From assembly GCF_964204865.1 (NCBI RefSeq), contig NC_135254.1, positions 11,165,001-11,229,000 on the forward strand: a DNA stretch of 64,000 nt. The letters run 5' to 3'. Positions 1 to 64,000 of the stretch are shown one piece after another. The notes under the pieces are model-generated. The model was given only the letters and a program-made list of their open reading frames with translations. It did not search any database and was not told the DNA's origin. How positions within the stretch are numbered: the stretch's first letter is position 1; the number at the start of each line of letters is the position of its first letter. This DNA comes from Styela clava. Its lineage: Eukaryota; Chordata; Ascidiacea; Stolidobranchia; Styelidae. Made by a program: the position numbers and the translations under genes.

Positions 1-3000
1 CAATATACGAATAAACACGCAATGGAGACTAAAATCGAGATGATAGCCTTGCACGTCTAGAACCAAAATCCTTCAACATGGTCAGGTACAGAGAAGCGAA
101 CAATCGCTCCGGTTGCCTGGAATTGCATTGGAAACAATGTCCAGGAGCGCATCAGTCGCTTCAAATACTACCCAACATGACAACCATTCCAGTAAGGCCA
201 TAATTTTATTCCGATTTTAGTTCTATTACGAGATCTGGGACTGTTTGTGTTAGCCTGGTGACTATACGTCCAAAGGCTTCCGTCCCTTTACACAACTCGA
301 TGTAAAGTAGGCAAACAAAATTAGTTACCTCCATATTGGTAGACCCACTTCTGGAGCGCCTTGCATTTATATACCTTGTAAGAAACAAACGTTCAGGCAA
401 GGCCAGAATGGCTAACGGCATGTAAACAAACGATGCATAAAAATAGCTAGACAATAAGTCTTTGGTAAATTTCCGCAGCAGCATAAACACGAATTTATGC
501 ACAAAAGCAATTATAGCAAATGTGATGATGACTAGTCACCCATGCGCCAATACAACAATTCAAGGCTACAAACCTAGACTAGTCCGTCGATCCAGTCTAA
601 AGACTACATGGAAACATTGAATTCTCTTTATTTTTCTAATAATAAAATGACATTGGTTAAAATCAACACAAGCAGCAGCAAAAATAAAAGTGTACAATTG
701 GTTACTTGTCACTGGATAGCAGAAGAATTATATTTGGCACAAAGATATGTACCAAGACTGGATAGAACAAGTCTTCAAGTCACCTGACAAATTTAGTTTG
801 GAACATTGATTATCCTTAACTTCATTAATACCACTACATTACAGAACTTCATGCAATAATGGTGTTGGTTCATCGCAGAATGAATATTATTAACTACACT
901 TGCAGCATAATATATGATTCAACATTATAACCTGATCTAGAATTGGTAGACACCAGACACGGTGGGAAATTTTTTTTTTTTTTATGCAATTTTGCTTCCA
1001 TACTTTTCCCATCAAAGAGAAATTGCCTGGTTTCTGTTTTACTACCTGAAAACCTTATTTTCAGTCACAGACAAGGATTTTTACCTTTTTGTGCATGAAT
1101 ACGAATCAAAATAAAAGTACTTTTGTGCTCTAATAAGTACTTGTGAATTCTAACTTTTGTATTGGTTGTATACTAAATACCTTCAACTCTAAAGCCTTTG
1201 GTTTGTTTTTGCCATAAAAAGTGGAATACCATTAAACTGGTAAAATACACATTAGACTCGAATATGTGTAGTTTGAATGATGAACAGGGGGCCACAAGTT
1301 AAATAAAATAATACATGGTATCCTGTAAAACTGAAGATGGGCAAAAGTATATAGTAGAAAAGTATATAAGATAGATACAATTAGAAAAAAACAATGGTCT
1401 ATAAAACTGCTATAAGTGTGTACCCAATGCTTGCAGGTGCTGTGAGGAGGCAGTAATAAAAATGGCTTCTACTATTTAGAACCACACATTCAGTTGACAC
1501 AGTCCGGCAGTCGTTATTACATTCACAAAACTTGACAGATCTACTAGGAATACTTTAGTTATGGAGCATGGGCAATGTTCAAAAAAGATTGGCAAAAAAT
1601 TTCACTACTAAATTCATGTTCTAGATCTTTGGTTTTCAACAACTATTCCTCTAAACCCAAGGGTTCCACCAGTACCGTCCATGGTTTCTGCAAGTTTCTA
1701 TTCGAATCACGGTGTCTCCAGAATGTTGTGTCCCACTTCTCCCATGTGTCCCACTAGTCGCTAATACCGCCGATTGTTTCGCCTTAGGCACATATTATGG
1801 TTGGTGGGGCACGTTGAACAAGTGGGACACGACATTTTAGAAACACCCTTCAAATCAGAGTCTATTTTAATATGTGTATATTGTTTAACTATAATCATAT
1901 ACCTAATAAGTACGCCACTTGCAGATTTTTTCGTTTCGTCGGTATTAGGTTTGCTATTGTATATATTTATAGCTTAGGCAATTTATATAATAAAAAACAA
2001 TTAAACTATTGCGCAAGGGTACCTCGAGCCCCTGGAATGTTATTTGGTGGTTCTGCTTCACCAAAAATGTTGAAAACCACAATTTTAGGTACTAGATAAA
2101 ACAATTTAATAACTTAATACATTAACATGTGGATTTAGTGATTTCAACTTTTCATAATGAAAAAAAACTCCATTCACATCAATATATCATTAAAAAATCT
2201 GAATGAAACAAATTAAAAAATTTAACTGACGATTCGAACTTCCTTTACTTTAGTAACCATGATCACATAACAGAACTTTATTAAAAAATGACATACCCTA
2301 AATGATTTCTCTTGCCAAAAACAGTACAATGTTCACAATTTAGGTATAATACGCTCATCATTGAACATGGTTGATATATAAAGACAACAGATTTACTTTC
2401 CTCAAGGAAATTTTATTTCAATGCTTTCGGACTAATATCAAAAATAGAAAGTTCCATGACCAAATGTAGCCATTGTGCGCAGTCTTTTTCAAGTCAATAA
2501 TGCATTGAAATAATGTTTCATTATTTTAAATAGACACCGCACGACCTAAGACTATAAGTTTTCATTTATGTTCCCAATGAAATTTACTAATGGTCTGTAA
2601 TAATTGTGCACAACCGGTTTCCTTTGCAGTATATATTAGGACTAAAATGTAACTTTAATCTTACAGACTAAATAAAAATTCCAATGGCAGTGATCTAACT
2701 GTTAAAAAGTAAAACTAAAAGGAAGGAAAACTAAGGAAAGCTTTAAGACTGTACGCTGAGGCAGGGAATTGAGCGACACAGCTCAGCCCCTTTCGTTCCA
2801 GTTATTAAAAGTCTGGAAAATAGTTTCCAGAGAGACTGTACTATTTCAAATGACAATTATCTGTTAAATTGAGCATACCAGCCATAAAAGATACATGTAA
2901 TGAATAGATTTAGTTTGAACTTCAACTAATCTGAGCGTGAACTGGTTCGGTCGCAAAATTTACCATCACATGAGGAATTCATGTTAAATATGCACTCCTA

Positions 3001-3045
3001 GCATGATTCTCCTTGATTTGTGTTAACAATCATCATTCTTTCCAT
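1..3045. other. 3' flank of the Polycomb-like gene; mostly unannotated
   Basis: Downstream side of the minus-strand Polycomb-like gene. It must contain that gene's 3' UTR, but the cleavage site cannot be fixed. Positions 1-205 are less AT-rich than the rest and match nothing I recognise. A 155-bp repeat copy lies at 209-366. From about 600 to 3045 I see AT-rich sequence with a short T-run near 970-982 and no convincing coding exon on either strand; the small open frames at 1575-2099 lack conserved features. Confidence 0.5.
209..366 (+). repeat. 155-bp dispersed repeat, copy 1
   Basis: Shares an ordered set of blocks with copies at 34500 and 57826: ttagttctatta, gactgt-tgtgttagcc, ccctttacacaac, gatgtaaagtagg, aacaaaattagttacctcc, and an end in cacttctggagcgcc. 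No coding potential. The end resembles the terminus of the palindromic GG...CC MITE family in this window, suggesting a related non-autonomous element. Confidence 0.75.
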
Positions 3046-6000
3046 TCAATACTTTTTCATCGACTCTAAATCTCTTGCAGTATAGCCTTCCCATTCAATA
3101 AGGTATTCAAACCGCTCTTTCCCATCATTGTCAAACCTTATGCGTTTCCCAAGCACCCTGAATCTCTCTCCACATTTGACTCTATCTTCTGCACCAAAGT
3201 ATTGAGCCATCGCATCTCTGAGCGATTTGACATCATCTGTGCTTCCAGAAGAACTGAATAACAACATAGATTTAGTGTAATTTACAACAATATGATGGTT
3301 AATTTTCGTTTACGAGAGAATATAAATATCTAATGCGAGATAATAATAATTATAAATTTTTCTGCTGCACAATATCATGACAAGAAGACACTGTTACAAA
3401 AATACATACAACTGCTATACTAGATATGCGCAAGCAGCGCAAAGCATAACACATTAGGTAAGATATTATCCATTTGCATCATAGCATAACAGGTCAAAAC
3501 ATCTACGTGAAAGATGAATTTTAGTGCACCTAGATGCCGCATAGCCATAGCCTGTACCCAAACCTGGTACACATACTATGTTCAGGATGTGCGCCATCTT
3601 GGTGCACATACTTCTGGAGTTCTCTAGTCTAGTGTTAGTGATCAGAAAAACCATACCAAGATGAAGCAGCATCATTCAAGAAAGATGAGTTAGATCCCCA
3701 TAATTTGGAAATAGAAGATCCACCTTCTGAGTTTTTACCAGAACTTGTTGAAACATCAGAATTCTGGAAAAACACAAATAAAATTCAGACAATCTTATTT
3801 GAGTACATAGTGCGGCCCCGGTATCTTCAAGGAATTTACCCAATCATGTTTGAATCGCAGATCTACAGACTAAAAATCTTTCCATATATTCCATATACAG
3901 ATCCAAAAAATTATTCTATTATTAATTGATAAGAACTTATGTTATAATGGGTTTCAATATTAAAAGGCATCGTACTTTATTAGAGAATACCCAATTGTAT
4001 GAATGCCAACCATTTTCGGCAAATACATGATTAAAACTAGGAATAAAAATTTGAATACAATAAAATGATTTAAAAATTTTTATATAATTGAATAAGATAT
4101 TTATTAAACGCATAGAACCTTGCGTTTTCTTCGCTTGGATGGAGGACCAGGCCATGAAGCTTTGGACGAGTTAAGTGAAGAATTTGACAAGCTTCTTTTA
4201 AGACCCTCTGATTTAGAACGCCGGCCTGGTCTACCTTTCTTGGGTGGTGGAGGCATACTACCATCACTAGAACAAAACAAAAAATCATATATGATTAGAA
4301 ACTCTGAAAAGATGTATACTGGATATAAGGGCAATGAAATAATTTGCAAGATAGCAGTAGCTCATTGTTTATTAAGGCTATGAAAAGTGATTCAAGAGTC
4401 TTATATATTTCTGTCGAATTATGATGTCTGACGAAGTATGAACTTGATCACACGAAAAGTTACAGTTTATGTGCAGAAAGACTTTTGAATCACTCAAAAT
4501 AGTTACTGTTGTTACAGCATCCTTGCATTATATGTATCAGATCCACCGATGGAAAGGCACAAAAGAAGGATAGATAGTTAGTCCCACAGCTATGCTGATA
4601 TAATTATAGATATAATAGTCAATATAGTGAATTCTATACATCTTTTCAAGAACTTGAACAAAAATGTCAGAAATGAACTACAGGTAGTTGTAAGTATGCC
4701 TCGAAAAATAAAAAAAATTTAAATGAAAACTGAATTTTCTTCAACGAATAAAATAAAATGAAGTTTCAATCGTTTATTCGATATTGTCCACATACAATGT
4801 GTATCTCTTAATACACTAGGTATCAGTTTCGGTTGAGTTTTGCTGATGAATCTAAAAAACCCTATACATACAATGAGTATGATTGCATTCAATACCTTTC
4901 AAATCTTTCAAACAAATTATCTCTGGCAGAATCTACTGGTGATGCTACGTTGAATAAACCACTTTTCACAAGATCTTTCACTGGACTTCTGACAGATGCC
5001 TGAAAAATATTTGCTTTTGAATAAAGAAATATCATCCAAAGCATAATAAAGCACTACCTGATACAACAATATGTGCACTCGCATGATCATTTTTTGACAA
5101 GAAAAAGGATTCAAAGAGTGCCTTATGTTTTTACTGGAGGTCAATGACAATGTGATGGATTGTGTATGCTTTCGGTAATGACTACAAAATTGTCACATCT
5201 GCATCTGTCATCAGTATTTGTCACATTATAACATTGGTCTCACTATTGAATTTATTAGTGTCATCTTACTTAGAAATTGCATAGCCATAGAAATTTCAAA
5301 CATGAAAAAAAAAGTAGATATTTTGACGCTGAATACACAAAAATTTCTGATAGCTTTGGCTACATGGGTACTTCCATAACTCATATCATAACCATCCTCC
5401 TACCTGTGCATTAGAACGAGGAGAAACCGGAACACCTGGTTGACAAGGTCCATTCTTTTTCAGCGGAGTCGGTGAGTCACTAATCACAAATAGTAAAGAT
5501 AGAAAATAACGTTATTATATTCTAAGTGAAATATAACCAAACGAACAAATTATTTCCATATTCATCATCAGTCAAAAACAAAAATTAATTCTACTGAGGA
5601 ACATTCATGATTTACATAAAGAAGAAAAAAAAGAATAAAGGCCAACTGTTTCCTTTATGACCTACTCATATGCGTTTTGCTCTGAATAAGGCCTGGGCAA
5701 GCAGCCACTACTGAATAAGAAGCTTGAAAGAACTTTATATTCAGCATTGCCCATTTAATTTATTTATCCTCAGTGAGCCATTGGATCTGAGATTTGCAAT
5801 ACCATCACACCTAAGTCTAATGCTTTAATATTAGGCCGCAATATCATCAGCAACATCATACATTTAAGTAAAAGACATATCAGAGTTACAAAAAAAATTA
5901 TGGTAGATGAATTTTCCATTTGGATCAAACATATAAAAATAAAAACAAGGTTGCAAAACTTACAACCAGCGCTCACAGAGCTTGAAACAATATTTTTACC

Positions 6001-9000
6001 TCAGTGCACCGGAACCATGTTTCAGGTCTAATGTTTCAAAAGTGTCATCATTAATTTCCAAACCGGCTGGTAAAGATATTGAAGGAGGAAGAGGTGGAGA
6101 ACGATTCCTGAGACCCCAAAGTACTTTGGTTTTCTTGCATTCGGTACTGCTCTGAAATCTGTGTAACAGAAATCAGTGGTGAAAAACTACTATTACAACC
6201 TTGATTCTAATAGCAAGATGACCAACGAAGTCTTAATCTTTAGAAGGGATGAACAAATCGGATATGAAATATCGAATTTATTCTAAATTCGGAGCAAATT
6301 TATGTTAAAGTTACATAGCGACAATCACATCTAAAACAGCATAAATATAATTGTTTTCTCTGTGTTGTTTGTTACCAGTTGAGATATCTTTTGTTAGTTC
6401 TGACAGCTCAAAATCTCGAATTTTTGTTATAAGAACGTTCCAAATTATTCTTAAATTCAAAAATTTACTATGGAATAACGAATATAATGAATGTCGACTG
6501 AATTCGAATATTCGATTCATTTTGGACATTCCTGATCACGACATATCGAAGATTTTATTATTTTTTTTAAAAAAATACCTTGTTTTATAATGTTGAAGAG
6601 TGTCGTTAACTTTTTGTCTTAAATGAGATCTGGTAGCTACATCTTTTGCCATCTGTAAATACAACATACCTTTTTATTTATGACAAGAACATGTTGAATT
6701 AATTTAACAAAATACATAACACTCAGTGAAATATTCTAGACTAGCTCTCATTTCCTACAGTTTGTTGTTCTAGAGACGTATTCTGGTAAATTTTATTTAC
6801 TAACATTTTTACTGAAATATCATGTAAAATAGTGAACAAAAATGCTCTACTGACCTAAATAGTTTTTAAGTTGAAATTAAAAAGTTGAGTAAAATTTAGC
6901 ATTTATTAAACTCAAATTAAGATAGACAAACAAGTTCAAGAATACTGAATTATTTGAATAGTCCAAGATAGTTAATTACTATATTTTGTATACAAAAAAA
7001 AATCACATACACTGCCCAATCTCAGTGATTCCATATGTTTATTGAAGAATGTAATCATACTGTCGACATCGTAATATTTAACCTTCTTAGCGATTGTTAT
7101 GTTGTACAGAACCAAATGAATAACATCAACCCTGCGAAAAAAAAAACATTAAATAACTCATTAAATTCAATAAATAACAATATAATACAGAAAAATGATT
7201 CAACCTATCCAACTTAACAACGAACTACAACCTTTAAAATCTCTTCTGAAAAATAAATTAGCTATTAGGCCATTAAATAGCCTAACTAATGAGGCCAAAT
7301 AGTCTTTATTTGAATATTCTTACCATTTCATAGGTAGACGCTTTATATACTCATTGCCATTGTTGCATACTGCACACACGAACAAGTAATATCTATCACC
7401 ATATAAGATTGGAGACTCAAGACATTGAAGACAAGCTGTTCAACAAGACAGGAAGGAAACAAATAACAGATAATACAAATTAATTCTATTAAGAGTCATG
7501 TTTCAAATTTAGGATATCGTCATGTGAACCAATTTCATTATTTCTTATTTAGATTTAATAAACTTATTCAAATATTACAGTATAAAAAATCAAGCTTGCC
7601 ATAAAAAATTACCACAAGTAAAGTGGGTTACTTACTAGTACAGACATAAGAAAATTGCACCTATCTTAGAATTAGAAATAATGTCATTTAATATATCATT
7701 TTTATCTTACAATTGATTCTTGATCTCCACATTAAAAAAAAGATAGATGACATCAAAATTTCGTTTATTTCAAGGTACAAGAACAGATACTCTGTTCAAA
7801 ATGTTGAAAAATATTGCCATAAGATTCAAACTTATATTTCGAACAGAATTACAACAAAAACAATATAAATTTCAGAAAAGGATTGTTTTCTACTTTTATA
7901 TTCAATTCACTATTTGACATAAGCAACGTAAAATAATACCTTCATGAAACCATTGATCACACCTTGCACACTGAAGCATTTTTAAATACCAATCTCCTGG
8001 GCCACCACAGTAACAATATTTCTGAAAAAAAATAAACCAAACATTTTAACTATAAAATATTGAATATATTCTGAATATAGTGAAGCCTAAATCTATTTGC
8101 CTAAATCATATTCATATATTTATAGATATTAACCGTTATAACTCTTAAAACCGAAAGTTTACATAGTTTTGATCGGTATCCCCCCAGCCATCAGCTAGAT
8201 AGAGACCTGTTTGTTATGGCCAGAAATGTGATTCCAAACTATTTTTAAAGTTGAGAATGTGGCTTAATATAACTGCTGTACTTCCAAATATATTTATTCA
8301 AATATATTCATTCATTTATTCACCCTGGGCTAATAAAACAAAAATTCATTGTACATTTCTATTACCTTTTTCAATAGTAAAGGTATGTCACTTGAGCGGG
8401 CAATTATATAAAATGAGAATATAAAATAAAGAATCAGGAGTCACCTCTTCTTCATTAATTTTATGATTCTTATTCCAAGTGAGGGAGTTTATGTCATATG
8501 GAAAAACACACTTCATCTGCTTCATCATTTCTGAAACAATAAAAAAATGCTTTGAAAAATGTCTGTCATGAAGGATATGCATACAATCAGCACAAAAGAA
8601 GTACAGTCAGGAATTTGAATTTTTCAAAAATGATTGTTTCTCACATATCTGTGGCTATTTGTAAAGAATACAATACAATGTAAGAGTATATTATATTTGA
8701 TAATATATAAAAATAGCAATTGCTAAACAAATTATAGGCCTATAGGCAATGAATTTTTAAAACAGTATTGAAAATGAATGGCAAAAGAAATCATACCTCC
8801 AGCTCCATGCTTTATAGCTCCCCCATTTCTTACGCAAGCTGAAAATACACAATTTCTACATTGCCATGGCACTTCTTCATCTTTTAATACAGTAGAATCA
8901 ATATGAGGCAAATGGCATTCCTGATGATAACCTGAAATTTTTTAATATAATCGTACTGTAATATAGTGAGTAGTGACAATACAATTCATAGCGATGCAAC

Positions 9001-10879
9001 ATAATTAGATACAAAAAATGGATGTTGGATTCAGTTGCTAGCTCTTCCAAAGCAAGCAATTAATACGCCGAATTGCTGTGTGGTTCAAGCATGTAACGAT
9101 ATAAGTCACTCATACATTATGTGCTTACATGCAGAATTCATTCATACAGATTGCAGTTGACGTATATTTGGGATGGATAAAAATTCTGAAATGTCAAAAT
9201 CCCTCATATTTAGATTATTTTTCGCATAATTTTTACAAACATTGTTTTACATCAGAGACGGAGACGTTCAACAAACAGCTTTCGGGCCACAGTATGTTTC
9301 ATGTAACATATTCACATGGCTTATAACATAGTATTCCACTAATTTAATAATGCATTTAATAATGCTTTTCCTTATATGTGACAGCCAAACTTTGTTTGTT
9401 AATAATAAGGCGAGTGTTGCAAGTTTGTAAAGTTAGAATGTAAGAAGCAACATGAAGAAATTTGATTACAAAAAGCAGAAGTGTAATACAATAGTCATTG
9501 AAATAGTTCAATGTTCAATACAACCAAGATGTGATGCAATGCAACACTATTGTATAAAAACTTTGCTTTGTACTTAGCTAATGGACTGTTAGAAGATTTG
9601 GTTACCCATGAAGGCAACAAGATATTGATAAATATTGACAAGAATCATTTGATTGGCTAAAAATGTCTGGCATATTTGTCAATATAAGTAAACACAGATT
9701 GGTTACAAATAAAATAACTCTAACCTTGTCCGCATTTATCACATAAAACAATTTCATTCGGTGGATCAGAAGCTCCATCTCTACATAAAACACAAGTAAC
9801 ATCTGACAATTCATCTTCATCTTCCTCTTTAACAATTTTACCATCTTTTGCATCAGAATCTTCAGATAAATTAATATGATGCAAGTCTTTGAAATAAACC
9901 CAGAATTTGGAATCATCCTCAAATTTCATTTCACATTGCAGACCATGATCATATACCTATAAGAAATGTGAATAATCGAAGAATAAAGCATACCATAGTA
10001 CCAGTATACCTTATAGTAAAATGCAATTACCCTTTATCTAAACAGTTTAACCCGAACTGTGTAATATCTATGGACTAATTTTCATAAAAAATAGACCTAA
10101 AATTTAAAATTATTAGGTATAAATAAAAAAAAATTAATTTATAGTCAAATCATATACGATGAGTTTAAATTTCATTTACGGTAAATTATAATTTTCCCAG
10201 AATTGTTCACCCCTGTAAAATAAAGAATTTCAATTAAATAAGTTTCAAGTCAAAAGAATATGAAATTACGTAATAAAAACTTTCTTACATCACATATTGT
10301 GCCGAGATAATAAAGTCCATCTGACCACCTCGCTAAAACTTCCTGACCAGTTTTGTATTGCCCAAACATTTTACGATAAACATTATGTGCGGAATTTGCA
10401 TGCATACGAGAGCTATATCCTTCGATTTCTCTTTTGTTTTGCAATTTTTGGTCGGATTTCTGATCAGGATGTTTAATTTTTTCTTCAATAGCTTTGAGAT
10501 TTCCCTTGAAGTTAGTTTTTTTAGGCGATGGTTCATTTTTATGAAATCCGTTTAAAACCATATGAGGTGATGATGAGCATTGAGCAAGTTGCCCAGATGA
10601 ACCAAATGATTTTATCTTCGAATATGCTTCAGTGACAGTTTTATCTGTTTGGTTTACAGTCTCTGACAATCCATTCATAACTGGTAACACAATTTTTGCT
10701 TTGCATGGGCTGAGCGATCCCAATTTTCTTTTTGAAATTTTCGTTGGTGATGCAGGTTCTTCCATACCGTCATTTACTTTATGCAAAGACGCCAATGCAT
10801 GCCCATGCTTCGAAATAGAAGCCGTTGCAGTCAAAGGCTGAGATGCAGTACTATGAGAGGTATTTTTATTACGTACCAT
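3046..10879 (-). CDS. Polycomb-like protein (PHF1/MTF2/PHF19 family), 14 coding exons, 744 aa
   Basis: PRC2 accessory factor that reads H3K36me3 and CpG DNA to recruit Polycomb repression (family knowledge). Exons, 5' to 3' on the minus strand: 10289-10879, 9725-9956, 8797-8931, 8445-8530, 7940-8021, 7324-7435, 7011-7131, 6579-6652, 6000-6158, 5404-5479, 4896-4999, 4119-4266, 3657-3763, 3046-3253; all have GT-AG borders and matching phases. Domains: about 170 residues of Ser/Lys-rich leader; Tudor about 173-225 ([11 protein letters not shown], then KFEDD and FWVYFKD, keeping the aromatic-cage W/Y/F); PHD1 about 250-306 (CVLC, CDKC, CRNC); PHD2 about 349-401 ([17 protein letters not shown]); winged-helix EH region about 403-455 with clustered Lys; an AT-hook-like Lys/Arg/Pro stretch in exon 12; C-terminal chromo-like MTF2_C domain (ECGERF-type core, IEWEGYTA) in exon 14. 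Longer than human MTF2 (about 593 aa). The ATG lies one base after a cag acceptor, so a 5' UTR intron or trans-splice is likely. The orthologue cannot be split between PHF1, MTF2 and PHF19, which are vertebrate duplicates. Confidence 0.93.
3505..3625. mobile_element. Decayed palindromic MITE (GG...CC family)
   Basis: Lies in the last intron of the Polycomb-like gene. The right arm gatgtgcgccatcttggtgc acatacttctggag matches the right arms at 18946 and 55954; the left arm (tagtgcacctagatgccgca) is a diverged complement. Borders are approximate and no target-site duplication was identified. Confidence 0.6.
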
Positions 10880-11307
10880 ACTGCAAACAATTATTTGTTA
10901 TATTCTGTATGAAAGAAAGAAAATTAGGATTCGCAACAAATGGCCTAGTGGAAAACAAGAGAGCAATACTTAAATGGACATAAAGGTACAATTATGAATT
11001 ACATTGAGCAAATCTGAACAATAAAGTGCTGGGTGCAAAACATATTAGTACAGGCATTTCAGTATGAGTACACTAGAGCCCCCTGAAATTGCACACGCGC
11101 GAAATCCATTTTGCACTCCGAAAAATATGTGATTACCCAACAGTATATCTGACAGTCCGAAAGGTAGTGGAATGAAACAGCCACCAAGAAATAGTGCTGA
11201 CTAGTTCTAACTTCTTATACGTCAAACTGATCTTTCGGCTTCATGAACACAGCAAAATGAACCAAACCAAAATATCACACACAATAAGTCTGAAGTGTTA
11301 TAATATA
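10880..11307. other. 5' flank of the Polycomb-like gene
   Basis: Upstream of the minus-strand ATG at 10879. A cag acceptor (10881-10883) abuts the start, so a non-coding first exon or an SL addition site is expected here; no upstream exon could be assigned. No repeat was recognised before the pogo element at 11308. Confidence 0.4.
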
Positions 11308-12454
11308 CCGTATTTATTCGATTATAACGCGCAAAATTTTGAACTGAATTTTAGGCAAAAATCAATGCTGCGCGTTATACACGAGGTCTGAGAAATGCGG
11401 TATTGAAAATGTGGTTTTAAACATCTGAAACGTGCGTGCGCTCGCGCAAGCACATTCCAATGCAGGACGATTTCGTGCAAGCACACGCGACAGCTCAGCG
11501 TGCGTTTGACATTCGTGCAAGCGTTCGATTTCGTGCAAGCACACGCACATGCGACAGCTCAGCATGCGTTTGACATTCCCGCTGCGTTGAGAATATTTAT
11601 TTGCCATTATCGTACTGTACTGTAGATACCCATTATATATTACCCATTATCTATTATGGCAAGACAAAAACGTTCTGCATATAGGGCTGCATTCAAACTG
11701 GAGGTTGTTGATTATGCGGAAACTCATGGAAATAGAAAAGCTTCTAGAGAATTCAAGAGAATTCAATGTACCAGAGACAAATGTCAGAGATTGGAGAAAG
11801 CAGAAAGTTGTTCTAAAAGATATGAACAAAACAAAGAAAGCGCGGCGAGGGAGACAAGCCCGGTACCCAGAGTTGGAGAAGGAGCTTTATGATTGGATAG
11901 TTGATCAAAGATCTAGTGGGTACATGCGTACATCGTCACTTCGCTCCATATTAGACTCCGTGCACAAAAGATTTGCAAAGATTCAACCTTTAAAGCATCT
12001 AATGGTTGGGCACAAAAGTTTATGAGAAGGCATGGACTTGCACTACGCCAGAAAACAAAAATTGCACAAAATTGGATTTAGAAGTTAAGTTTTTTAAAGA
12101 CGGGCATTAGCAATAGTATGGATGGTACAGAAGACGACTTGTTGTGGGATTCAAAATCAGGGTCAGAAGAAGAGGTTGAAAGTGATGTTCCCGCCGATTG
12201 GGACACTGATTTAAACATGACCCAAACAGAAATCGAACAGTTGTTTGGTGAATCAGAGACTGAATCCGATTTTGAAGAGTTTTGAATTACTGTGTGCTTT
12301 TAATAAATTTTTGTTCATGCTGTGAGTTGTTACCTTATGTGCTTACCAGTAGTTAGTAGAGAAAAAATAAAAAAAAGAATTTTATACCAATTTTCATTCA
12401 AAATTTAAAGGTGCGCGTTATACACGAGTGCGCGTTATAATTGAATAAATACGG
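11308..12454 (+). mobile_element. Internally deleted pogo-type (Tc1/mariner superfamily) transposon
   Basis: Terminal inverted repeats CCGTATTTATTCGATTATAA and CCGTATTTATTCAATTATAA (one mismatch) continue into ACGCGC at both ends, and the element is flanked by TA on each side (11306-11307 and 12455-12456), the target-site duplication of this superfamily. 1147 bp. Subterminal gcgcgttatacacgag occurs near both ends. The inside is a broken transposase (separate entry). Too short for a full pogo element, so it depends on a transposase elsewhere. Confidence 0.93.
11656..12285 (+). pseudogene. Broken pogo/Tigger-type transposase
   Basis: Begins MARQKRSAYRAAFKLEVVDY, a pogo/CENP-B helix-turn-helix N-terminus. 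A 10-base direct duplication (agaattcaag next to agaattcaat, about 11746-11766) shifts the frame after KASREF; the frame resumes as NVPETNVRDWRKQKVVLKDM and shifts again near 11972-11978, resuming at KASNGWAQKFMRRHGLALRQ. The sequence then jumps to an acidic C-terminus (DWDTDLNMTQTEIEQLFGES ... FEEF stop at 12283-12285). The whole DDE catalytic core is deleted. It is not functional. Confidence 0.9.
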
Positions 12455-12707
12455 TACATTCTCTTAATTTGGAGATGCTTGGGAGATTGTTTGAAATCAT
12501 GGTGACTACAGGCACAGTATATTCAGATATTCCAGTACGGCACAGTTCAGCAGTTCTTTGATTCAAGAATTGGCACCACAATGAAAAACATCTATTATAA
12601 CAGTGCATGCAAACCCCTCCTTTACGGAAAAAGGTGAGCCTCGACATCGGCGCAAATCGATTAACCAAAGGCGCAATAACGCAATTCTAAAAACTTCACC
12701 CTCGGAT

Positions 12708-13395
12708 TCTTTGGAAATAAATAATCCGATTCACAGACCAGTCTGGATTTCATGGCCTTTTCGAACTAGAAATCGGGCATGCAATCAGAAATTCCCGCGT
12801 GCCAATAAGAATTTCTGGCGTGCAATTATAGCTCACGGCGTGCAAAACAACTGCGCCCGCTAAACTGATTTCGACCTAAGATACCTCTCAATACATCCGC
12901 GTAAAAATAAGTTGGATCATAGCAAAAATGGACGTTTGACCTTTGACCCCCAAACCATCATTTCTATATTTTGTCACTAATTTTGAGAGTGTTTGTGCGA
13001 CTTTAGATACCGGTACTGTTCAGTACATCCGTGTAAAATTATTGTATTAAAAATACGCTGAATCAGAGCCATAACTGGCCAGCGTCGGTGAGGAGGCGAT
13101 TTTTCTCACGGGATTCCTATCATTCAACACGATATGGTGATTTTTGCTTCGCATTTTTCGATCAGGCCAAATCTTGCAAGCAAGTATTAGTCGACAATTG
13201 AAAAGTTATAATTTTTTGGCATCTTTATATTACTAGATTATTGATTTAAAAACTATTTAAACCGATTTACATTGGTGAGCAATTGCAAATTTTCGGCGTG
13301 CAAAATTGAATTCGCTCGCGTGCATTTTTGTGGAGCGCTAGCGCCCTCGGGCGTGCATCTGCCATGGAATCCAGTCTGGTTTACAGAGGGAACAA
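12708..13395. mobile_element. Inverted-repeat element with GCGTGC subterminal motifs
   Basis: Inverted repeats at 12737-12756 (accagtctggatttcatggc) and 13361-13380 (complement accagactggattccatggc), 18 of 20 matching. Motifs of the form GCGTGCA recur next to both ends (about 12775-12845 on the left, 13297-13358 on the right), as expected for transposase-binding subterminal repeats. Outer borders and target-site duplication are not resolved. Shares a block around tgacctttgacccc (12937) with the element at 47053. Confidence 0.6.
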
Positions 13396-15640
13396 AAAAT
13401 TTTAGTAGCATTCGAGAATTTTTAAACAAGATTTTGATCACATGAAATCATATAAAGTAACAGTATAAGTTTATTTTGACTCCATATTCTGCATAAAAGA
13501 CCATAAAACAATTGCTGAATTGATAAAAACAAATAAATAAAACTGATTACAGAATCCTGGAATCAGGCAAACAAAACTTTAATAAGGAGGTTCAAAATGT
13601 CCGATTCTCAACGTGAAGGCAGCCACATGTCACAGCCGATTTAAATTATTATCAAGACAAGAATTTCGAATCTTACGCATCTGAAGTCAGGAAATTGTCT
13701 GGTTCTGCTATACTTCCACGTTCAGACATTTCAGAGACAGAGCATGTTTATTGAGCCAAATGTTGGGACAGCTGGACAGATTGGAAAACTGAGGACTGAT
13801 AACTTTGGTGTGAGGGATTTATATTTGAGAATCAAACTTTAAGGCCTACGGTACAGTATGATAAGTATATTTTGATTTTCCCGCAAAAAAAAAAATTACA
13901 CACAAAACACAAACAATGCACACAGAGAAAATTGGAAAAATCAGGTAAACTGGCAAAACATTTATAACTGTATAAAGATTTAGGCTAATACATGTGAATA
14001 CTGAAATATAGGCTACAGTACATGCGCCAGTTTACCCACATTCAACACACAAATATCAGAAAATATATTCAAAATAAAATAGAAAAAGTTTATTTCGACT
14101 CCATAATAATCTAACCCATTAGGCCTACTGCATTATATTAAAATGAGGTTATTATTATCATCAGTTATATTATTATAATATTTTATACCGTACATATCTG
14201 CAGACTGCATATCATACCAGCATGAGAATGTACGGTAGGTACCGGTACGGTACCGTGTGGTACCACTGTATCCTGGTATCGGTTTCTCATTTGCTTCGAC
14301 TGCTCGATGCTTCGGAAATACCTGTATATACAATTTAATCAGTGTAAAATCTGAGAAAACATGTAAATCCCAAAAGCTAAAACTGACAAAACCTTCCAAA
14401 GCAAAACAATGCTCTGCTCGCCACCTCCCGCGCGTTGTAGTCTCGAAGACAGCCTGACAATACATGTAAATTCAAGAGAAAGTTGCAGGGATTTGATAGG
14501 ATTCTCCACATTATGCCTTTACGGTCTAAAATACGAAATCTAGAAAGAAAAAATATTATACCAGTTTATTTTACCAGTCTACTTCATCTGTCCGAGAATG
14601 TAATAAAATCATTTGCAAATTGACATCCGCTACAATCATTGTTTAGGCCTTTGCAAATTTATAAAGCCTGCTCAATTGGCACTCTTCGATCAAAATATTA
14701 CTCATTATTCTAAAAAAAAATTTTCACAGTTCATTTATTTTTTTTCAAATTATCTTTGTTTGGTATATATCACGATAATACGGACACTTTGGTTATTCTG
14801 AAAAGGCTGTTATCGGCCATGATGTACCGCATGTGCCCCAAGCCGGTCCCCAATGTACGTAAATTACCGACAGGAGATTGTTATTTATTTCAAGTATTTT
14901 CGAAGAAGCAATAAAAAGACAAAATCGAAATATTGTGCGTCCCACTTTAAATCACCTCAAGTTTTTGCACACGGTAGGCCTACAACCAGCTAACTAATCC
15001 CATCCTATATATTAGGAAACAGCTGATTTGGAAACGACTGTTGCATATCATACAGATCGAACAACTCGGAAATAATTTCAAAATAATGATCCTTATCTTT
15101 CGATGTGAGTCAATGGCGCATAACCTGCGTTCAAGATTGTTTTATCTTAGTAAATATCGTTGCAAGATGCAATGAATTCAATTTGCAACGCTAGTTTTAG
15201 GTGTCACATGAGTTTTAAGGAAGCAAGCTCGTGGGCAATGGTACGATGCGCACCTTCGTTATTTAAACTTCCCAGGAACAAGGCTCCTATTAAGTAGATG
15301 TGTATGGAAATACAGCTATTAACGAACGAGAAATGTCTATCTACCCCATTTATTACACTCGAGGTGATGGTGGTACCGGTGTAGGATTTTGAAACGCAAC
15401 GTGGATTTCTGCTGGAAATTGATATGTACCTAGAAGTCGGTGCTTATTTTCTTCAATAAAATTTATTGAAAAAAAAAATTATATTACTGTTGTAAATATG
15501 TCATTTTTTTAATAAATTCACAATCGCGATCAGACTAATCCAAAATTCATCTTCGTTCTAATCAGATTACGGTACGTTTTGCACATTGTGTAAATAGCTT
15601 TTTATAAACCGAGAGTTCAATAAAAAAAAAGAATCTGTGA
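13396..15640. other. Unannotated AT-rich spacer
   Basis: No conserved coding exon on either strand. The 110-codon frame on the minus strand at 14133-14465 has no recognisable motif. Small palindromic tracts such as the tacggtaggtaccggtacggtaccg area (14230-14260) are simple repeats. Contents otherwise unknown. Confidence 0.4.
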
Positions 15641-16080
15641 CAATTTATGTATTTATTCATGTGTTGGATTGGGTGACTCAGATGACCGTAAATGGTCGTA
15701 TTGTTACCTCCCAGTCATACCAAATACTTTTGTTTTACTTATATTATGTGTATTCTGGTTGACGAAATAATAAATTCTCTCGCTCTCTCTACTCACTCGG
15801 TGCTGCCTTTCTTTAGAATGCCGTTCCCATGGCTACCTCACTTGACGGGGGCCGGGAGTCCGATTTTTGCATGTTATGAGTGTTGTTGTTGCTGTGAATT
15901 TCTCGATGTTTGACTTTTATTTTCTTCTGATTACCCTAGACTTAATCACAGGTGTCACTGCTTGATAACCAGTATTGGTACTTCCCGCCCCCCTCCACCA
16001 TGTAATAATATTTTTACGTTTTTTTTTTGTACAAAATGTATTTACATGATGGTGAAAAAAAATAGGATACCGATTGTTGA
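15640..16080 (+). repeat. Dispersed repeat, copy A
   Basis: Shares ordered blocks with 48560-49040: cgttcccatgg(c/t)tac, gtttgacttt, a ggtgtc(a/g)ctgct block followed by taaccag, and an end in ggtgaaaaaa-ata. Probably the 3' part of a retroelement or a long non-autonomous element; the class cannot be told from this sequence. Confidence 0.6.
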
Positions 16081-17298
16081 GTGCACAGGCACCTAACCAT
16101 TTGCTGCGGTAAGATGGTCCACCAGAATGCAGACCCATGGAACGATAAACTGGTGCTGTTTAACTATCGCGGTACTGCCTTTGGACTGCTAACTGCACTA
16201 GAGTCTGTGGTTTGCCGAATGAATAACTTCTTTATTATTACGCAAAATAAATTGCCTGATGGATCTGCATATTTAGGGTTGCCATACCGTCCGGAAAATT
16301 CCGGACATGTCCGGAATTTAGGGTTAAATTTTACGTCCGGGAGGAATTTTAAAAAATGCTCAAATGTCCGGAATCCGGAATTTTACTGCATCTGCAATCG
16401 TACTGTGCACACTGCTAATACTATGAGGTTGTGTGGAATTATGATGTAACAGAGCGTTTTCCTTATCAATGATGTTTACCACTTAGAACTTTCTGAATAT
16501 TATTCGCTGACTGTTTTACCCGTTTAGTTGAGCAGCTGCAAGTGTATTTGATAGCAATTAGTTCCATGTTAAGTTAGCAGAATACAAAAGTTTTATACCA
16601 CGAAGCTTTACTTGTGGATTTTTTTATTTGAATAAGAAGCTAGTCAGGAATTCGGGATCGAAAGTGCTAGTCCCTGAAGCCATTTGGTTCAGTTAGTCTG
16701 GTGGTAAATTACTTTGTTTTCTAGAGTACTTCTGTTTTACTCAAAAAGATTTTCCCTGATTCTAATGTAACGAGGAAGTTTAGTAGTGGCCGCATAAAGA
16801 CAGAAAAAGTTGTTACTAGCTTACTTGCGCAATATTCTATTGATGCTGTTCTGAAAAGTTTTGAAGAAAACGATATCGCAACGATTTTGGCGTTGCAATG
16901 AACTGAAATTATTTCCTACAATTATTCAATATTTTGACTGGAGGAAAGGTGGTTTGCAATCAAAATTGATTGAGTTTACGAACAAGGCAAACTAGACTGC
17001 CGACACAATTGCCACTTATGTAATAGACACCTTAGAAGAAATGATGCTTTTGAAAAAATGTGTGGCATTTACAGGAGACAACTGTAAATGCCCCATTGAG
17101 GAGAATTTGATCTCCAGAAAAATATGCATGGTCAGAAGAGTAAATTTGTAGTGACTTGACTTACAAGCGTGCCTGTAATTTGTTTTAAGCATGTAATTGC
17201 TGTTCTTCCATTTTCCACTCTGAAGTTGAGATTTATTTAGAGCTATATTTAGAGAATGCTTACCCGCCTGGTGTGAGATTCTGCTTGTGACTGAAGAC

Positions 17299-18890
17299 TA
17301 GGCTTGCACGTAATTTACGGAATTATTTCGAGTTACGGAAGCGAAGTTACGAATTACGTAAAGTCGTAATTATTGGTCGAGTGCTTTCGCGATTGCAACG
17401 AGCTCTCTTCAGAGCAGTCAATTCCGTCAATTGTAAAAACTTAAGTGTAAGTAAAAGAAGTCAGAGTTCCGGTATTCGCAGCCGTTTTTCTCTCTCTGTA
17501 AGGCAGATGGAGAAGGCATAACGCGTCATCTACTAACCTATTATCAACTTATCTAGGATGGCCAATGTTCATATCAACCGTAGATAAGGAATAGAATGGT
17601 GTTGAGACCGATGGACGTCAACACACCTGGTTTCAACTTCTTCGGGTGAAATGACTAAAGAATGTAAGAGATCAACTTATAAAACATGGTCTATTTGTAA
17701 ATGCCATAATAATTAATGTCGCGCTTATCAAACAGCAATATAAAGACGGAAGAGAAATTGCGTAATGAACCAACGCAACTTAGTCTTTTCGGCATCGGTA
17801 AAGCGATTGAGACGGCAGAGAAACAACAATACGACGGGATTTCCCGTGTTTATTCTGCGCGAGATCCATTTTCTATTACAAAATCTTGATGTTCTGTTAC
17901 CGATTTTATCTTTATATATCTGTCCGGTCTTGGCATTGCTCAATATTTTTTTTTCACAATGCCTCGCAATATGTCGGCCAAATATGATTACCTGTCTTTA
18001 CCAAATGCGGCAACTTATTTTGATTTATCGTCGACTCGAATTCCACCGGCACTCGACCAAACTTGTGTCAATCTTGGCAAATAGGATTGTCGACTTGAGT
18101 TAGAAAAATAAATTAATATTTTCATGAGTGCAAAATAAATGTCACAAAATGCATTGTTTTGCGATATAACTTTGTATTTTCGGAGAAGGCATGTCATATA
18201 AGTACGGTATTTTGAATAATGCGCAAATAATTAATATTTGATCTAAATTTATCGCAAATAATGTTATAACTTTTAGGCCGCGAAATGAATTAATGTAAAA
18301 TGAAGCATGGAATTCGGAATATCGTCAATAAGTCGGCATCATTATTTATTATAAAATGCTGACTAAGTAGTAAAGTCGGATATTGTAAATTGTAAAAAAA
18401 ACGGTGAAATAACAAGTCTTCGTCGCGAGGCAAGCGAAAGTATAATCAAACGAGAAAATACGCTTGTAGTTGATTAATAAATTAGCAACCCGGAATTTTT
18501 ATTTAATACGAAAGTCGTATTAATACGTTAATACGATTTTAAAAAGTGAACTATCGTTTCTTAAATATATTACCAGTGTTGGTAGTGATAAAATTGATCG
18601 CATAAAATTTGATGATAAAGTTGATAAAGGAAAATCAAGGCTAATACAAATCAGAATAAAATTATTTTGAATTCACTCCTTGATATTTGTCTTTAACATC
18701 TGCCGCCGGCGTGTAGTACTGCCGGGAATATGAAAACCAAACTTCGATGTCCCATTCGGAATAGAAGTGGATTAAATTGGTTGTTATGGTAGGTTTAAAT
18801 GTGTGAAAAAAATTCGCAATTACGGGGTCATTACGTAATCGATTTGGCCGTAATTACGGAATTGATTTTTGTCAATTACGTGCAAGCCTA
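17299..18890. mobile_element. Non-autonomous hAT element with perfect 8-bp TSD
   Basis: Ends TAGGCTTGCACGTAATT on both sides as an inverted repeat and is flanked by CTGAAGAC at 17291-17298 and 18891-18898. 1592 bp. No transposase was recognised inside; the interior is AT-rich. Nested within the element at 16274-19089. Confidence 0.9.
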
Positions 18891-18945
18891 CTGAAGACAA
18901 TACTTCTCATTTCGATAGCGCATATATATGGTCTCCTGAAAATAC

Positions 18946-19036
18946 GGAGCTCCTGAAGTATGTGCACTAAGATGGCGCACAACCTGAACATAGTATAGGT
19001 TGTGCGCCATCTTGGTGCACATACTTCGGTAGCGCC
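18946..19036. mobile_element. 91-bp palindromic MITE (GG...CC family)
   Basis: Nearly perfect hairpin: left arm gaagtatgtgcactaagatg gcgcacaacct, short loop gaacatagtat, right arm its complement. Starts GGAGCTCC and ends GGTAGCGCC. Flanked by gaaaatac (18938-18945) and gaaaatat (19037-19044), a 7 of 8 target-site duplication. An 8-bp duplication with GG...CC ends would fit a Merlin- or hAT-mobilised MITE; the superfamily is not settled. Confidence 0.9.
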
Positions 19037-19338
19037 GAAAATATTCATGCACTGTCCGGAATTTTGCTTTGTCAAATATGGTAACCCTAATATATATAAA
19101 CAACCAAATGTAAACCTAATTGATATATTCATAAAAATTATGGAGTGAACGACTGGGGTTGAATAGCAACTATACCACAATAGCTTCCACAACCCCCCAT
19201 CATGAACTTTCAACTCTTGCTGACATGCCCAAATAAGTTTTGAGGACATCAAGCCAATCACATTCAGCTGACAGTGACATTGTGGTGAACTTTGCCAGCA
19301 GTATGAATGATGTATCCCACATGCTATACACATTTTGG

Positions 19339-22300
19339 TCACGTTCCAGGTTCGGATTCTTTCTTATATCTTTTCCAATATTTTTTGACTTGATCATGAG
19401 CAAATCTGTTGACCACCATGTATCGCTTGCCTTCATTCTGCCACACTAAAGCCTGCAATTCCTGATAATTGAAAAAATTCACATTCATCATTATAATTGG
19501 TCAGGTCAAACCCCACAGAAATAGCGCCTTGGTACAATACAAATTTGCTATGGATCAATTTGCAACTTACAATTACAACAAAACATACTTACTTGTGCAT
19601 AGTCTCGTAGAACTTCAAAATCATGTTGAGTTAAAAATTGATTATATAAAACACCTTCCTGATATATCAATCTGTCTCTTTCCATTTCCCATAACCTGAT
19701 TTGATCTTCTAAGGTTGGCGCAAGAATTGGTGTCTGAAGATTTATACTAGATTAATTGGTTGCACTTTGAAAAAAAATAACAATTTGAGAGTGAATTAAT
19801 ATGATAGAAATATCTCATGCATCAATCAGTGGAGAGAAAGAGTTGCAAAAATATTGCTGACAAAAAAGTTTGGTTGCATTTGTCCAGGTCCACAACCATG
19901 TTTATTTATTGAAATATTTCATATGAATATGTTTTTTGCTGTTTGAATAACAGAATGAATTTAGAGTACAGAGTAGTTTATTTAATACAGTATGATGTAA
20001 ATCAATAAAACTTACATTTTTCAACATGTCTGGATGAGCATTAGCTCTAATATAATGAAGAATCTGTTCTGCACTTATACCATTTGCTATCGCAATTTGA
20101 ACACTTTCCCTTGTTAATTGACCAACACATACATTTGGAAATCTAAAAAACCGACAATACTATTAAATGTCGATAAGTCGATAATGTTAACAAATTTTAG
20201 AAGCTAAAATCCTACCTGTACAACAAGTCACAAAATAAAGATAATATTGCATATTGTAAATCTGAACCTAAAAACAAAGATATAGGATAATAACAATCAA
20301 AATGAGTTGCACAGAGAAAAAGCTTGGGATCCATCTTTCCTTAAAAAGCTGGCAATCATAGATTAAAAAAAACTTCAATCATTGCTTTGGTATGTCAATG
20401 TTTAATTCCTGATTTATAAGATTGAATGTTAGTTTATGAGAACAATATAAGTGTACATTATTAAAAGAGTATTTTAGATTCTTTAATGCCATTGCCAGCC
20501 TACCTGTATAGGCATATACTCTATAATTGGTTTCTGCAACAATGAAGCCTTTTTGGTTTGAACTGACTGACGTTTGAGAAAGTCCATTAGCAAGATTTAC
20601 TGCAAGGCGCGTTGGGTAAAATCTTCTTGATGTTCTCTAAACAACAAGTTTTTGTATAGTGGTAACAAAAAATTGAAATTACAAAGATTTCATCTATAAA
20701 ATTAATCATACTTTTCTCTGAAATACAAGCCCCATTTCTCGCAAATGTTGTAGACATTGAAGTACATGATCATCTCTGCCATCTGTCGGTAAATCCTGCA
20801 AATATGTAAGATGAACATCAATGTCTGCTTGAAGGACCCTATTTTAAATTCAACTTTGTGGCTACTTGAAGGTATTAAAGGGTATTGCTTTATGTGTGGT
20901 TGGCGTGTAAGATCTGGTCGTGGTCTGCAGCAGAATTTATAGCACACAGTTCAATTTAATGCCTAAAACAGTAAATTATAGTTTGTTACAAACCATTTCT
21001 AGTGTAGTGAAACTCAATTCAAATAGAAATCGTAGGATAGGAACAAGATTCATCCCCCTCTCCCTGATCCATTTCAAATATTCAAGGATAAAGAACCACA
21101 CCTAAATGCAAATTCAATAAATTATAAGAACGAAAATAACACTTTTATAGATGTAACTTAGAATAAGTTAAATATGCTATTCAATTTGTCACCTGAGATG
21201 GTGTGTCCATTAATAAAAATTGAAATCCTTTGGCAGTTATGAATGGAGCTTCCTTGCCATCATCATCACACATTCTATAACCAAAACAAACAAACAATTG
21301 ACACACAATATTATCAAGTTTTTGAATCTTAAACAACCTTCTTCAATTGACAAGTACGAGTTCCAACAGGTTTCTCAATTTTATAGCACTGCGCTAGATC
21401 GGCAAGAGCTATGCTGGACTTGGTAATCAAAAGTGTACTAGATGTAGGCAGAGGGGATAGTTTATGAAGTCAACTGGGCACTCGTCAGTTTATGAATAGA
21501 TAATAGGTTGTATGATCCAAAGAAGTCTTCTTGCTATAAAAGATCAAACTCCAATTTAGCCATTTAGGATACAAGCAACAACGATATACCTCATCAAACC
21601 AGATTGTAGCATTAATTCTTTTATGTCGCCGCTAACTGCTGCAGATTGTGATCCAACGAGGTAATGTAAAATAACTTCCCATCTTTCAGAAGCATATTTA
21701 TCCAATGCTTCAGCGTCTTTTCTATGTTTATCAGGGCCAAGATTTGTTGTTGTTGACCAGACCTGACCACTGAAAAATTCATCATATACGACATAAGAAT
21801 GAGTTGCTATCAGCATTCAGCATATACTTTCGAAAAATTTGATAGCCTATAACAATAAATACATCTAGAAATATCACCAATTCTAATATTTAACTGAAAA
21901 TATTGCAACTAGGTGCAACTTTGTACATATATAAGTATTGGGGACGGGTGGGTTTCATATCAAACATCCTGGCTGCATCTGAATTCCTATTGCAATGGCT
22001 ACTGTGTATTTTACATTTTAATTCGATGATCTTGAATCAAATGATCAAGCAACATGAAAGAAAAAAATCATAAATGACGAGTAAATAGCCTATATATTAT
22101 ATAAACGTTAGTTACACTTACCCTCCAATCAATGCCTTTTTCAAATTATTTCGAAAAGTTGAACTCAAATTATAAGCCGGCAATCCACCTTGTAATGATA
22201 TTTGCACCCAGACTCTTAAATCACATAGCACCGTAACTGCCTCTTTGTGGTCACTGGAAATGAGAAATATTTAATTGACCAAACACATGGCAGTTGGCAC

Positions 22301-23268
22301 ACTCGATGAGCTTATTCATCGGTGGTTTCTCAAATCTGCGAAAAGCTTAAAAAACACTCAAAATGTTGTTATATTGAAAGTAAAATGAATAATGTTTATA
22401 AAGCTACAACACATATCATTAAAATGAATTAGGCCCCAATATTAATTTTTAAAACTTTTTTTTGGATATATCCAACAAAACATTTATAACATTATAAAAA
22501 AATTGGTGCTTTTTAATTGAATATAAATAAATATATTGCCTAAAACTTGATAAACTAAAAATATAAATAGCTTTAAAACTTACTCCATTGCATCTTTTGT
22601 AACCCAGGATGAAGCAGCTTGCATTGAGATTGGTTGTTCAACAAAGAGGATCCTCATAACATAATGTTTCGCCAAGTCTGGAAGTTCTCTGGTATAGGTA
22701 TAGGTAGTATGGTATTTTCGTAGTATAGAATTCAAACTGAGCAGAATTGTTAACAAAACACAGTCATGCTACTGATATTCATATTAAATAAACATATTAG
22801 CATCATACATTAAAGATCCTGGGGTCAAAACCCATGCCCACCACCTCAGTCAACAAGCTGACAAACCTAAAATTCCAGTATTTTCAAAAATAGTAGCTCT
22901 GTACACACAAGTGGCTGCTCAACAACAGCCTTGTTCACATCCAGACAATGGAAATGTGAAAACAACTCATAAAAAATATAATTCCTATTATTATACGGTT
23001 TATTCACTACTGTCTGAAGGCAACATTCCCTGATTCCAGAGGATTAAATTTGCATTATAGTCTACGTTTGTTTCTAATTTCAACAATAAAAATACCGTAC
23101 AATTTTACAATCCAGATACCGTAATAATAATTTGGTCAGCGGAACCTACCTGAAAACTGCCATACAAGTCGCCGGGTGTTCATACAAGGAATCCAGAATT
23201 GCCGGAGGTAATCCAGACAAATATTGGTGTAGATTTTTACATTCCAACTTTGACCTAAGCGATGACAT
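19339..23268 (-). CDS. GTF2H4: TFIIH subunit 4 (p52), 12 exons, 461 aa
   Basis: Core TFIIH subunit that holds and stimulates the XPB helicase in transcription initiation and nucleotide-excision repair. Exons on the minus strand: 23150-23268, 22584-22688, 22122-22253, 21590-21769, 21193-21274, 20994-21101, 20712-20795, 20504-20636, 20216-20267, 20016-20142, 19593-19733, 19339-19461. All phases match and the length (461 aa) equals the human protein (462 aa) within one residue. Landmarks run in family order: an N-terminal [10 protein letters not shown] motif, [33 protein letters not shown], a [10 protein letters not shown] helix, [15 protein letters not shown], a [12 protein letters not shown] helix, then LYNQFLTQ and a basic C-terminus with KYWKRYK. 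No missing block was seen. The start follows from alignment with the family N-terminus (short leader before [11 protein letters not shown]). A neighbour of C6orf136 in human 6p21.33, which bears on the synteny of this window. Confidence 0.96.
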
Positions 23269-24863
23269 TGTGATTAAAACTAAACTCTATTAGTTTATTG
23301 GTTTAAATAAAAACAAAAGATAGGTAGAAGTAGTTCGGCTAGCCTACTTAGTCTTAGTGACACAGGGTTATAATTGCACTTATTCAGTTATTGGGCCCAA
23401 TAAATGACATTTCGGTATTAGAAAAGCTATTAACCGGTTTCTTAAACCTCTTCCTGTCTTCTGTGATACAAGAAAGTAGCAACGCCAACACACATGCCTG
23501 CATGACGGCAATTCACGAAAGTCGCTTTTGCTGTTCTAAACATATTTCCGTAGTGATTCCAGTATCAGATTATAACTTCCCTAATTGGTAGATATACCAA
23601 TTATTATACAGCGAATTTGGCATATCAGTGCACGAGAAAAAGGAATAGGCTAGTATGCGCAGAAGATGTATAATTTAAATTGCTAAAGCTGTTTCACGCG
23701 AATGTTGGTCAAGATGCAGTTTTAAGTATTTCGCGGCGTCTGGAGCTGCCGCAAAACCATGCCGGTATTCCCAAACCATGGCGCTATGGCCATACTCAAT
23801 CATGGTTAACTGACTCAATACTCATGGCGAGCACGAGTGGCGACTGACTTTTTAGCTGCCACATACCAATGGCAAATTTGAAACCAATGACGGGTGAAAT
23901 TTTGCTGCTGTAACCACAGTAGGGTTGGGACCCCGGGAAATCCCGATCCCGTAATCCCGGGAATTGGACTGTTTTTGTCAATCCCGATCCCGCAATTATT
24001 GTCTAAAAATCCCGGGATTTTAAGGCATTGTTATCTACATATAAATATTCTCACAAATGGTAGGTTATACCATTTTATTTAAAAGTAAAAATTTATTTGA
24101 AAAGTAAAATCGAGAAGGTTAACTATCGTCTTCATATATATCCACATTCCTGCGTCAAAATGATAATATTTCCAGCTTAAAATTTGTACAGTTAATTTAC
24201 AAGCGGTGACAAGAAATAGCAAAGCCGACCCTAAAGTTAAAGTCGGGAAAAAATCCTGAATTCAACCCGATATTCGACAATTCGTTACAATTATTCGATG
24301 AAAATATACTATTTTGACCACCTTCGCAATCTTTAATTACGCACGCCAGTAATCTGGCGAAACGCATGGTAGTCCAAACACAGATGCAATGAAACTTAAT
24401 AAAACCTTTATAAATTTAGAAATAAAATAAATAAAAAAATAATAAATAAATAAAATTGCACTACTTCACGAAAGCGGGGTGGAAATACAGTTATTTGCCA
24501 CTTTCATTTCTATCTCAACTGCGACAATAACACTATTGAATGATTTCGGCAATGGGAGAAACATATTGATCAGCGGTGCGTCTGAAGACCCCTTATTACT
24601 CGTGCGGCCTCACAATGTGAGGTGCCCCGATAACGCTCTCGTTTACAATGTAAGAAAACAAATCTAATATCGGTAACTATTAACCATTTGTTCGCGTTTG
24701 ACTATCGCACTCTTTATGATAAATATGTAAATCCTATCCTATCCTAAGCATTAATGCCAAGATGGCGGCGATCAAATTTTCCGCGGTGCGACAACGCGAA
24801 ACGAAGGAAAAGATCGTTACATGTTTTTCCAGTTCAGTGAAAAACATCCATATTACATATACA
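23269..24863. other. 5' flank of GTF2H4 and spacer
   Basis: Upstream of the minus-strand GTF2H4 start. A gtttag acceptor-like site lies a few bases before the ATG. 23928-24030 holds a GC-rich tagggttgggaccccgggaa block with repeated cccgggat motifs, probably one end of a decayed element. 24725-24750 is a (TCCTA)n tract preceded by gataaatatgtaa, matching the 3' end of the SINE at 36387, so it may be a 5'-truncated SINE. No coding exon seen. Confidence 0.45.
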
Positions 24864-25698
24864 TAGGGTTACCATATTTTTTTGACTTCAAAGCAGGACG
24901 CCTCCAAAGACACGACCTCTTAGCTGTGATCCTGTAACTTTACAGTTTCCGATATTACCACATAGGCCTACATTTAAAGCCGGCTGTCCGATTGACCATA
25001 TTGTCACCGAGAGTTCATGGGCATATTCTCTGTCTAAATATCGGGTTCAGTTGAAAAATACAAAGGAATAGACGCTAACGAAACGAATGATCCGAATTTA
25101 GAATTTTTTATGTACAGAAAAAGTAATAGAGAATATGGGTGACCGTACATTTGCACCATGTTAGTCGTTGATTTGCACTCGTATGTCCGCGGGTTCAATC
25201 TATATGAGGGTGCTGGTTTGGGTCAGTATGGGTTCAAATAAATGACAAATATCCGTGAAAAAAAAATTCCATAGGTTCAATAGTATACGGGTGCAATTGT
25301 CATGGGTTCAAATGTAATGGTGCCGAATAATGAAATAGTCTGCCGTTTTCAAGCATTGAGATTTACTTATTCGCCCAAGCATGCTTTTCTGTAGAGACGT
25401 TGTTCAATGTTACATTCACGTGAACGTCCGGACAGGACCAATGAGATTGGATTTTACTTGTGATAAGTTCGCCAACAATGTTAGCGGGAAACAACGAAAC
25501 AAACGAAATAACGTATTCACCCTCAGTAAGTAAGCTAGCGTTGCGCTAAACAGCAACAATAGTAACGAGGGCATGTTCGTGTATTATGCTGGTTAGCTGA
25601 ACGCCAGAGCGGGACTTTTGGCTGACTTGTCGGGACGGCGGGACAAGATGCTAAAAAGAGGGGCTGTTGCGCCTGAAGCGGGACGTATGGTGAGCCTA
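24864..25698. mobile_element. hAT-type non-autonomous element with perfect TSD
   Basis: Left end TAGGGTTACCATA, complement of right end TAGGCTCACCATACGTCCCG; flanked by CATATACA at 24856-24863 and 25699-25706. 835 bp, no transposase recognised. The terminal sequence is of the same type as the element at 16274. Confidence 0.88.
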
Positions 25699-25723
25699 CA
25701 TATACAGTACCGGTACTGTACTG

Positions 25724-27178
25724 CAGGGGTTCTCAAACTTTTGGCGTTGCGGAGCCCTTGAAAAGGTTGACTATTATTCACGGAGCCCCAAAATAAATGT
25801 TAAAATTGTTACTTTCTGATTAATATTCCTGAGTAAGTTAAACGTACTTTACTCAATTTAAATACTAAACACTTTTAATAGGGTTAATACAAGTCATAAA
25901 TAAATCTAAATTTCAAAGATAAATTGTATATACTAAAGCTATAAATTTGACACATGACAAACATATTAATAAATTAGGGGTCGAATCTTTTCCCCTCTTG
26001 ACAATTTTGAAAGACTTAAAAGGCTGCTAATAACGTGCGCGATTGCATTTTGTTACAATCGCCGATTGTTTTCGTCAGCATGGCGTGTTTTTGAACCTCA
26101 AACATCTTTACGCCGGTGTTTATTCTCCCTAAATAAAAAATTTCCTTCGGCATATGCATGTATTGTTCCACAATGACGATGATAATTGCTTTTTCTTTCT
26201 CGTGGGGAATTATGAGTTCAATGTGAAAAACATGTTACCATATTATAATCATCGACGACGAAATGCTAAAAATAATAGTTAATAAAGAGGTAAATCTGCA
26301 ATTCAAATTTCTTGATTAAAAAGCGGCCTTCTAAAATATTAAACTAAAACTTAATATGGAAGATAACACTATAAGTTTTGTTTCAGCAGACTCACGTCAG
26401 AATAAAAACGCTGTTATAGACATCGAAAATCATAAAATTTGGTGTTATGTTAGGTTTTCGGTTATTCATCGTAGTAACTGCGAAATTGAAACACAGTCAT
26501 TTAATTATGCGTGCGATGTACCATTTTTCCTTTCTGAAACTACCGACAGAGCCGCATGCACTAAAATAAATTTCTATCGTTCGTATTTTGCCAAGACCTT
26601 GTGATTTTTCAAACGGCGACATCTTGCTTAAAAATAATCTCGAGTGCGAAAGAACAAATAAAGTTTAACAAATCCCAAAATCGCAAAAATACGACTCCAT
26701 TTTATTTATAGTTAGCAGTTTATCACGCAGTTTATGTTATTTTAGACTAGTATTTTATCATTTTAGTAATCCTAATAGTAATTTCGAATCGAATGTGAGT
26801 AACGATGAGCACAAATAAATTATTACGACAAGACCCTTTAGATGCTCGCATCGGTCATGAATTGAATATTTTACGCAACAGAGATCTCGTTATCCGTTTT
26901 TTTTGAATCGTCAAGAATGTTGCGCGTAAATTTCCGATTTCAATTTTGAACCTCCTCCCTCTTAAGAATCCTGGCTGCGCTCCTGCTTATAAATAATGTC
27001 ATTTTTTAATTCCGCCCCTTTGCCATATTTCGAGGCTATATTTGTCAAATTTCATCAAAGCTAGTATTGCTTCTAGGAACAGTTTTAAATTAGCCAAGTC
27101 AGTATTTTGAAAAGTAATCGAATAGCTCGCGGAGCCCCTGGGTTACTCTCGCGGAGCGGAGCACTTTGAGAACCTATG
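25724..27178. mobile_element. hAT element remnant with perfect TSD
   Basis: Left end CAGGGGTTCTCAAACTTTTG, complement of right end CATAGGTTCTCAAAGTGCTC; subterminal cggagccc motifs on both sides. Flanked by CTGTACTG at 25716-25723 and 27179-27186. 1455 bp. The interior holds no recognisable transposase; the 82-codon frame at 26356-26604 has no known motif. Confidence 0.92.
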
Positions 27179-27770
27179 CTGTACTGTATAGAAACTTCTG
27201 GTAAAATCTAGGATGACCTTTGACTCTAACTTAACAGTAGCAATGATTGCTTCCGAGTCGGCCTGTTGCACGGTTTGCGCGAAACTCTATTATAGCTGTC
27301 TTGTGTCTGCTGGTCTGAGTGTTGCATCAGCATTCCATTTTGCAGAAAGATTTGGTTGCCGAAGGCTTACAGTGCATTTCTTTCGTAATGTCAATCACCA
27401 GGCATGAAATATAGCTCGAAAAAATGAATCTTGTTCACAAAACCTCATGCCAAATGTAGTCTAAACACTGAAACAGAGTTGTTATAAGTGAAAACAAGAA
27501 AATGTCAATTGCTAGATAGACAATGGGACCCCAAAGATATAACTCTTCAAGTACAAAATGTTATAATAGTACGACTGTACGGACGTACGGTAATATTACT
27601 AACCTATAACTGCAAAAACTGTATAACATTGAATTTGATAAATATCTGAATAGGCTATATCACTGTATCATGTTACCGTACCGGTATGGAGTTCTGAAAA
27701 TAAACTAACTAGGCTATATGATTACAGGATTTAGGCTAAATTGTCGAATGTATGAACTAGACCAGTCTGC

Positions 27771-28086
27771 CAGTGGTTCTCAAACTTTTTAAGCCTTTGT
27801 CGATTCTCGCTCCCCACTTTAAAAATAACCAGCTAGCAATAAGCTGCAAATAACAGATACGGTATTAAGGCGAAAAGATGTTTTATTCGAAAAACAACTC
27901 GGAAATACGTCTGTAGGTTGATGGAACGTGAATAGTGAAATAAATGAAAAGTTTTGACATGTAAATATCCAAAATAAAGCAGGCAAGATCAAATCTAACA
28001 AATATTTTCATTTTTAATTATTTCACCCCCTCAAAAACTTATCACGCCCCCATTGTGGGGCGCGCCCCACTGTTTGAGAACCACTG
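27771..28086. mobile_element. hAT MITE, 316 bp
   Basis: Perfect 15-bp inverted ends CAGTGGTTCTCAAAC. The 7 bases accagtc occur at 27761-27767 and 28088-28094, a target-site duplication displaced by three extra bases (tgc) on the left. No coding content. Confidence 0.87.
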
Positions 28087-28587
28087 AACCAGTCAATTCA
28101 TGGATTTGTAAATGATTTATGTTTTAAATTAACAATACCTGAATATTGGTATTTATTGTGCATTAGGGCATAGTTTTCCGATTCCTAGATCTCCCAATAT
28201 TTGGTTCATTAAAACAAAATTCTGAAATCTATTTGTATCTGAAACGAGGGCCTCTTGCACAATGGCAGATGCGTCAGATTGTGTCACATAATATAAAACA
28301 ATCTTGATGTGCATTGGCCATCACATGAACAAAATTGCTTCTTTTGCCTAAAACTACAGAATGCTACAAACAGTAAATTTTTTTCTTTTGGTAAATCGGA
28401 TTATTTTTTTCAAAAGAATCCAATGGTTACGTTTCTAGATTGTGATTTCTTTTAGTTTATTGCTCAGTGCCAGTTTGCTAATTTGTGTCGATATGGAAGC
28501 CTAAACTGTCTCGTTAAGGGGGCTATTCTCAAAATAGGACAACTTGTCGTACTGTTCTAATGTGAAATTAATTTTATTTATTTAAAC

Positions 28588-28948
28588 CAGGGATGTGCAA
28601 TCTTTATTACAGGAGGGCCAGATACAAGTAACTATGTGAAGCCGTGGGTCGCACCTTCATTTAGGATGGTCTTTCCATTAGTTTCAGGCACAAAAAATTA
28701 TACTTCCATTATTATATAAAAATTATAACAATATGTATTATGCAACAGGATTTTACTAGCTAGTTTTGCTAATATGACAATGCCACTCAGGTACTGGTAT
28801 AGGCTTTGCGACGCCAATGGATTGAAATTGCTCGCACGTATTAGATTAACTAAACTAAAAACTCGTTTTGCGGGCACACTATTCAAAATTGGTACTTCTC
28901 CACGGGCTGCACAATTTTTTCTTGCGGGTCGCAGTTTGCACACGCCTG
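28588..28948. mobile_element. hAT MITE, 361 bp, perfect TSD
   Basis: Ends CAGGGATGTGCAA and (complement) CAGGCGTGTGCAA, flanked by ATTTAAAC at 28580-28587 and 28949-28956. Contains gggccaga and gcgggtcgca subterminal motifs common in hAT elements. Lies 200 bp upstream of the IRE1-like gene, so it could affect its promoter. Confidence 0.92.
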
Positions 28949-29153
28949 ATTTAAACTAAGAAAAAAACGATCAGCTTTTTCTGATGTACCAATCCTTACT
29001 GAGGTGATCAGTTGATTGGTATCCTAGTTGGTAAGAGTATATTTCGGTATTTCTCAATGTAATGATGTAGCATAGGATCTACACGGAAATAATAGAATAA
29101 AACTGTTTTAGTATTAATCATTAACATTTTGCATTCTATTTAAAGCAACACCA

Positions 29154-31319
29154 ATGATAACATCTAAACCTCAATCTATTCCCAAATCTACTTTAAATTC
29201 AACCAATCGTCCAAATTTGCAAACGAACCAGAGCAAAGAGAAGCAGTCCGTAGAAACGTTCGACAATAACTTTGAGAATGGCGACATTCTCTTGTGTCTA
29301 AATCCCGTTGAGGATTTGAGCAATCAAAATTTCTTGTCCCAATCAAGGGAAAAGAAAAAGGTGATTTTCAAGAACCCAATCATCCAAGATGATTCCATCA
29401 AGTCAGAAAATCCAAAGAAGCGTTCTAAATCTAAGAAACAGCCACAGGTGACAACAGAGGTTGTAAACAGAAGCAAAAAAAGCTTGCTGAAAGTTTCCGT
29501 GCCCTATCATTTTGACAATGGCTTGAATGTCACATGGAGGTATACATCTACGAGATGGGCTGAAAGACTCGAGCATCTCTCTCAATTGGCACCAGGTGCA
29601 ATTAAAGTTGTGCAGTCAAAATCTTCGAACGATGCTTCTGCTTTTTACTGTGAGAATCAAAGCCATTTTATTCTGGGTAATGGGCCAGATTTCAGCACCT
29701 CCATGTTGGGAATTCTGAATAAAACCACAGAAGTTCTGATAAAGAAAATCAATGTGAAACGTGTTCCATTGCTGCTAAATGAGGTACATGTTAAATCTCT
29801 TGTTTCCTTGCCAAAATCGCCTCACATTGCTCATATTTATTTTATCGTGAAGGATAAAACGCATTTCTATGTAGTGAGAGAGTTGGGAGAGAATTCATTG
29901 AGGTATGTGATGAGAATGAGGCAGTATCTTTTCGACTCAACCAAACAACCATTGGAGTACAAACAACTTTGTCACTCTATTGCAAAATCACTTGCAGTGC
30001 TACATGGTAGTGACGTTGTTCATATGGCAATTAAACCTGAAAATGTTTTTGTTACCAACTCAGGAAATGCTATATTATCTGACTATGGCATGCATTCCAG
30101 ATCTGAAACGAAGAAGCAACAATTGTCTAACGGTAGTGGATCCCTTTGCTGGCTTCCTAGTGAGGCATTAGGAAAGGTAGACAAACCACAGTATAACAAG
30201 GCATCTGATATCGCTCCGCTTGGCATGTTGTTTTACTATATAATTACTGAAGGTAAGCATCCATTTGGTGATCCAGAAAGTGCTGCAGATACCTGTATGA
30301 ACAACATTCTACATGGGCAGTACAATTTGAAACTGATTACGGATCCACTTGCTCATCACTTGATACAAAATATGATTTACAAAGAACCAGAAAAAAGGTT
30401 TTCGATAGATAAGATTCTCAGTCATCCATATTTTTGGTCCGATTCCGAGAAAAATGTTTTTGTTAAATACCTGGTTAAGATTGTTGCTTTTGTATTGAAT
30501 GATGATATTTGCGACAAAAAAGCTAATGGTGTTCTACAAAAAATTAGGCTTGAAGGATCGCATGTGATACAGAATTTTGTTGAAATTGGAAGTTGTTTGG
30601 AAATTCCTTCAAAATTGAAAAATAATTTGACTGCAATATTACAATATGTCTTCGAATTTTCTAAGAGCAAAACCCATGACCTCAAAGAGAATGATATTTT
30701 CAGAGATTTTTGCAACATGTACCCAGGATTGTTGCTTGATTACTATTCAGAAATTACCATTGAAGATATGACAAATATGGTTGACAGTGTCAAAAGAGCT
30801 GCTGTGGAAAAGGTCAATCAATATCCAGATTTTATAGATTTGCGTACTTTGAAATCGACTTTGTCAGCTGACAGTGGTGTTGTATCTCCAAGTATGGATG
30901 TCCCAGTTGCAAAAGGAAATGGAAAAGAAAGAAATATAGGAGAATACTATGATATTGACACATTTTCATTTGATAGCAAACGCACCAGGAATCGCAACTA
31001 TTCTGATTGTTGTACATCAACTACTACTGATGATGGAATTGATCTTCTTTCTCCAATGTCTGGAAGTTTTACAGACGAAAACATGTTTTCATCTCCGGTT
31101 AAAATATTTCCAAATAATTCTCATGAATACAGCGACAAATGGAAATCATCAAATCATAGCATTATTAGCCCAGGAAGTTCTATAGACAACCATTACGAAT
31201 TCGATGGATTGGGATATTCAAATAGTGTGCCAGATTGTCGTGAGGAAACAAGTATGAAGAGTAAACGATTTTTAGCATCATTTATGCCTTTATGGACAGA
31301 TATGGATGAATTAGACTGA
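29154..31319 (+). CDS. IRE1/RNase L-like pseudokinase with degenerate KEN domain, intronless, 721 aa
   Basis: Single uninterrupted reading frame. Residues 1-115 are polar, Lys-rich and without a signal peptide or membrane segment, so the ER luminal sensor of IRE1 is absent. Residues about 117-430 form a kinase fold: a candidate ATP-binding Lys at 197/198 (EVLIKKI); HRD replaced by HMA at 290-292, so the catalytic Asp is lost; Lys294 and Asn297 kept; DFG present as DYG at 310-312; a stretch FYYIITEGKHPFG near 360-372 very close to IRE1 (which has FYYV.SEG.HPFG); HPYFW at 424-428 marking the kinase-KEN border. Residues about 430-535 align with the KEN RNase domain, but the Arg-Asn pair of the active site is not evident (YVFEFSKSKTHD; a His is kept at 508). 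Residues 536-721 are Ser/Asn/Asp-rich, ending in an acidic tail with an FMPLWTDMDELD motif. Inference: a catalytically weak or dead IRE1/RNase L relative, perhaps regulatory. Lack of introns suggests an old retrocopy or an intron-poor family. Could also be classed as an orphan kinase. Confidence 0.82.
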   Translation: MITSKPQSIPKSTLNSTNRPNLQTNQSKEKQSVETFDNNFENGDILLCLNPVEDLSNQNFLSQSREKKKVIFKNPIIQDDSIKSENPKKRSKSKKQPQVTTEVVNRSKKSLLKVSVPYHFDNGLNVTWRYTSTRWAERLEHLSQLAPGAIKVVQSKSSNDASAFYCENQSHFILGNGPDFSTSMLGILNKTTEVLIKKINVKRVPLLLNEVHVKSLVSLPKSPHIAHIYFIVKDKTHFYVVRELGENSLRYVMRMRQYLFDSTKQPLEYKQLCHSIAKSLAVLHGSDVVHMAIKPENVFVTNSGNAILSDYGMHSRSETKKQQLSNGSGSLCWLPSEALGKVDKPQYNKASDIAPLGMLFYYIITEGKHPFGDPESAADTCMNNILHGQYNLKLITDPLAHHLIQNMIYKEPEKRFSIDKILSHPYFWSDSEKNVFVKYLVKIVAFVLNDDICDKKANGVLQKIRLEGSHVIQNFVEIGSCLEIPSKLKNNLTAILQYVFEFSKSKTHDLKENDIFRDFCNMYPGLLLDYYSEITIEDMTNMVDSVKRAAVEKVNQYPDFIDLRTLKSTLSADSGVVSPSMDVPVAKGNGKERNIGEYYDIDTFSFDSKRTRNRNYSDCCTSTTTDDGIDLLSPMSGSFTDENMFSSPVKIFPNNSHEYSDKWKSSNHSIISPGSSIDNHYEFDGLGYSNSVPDCREETSMKSKRFLASFMPLWTDMDELD

Positions 31320-32271
31320 ACCAGTCATTTATGTTATTGAAAATGATTCATTTACTAAACTAATGTGAATATGTTCTATGTTTTGATAAGGGGAAGACTG
31401 GGAAACATGACAAGCTGTAGTTCAATACTTTCACTTCTAAAATACAGTTTATATTCATTCTTTTGTTCCATATGCACTACATTTCATGCCATGCTGCTTT
31501 ATACCAGAAGCAGAAAAAATGTATTGAATTGTTTTTCAAAAAAATTTACAATCACAATTGAAACTTACAACTTGGAAATCCAACTTGATTGTTGAGAATA
31601 TTAAAAATCAGCAAATACGAGTTATGTGTTCCATAATATCATCACACGATACATTTATGATTTTATGTTATTATTCAGTTTTCTAATGCCAAATTTTCAC
31701 TAAAAGTAATTTCATATAGTTCATTGATATTACAATTGAGGGAATATTGTAAATCGTTAAAATCGGTGTTCATGTATTGTGGTGTGAATAAGATGTAACA
31801 CTTGAAATATAAAATATCTAATTTTTAAATTTGTCATTTATTCAATTTTCGCCATCCTAATCTAAATAGATATTATGCCATATTTTTCCAAAGAATGTTA
31901 TGATTTACCCACGATCAGGCCATAATTATGCTCCCAAATTTTGATCTTGTTTGCTATTGAATATGGAGTTGTAACTTGTAATACTCATATTATAGTCATT
32001 TTTGAAACCCAAATAAATGCTATAAGCTATGTGATATTTGTTTTAGGAAGTATGTAACCAAATTATTGTGCCATATTGTTCAATTTGCTACTACCAAATT
32101 TTTTAGCAGTTTTGATTACATTTCATATGTTTTGGTATTGGTGTGTGCTAGCTATACTATGGTGTTTTGACAAAATATAGCAACTTGTGCATGACCATCA
32201 TCTTTGTCTAAATATTCTAGATATTCGAACAATTGTTAGGCATGTAGTTTTACTTAATTATAGCTAAAAAC
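31320..32271. other. Spacer between IRE1-like and C6orf136 genes
   Basis: Holds the 3' UTR of the upstream gene; an AATAAA-type signal is present at about 32011-32016. AT-rich, no repeat or exon recognised. Both flanking genes are on the plus strand. Confidence 0.4.
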
Positions 32272-34887
32272 ATGGGGATTTATATCAACAAAGTTGGCCT
32301 TCTGTCTCAAAGATGGAATATAGCTAATAAACGGATGCTGTTGCTGCATTTGCTTCAGAATAGATGGTCATATACATCTTTGCACTTAAGAAGTTCTTGC
32401 CTCTCGGCAGCACCGGCATTAACTTCATGTGAGAAGGTCTTGTATCTTCCAGATAATGATACAAATATACCTAGGGAAAAGACAAGGAAAATATTGCCAG
32501 CTGAGCAATATCCTTCAGAATTGCAAAAATCAGATAAAGTAATATATATCGGGAATTATAAATTAATAACTCTACCCTGTGATATGGGAACAAGAGTTAA
32601 GGACCTGTTGCCTTTGACAAAACCCCATCTAGACAATAAACTTTCCACCTCTACCAATGAAGAAGTGCTTATTAGCTTTGCCAAAATTGCTTATCAAATA
32701 CTCAATGATGAGAATAGAAAAGATGAACATATTCAATGGATATCTGTGAAATCAAAGCGACTAATAAGCAGATCAGATAAAAATAAAAGTAAGAATTTCA
32801 TAATACATTATTAATTGATTTTACCAACATTTCTGGTGTATATTGATTAGATAAATACAACCGTAATACTATAATGCCGTGTCACCTATAGATTGTTTTT
32901 ATATTATTGATTACCTATCATAAAAAGATATACAATTTTGGTGCCTTTGGGCTATTTATCCTATAGACTTTTGCACAATTTCTTTTTTGTGAATATAAAC
33001 AGGTAATGATAATAAAGTTGTTGAACCGGCAGACAACCCCAAGCAGAAGATAAGAAATTTGCACACAAAATTACGCGAACAGGTATCGTAATGCTATTTC
33101 ATTTGATTTTCAAAATTCAAAACACTGCTGGGTAATGATATGTGGAAGATTAATTTTCAGTACTATTATAATCATGAAATGGTATAATTTCATGGAAAAA
33201 TAATAATGTAATTTTAAAATTTATACAATAGCATGCATCTGAAACAAAAAAAGACTTTTCCTATACTCGTCATAGAGTGGGAACAGAACGACATAACTTA
33301 CGATTAATCTGCTATTCTATTCCCTGGATAAAAGTTTATGAATCTTATCGTATAGTACTTCCAATAGTTGAACTTCCATTCATAAAATTGTGTGTTATAT
33401 TGTTCAATTCAATTCAGCTACCAATGTCGTTAACAAGAGGAAGTTCTTGGCATGACTTTAGTATTTACACACCTTCTATTGAGCTGTTAATCACAACACC
33501 GAGAAGACAAAATAACCAGTTTGTATTTCGGTAAGTCGCAGGTGACAATGACACAAAATATTTCTCATTTGAGTGTACAATCAGCTTATTTCTGGTACAT
33601 CTAAATTTTGCTCTGTTTTGCAGTGGTCTTTCTTCATATAAAAGAATAGCTCGGTGCTTCAGATTTATATGTCGGTTTTGCCTTCGAAGTCCCAGATTAG
33701 AAGTTTTACACATGTCCAGTTATGAAGAAAGGAAAACAATTGAAGTCCGATGGAGAGTAGTTGGACTGCCATTTTATTTTCAATTATTTTATTTTTTCTT
33801 ACCATCGGGTATCGCCACTAATCTTGTAAGGTAGGTCTTGTTTATTCTATTGTGCTAAAACGATTATTCATATTTATTATCTCAGTTAAGAGGAAAGTCT
33901 ATTGAACTTTGACCTCTTGTTTAGTCACCAGTCGATCATTCCAAATGTGTGAACTTGGAACTGCGAATGGTGGAGAGAGTCTCAACCAATCAATAGTCCA
34001 GCAATGACAAGCATTTTCCTAATGCGTTTCATTACAAATTTAGATAATGTTAAAACTGTTTTAACTGAATCGTGTTACTTTATGATTTGGGAAGTCTGTA
34101 AATATTATTTGATTGTGTGCGTTTCTAGACATTTGATTCAAATATATTGTCAAATCCAGAACAAATTTCCAAATCAACCTTCCTATAAATTAACTCCCAT
34201 GCAAATAAAAATATTTTCCCCGAGAACAGAATCAAAATTTTTCATTCATATAACATCATTTTATTTCTACATCAGATATTATGATTATATGTCAGTTCTA
34301 TATGTCAATGACTCAGGAAAAGTTTGGAGACATGATGTTAGCAAGGTAAGAATGAACTAACAGGTGTATTTCTCAATGTATTGGAATTAGAACATTTGTA
34401 ATATAGATCAAAATTGAAGCAACCATGTTTTCATCCTATCATAAAATGACAATGCCTTGTGCTTTGAATGAGATTGGGTACTCCCGTAGTATGTGTCCAC
34501 TTTTCCTTATTTTAGTTCTATTGCGAGTTCAGGGACTGTCTGTGTTAGCCAAGTGAATAAACCCCCTGCCGATATGCCCTCACACAAGTTGATGTAGTAA
34601 AGTAGGCGAACAAAATTAGTTACCTCCATATTGCTACATACACTTCTGGCGCATAAGGAGCAATTTGGCGTTGCCTGCCTAAATAGATGGTGGGGCTAGA
34701 GATTTCAACCCGGCCGGCGATCATAGTGAAGCCCAACGCGTTAACCAATAATTTGTCATTTTTATACCCGTAGATGAGAAGATCGTCAACTGAATCGCTG
34801 GCGTCATGGCTCCCCGCACTTCGAAAAAGACTCCAAGCAGCTTCACCAGTTATGACGACTATTGCGAGAAAAAAGTTTCCTGATTAA
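32272..34887 (+). CDS. C6orf136: C6orf136 homologue (DUF2358), 6 exons, 366 aa
   Basis: Exons: 32272-32788, 33003-33082, 33418-33530, 33624-33830, 34276-34345, 34774-34887; all phases agree. The first exon encodes a Ser/Arg/Leu-rich start (MLLLHLLQNRW from Met22) that could be a mitochondrial targeting sequence, then a poorly conserved acidic/basic linker. The DUF2358 region, about residues 185-335, matches human C6orf136 piece by piece: a leading KLREQLP helix, DFSIYTPSIELL (human DYSLYSLDVEFI), RLEVLHM (human RLEVLQL), VRWRVVGLPFYF (human ARWRLVGLPVHL), YYDYMSVLYVNDSGKVWRHD (human has the same Tyr-Asp-Tyr and NSSG core). The last exon is a basic tail ending KFPD. Function is not established; the fold resembles NTF2-like domains. 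A diverged 155-bp repeat lies in intron 5. The gene converges on PGLS with about 255 bp between stop codons. An acceptor-like tag sits 8 bases before the ATG. An alternative start is Met22. Confidence 0.9.
34500..34657 (+). repeat. 155-bp dispersed repeat, copy 2 (intron 5 of C6orf136)
   Basis: Same block order as copy 1. Its left side extends to GGTACTCCCGTAGTATGTGT starting at 34477, which resembles the arm of the palindromic MITE family (CCAGAAGTATGTGCACC). No clear target-site duplication was found. Confidence 0.75.
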
Positions 34888-35142
34888 CTCCGAAAATAGC
34901 GATACTGATCATTTTTGTTCTCTTCGAACTCAATAGCACTTTTATTCAACATGACATGCCCCTATAAAGTACCTTTACAAGTTCCTGCTGTTCTAATTTT
35001 TATTGAATATTTATCAACTTCAATCAAGATTGAAAATGCAAAAATAAAATTTAAAGAATTGCATCATTTACTATAGTATTGTGAAGTCAGCGTTGAAGAA
35101 AAAAGTTACATGAGCATCGATATGGCAGCTCAGTAAACTAAA

Positions 35143-38100
35143 TCATAGTAAGCTTGCAGAAGCTTTGTCCATCACCCATCTAAGAATTCCATCTGTAGGT
35201 TTCACAAGACTTGCCGGCAACTTAGATGATTTGTCAAACACTTTCTGTAATAAAAAATATAAAGGATCTTAATTTAGGTAATTTTTAGGGCTGAAATGGC
35301 TTTCTTGGCCACTTACCTTAATTGTTTCCGCTTTACTTGCCCCAGCAGATATAAATATAACATTTCTTGCATTGTTTAAAACTGGTAAGGTCATGGTAAC
35401 TCGTTTTGGTGGTGGCTTTGGCGAGTCCGACATAGGTGCAATGATAAGATCTTTCTCCTGTTACACAAATATAACTTGTAATTACTCGCCAAGGAGATCT
35501 GTCTACTTCGCTTAAGCATAATGTATTGAGCTTTATATCTAAATATCAAGAGTAAGAATGGTCCAGATACTCTTAATAGGTAAAAATGCACAGTTCACTT
35601 TAATTACCTCCAGTAACTTATGTTCAGGAAACAAAGAGCAAGTGTGACCATCAGGCCCCATTCCCAGAAGCAGCATATCAAACTTTGGAAATTCAGTTCC
35701 ACATTTGAATACATTTTGTATTTTCGTTTGGTAATCGGCTGCACATTCTTCCACTGTTAGATTGGGGTCAATGACAATCCACGATGATTCATAGCCAACA
35801 ACATCAATAACTTTGTTCTAGAAAATAAGCTTTTTTTCACCTGACATACGGTAATTCGATAAATCGACGGTCGTTCGATTTTTATATAGGTAAGCTGTGC
35901 TGCGCTTGGTATTTTTCATAAACAAAATATATATATGGTGACATAATAAGAAGACCGTACCTCATAAAATTTTTTTAATTATAAGTGAATCTTGAGTGGT
36001 AATGTGTATACCACCATTCAAAGGAAAAAATTGATATGTAACACATATACTCACTTTGTATTGCGTGAAAGTGCTTTCTGGGTCGGTGAATGGTACATGT
36101 CTTTCGTCACAAAAAAATATTCTCCACTTCCCCCAATCTACATTGTTTTTTTTCGCTAATGTTTCAGACAATATGTTAATGATACTTCCACCGGAAACAC
36201 CTTTGATATGAAATGGAGGTTGATCAATATCTTCAAAACCTTGTAGACTGCACCACCATGTTTTGTGTAAAATCAAAATATAGACTATGCTATTCCATGC
36301 AGTTTGCATCACATTACAGCAACAATATTTGGAAACTACAGATAATCATAAGAATTTATAAACACACATGCAATGTAGATTTTCTCTTAGGATAGGATTT
36401 ACATATTTATCCCGGGGGAAAGGAAAGTCGATAAGACGGCTTATCCATATGGCGAACCACGGCCTCTCGTCCGGTTACCCTTCCAAGTCGGGTATGGGAT
36501 TAGTTATATCGTTTGTTTTCGGAAGCATGGACTTGGTGGTGGAGGAAGCCGGTCGTGAACCACCCAACGACGGCGAGGAGTCCAGCAATCCTCTCGCACA
36601 TAACCATCCCTGTATGGCAGGGCTGGGCAATTATTTTTGCTCGAGGGCCACATTGCAAATCAAAATGCAGTGGCGGGCCGGACTAATTTGAGTCAACCCA
36701 CATTGCGTTTTTTATTGTATTTTATTACACAATTGAATGAAACAAAATCTAATACAATTGTTATTTTTAATGAGACGTGTGTATGCTCTGCTGAGCCTTA
36801 ACAAGTCCTTGAATGTCGGGTTCAATGGCAGACGTAGATATTCTCAGCAAATCAGAAAGATGTTCATCGGTGAGAGACGACCGAAATTTCGATTTGGTAA
36901 AATTCATTACTGAGAAGGTTTGCTCGCAAATATAAGTGGATCCGAAAAGAACTAGCATCTTTTGAGCATGTCTCCTTATGTTGGGAAAACTTTTTTTATT
37001 TAGAGAGGAATAAAAATCCAGAATTTCAGATGATTTAAATTTTTCCTGAAGTAAAGTGTCACACTGCAAATCAATAAGCTCGAGTTGTGCATCAGATGGT
37101 ATGTTTTCCACGTTACTGGTGAAAGGAGAAGAGACCATACTCATTTTATTTTCAATTAATCGGAAATCTTCAAATCGTCTTAAAAATTCAGCATGCAGTG
37201 CATCTAGCATTGTAGAGTACTTTTGCAAAAAATCATTTGCAGATGTGGTAGCTGTGTTGAGTGTGGGAAAATGAGCGAGATTATTGTTCTGTAATTGGCG
37301 TGAAAGAAACTGCAATTTCGTTATGAACGATTTTACCAAGCTGTGCCTATTATGCACAAACAGTTTTTACTTTGGAGTTTGCAATTCAACTCATTCAATA
37401 GAGCAGTGACATCAACAACAAAAGCAAAATCAGATAACCATTTCTTATCTGAAAGCTGCGGAATATCCTTGTTCTTTGTTTGACAGAATTCTCGAATCTC
37501 CTGCTGCAAGTCCCAAACTCGCTTCAGTATTTTGCCTAAACTGAGCCATCTCACAGTTGTATGATATCCTATGTCAGTGTGCTCATTTTCTTGCTCTTCC
37601 AACAGGGAAATAAACTGTCTGTGATTTAGTGCTCCGAGACCTGATGAAGTTAACTAGTTTTGTAACAACATCAGTGACATGGCTTATTTTTAGCACTGAC
37701 TTGCACAATACCTGTTGATGTATGATACAATGTAAAAACACTAACTGCTGCTTTGGGTCAATTTCATTAACTCTGTCTTTCATGCGCTTCAACAATCCCA
37801 CATTTTTTCCTGTAAGATTTGGGCACCCATCTGTCGTCACTCCAGCCGATTTTTCCCATTTAAGTCCCAACTTATCCATGGATGCATCTACCTCGCTAAA
37901 AATATCTGCACCTGTTGTTGTTCCTTTCATTGGTCTTATAGCAGCTATTTCTTCAGTAATTTTGAAATCACAAGTAATTCCACGAACGAAAATAAGCAAC
38001 TGAGCAGTGTCGCGTACATCACAACTCTCGTCTAACGCTAAAGTGAAGAAGTCAAATTGTTTGACATAATGTAGCAACTGATCTCTTAAATCTCCTGCGA

Positions 38101-39458
38101 TACACTCAACCCTTCTGGTGACAGTTCTTCTCGATAGCGGAACTTGTTTAAAAGCATCTGTTTTATCAGGACAAACAATTGCTGCCGTCTCTACTAAACA
38201 TTCTTTGACGAACTCCCCTTCAGAAAATGGTTTGCTGTTTTGAGCGATTTTGTGAGCTATTACGAAACTGGCCATGACAGCTGCATCATTAGATGCATGG
38301 AGTCGTGTGAAAAAACTTTGCTGTTTTTCGAGCTTTGCTACCATACTCTCCGCTGTTTGCGCCATTTCATTATTACTTAGATTTTTGTATTTTTTTGCAT
38401 GTTTTGTCTCAAAATGCCTTTTTAAATTAAAAACCTTAATAACCGCGACCTTCTCCTTGCAAACCAGACAAACAGCTATCCCATCGACTTCTGTGAATAA
38501 ATACTTCGCTGTCCAACTTTTGTTAAAAATTCTGCATTCTGTGTCAACTTTTCTTTTCTTGTTTTCGGCTGACATTTTGCAACTTTGTAGATCTAGCACA
38601 GGTTTAGAACTGACGCTACAGTTCAAGTTACATAAATAAAAGGATAAACAAAGAATAAAATAAAGCTGGGCGCAATTCAACAATTTATCTACATACCACT
38701 ACTTCTACAATATTTGAAACGCTGAGTAGCGCAGAGCTGACTAGCCTAACTGTATCCTTCTTAATTGGGACACGAATCAAAACGCGACTCATCGAAATTA
38801 CGCGCGCAAAATTCACGCTTCGATTACTCTGCTGTTCAGTAATCACGTGCAAAAACAAGCGCTGATCGTTGCGACAAAGATGACTACAGATAGCAGTTGG
38901 TACTATGCCATGGTCTAATCTAAAACACACAAAGCTACCAAAACGCTTATTTCTATTACATTAATGAAATTTGCCCTCAAAGTATATTTTATATGTAAAT
39001 AAAAAATGTAAGTGTCTTAATTTAGAAATCTGCTCGCGGGCCGGATGCGGCCCGCGGGCCGGAGCTTGCCCAGGCCTGCTGTATGGGATTCGAACCTGCG
39101 AACCCACGCAGAGTAATTATAGGTGCGGTGGCGAACGTATTCCTAACGCTTAGCCCGTTGAGCCACACCGCCGCATCAATTTCTCAATTGATTTTTATGT
39201 TAAATTTAGAAAACAATAGCAGGACAAGTCACAAACTCTATCACAGCGTACCTAAAGTGAAAATCCCTCTTTCTGATATACTTTTCTGAGCTTCCTCAAC
39301 AATGCATTCAGAAACGAATGGTCCGATTTCATTGGGCTCAAGAATGTGTGTGTTTGCTTCAGGTTCTCCCGCCTAAAATATATCAAAATTAACAACCAAC
39401 TGAAGTAATATTGGTACTAGTAAGTGAAATACATATGAAGAAAACTTATACTCACCAT
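35143..39458 (-). CDS. PGLS: 6-phosphogluconolactonase, 6 exons, 253 aa
   Basis: Second enzyme of the oxidative pentose phosphate pathway, hydrolysing 6-phosphoglucono-1,5-lactone in the cytosol. Exons on the minus strand: 39456-39458 (only the ATG is coding), 39252-39372, 36055-36239, 35608-35817, 35317-35457, 35143-35244. Sum 762 bases; human PGLS is 258 aa. Motifs: GVSGGS (phosphate-binding loop), [16 protein letters not shown], a [19 protein letters not shown] block containing the catalytic His region, [20 protein letters not shown], and a C-terminal [13 protein letters not shown]. The start codon is cut off by an intron immediately after ATG. Exon 3 needs an unusual aag acceptor at 36240-36241: the nearer tgcag would break the frame set by exon 2. 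Intron 2 (about 3 kb) carries a SINE interrupted by a hAT transposon. A 12-residue stretch ([12 protein letters not shown]) precedes GVSGGS and is not in human. Confidence 0.94.
36387..36617 (-). repeat. tRNA-derived SINE, copy 1, body and tail
   Basis: Body of a SINE read on the minus strand; its 3' tail is (TCCTA)-type (cttaggataggattt on the plus strand). Matches the copies at 41053 and 49363 (cggaagcatggacttg, catatggcgaa, tatgggattagtt). Separated from its tRNA-like head (39079-39178) by the hAT insertion; 36610-36617 is the left copy of the hAT target site. Confidence 0.88.
36618..39078 (-). mobile_element. hAT transposon (2461 bp) inside a SINE, in intron 2 of PGLS
   Basis: Ends CAGGGCTGGGCAA and (complement) CAGGCCTGGGCAA, one mismatch in 13. 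Flanked by a perfect 8-bp duplication CTGTATGG at 36610-36617 and 39079-39086. Subterminal gggccgg/gcggcccgcgg motifs at both ends. Carries a nearly full-length but frameshifted transposase on the minus strand. The clean TSD and long frames suggest a fairly recent insertion. Confidence 0.97.
36767..38575 (-). pseudogene. hAT transposase with BED finger, frameshifted
   Basis: Starts at about 38575 ([11 protein letters not shown]). N-terminal BED-type zinc finger ([25 protein letters not shown]). Catalytic landmarks: [17 protein letters not shown] with the first Asp, [19 protein letters not shown] with the second, and a hATC end [20 protein letters not shown] ... DLLRIST. Two frameshifts break it, one near 37583-37602 and one near 37333-37357. 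Closest in style to the transposases domesticated in GTF2IRD2/ZBED-like genes (hAT-Charlie side of the superfamily). Confidence 0.92.
39079..39178 (-). repeat. tRNA-derived SINE, copy 1, tRNA-like head
   Basis: On the minus strand reads a box A (tggctcaacgggct, complement of 39152-39165) and a box B (ggttcgaatccc, complement of 39085-39096), the RNA polymerase III promoter of a tRNA-derived SINE. It is not a working tRNA: the cloverleaf is not kept. The hAT entered right beside box B. Confidence 0.88.
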
Positions 39459-39605
39459 CTTGCAACACGAAAGGTACAAAAAAAGATGAACAAGACGAGT
39501 AAAATCCACTTTCAGACTTTTGCTAAAGAAATTTTGCAAGTCACAAATGGTCAGCAATCGACTCTGGGGATTCCCCTTTGCACGGTTGATCGCAGATGTC
39601 GTTGG

Positions 39606-39618
39606 CCGCTAGGTGGCA
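39606..39618 (+). promoter_or_regulatory. CTCF-like motif upstream of PGLS
   Basis: CCGCTAGGTGGCA fits the vertebrate/insect CTCF core (CC-NC-NAGRTGGCA type). It lies about 150 bases upstream of the PGLS start codon. A single motif match; binding is inferred only. Confidence 0.3.
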
Positions 39619-39708
39619 ACATTGAGTCCCAAAATAGTGACGGGTCCGGTAACAACAACTCACTGCTTTGTTTTCTCTGACGACTAGGCTGGAGGAAGAT
39701 GGAATGGG

Positions 39709-39887
39709 TTTGTTTAAAATTTATCATTATTTATCTATGCAATGTATACTTATATGCTAAATTACCTGGAAAATTGGGATTCATGCAACTAAATTTAAAT
39801 AATATATTTGGATAAACCAGAACTATCAATATCATAAATCCGAATTGGCAATGGATTTAAATTTGGCAAAAAAAAAAAAAAAAAAAA
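39709..39887 (+). mobile_element. Poly(A)-tailed retroposed insertion with 13-bp TSD
   Basis: A 179-bp insert ending in about 20 A (the A run spans 39868-39889), flanked by AAGATGGAATGGG at 39696-39708 and 39888-39900. This is the signature of target-primed retroposition. The insert body has no open frame or RNA gene I recognise; it could be a LINE 3' end or a reverse-transcribed mRNA fragment. Confidence 0.88.
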
Positions 39888-39900
39888 AAGATGGAATGGG

Positions 39901-41052
39901 AAAGGCTAGTACAGTAAGTAATAATATTTATTCATCACCATAATGTGAATTAAACATACGTTTAGACTACAACAAGAAGAAAAATTATGTGGAAAATAAT
40001 AAAGACTGATTTTGTATAAGTTACATTATCCTGGGGTTCCCAAAACTGCAAAGTGACGAGTTGCTAGGTGCGCCACGAAAATTAACAGAATTCAGAATTG
40101 TGATAAACATAACTAAAATATGACTGAATATTCTACAGTTTTTATATATTTTCAATGTTTAATTGTTTTTTCTTCCAAAATGATGTGTATATGAATCAAT
40201 AAATTTATTTCATCTCTCTATAGCCTATCGTTTACTTATTGTAACAATATACTGATATCTGGATATACTGATATAGGTACCGACGTAACCACAGAACCAC
40301 TATTTGCTAGAATTTCATGATCTGCTGTCCATTTATCTGCTGGATCGAGTTCAGCGAACATGAGTGATTTTTTTATCATTTCAAATGATAATTCATAGAC
40401 CTACATGTTTCAGTGTTTACAAACTTTAAAAAGAATAAAGTACCGTACATAACGATCGCAAAATTGAGTTTTGTATGCAAGGAGCATATGACAGTACTGC
40501 AGTATGATGGATTAGTAAACTATCGTACTGCCGTAGTCTACTTGAAGGCGAACGGAAACCTTGCAATGAACTGCCAAAAAGGCCTATTCTGTATTAGGCC
40601 ATATATCAGTGTATAAATAATTGTTCCTTCATTCAAATTTCTGCATTTTATGGCACATAACGTCTGAACGTAGATGTTAAAAACACAAGAAATAGTCTCA
40701 TTCCAAAATTTATTTAAACTTACCGGTAGTTATCGTAATGCATATAAAAATCGAATAACTTCTTCCATGTCGTCAACCAAATTAACAAGCAAAGGTTAAA
40801 TCAGAAAACCTGTGGTTCAATCTGTTTTTGTATTTAGAAAACAAACTGCCAAATTTAGATTTCCAAGTTCCATGGATTCAAGGCTGGAGTTATATCATTA
40901 GGACAGATTATAGAAACAGATTCATCTGAATCTAGTATCATGGAGAATAAGCAAAAAGCTTTGAACTGCGCAGTAAATGCAATCTAAACACGCCACCATT
41001 GTATTTCCCAGAAAATAGTTATTCAATATATCAGATATAAAAATACTTATTA
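39901..41052. other. Spacer upstream of the kinesin-like gene
   Basis: Begins downstream of the retroposed insertion. 40034-40095 (cctggggttcccaaaactgc) resembles a hAT terminus, but no partner end was found. No coding exon was recognised; the small frames at 40413-40616 and 40922-41137 look random, the second overlapping the SINE. Confidence 0.4.
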
Positions 41053-41208
41053 AATAGGATAGGGTAGGATTAACAAATTCATCCCGGGGGAGGGGAAAGC
41101 CCATATGGCGAATTACAGCCTCTTGTTCAGTTAACAATCCAGGTTGGGTATGGGATTAGTTGGCTAATTATTTCAGTATTTGTGTTCGGAAGCATGGACT
41201 TGATATTA
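41053..41208 (-). repeat. tRNA-derived SINE, copy 2 (5'-truncated)
   Basis: Plus-strand reading starts with the tail (aataggatagggtaggatt) and continues catcccgggggaggggaaag, catatggcgaat, gggtatgggattagttg, cggaagcatggacttg, all shared with copy 1. The tRNA-like head is missing. Confidence 0.85.
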
Positions 41209-41462
41209 GCAAAATCTAAAAAAGGGCGGCCATTAAGAATTTTGGCGCGACGCTTGACACACGGTAAACTAAAATTGAGACAAGCATGGCAGCATGGAAC
41301 TGTTCCCTACTGTTATTATATTTAATGAGTTTTCATGTAGTTGTCCAACTTAGACACTTGGTTTTAGTTTTCTGATGTTTATGTTAACTTCATTTCAGTA
41401 TTTACAACACATTTATTTAAATAATTTATGCGCTACTAACCAGTTGTTAACAAAAATTTGAA

Positions 41463-43472
41463 ATGTCATTCAAGACTTTGGCGGTTGTTCAATCAACATC
41501 TACTGTTACGAAAATCAAAAATAAATCAATTGTGGTTCAAACTGGTTCAAGAGGAGAGAAATCATTCAATTTCGATGGAGCTTTTGCCAGTACAGAATTA
41601 CCTGGAATCTATTCATCACAATTGTCAAAACTTGTTCATGAAGCATTATCTGGATCCAATGTTTCCGTCACCTGCTGTGGGTTGAATGAAATCGGAAGTG
41701 GAAATATATTACACGGAACAGGATATAATGCTAATAATGGAATTATTCCCTTAATTATTCATGATTTGTTTGATCAAGTTGCTGGTGGTCAATACCTAGT
41801 CAGTGTCAGTATGTTGCAGATCAATAACAAAGGGGAATTAATTGATGTGCTGAATCCACATACAAGGAGCATGAATATCAAGCACAATGATAAGATTGGA
41901 GTTTATGTGGAAAATTTATCAGGCATTGTATGCTCAAATGCAGATGAAGCTTGTGGCTTGTACACAGAAGGGTTTAAAGCAGAAAACGCCTTGAAAATGG
42001 GACAAAGAGATGTCATAGTTACATTGTATGTGTCAAAAAAACAGCAAGCAGGCTCATCTTCGAGCGGAATTCTGTCAAAAATTACCATCGTTGACTTGAT
42101 TGGACATGAATCAGAACAAGAAAATGTCGGAATCAAGGCGCTGTTCAAAGCTATGGGCAAAGGAAAGGCAAAAAAGGAATCGGCTCTATCAAACACAAAC
42201 AAACTTGTTCATGATATAATATTAAACAGCTCATTTGCTGCAGTGATGGCTTGCGTCAGTGGTGAAGAGAAGGACGTTGATACAATGATGTCATTGTTTG
42301 ATATGGTAAAATCAACATCAGGGCTTCGCTTGAGCCCGCAAAAGTCGTCTGGAGATCTTGACAAATTGCTGACGGAGTTGAGACAGGATATAAAAGTTGT
42401 ACGAGATAGAATGATGGTGCAGAATATTCCACAAAAGAAAGATGTAACTTTGCTCGAAAACCTTTTAAGTGATTTGAATGCAGTGAAAAAAACAAGCTGG
42501 GATCAAAGAATAATGCTTTCCAATCTATACGTGGAAGAAAGAAAAAGACATCTTGCTGACAGAGGCTTGCTTTGGGTGTTGGAAGTGAAAAAGGGTTCGA
42601 ATAGTGAAGAAATCAAAAAGTTGCAAAACTGTGTTGAGAAGTTATCAGCTGAATATAAAGACCAAAAGAATTCTTCTGAAAAATTGAAGAACGATTTGAG
42701 GTCCGAGATTGATCAGTATACCAAGCTTGTTGAATCTGGAAATTCTGATGAAAAAGATACTAAAGCAAGAGTTACAAGAATACAACAGAAAAAAGAAGCA
42801 TATAAAACCGAAAGCGAGAAAACTAGCAAAATCCGAGATGACCTAAAACTTGTTAAAAATCAACTCAGAAAAGAAAAAGAGGCCGGATTGGACGTTTCAT
42901 CGTTCAATTTTGAAATGATGTCTCGAAAATTGGAGGAAGACAGACAACGAATGAAAACAGAAAATCAACAATTGGTTGATGATGAGGTTGAAAAATTGAA
43001 AGTTGAATCTGCTCATGAAAAAGCAGAGCTTGAAATGAGATCATCGTCAGGGGGATTGCAGCTTGATGCAAATGAGCAACTGAGAAATGCTGTTCAATTA
43101 GCAACACTGAAATTGGAGAAATCTGCTATAACCACTCAATTGGATGTTCTAAAGAAGGAGAACATGCAGATGGAAGAACACATACGAGTTCTCGTTGAAA
43201 AACATGGAAAGGAAGTTGAAATTCAGCAGCTTCAGAATTTACAAACGTTCAGAGCTTATAGAGAAGTCTTTGAAGAGTTCAAAGTTGATCTTGAAAACCG
43301 CTGGAGGGGACTATTAGATGATGCCATACAGGATGCTGTCTTTCTCAATTCAAGGAATACTGAATTATCACAGGAAAACGAGATGTTGAAAATGAATGTA
43401 AATGAACTCAAAGATGCACTGAGTCTTACTGGTACTCCACCTGGAAAACTTTCATCTATAATTGACAAATAG
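41463..43472 (+). CDS. Degenerate kinesin-motor protein with long coiled coil, intronless, 669 aa
   Basis: One open frame with no intron. Residues 1-290 follow the kinesin motor layout: FNFDGAF (kinesin FTFD..F), the P-loop position CGLNEIGSGNILHGTG where the normal GSGKT/S has become GSGNI, NNGIIPLIIHDLF, VSMLQINNKGELIDVL, KITIVDLIGHESE (kinesin LVDLAGSE), and a terminal VACVSGEEKDVDTMMSLFDMV-type helix (kinesin L12/alpha5-6). The P-loop Lys is lost and switch I is not clear, so ATP hydrolysis is doubtful. Residues about 300-665 are heptad-rich, Glu/Lys-rich coiled coil, with a distinctive WRGLLDDAIQDAVFLNSRN segment near 620. Resemblance to CCDC78-type proteins (deuterosome/centriole biogenesis) is possible but I cannot confirm it. 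Sits 1.06 kb upstream of INPP5E, same strand. An acceptor-like ttcatttcag ends at 41399, about 63 bases before the ATG. AATAAA at 43639 could be its poly(A) signal. Confidence 0.8.
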   Translation: MSFKTLAVVQSTSTVTKIKNKSIVVQTGSRGEKSFNFDGAFASTELPGIYSSQLSKLVHEALSGSNVSVTCCGLNEIGSGNILHGTGYNANNGIIPLIIHDLFDQVAGGQYLVSVSMLQINNKGELIDVLNPHTRSMNIKHNDKIGVYVENLSGIVCSNADEACGLYTEGFKAENALKMGQRDVIVTLYVSKKQQAGSSSSGILSKITIVDLIGHESEQENVGIKALFKAMGKGKAKKESALSNTNKLVHDIILNSSFAAVMACVSGEEKDVDTMMSLFDMVKSTSGLRLSPQKSSGDLDKLLTELRQDIKVVRDRMMVQNIPQKKDVTLLENLLSDLNAVKKTSWDQRIMLSNLYVEERKRHLADRGLLWVLEVKKGSNSEEIKKLQNCVEKLSAEYKDQKNSSEKLKNDLRSEIDQYTKLVESGNSDEKDTKARVTRIQQKKEAYKTESEKTSKIRDDLKLVKNQLRKEKEAGLDVSSFNFEMMSRKLEEDRQRMKTENQQLVDDEVEKLKVESAHEKAELEMRSSSGGLQLDANEQLRNAVQLATLKLEKSAITTQLDVLKKENMQMEEHIRVLVEKHGKEVEIQQLQNLQTFRAYREVFEEFKVDLENRWRGLLDDAIQDAVFLNSRNTELSQENEMLKMNVNELKDALSLTGTPPGKLSSIIDK

Positions 43473-44531
43473 AAATCATATGTTTCTCCGCAGTTAATTC
43501 AACATATTCAATTAATAAGAAACATCGTTTTCTTCATTTGCACTTTATAAATAATGCTGCATCGTTTTGTTTACAATACATACTCGTATAGCCTAACTAA
43601 ATCAATTCATATAATATTAATTTTTTTTTCTTTTATGTAATAAAGATATGTGGTACATTGCTTGAAGTTATGGTCCTTTTCATAATGCTTGTTCACAAAT
43701 CCAGTCTTTTATATGACATTTTTGTATAAATCATCTAAAAATAAAGTATCCACATGTTAGTATTCTTCAATGACTATCTTTAATTTTCTAACCAATCAAA
43801 ATTAGGTTATCATTAAATTTCCATGATTACCCTTTATGCCTAAGTTGAGTTCGTTAATTTTGTAAAACCAAATTGACTTATTGTTACGAATAGATAATAA
43901 TTTTCCATACCTTTTTTTATTAATTCGTAATTTGGTTCATCTTGTGTCCTAAAATGTTTGACAAGTTTTTTTGTGCTCACTGTTTTTTTCATTAGTTCTT
44001 GCAATCAAGATTCTCTTTATTATCAAGATTTCATGCAGTAATTTTTGAGCTGCGTTTTCTCCATGACCTATTAATGTACCAGATTTATACTACATATTCT
44101 ATTTTTTTTATTAACATCATTCCACTGTTTCCTGCGTTTGCAAATATTACTTGAATATTAATATTGGAAGATTAATAAACTACTTGAAACAATTTTGGAA
44201 ATTGCTAGTGTTTCGACACTTTCCTTTGAAATATTTTTAAATACCAAATTTTATTACAGTGCCTGATTATCGCTTTGTTATCAGATTTTTTTTTCATCTC
44301 GATATATGTATAACCCATAGCAATATTTCTTGGAAATGTAGCACCACTCTTGATCAATTTATTTTTTCTTTTGTTAAAGTCCACTGTAAATATCTATTTA
44401 CTATACAGCAGTACTGTTTATTCTATGATTAGTCCACTGTATTGATAATTGTACTTTATGTTTTAATTATATATTAGATGAATACCTAATATTGCATTTA
44501 AATATTGGTTTAGTTTACTGAAATTTTTACA
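43473..44531. other. Spacer between the kinesin-like gene and INPP5E
   Basis: Contains the 3' UTR of the kinesin-like gene (AATAAA at about 43639) and the INPP5E promoter side. T-rich tracts are frequent. An acceptor-like ttggtttag lies about 20 bases before the INPP5E ATG. No exon or repeat recognised. Confidence 0.4.
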
Positions 44532-47500
44532 ATGGAAGTGGAGATTAACAGTGATGAAGATGAAGTTGTAATTCCAAAGTCTACGTCATCTCAAAAGTTG
44601 ATTGTACCGAATGGGATTGAACGTTGTGCCAAAAATAATAATGATGTTGAAATGTCGAAGAATCATAGAAATAAAAAAACCATAATTGAAGATAAAGAAA
44701 GAAATAACGCGGTTGAAAATTTGGAAGATGTCTACATTATACCACCACCATCTGGAAATAATGTTGAACTTGAGTTATACAATTTAGATTCTAAAAAACT
44801 GAAGATCAGTAATTCAATGTTGGATCAAAATAATGACTTACGTATTAATAAGTTTACTGCTTTTAGAAAAAACAATTCTTTCCCTCTTTCTGCCGATTCA
44901 AACGGACCTTTTGGACAGCTTAGTAAATCAGAAAATTTTCAAATTCCATTACAAAATGGTGTAGTAAAAAGACTCTTACCCCCGATTAAAAAAGTAGCCA
45001 ATAAAAAGCACAGAACACTTTCAGACACTGATATTATTTCTTATGATTTCGAAAGTATGCCGAATAAATCACTATCTACCATCGACGGATCACCTGCGAA
45101 AAGTTTATCAATAGAACAAACAGGTAATTACTCAATTCATTTATATTACGTTTACTGTATAATCAATTTCTGAAAATAAATTTGTGTTTTCTTTCTTCAC
45201 ATCACATTTGATTTGATTTGAAGACTTTCAAATTTGAAAATCTTTATTTTTTTTCAGTAAAATTACTGATTCTAACTTTTTGTCTTTGAAATATATCCTA
45301 ACTAAGTTAGAATTTGTTACTATTCCTTATTAAATATTTACATTATTATGACATACTAGTATTGACATTGAGTTGTGTCACACATGATGAATACTATGCT
45401 ATGCCGGTATTACATATTTCGAGGTCTATGGATCTGGGCCTTGAGGGGGGGCATAATCAAGGCCCCTCACTAGGTGCCATTCGTAATGCTTGCACTTATT
45501 TAACATAAACTGACTTTTTTGGTTTAATAATTCGTTGACTCTAATACATAATGCTTTCATTTAATAATTGATGGAAATATGTTAAAAGCAGGGGCAGTAT
45601 TGAGAATCTTTGAAAAGGCAGTCAAAAATGATCAATTTTCAGAACGACTGTATGTTTTCCATCGTTCAAAGACTGATGTATTTCATTGTATAGCCTATTC
45701 AAAAAATTTTATATAAAATTATGTATATTTTGAAATTTCCGATTACAATTTTTTAGCAGATGAAATGGCTGTGAAGTTCCAAGTAGGAGGAGATGATGAT
45801 GATGATGATGAGTTATCTGATGAAGAAACATTTGATACAAGTACATCCTCTGATCATGAATCTGAGCAACAATCTTCAACATCTTCCTGTTCAGAAGATG
45901 AAGAAGTAGAAATGGTAGGTACAGGATGATTAAAGTGGGAAAATAGAAACTGATAACTAATATATTCAATTGTTAGTTAAATAGTGATTTTGACTTTGAA
46001 GATTGCATTGCATTTTGTTTGATAAATTTTTCAAATTTCTAGTAAATAATTGTATTGTAAAAAAGCTTTGGGCTCATAAACTAATCAATTTTCAAATCCT
46101 ATTTCCTTATATCATAAAATTTTATTTGCACTTCATTATTATGATGGCGACATTGTGTCGAAATGATATACAAAGACAAATCAAAATAAAATTTTTTCTT
46201 AGTTGTCTCATATAACGGTAGTTCTGATTGGTGTGTCGCAGAATATCAATCCATTCCCTACAAATTATTCAATACCGTATCCGCCGGCACTAAAAATTCT
46301 CATTAAATGTTAATATTTATTAAAAATAAATTAGCGTATCCGAGTACCAGTATCTTATTTAATTAAAACTATTTCTTGTCGTAATTTAATAATATCAATA
46401 AATTTAAACTTTTTTACCAATGCATTGACGACGTCTTCAAATGCTTTGAAGTTTGTGAGTAAGTCAAATGTCAGTTTGAAAGTTTGGAACGTCTGCCGTA
46501 TTATATTTCCCTTTTTGAAAATTTAATGTGAATTTTGTAACTTTGTACTTCAATCAATCTGCATAATATATATATATATATAAATATCTCTTTAACAAGT
46601 GGTTTTTTCATTTCCTGCCCAACAAAATATAACAACGAGTTCACTCATTCTTATATTATTAAACAATATTCATCAGTCATGACCATAATACATTATTCAT
46701 TCGGCTGTTTAATATAGAATTAAATTGCATATGCATTCGGTATAATCTTCATACACTAATGAAATTAATTCCTGATGTTATAATACAAGGAATTGGTTCT
46801 CCTGTTCAATTCATGTTTTATTATTACCTGTATTCTGTGACTAGCATATGCTGATGTATATGGCAAATGAATGATTTGTTTTCTATATTGACATGTACCG
46901 TAGTTATAGATTTGGGGGAAATTATACAGACAGTTGCGTGATTTTAAGGCTTGCATACCCCGCATTGATACCCTAGCCAGCTCGTGACCTCATCCATAGT
47001 AGCGAAAGATTAATTAAAATAGGATTACATTAGGATAGGATAGGATTTACATCAGCGCTTTTCAACCAGGGGTCCTCGGCCCACTAGTGGGCCGATGAGT
47101 ATTTCGTTGCGGGCCGCGAATTCGTTGCCAAATTATTCGTAATTTTCTATATTTTGTGGTAAAATTGGAATTATTTGGACTTTTAATAGGATAGCAATAC
47201 ATTTCTAAAGAGGATCTCAATCGATACCAGGATAATACTGCTTTCATTTTTCCATATGTATGAAAATACGAATCAATTACGAATTTAATTATGATCGGGC
47301 AGTTTACCACAAATTTTATGTCCGCAGATTGCAGCGATATTTTAGAATAATATTACTTTCATTTTTTCGTAAGTCATGAGTTAAGTTGAACAAAATTTAA
47401 TTAATAACAGGTACAGCATTTTAAATGCTGGTATCGGTCATGGATTCGAATATTTTTTATCTACAGAAAATCATCCTAATAAAATTTGATACTTTTAACT

Positions 47501-50500
47501 ATCATTATCAAATATATTTGTAAAAAAGCAGGAAAAAGTATAAATTATTTTTGGGTATCATAACAATTACGGCTTCACATAATTTTCACCGTTCCGACGT
47601 AACGGAAATTAATGGGTAAATAGGAAGCCTTGCAGGGGCTTGGCGTCAATTCCCAATACGAAACTGTGCAAAATTGTCGCAACCATACGCGACACACGCT
47701 CGCACAGCAGATAACAATCAAGGTATCGATTTTATTTCCTCACCATTACAATGGATGTTTCCCTGACCTTTGACCCCAGAAAAATTCTTCCTATACTTTA
47801 CTATGGCAAAATTTTATATGCTGTTTTGAGAGTATTTTGGATAGTTGGTGAATATAAACTGGTGCACCTGTTCTTCGGTTTCTAACCGATATTCTATCAA
47901 ATGTTGATTTTCTATTTTCTCAATTATTGTTATAACTTGTCGATTTTAATCGGTAAGTATGTTGATAGGTATTTGTCTGTATGTATGTTAGATGCACGCG
48001 ATATCTCACGAAAGCGAGATTGAATCTGCTCCAGATTTTGCACGTGCATTCATCTTATCTCGGACCAGCAGCCTATTGATTTTGGGCAAATTATGTCACA
48101 TAATTAGCGAGTTAATAATTAATTAGTGATGGGACACAAGGTGTCACTATGGAGTAAGAGCGCTGTTTTGGGGGATCCCCTAACTTTCGATCGATAAGTC
48201 TTCGGTCTCTGACCGATATTCTCGTTTTATATATTGATAAACCGTATAACTCGCCTTACACATTTTTGAACCATGTAGGCCTACCAATTGCTTTTATAGA
48301 TAATTTATTTCGTAAGACTAAGAGTCTTCATAAGAACATATAGACGGAGCTATAAACTCATAAAGCTCAAAATCCATTTATTACTGCTGTTGATTAATGA
48401 TATTTAAATTGTCTTCTATTTGATTGATCAAATATTATTCTTTAGAAACCGGTTTGGCTATGTATTGCATACGCTAGGTAGGTTGGTGAGCTATCTTAAT
48501 AATAACTCTTATCCGGCCCGGAGTAGTTTTGTGCGTTTTTTTCTCTGTAATATTTTCTTACCTGTTATTCATGTTATCTTGCTTTTTAACTTATTGGATT
48601 GCTTTTGCATTTAATTCTCAATTCTTCTTGGGCCCTGTAATGACTCCAGCACCAGAAAACCTCGCCCCTATATTACCTCATTCTCTATTTGAAGGTGAAC
48701 TAAACAATGTCCTTGGTTACCGGCACCGTACTCTGTGCGGCCATATCTTTGAAATGTCGTTCCCATGGTTACATAACTGACGGTGCTCGGAGTCTAGTGT
48801 TGTACATATTTGGTTTGACTTTTGCTGTCTTTTTTTCTTCATGATATAATGTTTGACTTCTTTCTCTCTTCTGTTTATATTTCTGTTAGACTAATTCGCG
48901 GGTGTCGCTGCTCGTTAACCAGTTTTGGTTTCTCGCGATTCCTTTCGCCCTGAGATGCCGTATTTAAATGCCTTTATTATATTTATTTGCATGAAGTGTT
49001 TTTTTTTTCGGTTTGGTGAAAAAATAAATTACTGATTACTGATGTTTACAACCATGCTTGAATTCCAATTGGTACGTCATTATTGACTTACTGCTGATTA
49101 GCCATTGTTACGGAAATAAACATAGTTATCGATTGTTGGGGGAATATCTATATCGGGAGGAATTTTTTAAAAGCTTTCCCTCAAAGTGGCTATTATTTGA
49201 AAATTTGCCGAAGAAGTATTCGAATATCTTGATATTTGATTCCTTTTGAACAACCCTGCCCCGACCTCTGAAAAAAAAACGTTAATAAAGGTTCTCCGCA
49301 AAGTAAAACTCTCAATGTAAGTAGGCCGCAATATAAAAAGATTGAGAAGCACTGATTTACATATTTATCAGCCTCCTGTTCAGATGGAATTAGTTATTTG
49401 TTTCAGATGCATGAACTTGATGGTGGAGAATGCTTTACCGACCAGCGGTGGTTACCGGAACCATCCTACGACAGCGAGGACACCAGCAATCCTCTTGCAA
49501 ATAATTCCTCCACAGAATTCGAACTTACGAATCTACTTAGGGTAATCAGCGATGCGGTGGCCAGTGCAATTCTAACGTTCTAATGTTTAGCATGATGCAT
49601 CTCATCGTCGATTAGTAGGAACATTGATAAACTTTAAAACTTAAAGTGTATAATATAGCCTGTTTGGAGATGAGTATGATGTGTATTACTGTATTTAAAA
49701 ATAAAGGATGATGTATTTTTTATGAACTCATGATTGTGATTTTTCAGTAAAGAAAGTCGTTTCTGTTCAAGTGTTAAAATGTCACCTTCAGTCTCATTCT
49801 GGAAAATGCTACTTCATTGATTATTTGAGATAAATCCTTTGTTTAATACCCTCTTGCCTTCATTAATGCAAATCATTAATGCAATACTCGCTATGCAATA
49901 ATCCTTTCAATCATTAATGCAAGATATTGAGTGTCTACTGCATGCATGTGGCTTTGACAGCATTGTTATATTTGGTTTTATTATGAATTGCATAATGTTT
50001 GAATTTGATATAGACTTATCTTATGTTGAGGTTTGAATATTATATCATTCAGTCAGTTTACAGTCTTACAGAGTTCGTAGGCGAGAACTAAATATTCATG
50101 TGAAGTGCCAGTTGAACTCTTAGATCACAAACTGCTTTTGACAAGATAAACAAAAGCAAAAAAAATAGGTTTTATATTTAGGTGAATCTTTTCAATATAA
50201 ACAAGGAATCATATTAGTAATGTTATTTGACATGATGATGCTAGCGGAAAAATGGCGAATATTCTTTATGTGTAATGCAAAACTTTCCAAATGCCGATTC
50301 AGGGATGTCCAAAACGAATAAAATATTCAAATACATTAGAAATTCATCATATGTGATGTAGTAAATTTTTGAATTTAGTAATAATTTAAAACATATTTAT
50401 TTAAAAATTAGGGATTTTGAGTTGTCAGACAAGTAGAACAAAACACACGATATCTCAATTGGTAAGAAACAACACAGAAAAAACAATGACCTTTTAGATT

Positions 50501-53500
50501 TGATCAACATTAAGATATAGTTTTTATGTAATTTTCCACATCAAATTTAGCCAATGTAGAATGTATGCCAATTTAGAATGTATTCAACATTTCATATTCA
50601 AAAATATTTTCTCTGAATGTATTTGAAATATTCGGTTTTGGCCATTTCTGACCGATATATTTCATTGCTCAAAAAAAGATTGTTTATTCATTCGTTCAGT
50701 CATTATTAATGTTTTTTCATTATTTAATAATGATACTATGTCTAGTAATCAGAAATAAGTAAAGCTACGACTAGATTATAATTTATCGATAGTTTGGTAA
50801 CTACTGGTCTGAATTCAGGCAGGTTCAGGAATCTAAATTAATGCCAGTTTAAAATTTATTTTTATAATAGCCTTCCTTATTAAATAATTGGTGCTTTTTG
50901 ACAGTTTGATTGATTGATAAGTTTTAACCTTTTTCTCAGGCAGGTTCAGGAATCTAAATTAATGCCAGTTTAAAATTTATTTTTATAATAGCCTACCTTA
51001 AATAATTGGTTTTTATTGACAGTTTGATTGATAAGTTTTATCCTTTTTCTCCTTTTCTGTTAATAAAATTTAAAGATTTTATAAAAAACACAAATGCATC
51101 TTTCATTCAGTTTCTGTCATTGTAGAACAATTTTGAAATGATAAGAGAAGTTCTAATCTCTAAAACTCCCATCAAATATTAACAGATCTCATAATACAAT
51201 TTTTTTAAATTTTTACAGAACACCTTGAATATTTCTGAAAATCTCCAAACAAAACTTCTCAAAGTTTTAAAATTGGAAGAAATAAGAAGCAAGAGCCCGA
51301 CGGCATCAGTTGCTTCAGCTCCAGTGTTCCCGAATAAAAAACGACTTTCATTAAGCGATGACGAAGATAACATAAGTGTAGTGTCAGATTCTAAGGTCAG
51401 TCAATGATTCAAAATATTATTGTTTGAAGGACTTAGTTGGGCCTTTCTAAGCTGAATTTCTTTGATACTGTTTTAATAACTTGATATTTTTGATTAAATT
51501 TACTTTATTTTCGTATCAGGTTATCAGAATACGCTCTGGATCAAGTAAAAATCGAGGAGGGGTGTCACGTAATTTATTGACCCCTGAAGATCGAAAGTCG
51601 CGCAAAAAATCAGCTTCTAGCGATATAGAATTTATGGCAAAACAAAAGGATGCTGATCTCTCACCACGCAGTGCTCTTGGTGATGAAATATTGGATTATG
51701 ATGATGAAATATCAGAAACACCCTCAACTAGATCAACCGGAATTTTACCTGCTTTATCTTCACATGGTGTGAGAGAAAGGTAATTTGATGAAAATATTTT
51801 TTAGTAATTTTTTGAATTTTTAAACAGCATCCATTACTGTGGAGAATCAATGCTCTGTAAAGGCATGTAATGTCAAAAACAGGTTAGTTTGTTATCTCCA
51901 GACAATTTACTTTCGCTAGTCTTGTCAAGTTCACTGCCCAATCATTTGTTAAAAATTTCAATTGACCTTTGGGTTTTCAATTTAATTTGGCTCAAAAGCC
52001 TTTCACAATATTTTTGGTAGAACAACATACTTGGCATGGGTCTACCATAACAGTTCGCCTATCATCAATGTATTAAGCTAGAACTTTAGTTGATAAAACT
52101 ATGCACCAAAATGTAATTTTCCTCTTAAATAGAGAAGAGCGTCACTCTTAATAATTAATGCTGTCTGATTGCATATCCGGAATAAATTATTCAACTAATC
52201 CAGTTTTGTTCCAACTTTGTAACGTCACACCCTTTATAAAAGCATAGAATTATTTAGTGTTTTGTTAATTGGTATTGGGAAAGTACTTTCTCTCATGTGG
52301 TCCATTTTCATTTTCAATATGGGGATTTCATTCATCTGTAATTTTGTTGGGGTCATAAATTTACTTCCCATTTCGGCCAATTTCAGTCGGTTCGCCCAAT
52401 CTTAAACGACCCGAAAATTGACTGTACCATATATAATGTGTGGCTCAGTGATTAGATTGTTTATTACCATTATCATGTCTATGCCAGACATGGCCAAAAC
52501 TGAATATTTCACTATTACGAATACATTGTCAGAAAATATTTTTGAATATGGAATATTGAATACATTTCAATTTGTGGGGAAAATTACATAAATATGTACA
52601 CAATCTAATCTTTTTTTACATCTTGTTTTTTTTGTGCCACAACTAGCTGTATAGCAGAGGGCGTTGATAAGTAAAATATGCCATTTTATATTTATTTTTA
52701 TGGTATTAATAAATCAGCATTGTCAATATGGGTCCAAAAAACATATTTGTGAAAATTTTTCAATGGGTTATGTTTATTAATAAAGCTAGTAGGTGATGGT
52801 AAATGCAATATTATACACCCCAGCCTTGTTAGGAGTAAACTTTTTGAACTACAATAAAATATACTAGGCCTATAATGTATATAAATATTGCAATTCGAAT
52901 ACTATTTATTATATAATGCGACAATTATCTATTGAAATACTGTATATCAGAAAACTACCGGTATTCTTCAGCCCTCAGAATTTTGTTATTACAATTTATT
53001 TCATAATTATGCTGTAGAATTCTGTAGAAAAACAATTTAAAACAGTGTATGTTTGTATTGGTGCGACGGGAATCTCCACTATTAACCAAAACCAAATATT
53101 CAATGTTATTCTTGAAGCTTTCATAACAAAGAAATCGGATTTAATGAAAGACGCAACAATGAGATGGAAATTCATTTAGGTCATGTCTCGTAAAATGGCG
53201 TTTTTTTGATCAGTTCTATTCAGTCTGTTTCTCCCATTTTAACAATGGACATTGAAAGTTGTGTTCTGTTGGCTTGTGCTTCATTCAATGTTTCGTACAT
53301 ATTATGTTTAGGAAAAGAATAAATTGGTTGACGGTTGACGCACACAACAACGATCAATCCATTATCAATTGGCTAAATTAGATAACACGTATCAAGTGAC
53401 CATACGTTTCATTAAGTCAGTAGTAGTAGTTCTCATACTTTCAAGATCCATGGCTCCCTTCCAAACACTCTCATCCTTTGTGAACACCTGAACTTCTATG

Positions 53501-56500
53501 AAAATACTAAGTTTATAGCTTATTGCTTTTTCATTAGTTATTTTATGTGGCGTGCTTAATTTTAATAAAAATAATAAATAATAAATGTATTACAGTCAAA
53601 GAATTTACCCAATATTTTATAAAAGTAGACATGAAATGTTGCATTATATTCCTAATTTGGTCATGTCGATTTGGAAATCCTTGTCAACAATACATATACA
53701 AATCCAATCAATTGCTATACATATTATTTTTTCCTAAATGAAGTACCCTACATTTATTTAGATATTTCTATGTTGAAAGTGGCATAAAAATAACCAAAAT
53801 CTATTTTATGTCATAGCTTAGAAGATATTTCTTGCCTAGGAAGTATTACTCTATAGGTGTGATGCAGACAAACCAATCCAATTAATTGGAAAATTTTCAA
53901 ATTTATTGGTAAATATGATTCCAATACCCCGCAGACACAGTTTACAAAATCAGTATATAAAAACTTGCATGATTTATCAGCTCAACCAATGAGTATTGTC
54001 ATTAGTCTGCAAACACTCCACACCCTAGGATCAAACATTTTATTTCATTATTTATTGCCTTCTAAGATTTGTTTGGTAACTGTTTTCATAGTTCCTATGT
54101 ATTAAGGTATTGTTTAAATGTTTGTTATATACACAAATGAAAGCTTGTCTGTGACGTTGGTACAGCTTGTAGAGGGGAAAAGTGCTTGGTTATAAACTTA
54201 TAACGGGTTATATCATAGTTGATAAATTTGTATAATATACATCAAAAGATGGCCTATTTTTATAAGAAATTGATGTTTTTCATTGATTTTGTGAAGTCTT
54301 ATTCGATTTATTTTGGGAAATGATTATTTATTTAAATAGTTCGTGGACAAAAAATTATGCCTATTTCGGTGTTATAAATAAAAAAGGTGAAATAAAATTT
54401 CCCTTTTTCAATTTGATAAATATAATAGCCTACTAAGTGAAACCGAGAGTTATAGTACAATCATGCTTGGCAAAAGACATTCCATGACATAGATATATAG
54501 CAACCCATTGTCATCTCTGTGTGACCGGCGAAACATAACACTTTTCATAAAATCATTTATATTCAACTGTGTCATCATCATAATGTTTTGTTGGTTGCCA
54601 GACAATAGACAAATTGTATTGTTCTTGGTCTTATCTACACAAGTAACCTCCGACCGGTTTCATTCTTCTATTATTGCGTCCATCCCATCTACATAATTAT
54701 GGAATCTCAGCTGATCTGATATGAAGAAATAAGTGTTTTTTTGATGTTGATGAACATTAATAATAGCTGTTTATGTGAGGAGAAATGGTCATGGGTTCCA
54801 TTCAATACCTAATCATCAATAAAATTCTTCATGATCATTGGTTTATGTACACTAAGTGCACATGCTAAATTGTTTTTATGGTGCGAAAATTGCCTTTCTC
54901 TGCAACTGACTCATATTATTTCAATTGAAGCGGGATCATTTTTTTTATCCCAATATGTTTGACTGACGGCTTTCGTCACTGTATTATAAAACAGGCACAT
55001 GGCCTCCATGCCCATATATTGTGAGCAATGCTCTTTTTTTTCAATTACTGTTTTTTTTTTATTCTTTGGTGTTTGGTGTCATCATCATATCATAATGTTT
55101 CATTTCAGTACTTATCAATGATAGGTATTACTGTCATCAAGTAGTGAATCTATGCTTTACTTTATATTTCAGGAATTTTCTTGTGGGAAATTTAACGAAA
55201 CATGGATCACTACTTGGAGCTGACGAATTGAACAGATATTTTCCTGATCGTATGCTGAGGTTGTTTGTTGGTAAGGAGGTCGATCATTTCATTCATAGTC
55301 AAACAATGTTCCTGAATAGTTTATCATTGATATCATGCTATTCCGGTTCTCTTACCTTGTTCTATACAATTAAGTAATTGTGGCATTCAATTGCGCAACA
55401 CTCAGTATAGTCTTAAGTGTCCAAATAAGGTTTCAGTATACTTAAAAATCTGTTATCTTCTCTGAGAAAAATGCATCGTACAAGTTTTACTGTAATATAT
55501 CCTAATTAATAACTATTTATGTGAATTAACATAAAAGTGATGTTTCTAGTTCTGCCATATTATGTATGCAATTATGCAATATTATATCAGATTTTCAATC
55601 TTCTTTCAAACAAGGATGTTGCTTTCAAATTACATGTGTGCGTACACTCTCAGTCATATCCAAAAAATGTCTTAATAATGGAACAAATTTCTTAAACAAA
55701 ATTTGAGTATCTGCATGTTACATTCTCCCAGGAACATGGAATATGCAAAGAAAAGGCGTTCCAAGAAATTTGAATGATTTTTTATTACCTCAGCACGAAG
55801 AATATTTGCAAGATATGTATGTAATTGGAGTGCAGGAAGCCACACAAGATTTGTAAGTCCTAAGATGGTATCGTTTTTTTTGACTCGTATGATTTAAAGA
55901 ATGTAATGACAACCAAATATAACATTTCAGTAAAAAAATTGTATATTATTCTCGGACCTCCAGAAGTATGCGCACCAAGATGGCGCACAACCTGAACCTA
56001 GTAGGTGTGTACCGGTAAGGATTCAGGTTGTGCGACCTATTCGTGCGCATACTTCTGGAACACCTTATTCTCACTAAAATATTATTCAATAATTAAAATA
56101 CTTAGATTAATCGGAGTAGGTCTGTTGAGTTTGTTAAATTCTTTGAACTGATGGCATTCGTATTCAGTGTGATGCTGAGCAAGCGTAAGTTCAATACAGG
56201 AGACCACGCCACGCCTATTGTGTCAATTCCTATACAAATATCTCTTGGCAATATATTATTACGATTCATAGCTTGTGGCAGAGCTGAAGTTTTTCTTAGA
56301 ATTGTACAGTCTTGATGACATCCCATCAAGTTCACTTGGTATTGAATAGTCTTTTGAAAACCTGTGTGATTTTAACCTTCAGTATGTTTGTCGTTACCTC
56401 ACTGTTGTCACAGTAATGTGCTACTTGCACTTTTGTCAAGATTTTTTCAAGTACCTGCTCATGTGTTCGAGAGTTCTCATTTAAAAGCGCTGTTGCTTTG

Positions 56501-59500
56501 TTGTCAGATATAATTAACAATTACGAAGCATTCCTGTTCGATCACAATGATTTTTTATTAGCATGAGGGTTAAATGAGAATTTTCTTTAAATATAGTTTT
56601 AACTCGACATCATCGAGTAATTTGTCAACATGGCATTAACAAGAAAATTTCTGAGATATAAATCATCATAAAATAGCACATATGCAAGCTAAAACATATA
56701 ATATTTCATATATTATTTTCGGATTTTAAAATATATTTAAATTTTATGTATAGGCATTCACTTACCACTTACAGTGTTTCCCAACCTGGGCATACTTTTT
56801 ATACATACCCTAAATTGTTTATGTATCTAATTTCAGGAAAAAGTGGGAAATAAAATTGCAAGAAACACTTGGTCCAAATCATGTGTTGGCACATGCAGTA
56901 TCACACGGTGTTTTACATATGTCTATATTTATAAGACGAGATCTAATATGGTTTTGTTCACGTAAGTGTCATGGCTCTTGTCACAGATGTGGCTTTATAT
57001 TCAAAATAAATATAACACATATTGCAAAATGATTAAATCATCGTTACTGGAATTTTGATATTGTAGCAAAATATTTTACTGTCATAGAAACACAAGTTCA
57101 GTGATATATATTCGCAATTCAGTATACAAATATAAAAAATATGCTGTGACCAAATATTGCTTGTGATGGTCTCTTTTTTTCATTGCATTATCCCAGCCCA
57201 GTTGGCTTTACTAGTTGGGTAGACTGTGGAATCATGTATGTCTGCTGGTTTGTGTAACCTAACCCACTATATTACCTGGGAGAATTAGAAATCGTTTGGT
57301 ATGCTAGTCCATATTTCTGCATCAATGTGGCTTCTGTACTTTTTGCTGTGATTAAATACAGAAGTATTGAATTTGGAAAAATTCTTAGATAATGGATCTT
57401 TTCTTTTTTCATTTGTCTAGTCATTTCATTATGCTTTGTTCCAAGCCTCAAGTTTTTTTTTACAACAGCATTCGAAGAAGATCGTGTGACAACAAGAATG
57501 GTTTCACAAATCAAAACGAAAGGAGCGGTTGCAATATCTTTTCAATTTTTCGGTACATCAATGATATTTATAACATCACACTTTCATTGTAAGTTTTCAT
57601 TTTGAATACCAGTGAGAAATAATGTTGCTTCTCTTCAATAGCTAATTGTTAGGTATCACACTTGCACAAGCAGGATGAAGCATATTTCAATGAGTGCTCA
57701 AAGCAATATTCTCATTACATAAGGAGCTGTGGGGGTTGATTCTAAGCAAATCACATATTACCGTAGTAGTATTAAGGGTTATCCTGTAGTGTGTGGGTTA
57801 GGGTTAGTCCATAATTTTCTTTCGATTTTCCTTATTTAGTTCTATTACAAGTTTGGGGACTGTCTGTGTTAGCCAAGTGAATATACCATAGGTTCCAGTC
57901 CCTTTACACAACATGATGTAAAGTAGGCGAACAAAATCAGTTAGCTCCACATTGGTACGCACACTTCTGAAGCACTGTATATAGTATATTATATACATGA
58001 AAACTGTTATTTTGAGAAATATTAATGGAAGATTATAGAACAGACATGATATGTTGTAAATTATGTTTTCACTACACTTTGAAAATAGCCGATTATTTTA
58101 GATTTACTGTCAAAACACCATTTGGCCTGAAATTCAACTTTGTTTTATATGTATATTTAGCTTGCCAGATTTCCAAATTCAGATTTGAAAATATGAAATT
58201 GAAATATAAATTGATCTCAATATGAAAATATCCTATTATTTTAGATTTACTGTTAAAACATCATTTGGCCTGAAATTCAACTTTGTTTAATATATTTATT
58301 TAGCTTGCCAGATTTCCAAATTCAGATTCGAAAATATGAAATTGAAATATAAATTAATCTCAATATATACTCTGTTGAGTATGATCTGTTGTGGTATAAA
58401 TTCAATATTCCATATTTAAAAGTGGTATTATAAAATGTATTCAAATCAGTGCATTATTCAGTATTGACCATCTGTATAATGATGCTCGATTATGGATTTG
58501 GGATTATTATATATACATGTTTATTACAGCTGGTGAAACGAGGGTGAAAGAACGCATCGAAGATTATAACAGAATAAAAGAAAGAATTAAATTACCTAGA
58601 AAATTAAAATGGGATACTTATAAAAGTTCACAAGATGACGTTACAACAAGGTAAATCTAAGTAGAATAGTTCAAAATTTAAAACTCTTTATATAGAATGC
58701 TTTTAAAAAAAAAGAATTCCCAATTATTCTGTGGAAAAAGGCATTTTTGTCACTTGTTTTTGAACAAGTTATGGTTGCTCTTACTTTATGAAATCTTGTT
58801 TAATATGACCAAGCATAGCATAGAATATATATGGCCTGCACTGTACAAGACTTGTTCTTGATTAGTTAGTCCTTGAATTATCTTCAATTTCGTTTTTACT
58901 TCCAAGATTTGATTGTACGTTTTGGTTTGGAGATTTGAATTTTCGAGTCAGTCAACCTCATGAAATAATGCACCAAGAAGTTAACAATCCAGATAATTAT
59001 AATTTCAAAGAGGTTCTAAAAGGAGATCAACTCATTGCAACAAAGAAGAGAGGTGGGTACATTGTTATTTTTTCATTATGCTCCACTGTTATGGGAGGGA
59101 ATCTTTACTCTTTATGCTCTCTAACTTTAAATTAAACAAAATCATTATTTCTACTCCACAAATCTTGAACATTCAGAACTGTTAATGTTTATTCTAATCA
59201 CCTTATCAACCGCTTAACCGAGGATTATATATTACCATTTGAGTGATTGAGTCTTTCATGTTTTAGTGCAGTTTAAAATGAACAGTTTATCTTTTTCATA
59301 ATTTTCAGGTAAAATATTTCATGAATTCACTGAAGCAAAGATAAGATTTCTTCCAACGTATAAATTTAATCCTGGAACTGATAAATATGACACATCACCC
59401 AAGTTACGAGTTCCTTCATATACTGTAAGTAGGTTTTCTATATTGAATATATAACATTCATCTGAAAAAGAGGATAACAATAAAATGACTTGATTATATG

Positions 59501-60895
59501 GCGATTGTCTTGATTGTATACAGTATACTATTCAATATTTCTAATATTTTAATCAAATGAATTCTTATAGATTCTCGTTGCTCGATATTATTTTGGAAAG
59601 AGTTATGCTATAATCTGTCCCATAAAAGATTGTTGGACTACTCCTTGTTGCAGTGTGGTTTGCGAAACTACCTGTAGATTATGGCTTCCTCCGTAATCGA
59701 GGTTGTGCACTTGAAACTGGATAATTGCCATATGCTTAGTCTACATTATCGTCTTCCCTCTCCTCTGCGATAAATATAAAACTACCAGCCAAAATATCGT
59801 TATTTTACTCTGCATTTCTTTGGAAGATAATAGTATATATGGCCTGATTTCTTTCGGGAAGTCTATTAAATTTGCATTCATTGATTTCTAGGATCGTATT
59901 TTATTCAAGTGTAAAGAACATACAGTTGTTAACTGTGGAAAATATGACAGTGTTACTACGTTGAGGAAATCTGACCATCGACCAGTTTATGGACTGTTTG
60001 AAGTTTGTTTAAAACCAGGAAGAGACAGGTTTGTGCTTAGTTTGATGATCGTAAGTTGAGTTTCAGTAACCTATGGCAGTTACTTACGAGTAAATAATAG
60101 ATAATGATTCTCCAAGTTTTTGTGTGGTAAATTATAAGATACCTCACCTGGAGAAATGCTAGTAACTGGTTGCTCGATTCAGATACAACAATTACAATTA
60201 ATAGTTTGGTCACAATATTACCACCACCAAGTGAATGGAGCAAATTTCTCCAACTGGTGATGGTATTGTGGTATTACGAAATTAAGGGTCTGCATTGATC
60301 ATATTTCAACCATTACTGCTTCACAGTAATTTTCAAATGTATTTTTTAATTTTTTTACATAAATATAAGCATATATATGTCCAGGAAGAAGTACTAAAAG
60401 CTAAAATTTATAAAATTCCCCGGAATAGGTAGTAAAAAGTTGAAAGTTTGTGACAAGCGATTTTTGAATATTTGATTCAAAGTTTAAGTATATTGCATCA
60501 CTCATAAAAGAGTGACTAAGCATAGAATCAGACCATACATGAACAATTTTGAGTAGCATCAGGGCATGTTTATGCTGAAACACTTCAGATGTAGTAGGCC
60601 TGTTTTCTTTTGTTACAAGAAAATCGAGGCAATGTTTTATTGTATGGCTACAAAACCAAGAGCAGTTATCGGGTCAATTTGTTAACGGCCTGAAATTCCC
60701 ATCTGTAGTTATTACACTGCATGTTTTGCAGATTGATTCTAAACAAATATTTTAAATTTTTATCTTTGGTTTATTTAACATAGTATTCCATTCGGAGGAG
60801 GAAAATTCAGAAATGATGTTTATGAAAAAGCTGCAAGACTACGAGCAAAACAAGGAAATTATCAAAATAGCAGTGCTGTGTGTTCGATACTTTAA
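44532..60895 (+). CDS. INPP5E: Inositol polyphosphate-5-phosphatase E, 13 exons, 760 aa
   Basis: Ciliary enzyme that removes the 5-phosphate of PI(4,5)P2 and PI(3,4,5)P3; human mutations cause Joubert syndrome. Exons: 44532-45123, 45757-45914, 51219-51395, 51520-51779, 55173-55270, 55732-55852, 56837-56961, 57469-57588, 58530-58650, 58907-59052, 59309-59424, 59892-60028, 60784-60895; phases all agree. Residues 1-400 are disordered, Ser/Asp/Glu-rich, with a run of six Asp in exon 2. [14 protein letters not shown] leads into the catalytic domain from GTWNMQ at 429: [53 protein letters not shown] near 596-604, PSYTDRIL near 675-682, [11 protein letters not shown] near 704. The C-terminus [10 protein letters not shown] is a CaaX box (C757), as in human (CSVS). 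Exon 10 uses an aag acceptor. Intron 2 is 5.3 kb and carries a SINE split by a hAT element; intron 5 is short; the palindromic MITE at 55954 is in intron 6. Human protein is 644 aa; the extra length is all N-terminal. Confidence 0.96.
47024..47052 (-). repeat. tRNA-derived SINE, copy 3, tail
   Basis: Tail tract ttaggataggataggatt of a SINE on the minus strand, cut from its body by the hAT element. 47045-47052 (ATTTACAT) is the left target-site duplication. Confidence 0.85.
47053..49354. mobile_element. hAT element (2302 bp) inside a SINE, in intron 2 of INPP5E
   Basis: Ends CAGCGCTTTTCAACC and (complement) CAGTGCTTCTCAATC, flanked by ATTTACAT at 47045-47052 and 49355-49362. No transposase could be read; the interior is a patchwork that includes a repeat shared with 15640-16080 and a tgacctttgacccc block shared with the element at 12708. 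Subterminal gtgggccg and gcgggccgcg motifs near the left end. Confidence 0.93.
48560..49040 (+). repeat. Dispersed repeat, copy B (inside the hAT element at 47053)
   Basis: Diverged match to 15640-16080 in the same block order, including tcgttcccatggttac, gtttgact and gcgggtgtcgctgctcgtta. It is nested in, or part of, the larger hAT element. Confidence 0.6.
49355..49595 (-). repeat. tRNA-derived SINE, copy 3, body and decayed head
   Basis: Continues copy 3 after the hAT: atttacatatttatcagcct, gatgcatgaacttgatggtg, cgacagcgaggacaccagca, cctcttgcaaataa. The head region (49515-49595) still shows attcgaactta in place of box B but has decayed. Confidence 0.85.
50820..51055 (+). repeat. Tandem duplication, 121-bp unit, two copies
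   Basis: Copy 1 starts at 50820 and copy 2 at 50941, both with caggttcaggaatctaaatt. The first 60 bases are identical and the rest differs by small deletions. Intron 2 of INPP5E, 160 bases before exon 3. Confidence 0.92.
55954..56064. mobile_element. 111-bp palindromic MITE (GG...CC family), perfect TSD
   Basis: Arms ccagaagtatgcgcaccaag / complement ccagaagtatgcgcacgaat, both running into gcacaacctgaa; loop cctagtaggtgtgtaccggtaagga. Flanked by TTATTCTC at 55946-55953 and 56065-56072. Same family as 18946-19036. Intron 6 of INPP5E. Confidence 0.93.
57826..57978 (+). repeat. 155-bp dispersed repeat, copy 3 (intron 8 of INPP5E)
   Basis: Same block order as the copies at 209 and 34500 (ggggactgtctgtgttagcc, ccctttacacaac, gatgtaaagtaggcgaac). 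All three copies in the window lie in the same orientation. Confidence 0.75.
58081..58366 (+). repeat. Tandem duplication, 143-bp unit, two copies
   Basis: Copy 1 starts at 58081 (gaaaatagccgattatttta), copy 2 at 58224 (gaaaatatcctattatttta). They differ at a handful of positions. Intron 8 of INPP5E. Confidence 0.92.
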
Positions 60896-63594
60896 TAACA
60901 CTTTTTATCAGATTTGGTTTAGTTAACTAAGTTAGCAATAATACTGCATATCAAAAGTTGTGTAATCAACAGAAGCCAAATTTTGGAAAGTACTACTTTG
61001 GTTATGTTATGAAAATTATCTGTTTGTTTTTCTGTTGCGCACAAGATGTGTGATAGCGCGCTGAAATCCTAGTTTTATTTATATACATTGAAAAAATGAA
61101 TTGAAATCAAGGATTATTATTTATCTAGCCTGTAGAACTAAGCTCAATTCAGATTCTCTATCTTGTTCAATTTATTTGAGTAATAAGTTTTTTGATATTA
61201 ATGATTCCTGTGATTTTTTACTTGGCTTCAAGACTCTTCATTTGATTATTTTTTTTTATTACATTCCAAATAATTGACACCAAATCAAAAGTTTTGATTT
61301 AGACTCTGGTTATCGCTTAAATTGACAAATCATACATGGCCTAAAGAAGCAAACTAATGATGATTCATATCTAATCGATGTTCTGCCAAAGAATTCAAGT
61401 TGAATAGTAGCATAGGATAGAGCAATGTGATTAACAAATAAGCTTAAGTGAAATAATTTGCATAATAAAAATATTTGGTATCCTTTGCTTATTTTATTTA
61501 GTGGAATACCAACAAAAGAGGTAGAGACTGATCAAGTAATTGGACGAGACAATGATAATGTCAAGCCAATCTAAGGGGGTAGAATTTTTTTTGATAACAC
61601 CTTAACCAAGGATTTTTGCTTAGATATACCAACTTACTGTATTTTTAAGTTCAAAAACTCTTCATCTATGGGTATTTTCTGTTTGGGTAGTAGTTTTATA
61701 CAATATGCCCCTATTTTGTACTCGTTGTCATATTTTTCTTTGGTATGATATTTTAATTATCGATTTGTTCATCTTCAAATACTGTTTTTGTTTAGTTTGT
61801 TGTATCGAAATTATAAGACAAGATGACTGCATATGGGTCACGCTCTTTTAAGTGGTGTAATATAATTAATCTAGTTAACCAAATTGAATTGAAATCAATT
61901 TACTTTGACCATGGATCCCTAATCTGGCTCTCTTTGTTATGGAACCATTTTTATGTGCAATACAGGTGCCAATGTTGATCATCAATTAGTTCTGTATTAA
62001 TATTACCACTGTTACTTGTGATATATTTTTGCTTTTCAGTATTGTTTCGAAGATTTAGCACTACTTTTATCCCGATTTCTTTTTTGGTGCTACCTGCATT
62101 TTCTGTCCTTGTTGTCATATTTTTTTATGCATTTATTGATGGTTGCGTAATAAACATCGTTATTTTTGCTACCTGTCTGTAATTTGATGAATTAATGACA
62201 TAATTGTGATCGTATTTACTCAGTAGGCTATTGGTCAAATGTGGAGTCTAAAATATTTGCATTAGACTAGGGGTTAACGGAAAGATTTCCAGAAGTACAC
62301 AATTAAGTTTTCACGTGTTGCTATATCCTTCACTTTCAGAAGAAAATGTGTGCGTAGATTTTCCATGATCCCACAACACAACAATGTGTAACCCACAGCT
62401 TTGCAGCCAAACTATCAAATCTTAAAAGATAATGTGCTGCGTGCATTGCAGAAAGTGAGATGCCAATTGAAACTGAGAGAGATTTCAAGAATTCATTAGT
62501 TTGGCAGAGGACAAGGTCAATAACACGAACATGGTGATTTAATTCAGGTAGGGTAGTAAGGAACGCTCCTTGAATTGAGAAACTTATTCGCAATAAATAG
62601 GAACAGTCTTCACACTAATGCTCCGTATAAATGAAATATATACCTTTGTTAATATCTTTCAAATAATATTTTAAAATTGTTAATCAATATATCAACTTTG
62701 ATTGGTGTCTGATTACTGGGGGGTTCGGGTTGACTGAAGTATTTCAGTCCAAGCTGTCGAACCCGATTTAAACAGGCCCATGTAATTCCGTGTCATTCAA
62801 AAATATGGGAAACATTAGTTCTGTCAGAAATAAGATATATCTTTCTGAGATATAATCTAGTTTCCACAACAGCTAGATAATTCATAGCAATATGTCCAAG
62901 TAACTTTGAGGGAGTACCGTACTATTCAACCTGCTTGCTGAACTCTCCTAACAAATTCAACTGTCTGGTGGCGGCGAAAAATATTTGAGAAAGCAGATGA
63001 TTGCAATATCTGATGCAGTTACAACTTCTCATACATAATGAGCATCATAATCTGTGGAAACCCGTTTCAAAAACAAGGCATATTGACTTGCTGAATACCT
63101 CTAATTTCTGTCAGTTTGGAGAACAAACATTAGTTCTTCACGCATGCAAAAATTCAAAAGAACAATTGTAAAATATTCATTGTTGTAATACAGTAATAAA
63201 ATGATTGTAAATCCCAATGAAACATGGTTGAAATGAATTGCAAAAGAACAATTTTTCTTTTAGGAATAAGACTGCAGGATGAAATTTTTGAAAATGATTG
63301 TAAGTCCCAATGAAACATGAATTTTTCTTTTAAGAATAAAACTGCAAGATAAAATTTTGGTGTACCGCAAATTTCTTGTCTAGCATTAGATAACCAGACA
63401 ACCAGGGTTGAAAAGGAGTTCCTTTAGCCCTGATTTATAATTGATTATCAGCAAGTACAGTCAAATTACGATAAACAGAGTGCCAATATGATTATTTTGA
63501 GCTGCATGAAGTCGAAAGGAAATTTCATTGGTCATAAAATTGTTTAATAATAATCCCAAATAACTCGATATTCAAATCCAGCATTCTTATTATT
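60896..63594. other. Convergent 3' region of INPP5E and SNRPD1
   Basis: Must hold the 3' UTRs of both genes. AT-rich, with long T runs; no conserved exon seen on either strand. A diverged repeat pair is present near 63199-63357 (separate entry). Confidence 0.45.
63199..63357 (+). repeat. Imperfect direct duplication downstream of SNRPD1
   Basis: aaatgattgtaaatcccaat ... tttcttttaggaataagact in copy 1 recurs as aaatgattgtaagtcccaat ... tttcttttaagaataaaact in copy 2, which lacks about 25 internal bases. Confidence 0.85.
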
Positions 63595-63966
63595 TTAATA
63601 TCTCCTTGGTGGGCCACCTCTTCCACGACCACGCATTCCTCTTCCGCGACCACGGCCTCTACCACCGCGTCCTCCTCTGCCTCCACGACTGTCTCTGAAG
63701 GTTCTTGGTCTAGGCCCTTCATCTACGAGCAAGGTATCCAATGGAAGAGAATCCGGCAATATATAATAACGAATATTATTGCCACGAATGCTGAGTGTCT
63801 CCAAGGTGACTGGCTCCCTGTTCTTAACAGTCATTTTAACTGATTTCAAATGCGTATTCATACAAATATCTACGCCAGTGATGGTGCCATGCACCTGGGT
63901 ACCATTTTTCAGTTCAATAGTAACTGTCTCATGGCTGAGTTTCATCAAAAATCTTGCGAGCTTCAT
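63595..63966 (-). CDS. SNRPD1: Small nuclear ribonucleoprotein Sm D1, 123 aa
   Basis: Core Sm-ring subunit of spliceosomal snRNPs. Starts [20 protein letters not shown], carries Sm1 ([20 protein letters not shown]) and Sm2 ([20 protein letters not shown]), and ends with a glycine-arginine repeat tail (about residues 88-123) of the type symmetrically dimethylated by PRMT5. Human SmD1 has 119 aa. The frame stays open 33 bases upstream, but the conserved Met at 63966 is the start because the family begins there. A strong acceptor-like tttttcgcag ends at 63976, nine bases before the ATG, so the upstream bases are intron or outron rather than coding. The coding region has no intron, whereas the human gene has several. 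The gene runs off nothing but its promoter lies beyond the window end. Confidence 0.98.
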
Positions 63967-64000
63967 AGCTGAAGTCTGCGAAAAACAGAAACGCAACAAA

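Follow-up and report, generated by a model that had tools for sequence, protein, structure and literature searches.

The question raised by this locus is whether five genes that lie together in a short stretch of animal DNA come from a single ancestral chordate linkage group, namely the one behind the MHC-paralogous regions of human chromosomes 1, 6, 9, and 19. The whole stretch of DNA that was analysed, 64 kb in length, is referred to here as the window. As given in PMC1309616, the four MHC-paralogous regions are 6p21.3, 9q33-q34, 1q21-q25/1p11-p32, and 19p13.1-p13.4, with C4, C5, and C3 located at 6p21, 9q33, and 19p13, respectively. A preliminary description of the span 3046..60895 had assigned five of eight genes to such a group, had judged this assignment unlikely by chance, and had regarded the span as a notable relic of proto-MHC linkage.

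The window is animal DNA, in which codon scoring, a simple splice model, anchored splicing, and comparison with Pfam and PDB identified eight cellular genes (Table 1), with no tRNA genes found in the 64 kb. The functions of the recognised genes fall under housekeeping, chromatin, and cilia. Anchors for splicing were chosen by eye with human proteins as a guide. One automatic model ran together the kinase, a C6orf136 exon, and the kinesin-like gene, and another combined PGLS and the transposase; both were split by hand via protein matches. The automatic models of GTF2H4 and INPP5E were incomplete. Six-frame Pfam scans (E up to 0.01), run for missed genes, covered approximately 38.6 of the 64 kb, namely the sequence outside 3051-10999, 19400-24179, 29168-31299, 36102-36699, 41502-45899, and 55302-60799. 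These scans again recovered C6orf136 (DUF2358, 25.0 bits), PGLS (108.2 bits), and SNRPD1 (63.2 bits) and yielded no additional cellular genes in the approximately 38.6 kb, where genes with many short exons or without a Pfam domain could be missed; only transposon domains were new (HTH_Tnp_Tc5 in 11.0-16.0 kb; zf-C2H2_12 and Dimer_Tnp_hAT in 36.7-41.5 kb).

Table 1. Features recognised in the 64-kb window, in order along the sequence
Feature	Position	Strand	Basis and remarks
PHF1/MTF2/PHF19 (Polycomb-like) homologue	3046..10879	-	Tudor, PHD pieces, Mtf2_C; exon model partial
GTF2H4 (TFIIH p52), 12 exons, 461 aa	19339..23268	-	Spliced model, PDB, and Pfam
Single-exon protein kinase, IRE1-like	29154..31319	+	Pfam and PDB; outside the group count
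C6orf136 homologue (DUF2358)	32272..34345	+	C-terminal exon uncertain; first exon and joins by eye
PGLS (6-phosphogluconolactonase), 4 exons found	35143..36237	-	Spliced model; 5' end not located
hAT transposase pieces (transposon, uncounted)	36767..38698	-	Pfam
Kinesin-like single-exon gene without P-loop lysine	41463..43472	+	Outside the group count
INPP5E	44532..60895	+	Exon models; N-terminal exons uncertain
SNRPD1 (SmD1), single exon	63595..63966	-	Beyond the 3046..60895 span; not in group

As assigned from protein matches, the identities of the PHF1/MTF2/PHF19 homologue, GTF2H4, C6orf136, PGLS, and INPP5E are firm, and Pfam and PDB matches together with the exon models place all five where the preliminary description had put them. 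In the PHF gene, Mtf2_C scored 59.4 bits (cut-off 27) in 3046-3309 on the minus strand; three PHD pieces (21.4, 18.6, and 16.7 bits, each below the cut-off of 24) lie in 7905-8045, 8735-8941, and 9720-9956, and Tudor_2 (29.3 bits, below the cut-off of 31.4) lies in 10250-10897, all likewise on the minus strand. The GTF2H4 model matched the TFIIH p52 chain in PDB with 587 bits and Tfb2 and Tfb2_C in Pfam with 431 and 87.5 bits, respectively; its splice scores range from -0.4 to 5.8, the weakest joins being near 0. C6orf136 was identified from DUF2358 (30.1 bits, cut-off 24.3, in 33535-33834 on the plus strand) plus coding segments on its flanks, and PGLS from Glucosamine_iso in two exons (67 and 49.9 bits). 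For INPP5E, the catalytic part matched the 72-kDa inositol polyphosphate 5-phosphatase (PDB 2xsw), which we take to be human INPP5E, with 363 bits; the next 5-phosphatase in PDB, phosphatidylinositol trisphosphate 5-phosphatase 1, scored 125 bits. The last frame of this gene terminates in CSIL, a CAAX-type box, and the first join of its spliced model scores -8.6.

The other three of the eight genes, i.e., the kinase, the kinesin-like gene, and SNRPD1, do not fit the group. The kinase (Pkinase, 98.5 bits in Pfam) has the IRE1 kinase as its nearest PDB chain (79.6 bits), and, since motifs read by eye show HMA in place of HRD and DYG in place of DFG, it is probably a pseudokinase. A KEN ribonuclease domain after the kinase seemed plausible by eye, but searches of Pfam (E up to 5) and PDB (E up to 10) gave none; RNASEL, which is at 1q25 in human, was therefore not taken as a sixth group member. 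The kinesin-like gene, which is presumably CCDC78-like, scored 26.2 bits with Microtub_bd, just below the cut-off of 27, and up to 50.3 bits with kinesin motor chains in PDB. SNRPD1 matched LSM with 68.6 bits; the name SmD1 for its product is our own assignment from the sequence. In human, SNRPD1 is located at 18q11.2, CCDC78 at 16p13.3, and the IRE1 genes on 17q and 16p. The hAT pieces comprise zf-C2H2_12 (33.6 bits), DUF4371 (18.2 bits, below cut-off), and Dimer_Tnp_hAT (26.6 bits, cut-off 21.4). Comparison of the transposase with prokaryote genome contigs gave 18 pattern matches, none of which was confirmed, and the repeat pattern had no match among viral contigs.

With regard to the five remaining genes, human PHF1 is located at 6p21.32, MTF2 at 1p22.1, INPP5E at 9q34.3, and PGLS at 19p13.11. 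Five of the eight recognised genes have human relatives in MHC-paralogous regions, with placements taken partly from the papers cited and partly from general background. This count stands for the whole window, but not for the span 3046..60895, which holds seven recognised genes, SNRPD1 being the eighth. As previously described, GTF2H4 and C6orf136 are close in human 6p; PMC1309616 includes both in the MHC class I region gene list, with seven genes intervening, and places both on zebrafish chromosome 19. In the window, one recognised gene, the kinase, lies between them. PHF19, said in the preliminary description to be at 9q33, is printed as 9q33.2 in a passage that names the region jointly with TRAF1 and C5 (PMC8638425). 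A literature search returned no paper naming GTF2H4, C6orf136, PHF1, and 6p21 together.

We consider it fairly probable that these five genes come from one ancestral chordate linkage group behind the human MHC-paralogous regions. Shared ancestral linkage of the five is likely, though unproven from 64 kb alone, and we infer that all five stood on the same ancestral chromosome. The linkage would have been kept by inertia rather than function: inversions are more common than transfers from one chromosome to another, so that genes remain on their chromosome in a changing order. In a constrained model of animal macrosynteny, inversions outnumber inter-chromosome exchanges by about 15 to 1 (PMC3283319).

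The alternative that survives best, although we regard it as rather unlikely, is chance combined with a generous definition, in that the regions hold a large share of genes, families with several copies get more than one chance of a match, and a single striking window was picked out of many. Chance models, which use assumed group sizes rather than counted human genes per region, gave a probability of 5.7e-4 (17 equal groups) or 1.5e-4 (24 equal groups) for at least five of eight genes falling in any one group, and of 1.7e-3 for five of eight with 17 groups of unequal assumed sizes, under which chance alone would give approximately 3.5 windows of this kind in 2000. In these three models with 17 or 24 ancestral chromosomes the chance is thus 0.17% or less, which argues against coincidence. 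The significance of five of eight varies, however, with the definition of the target group, and this group was chosen after looking at the genes: for a group comprising 10% of genes the probability is 0.007 after correction for 17 groups, and it rises to 0.05-0.18, likewise corrected, for one drawn broadly (15-20% of genes). If only four of the five truly belong, the probability with 17 equal groups is 0.012. The earlier statement that the cluster is unlikely by chance therefore holds for 17 equal groups (about 6e-4) and less clearly for a group drawn broadly, and we treat the clustering of five of eight genes as suggestive, not decisive.

Chance is also favoured by Nakatani 2021, where the hypothesised proto-MHC chromosome is termed an artefact of inter-duplication fusions and later rearrangements and is split among several proto-vertebrate chromosomes (PMC8302630). 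Such a split makes a count in which 1p, 19p, and 9q are pooled less convincing, and genes from 19p13 or 9q34 might not belong with those from 6p21. Common ancestral linkage remains the best reading of the window; this reconstruction speaks against the stronger claim of a proto-MHC chromosome. Against chance stands the pair GTF2H4 and C6orf136, which lies close together in human and shares a chromosome in zebrafish in the source cited above; the probability of finding at least one of 28 gene pairs no more than 8 positions apart in a genome of 20,000 genes is about 0.02.

This same pair could represent local microsynteny only, with GTF2H4 and C6orf136 (perhaps also the PHF gene) held together by, e.g., shared regulation, and PGLS and INPP5E present by chance. 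Ancient conserved gene pairs do exist, 54 of 595 having been found in C. intestinalis according to PMC4122922, but GTF2H4 and C6orf136 are adjacent neither in the human gene list nor here, which is unlike a shared regulatory unit, and we regard this explanation as improbable. An assembly chimera uniting unrelated pieces is scarcely credible, given that the window has no N bases and an even composition (G+C 0.305-0.382 in 4-kb steps), that one dispersed repeat occurs in its middle and near both ends, and that three multi-exon genes span approximately 28 of the 58 kb.

Common ancestral linkage, the reading we prefer, can be set beside known systems. Sacerdot 2018 derived the MHC region and three paralogous loci (chromosomes 1, 9, and 19) from pre-1R chromosome 9, one of 17 (PMC6193309). 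The window resembles that paralogon in that its five families map to the same human regions, and differs in being one 64-kb stretch with no classical anchor family in the scanned parts: no relatives of PBX, NOTCH, RXR, BRD, or C3/C4/C5 were seen among the identified genes or in the six-frame scans (approximately 38.6 of 64 kb), which genes with many short exons could escape. A 64-kb window need not hold a classical anchor family. In the amphioxus protoMHC region (Huang 2014, PMC4284660), linkage is likewise shared with the human MHC region while local order is scrambled, but that paper describes the region in lancelets as complete, whereas only eight genes are visible here, three of them non-members. 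As in deuterostome and bilaterian ancestral linkage groups (PMC11175523), the genes would have stayed together on a single chromosome since a distant ancestor.

How much conserved linkage is to be expected depends on the animal. Comparison with a 16-base Ciona-type spliced leader gave one match, with two mismatches, in the 64 kb, where 0.36 are expected by chance, and is little informative. Macrosynteny in Ciona is described as weakened yet present (PMC4122922), and Lv 2011 reported that Ciona conserves it to a much lesser extent and that Oikopleura lost it (PMC3283319), which lowers the expectation of conserved linkage if the animal is a tunicate. According to a 2007 paper, the four regions may derive from a proto-MHC region that exists in both Ciona and Branchiostoma (PMC1945033). 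The window is thus as conserved macrosynteny would give, is probably another instance of an already known ancestral linkage, i.e., ordinary macrosynteny, and was overstated as a notable relic. That it represents a 60-kb block which, in a tunicate of otherwise scrambled gene order, has retained unusually dense proto-MHC linkage (five of eight genes), INPP5E and PGLS included, is a tentative possibility that we hold to be doubtful.

If the shared linkage is real, this would be one more genome with a recognisable ancestral chromosome behind the MHC-paralogous regions. No bearing on immunity itself is seen; MHC class I/II or other immune domains were absent among the identified genes and in the six-frame Pfam scans (approximately 38.6 of 64 kb). 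A dense block, if true, would place INPP5E and PGLS in the ancestral group and would provide a calibration point for the rate at which tunicate chromosomes are scrambled. Should the animal be a tunicate with rapidly rearranging chromosomes, the finding would carry greater weight, serving as a marker for rebuilding the chromosomes of that lineage.

Probably a pseudokinase, as judged from its predicted sequence, is encoded by the IRE1-like kinase gene, in which, read by eye, the kinase motifs are altered, with HMA at the HRD position and DYG at the DFG position; no KEN domain was found among its matches in Pfam (E up to 5) or PDB (E up to 10). The P-loop of the kinesin-like protein, which we take to be similar to CCDC78, lacks the lysine and reads GSGN. 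The SNRPD1 product has a long, RG-rich tail, and three of the eight genes in the window are single-exon genes, as compared to 12 exons in the GTF2H4 model.

Features located in the window
Feature	Position	Strand	Remark
Tc5-type transposase DNA-binding domain	11000-15987	+	30.2 bits, Pfam six-frame scan
Protein kinase gene	29154-31319	+	single exon; best PDB chain, IRE1 kinase
Putative C6orf136 pieces	34289-34345, 39815-39913	+	39.8-kb piece, possible last exon
Kinesin-like protein gene	41463-43472	+	single exon
SNRPD1 (SmD1)	63595-63966	-	single exon
Repeat, core CACCAAGATGGCGCA	3527, 3590, 18965, 19003, 55973		pattern match
Dispersed repeat, three copies	207-357, 34502-34652, 57826-57973		repeat comparison
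Tandem duplication, 143 bp	58075-58360		halves 92% alike

Among the repeats, the core was matched five times at ≤2 mismatches (three exact) versus 0.05 expected, and the dispersed repeat shows 66-85% identity to reference copies; the tandem duplication is intronic in the INPP5E model. An ORF (11591-12025) lies close to the Tc5-type domain.

The last exon of C6orf136 may lie at 39.8 kb, a weak candidate because this piece is partly a lysine run encoded by a run of A; if so, PGLS would lie antisense within a C6orf136 intron.
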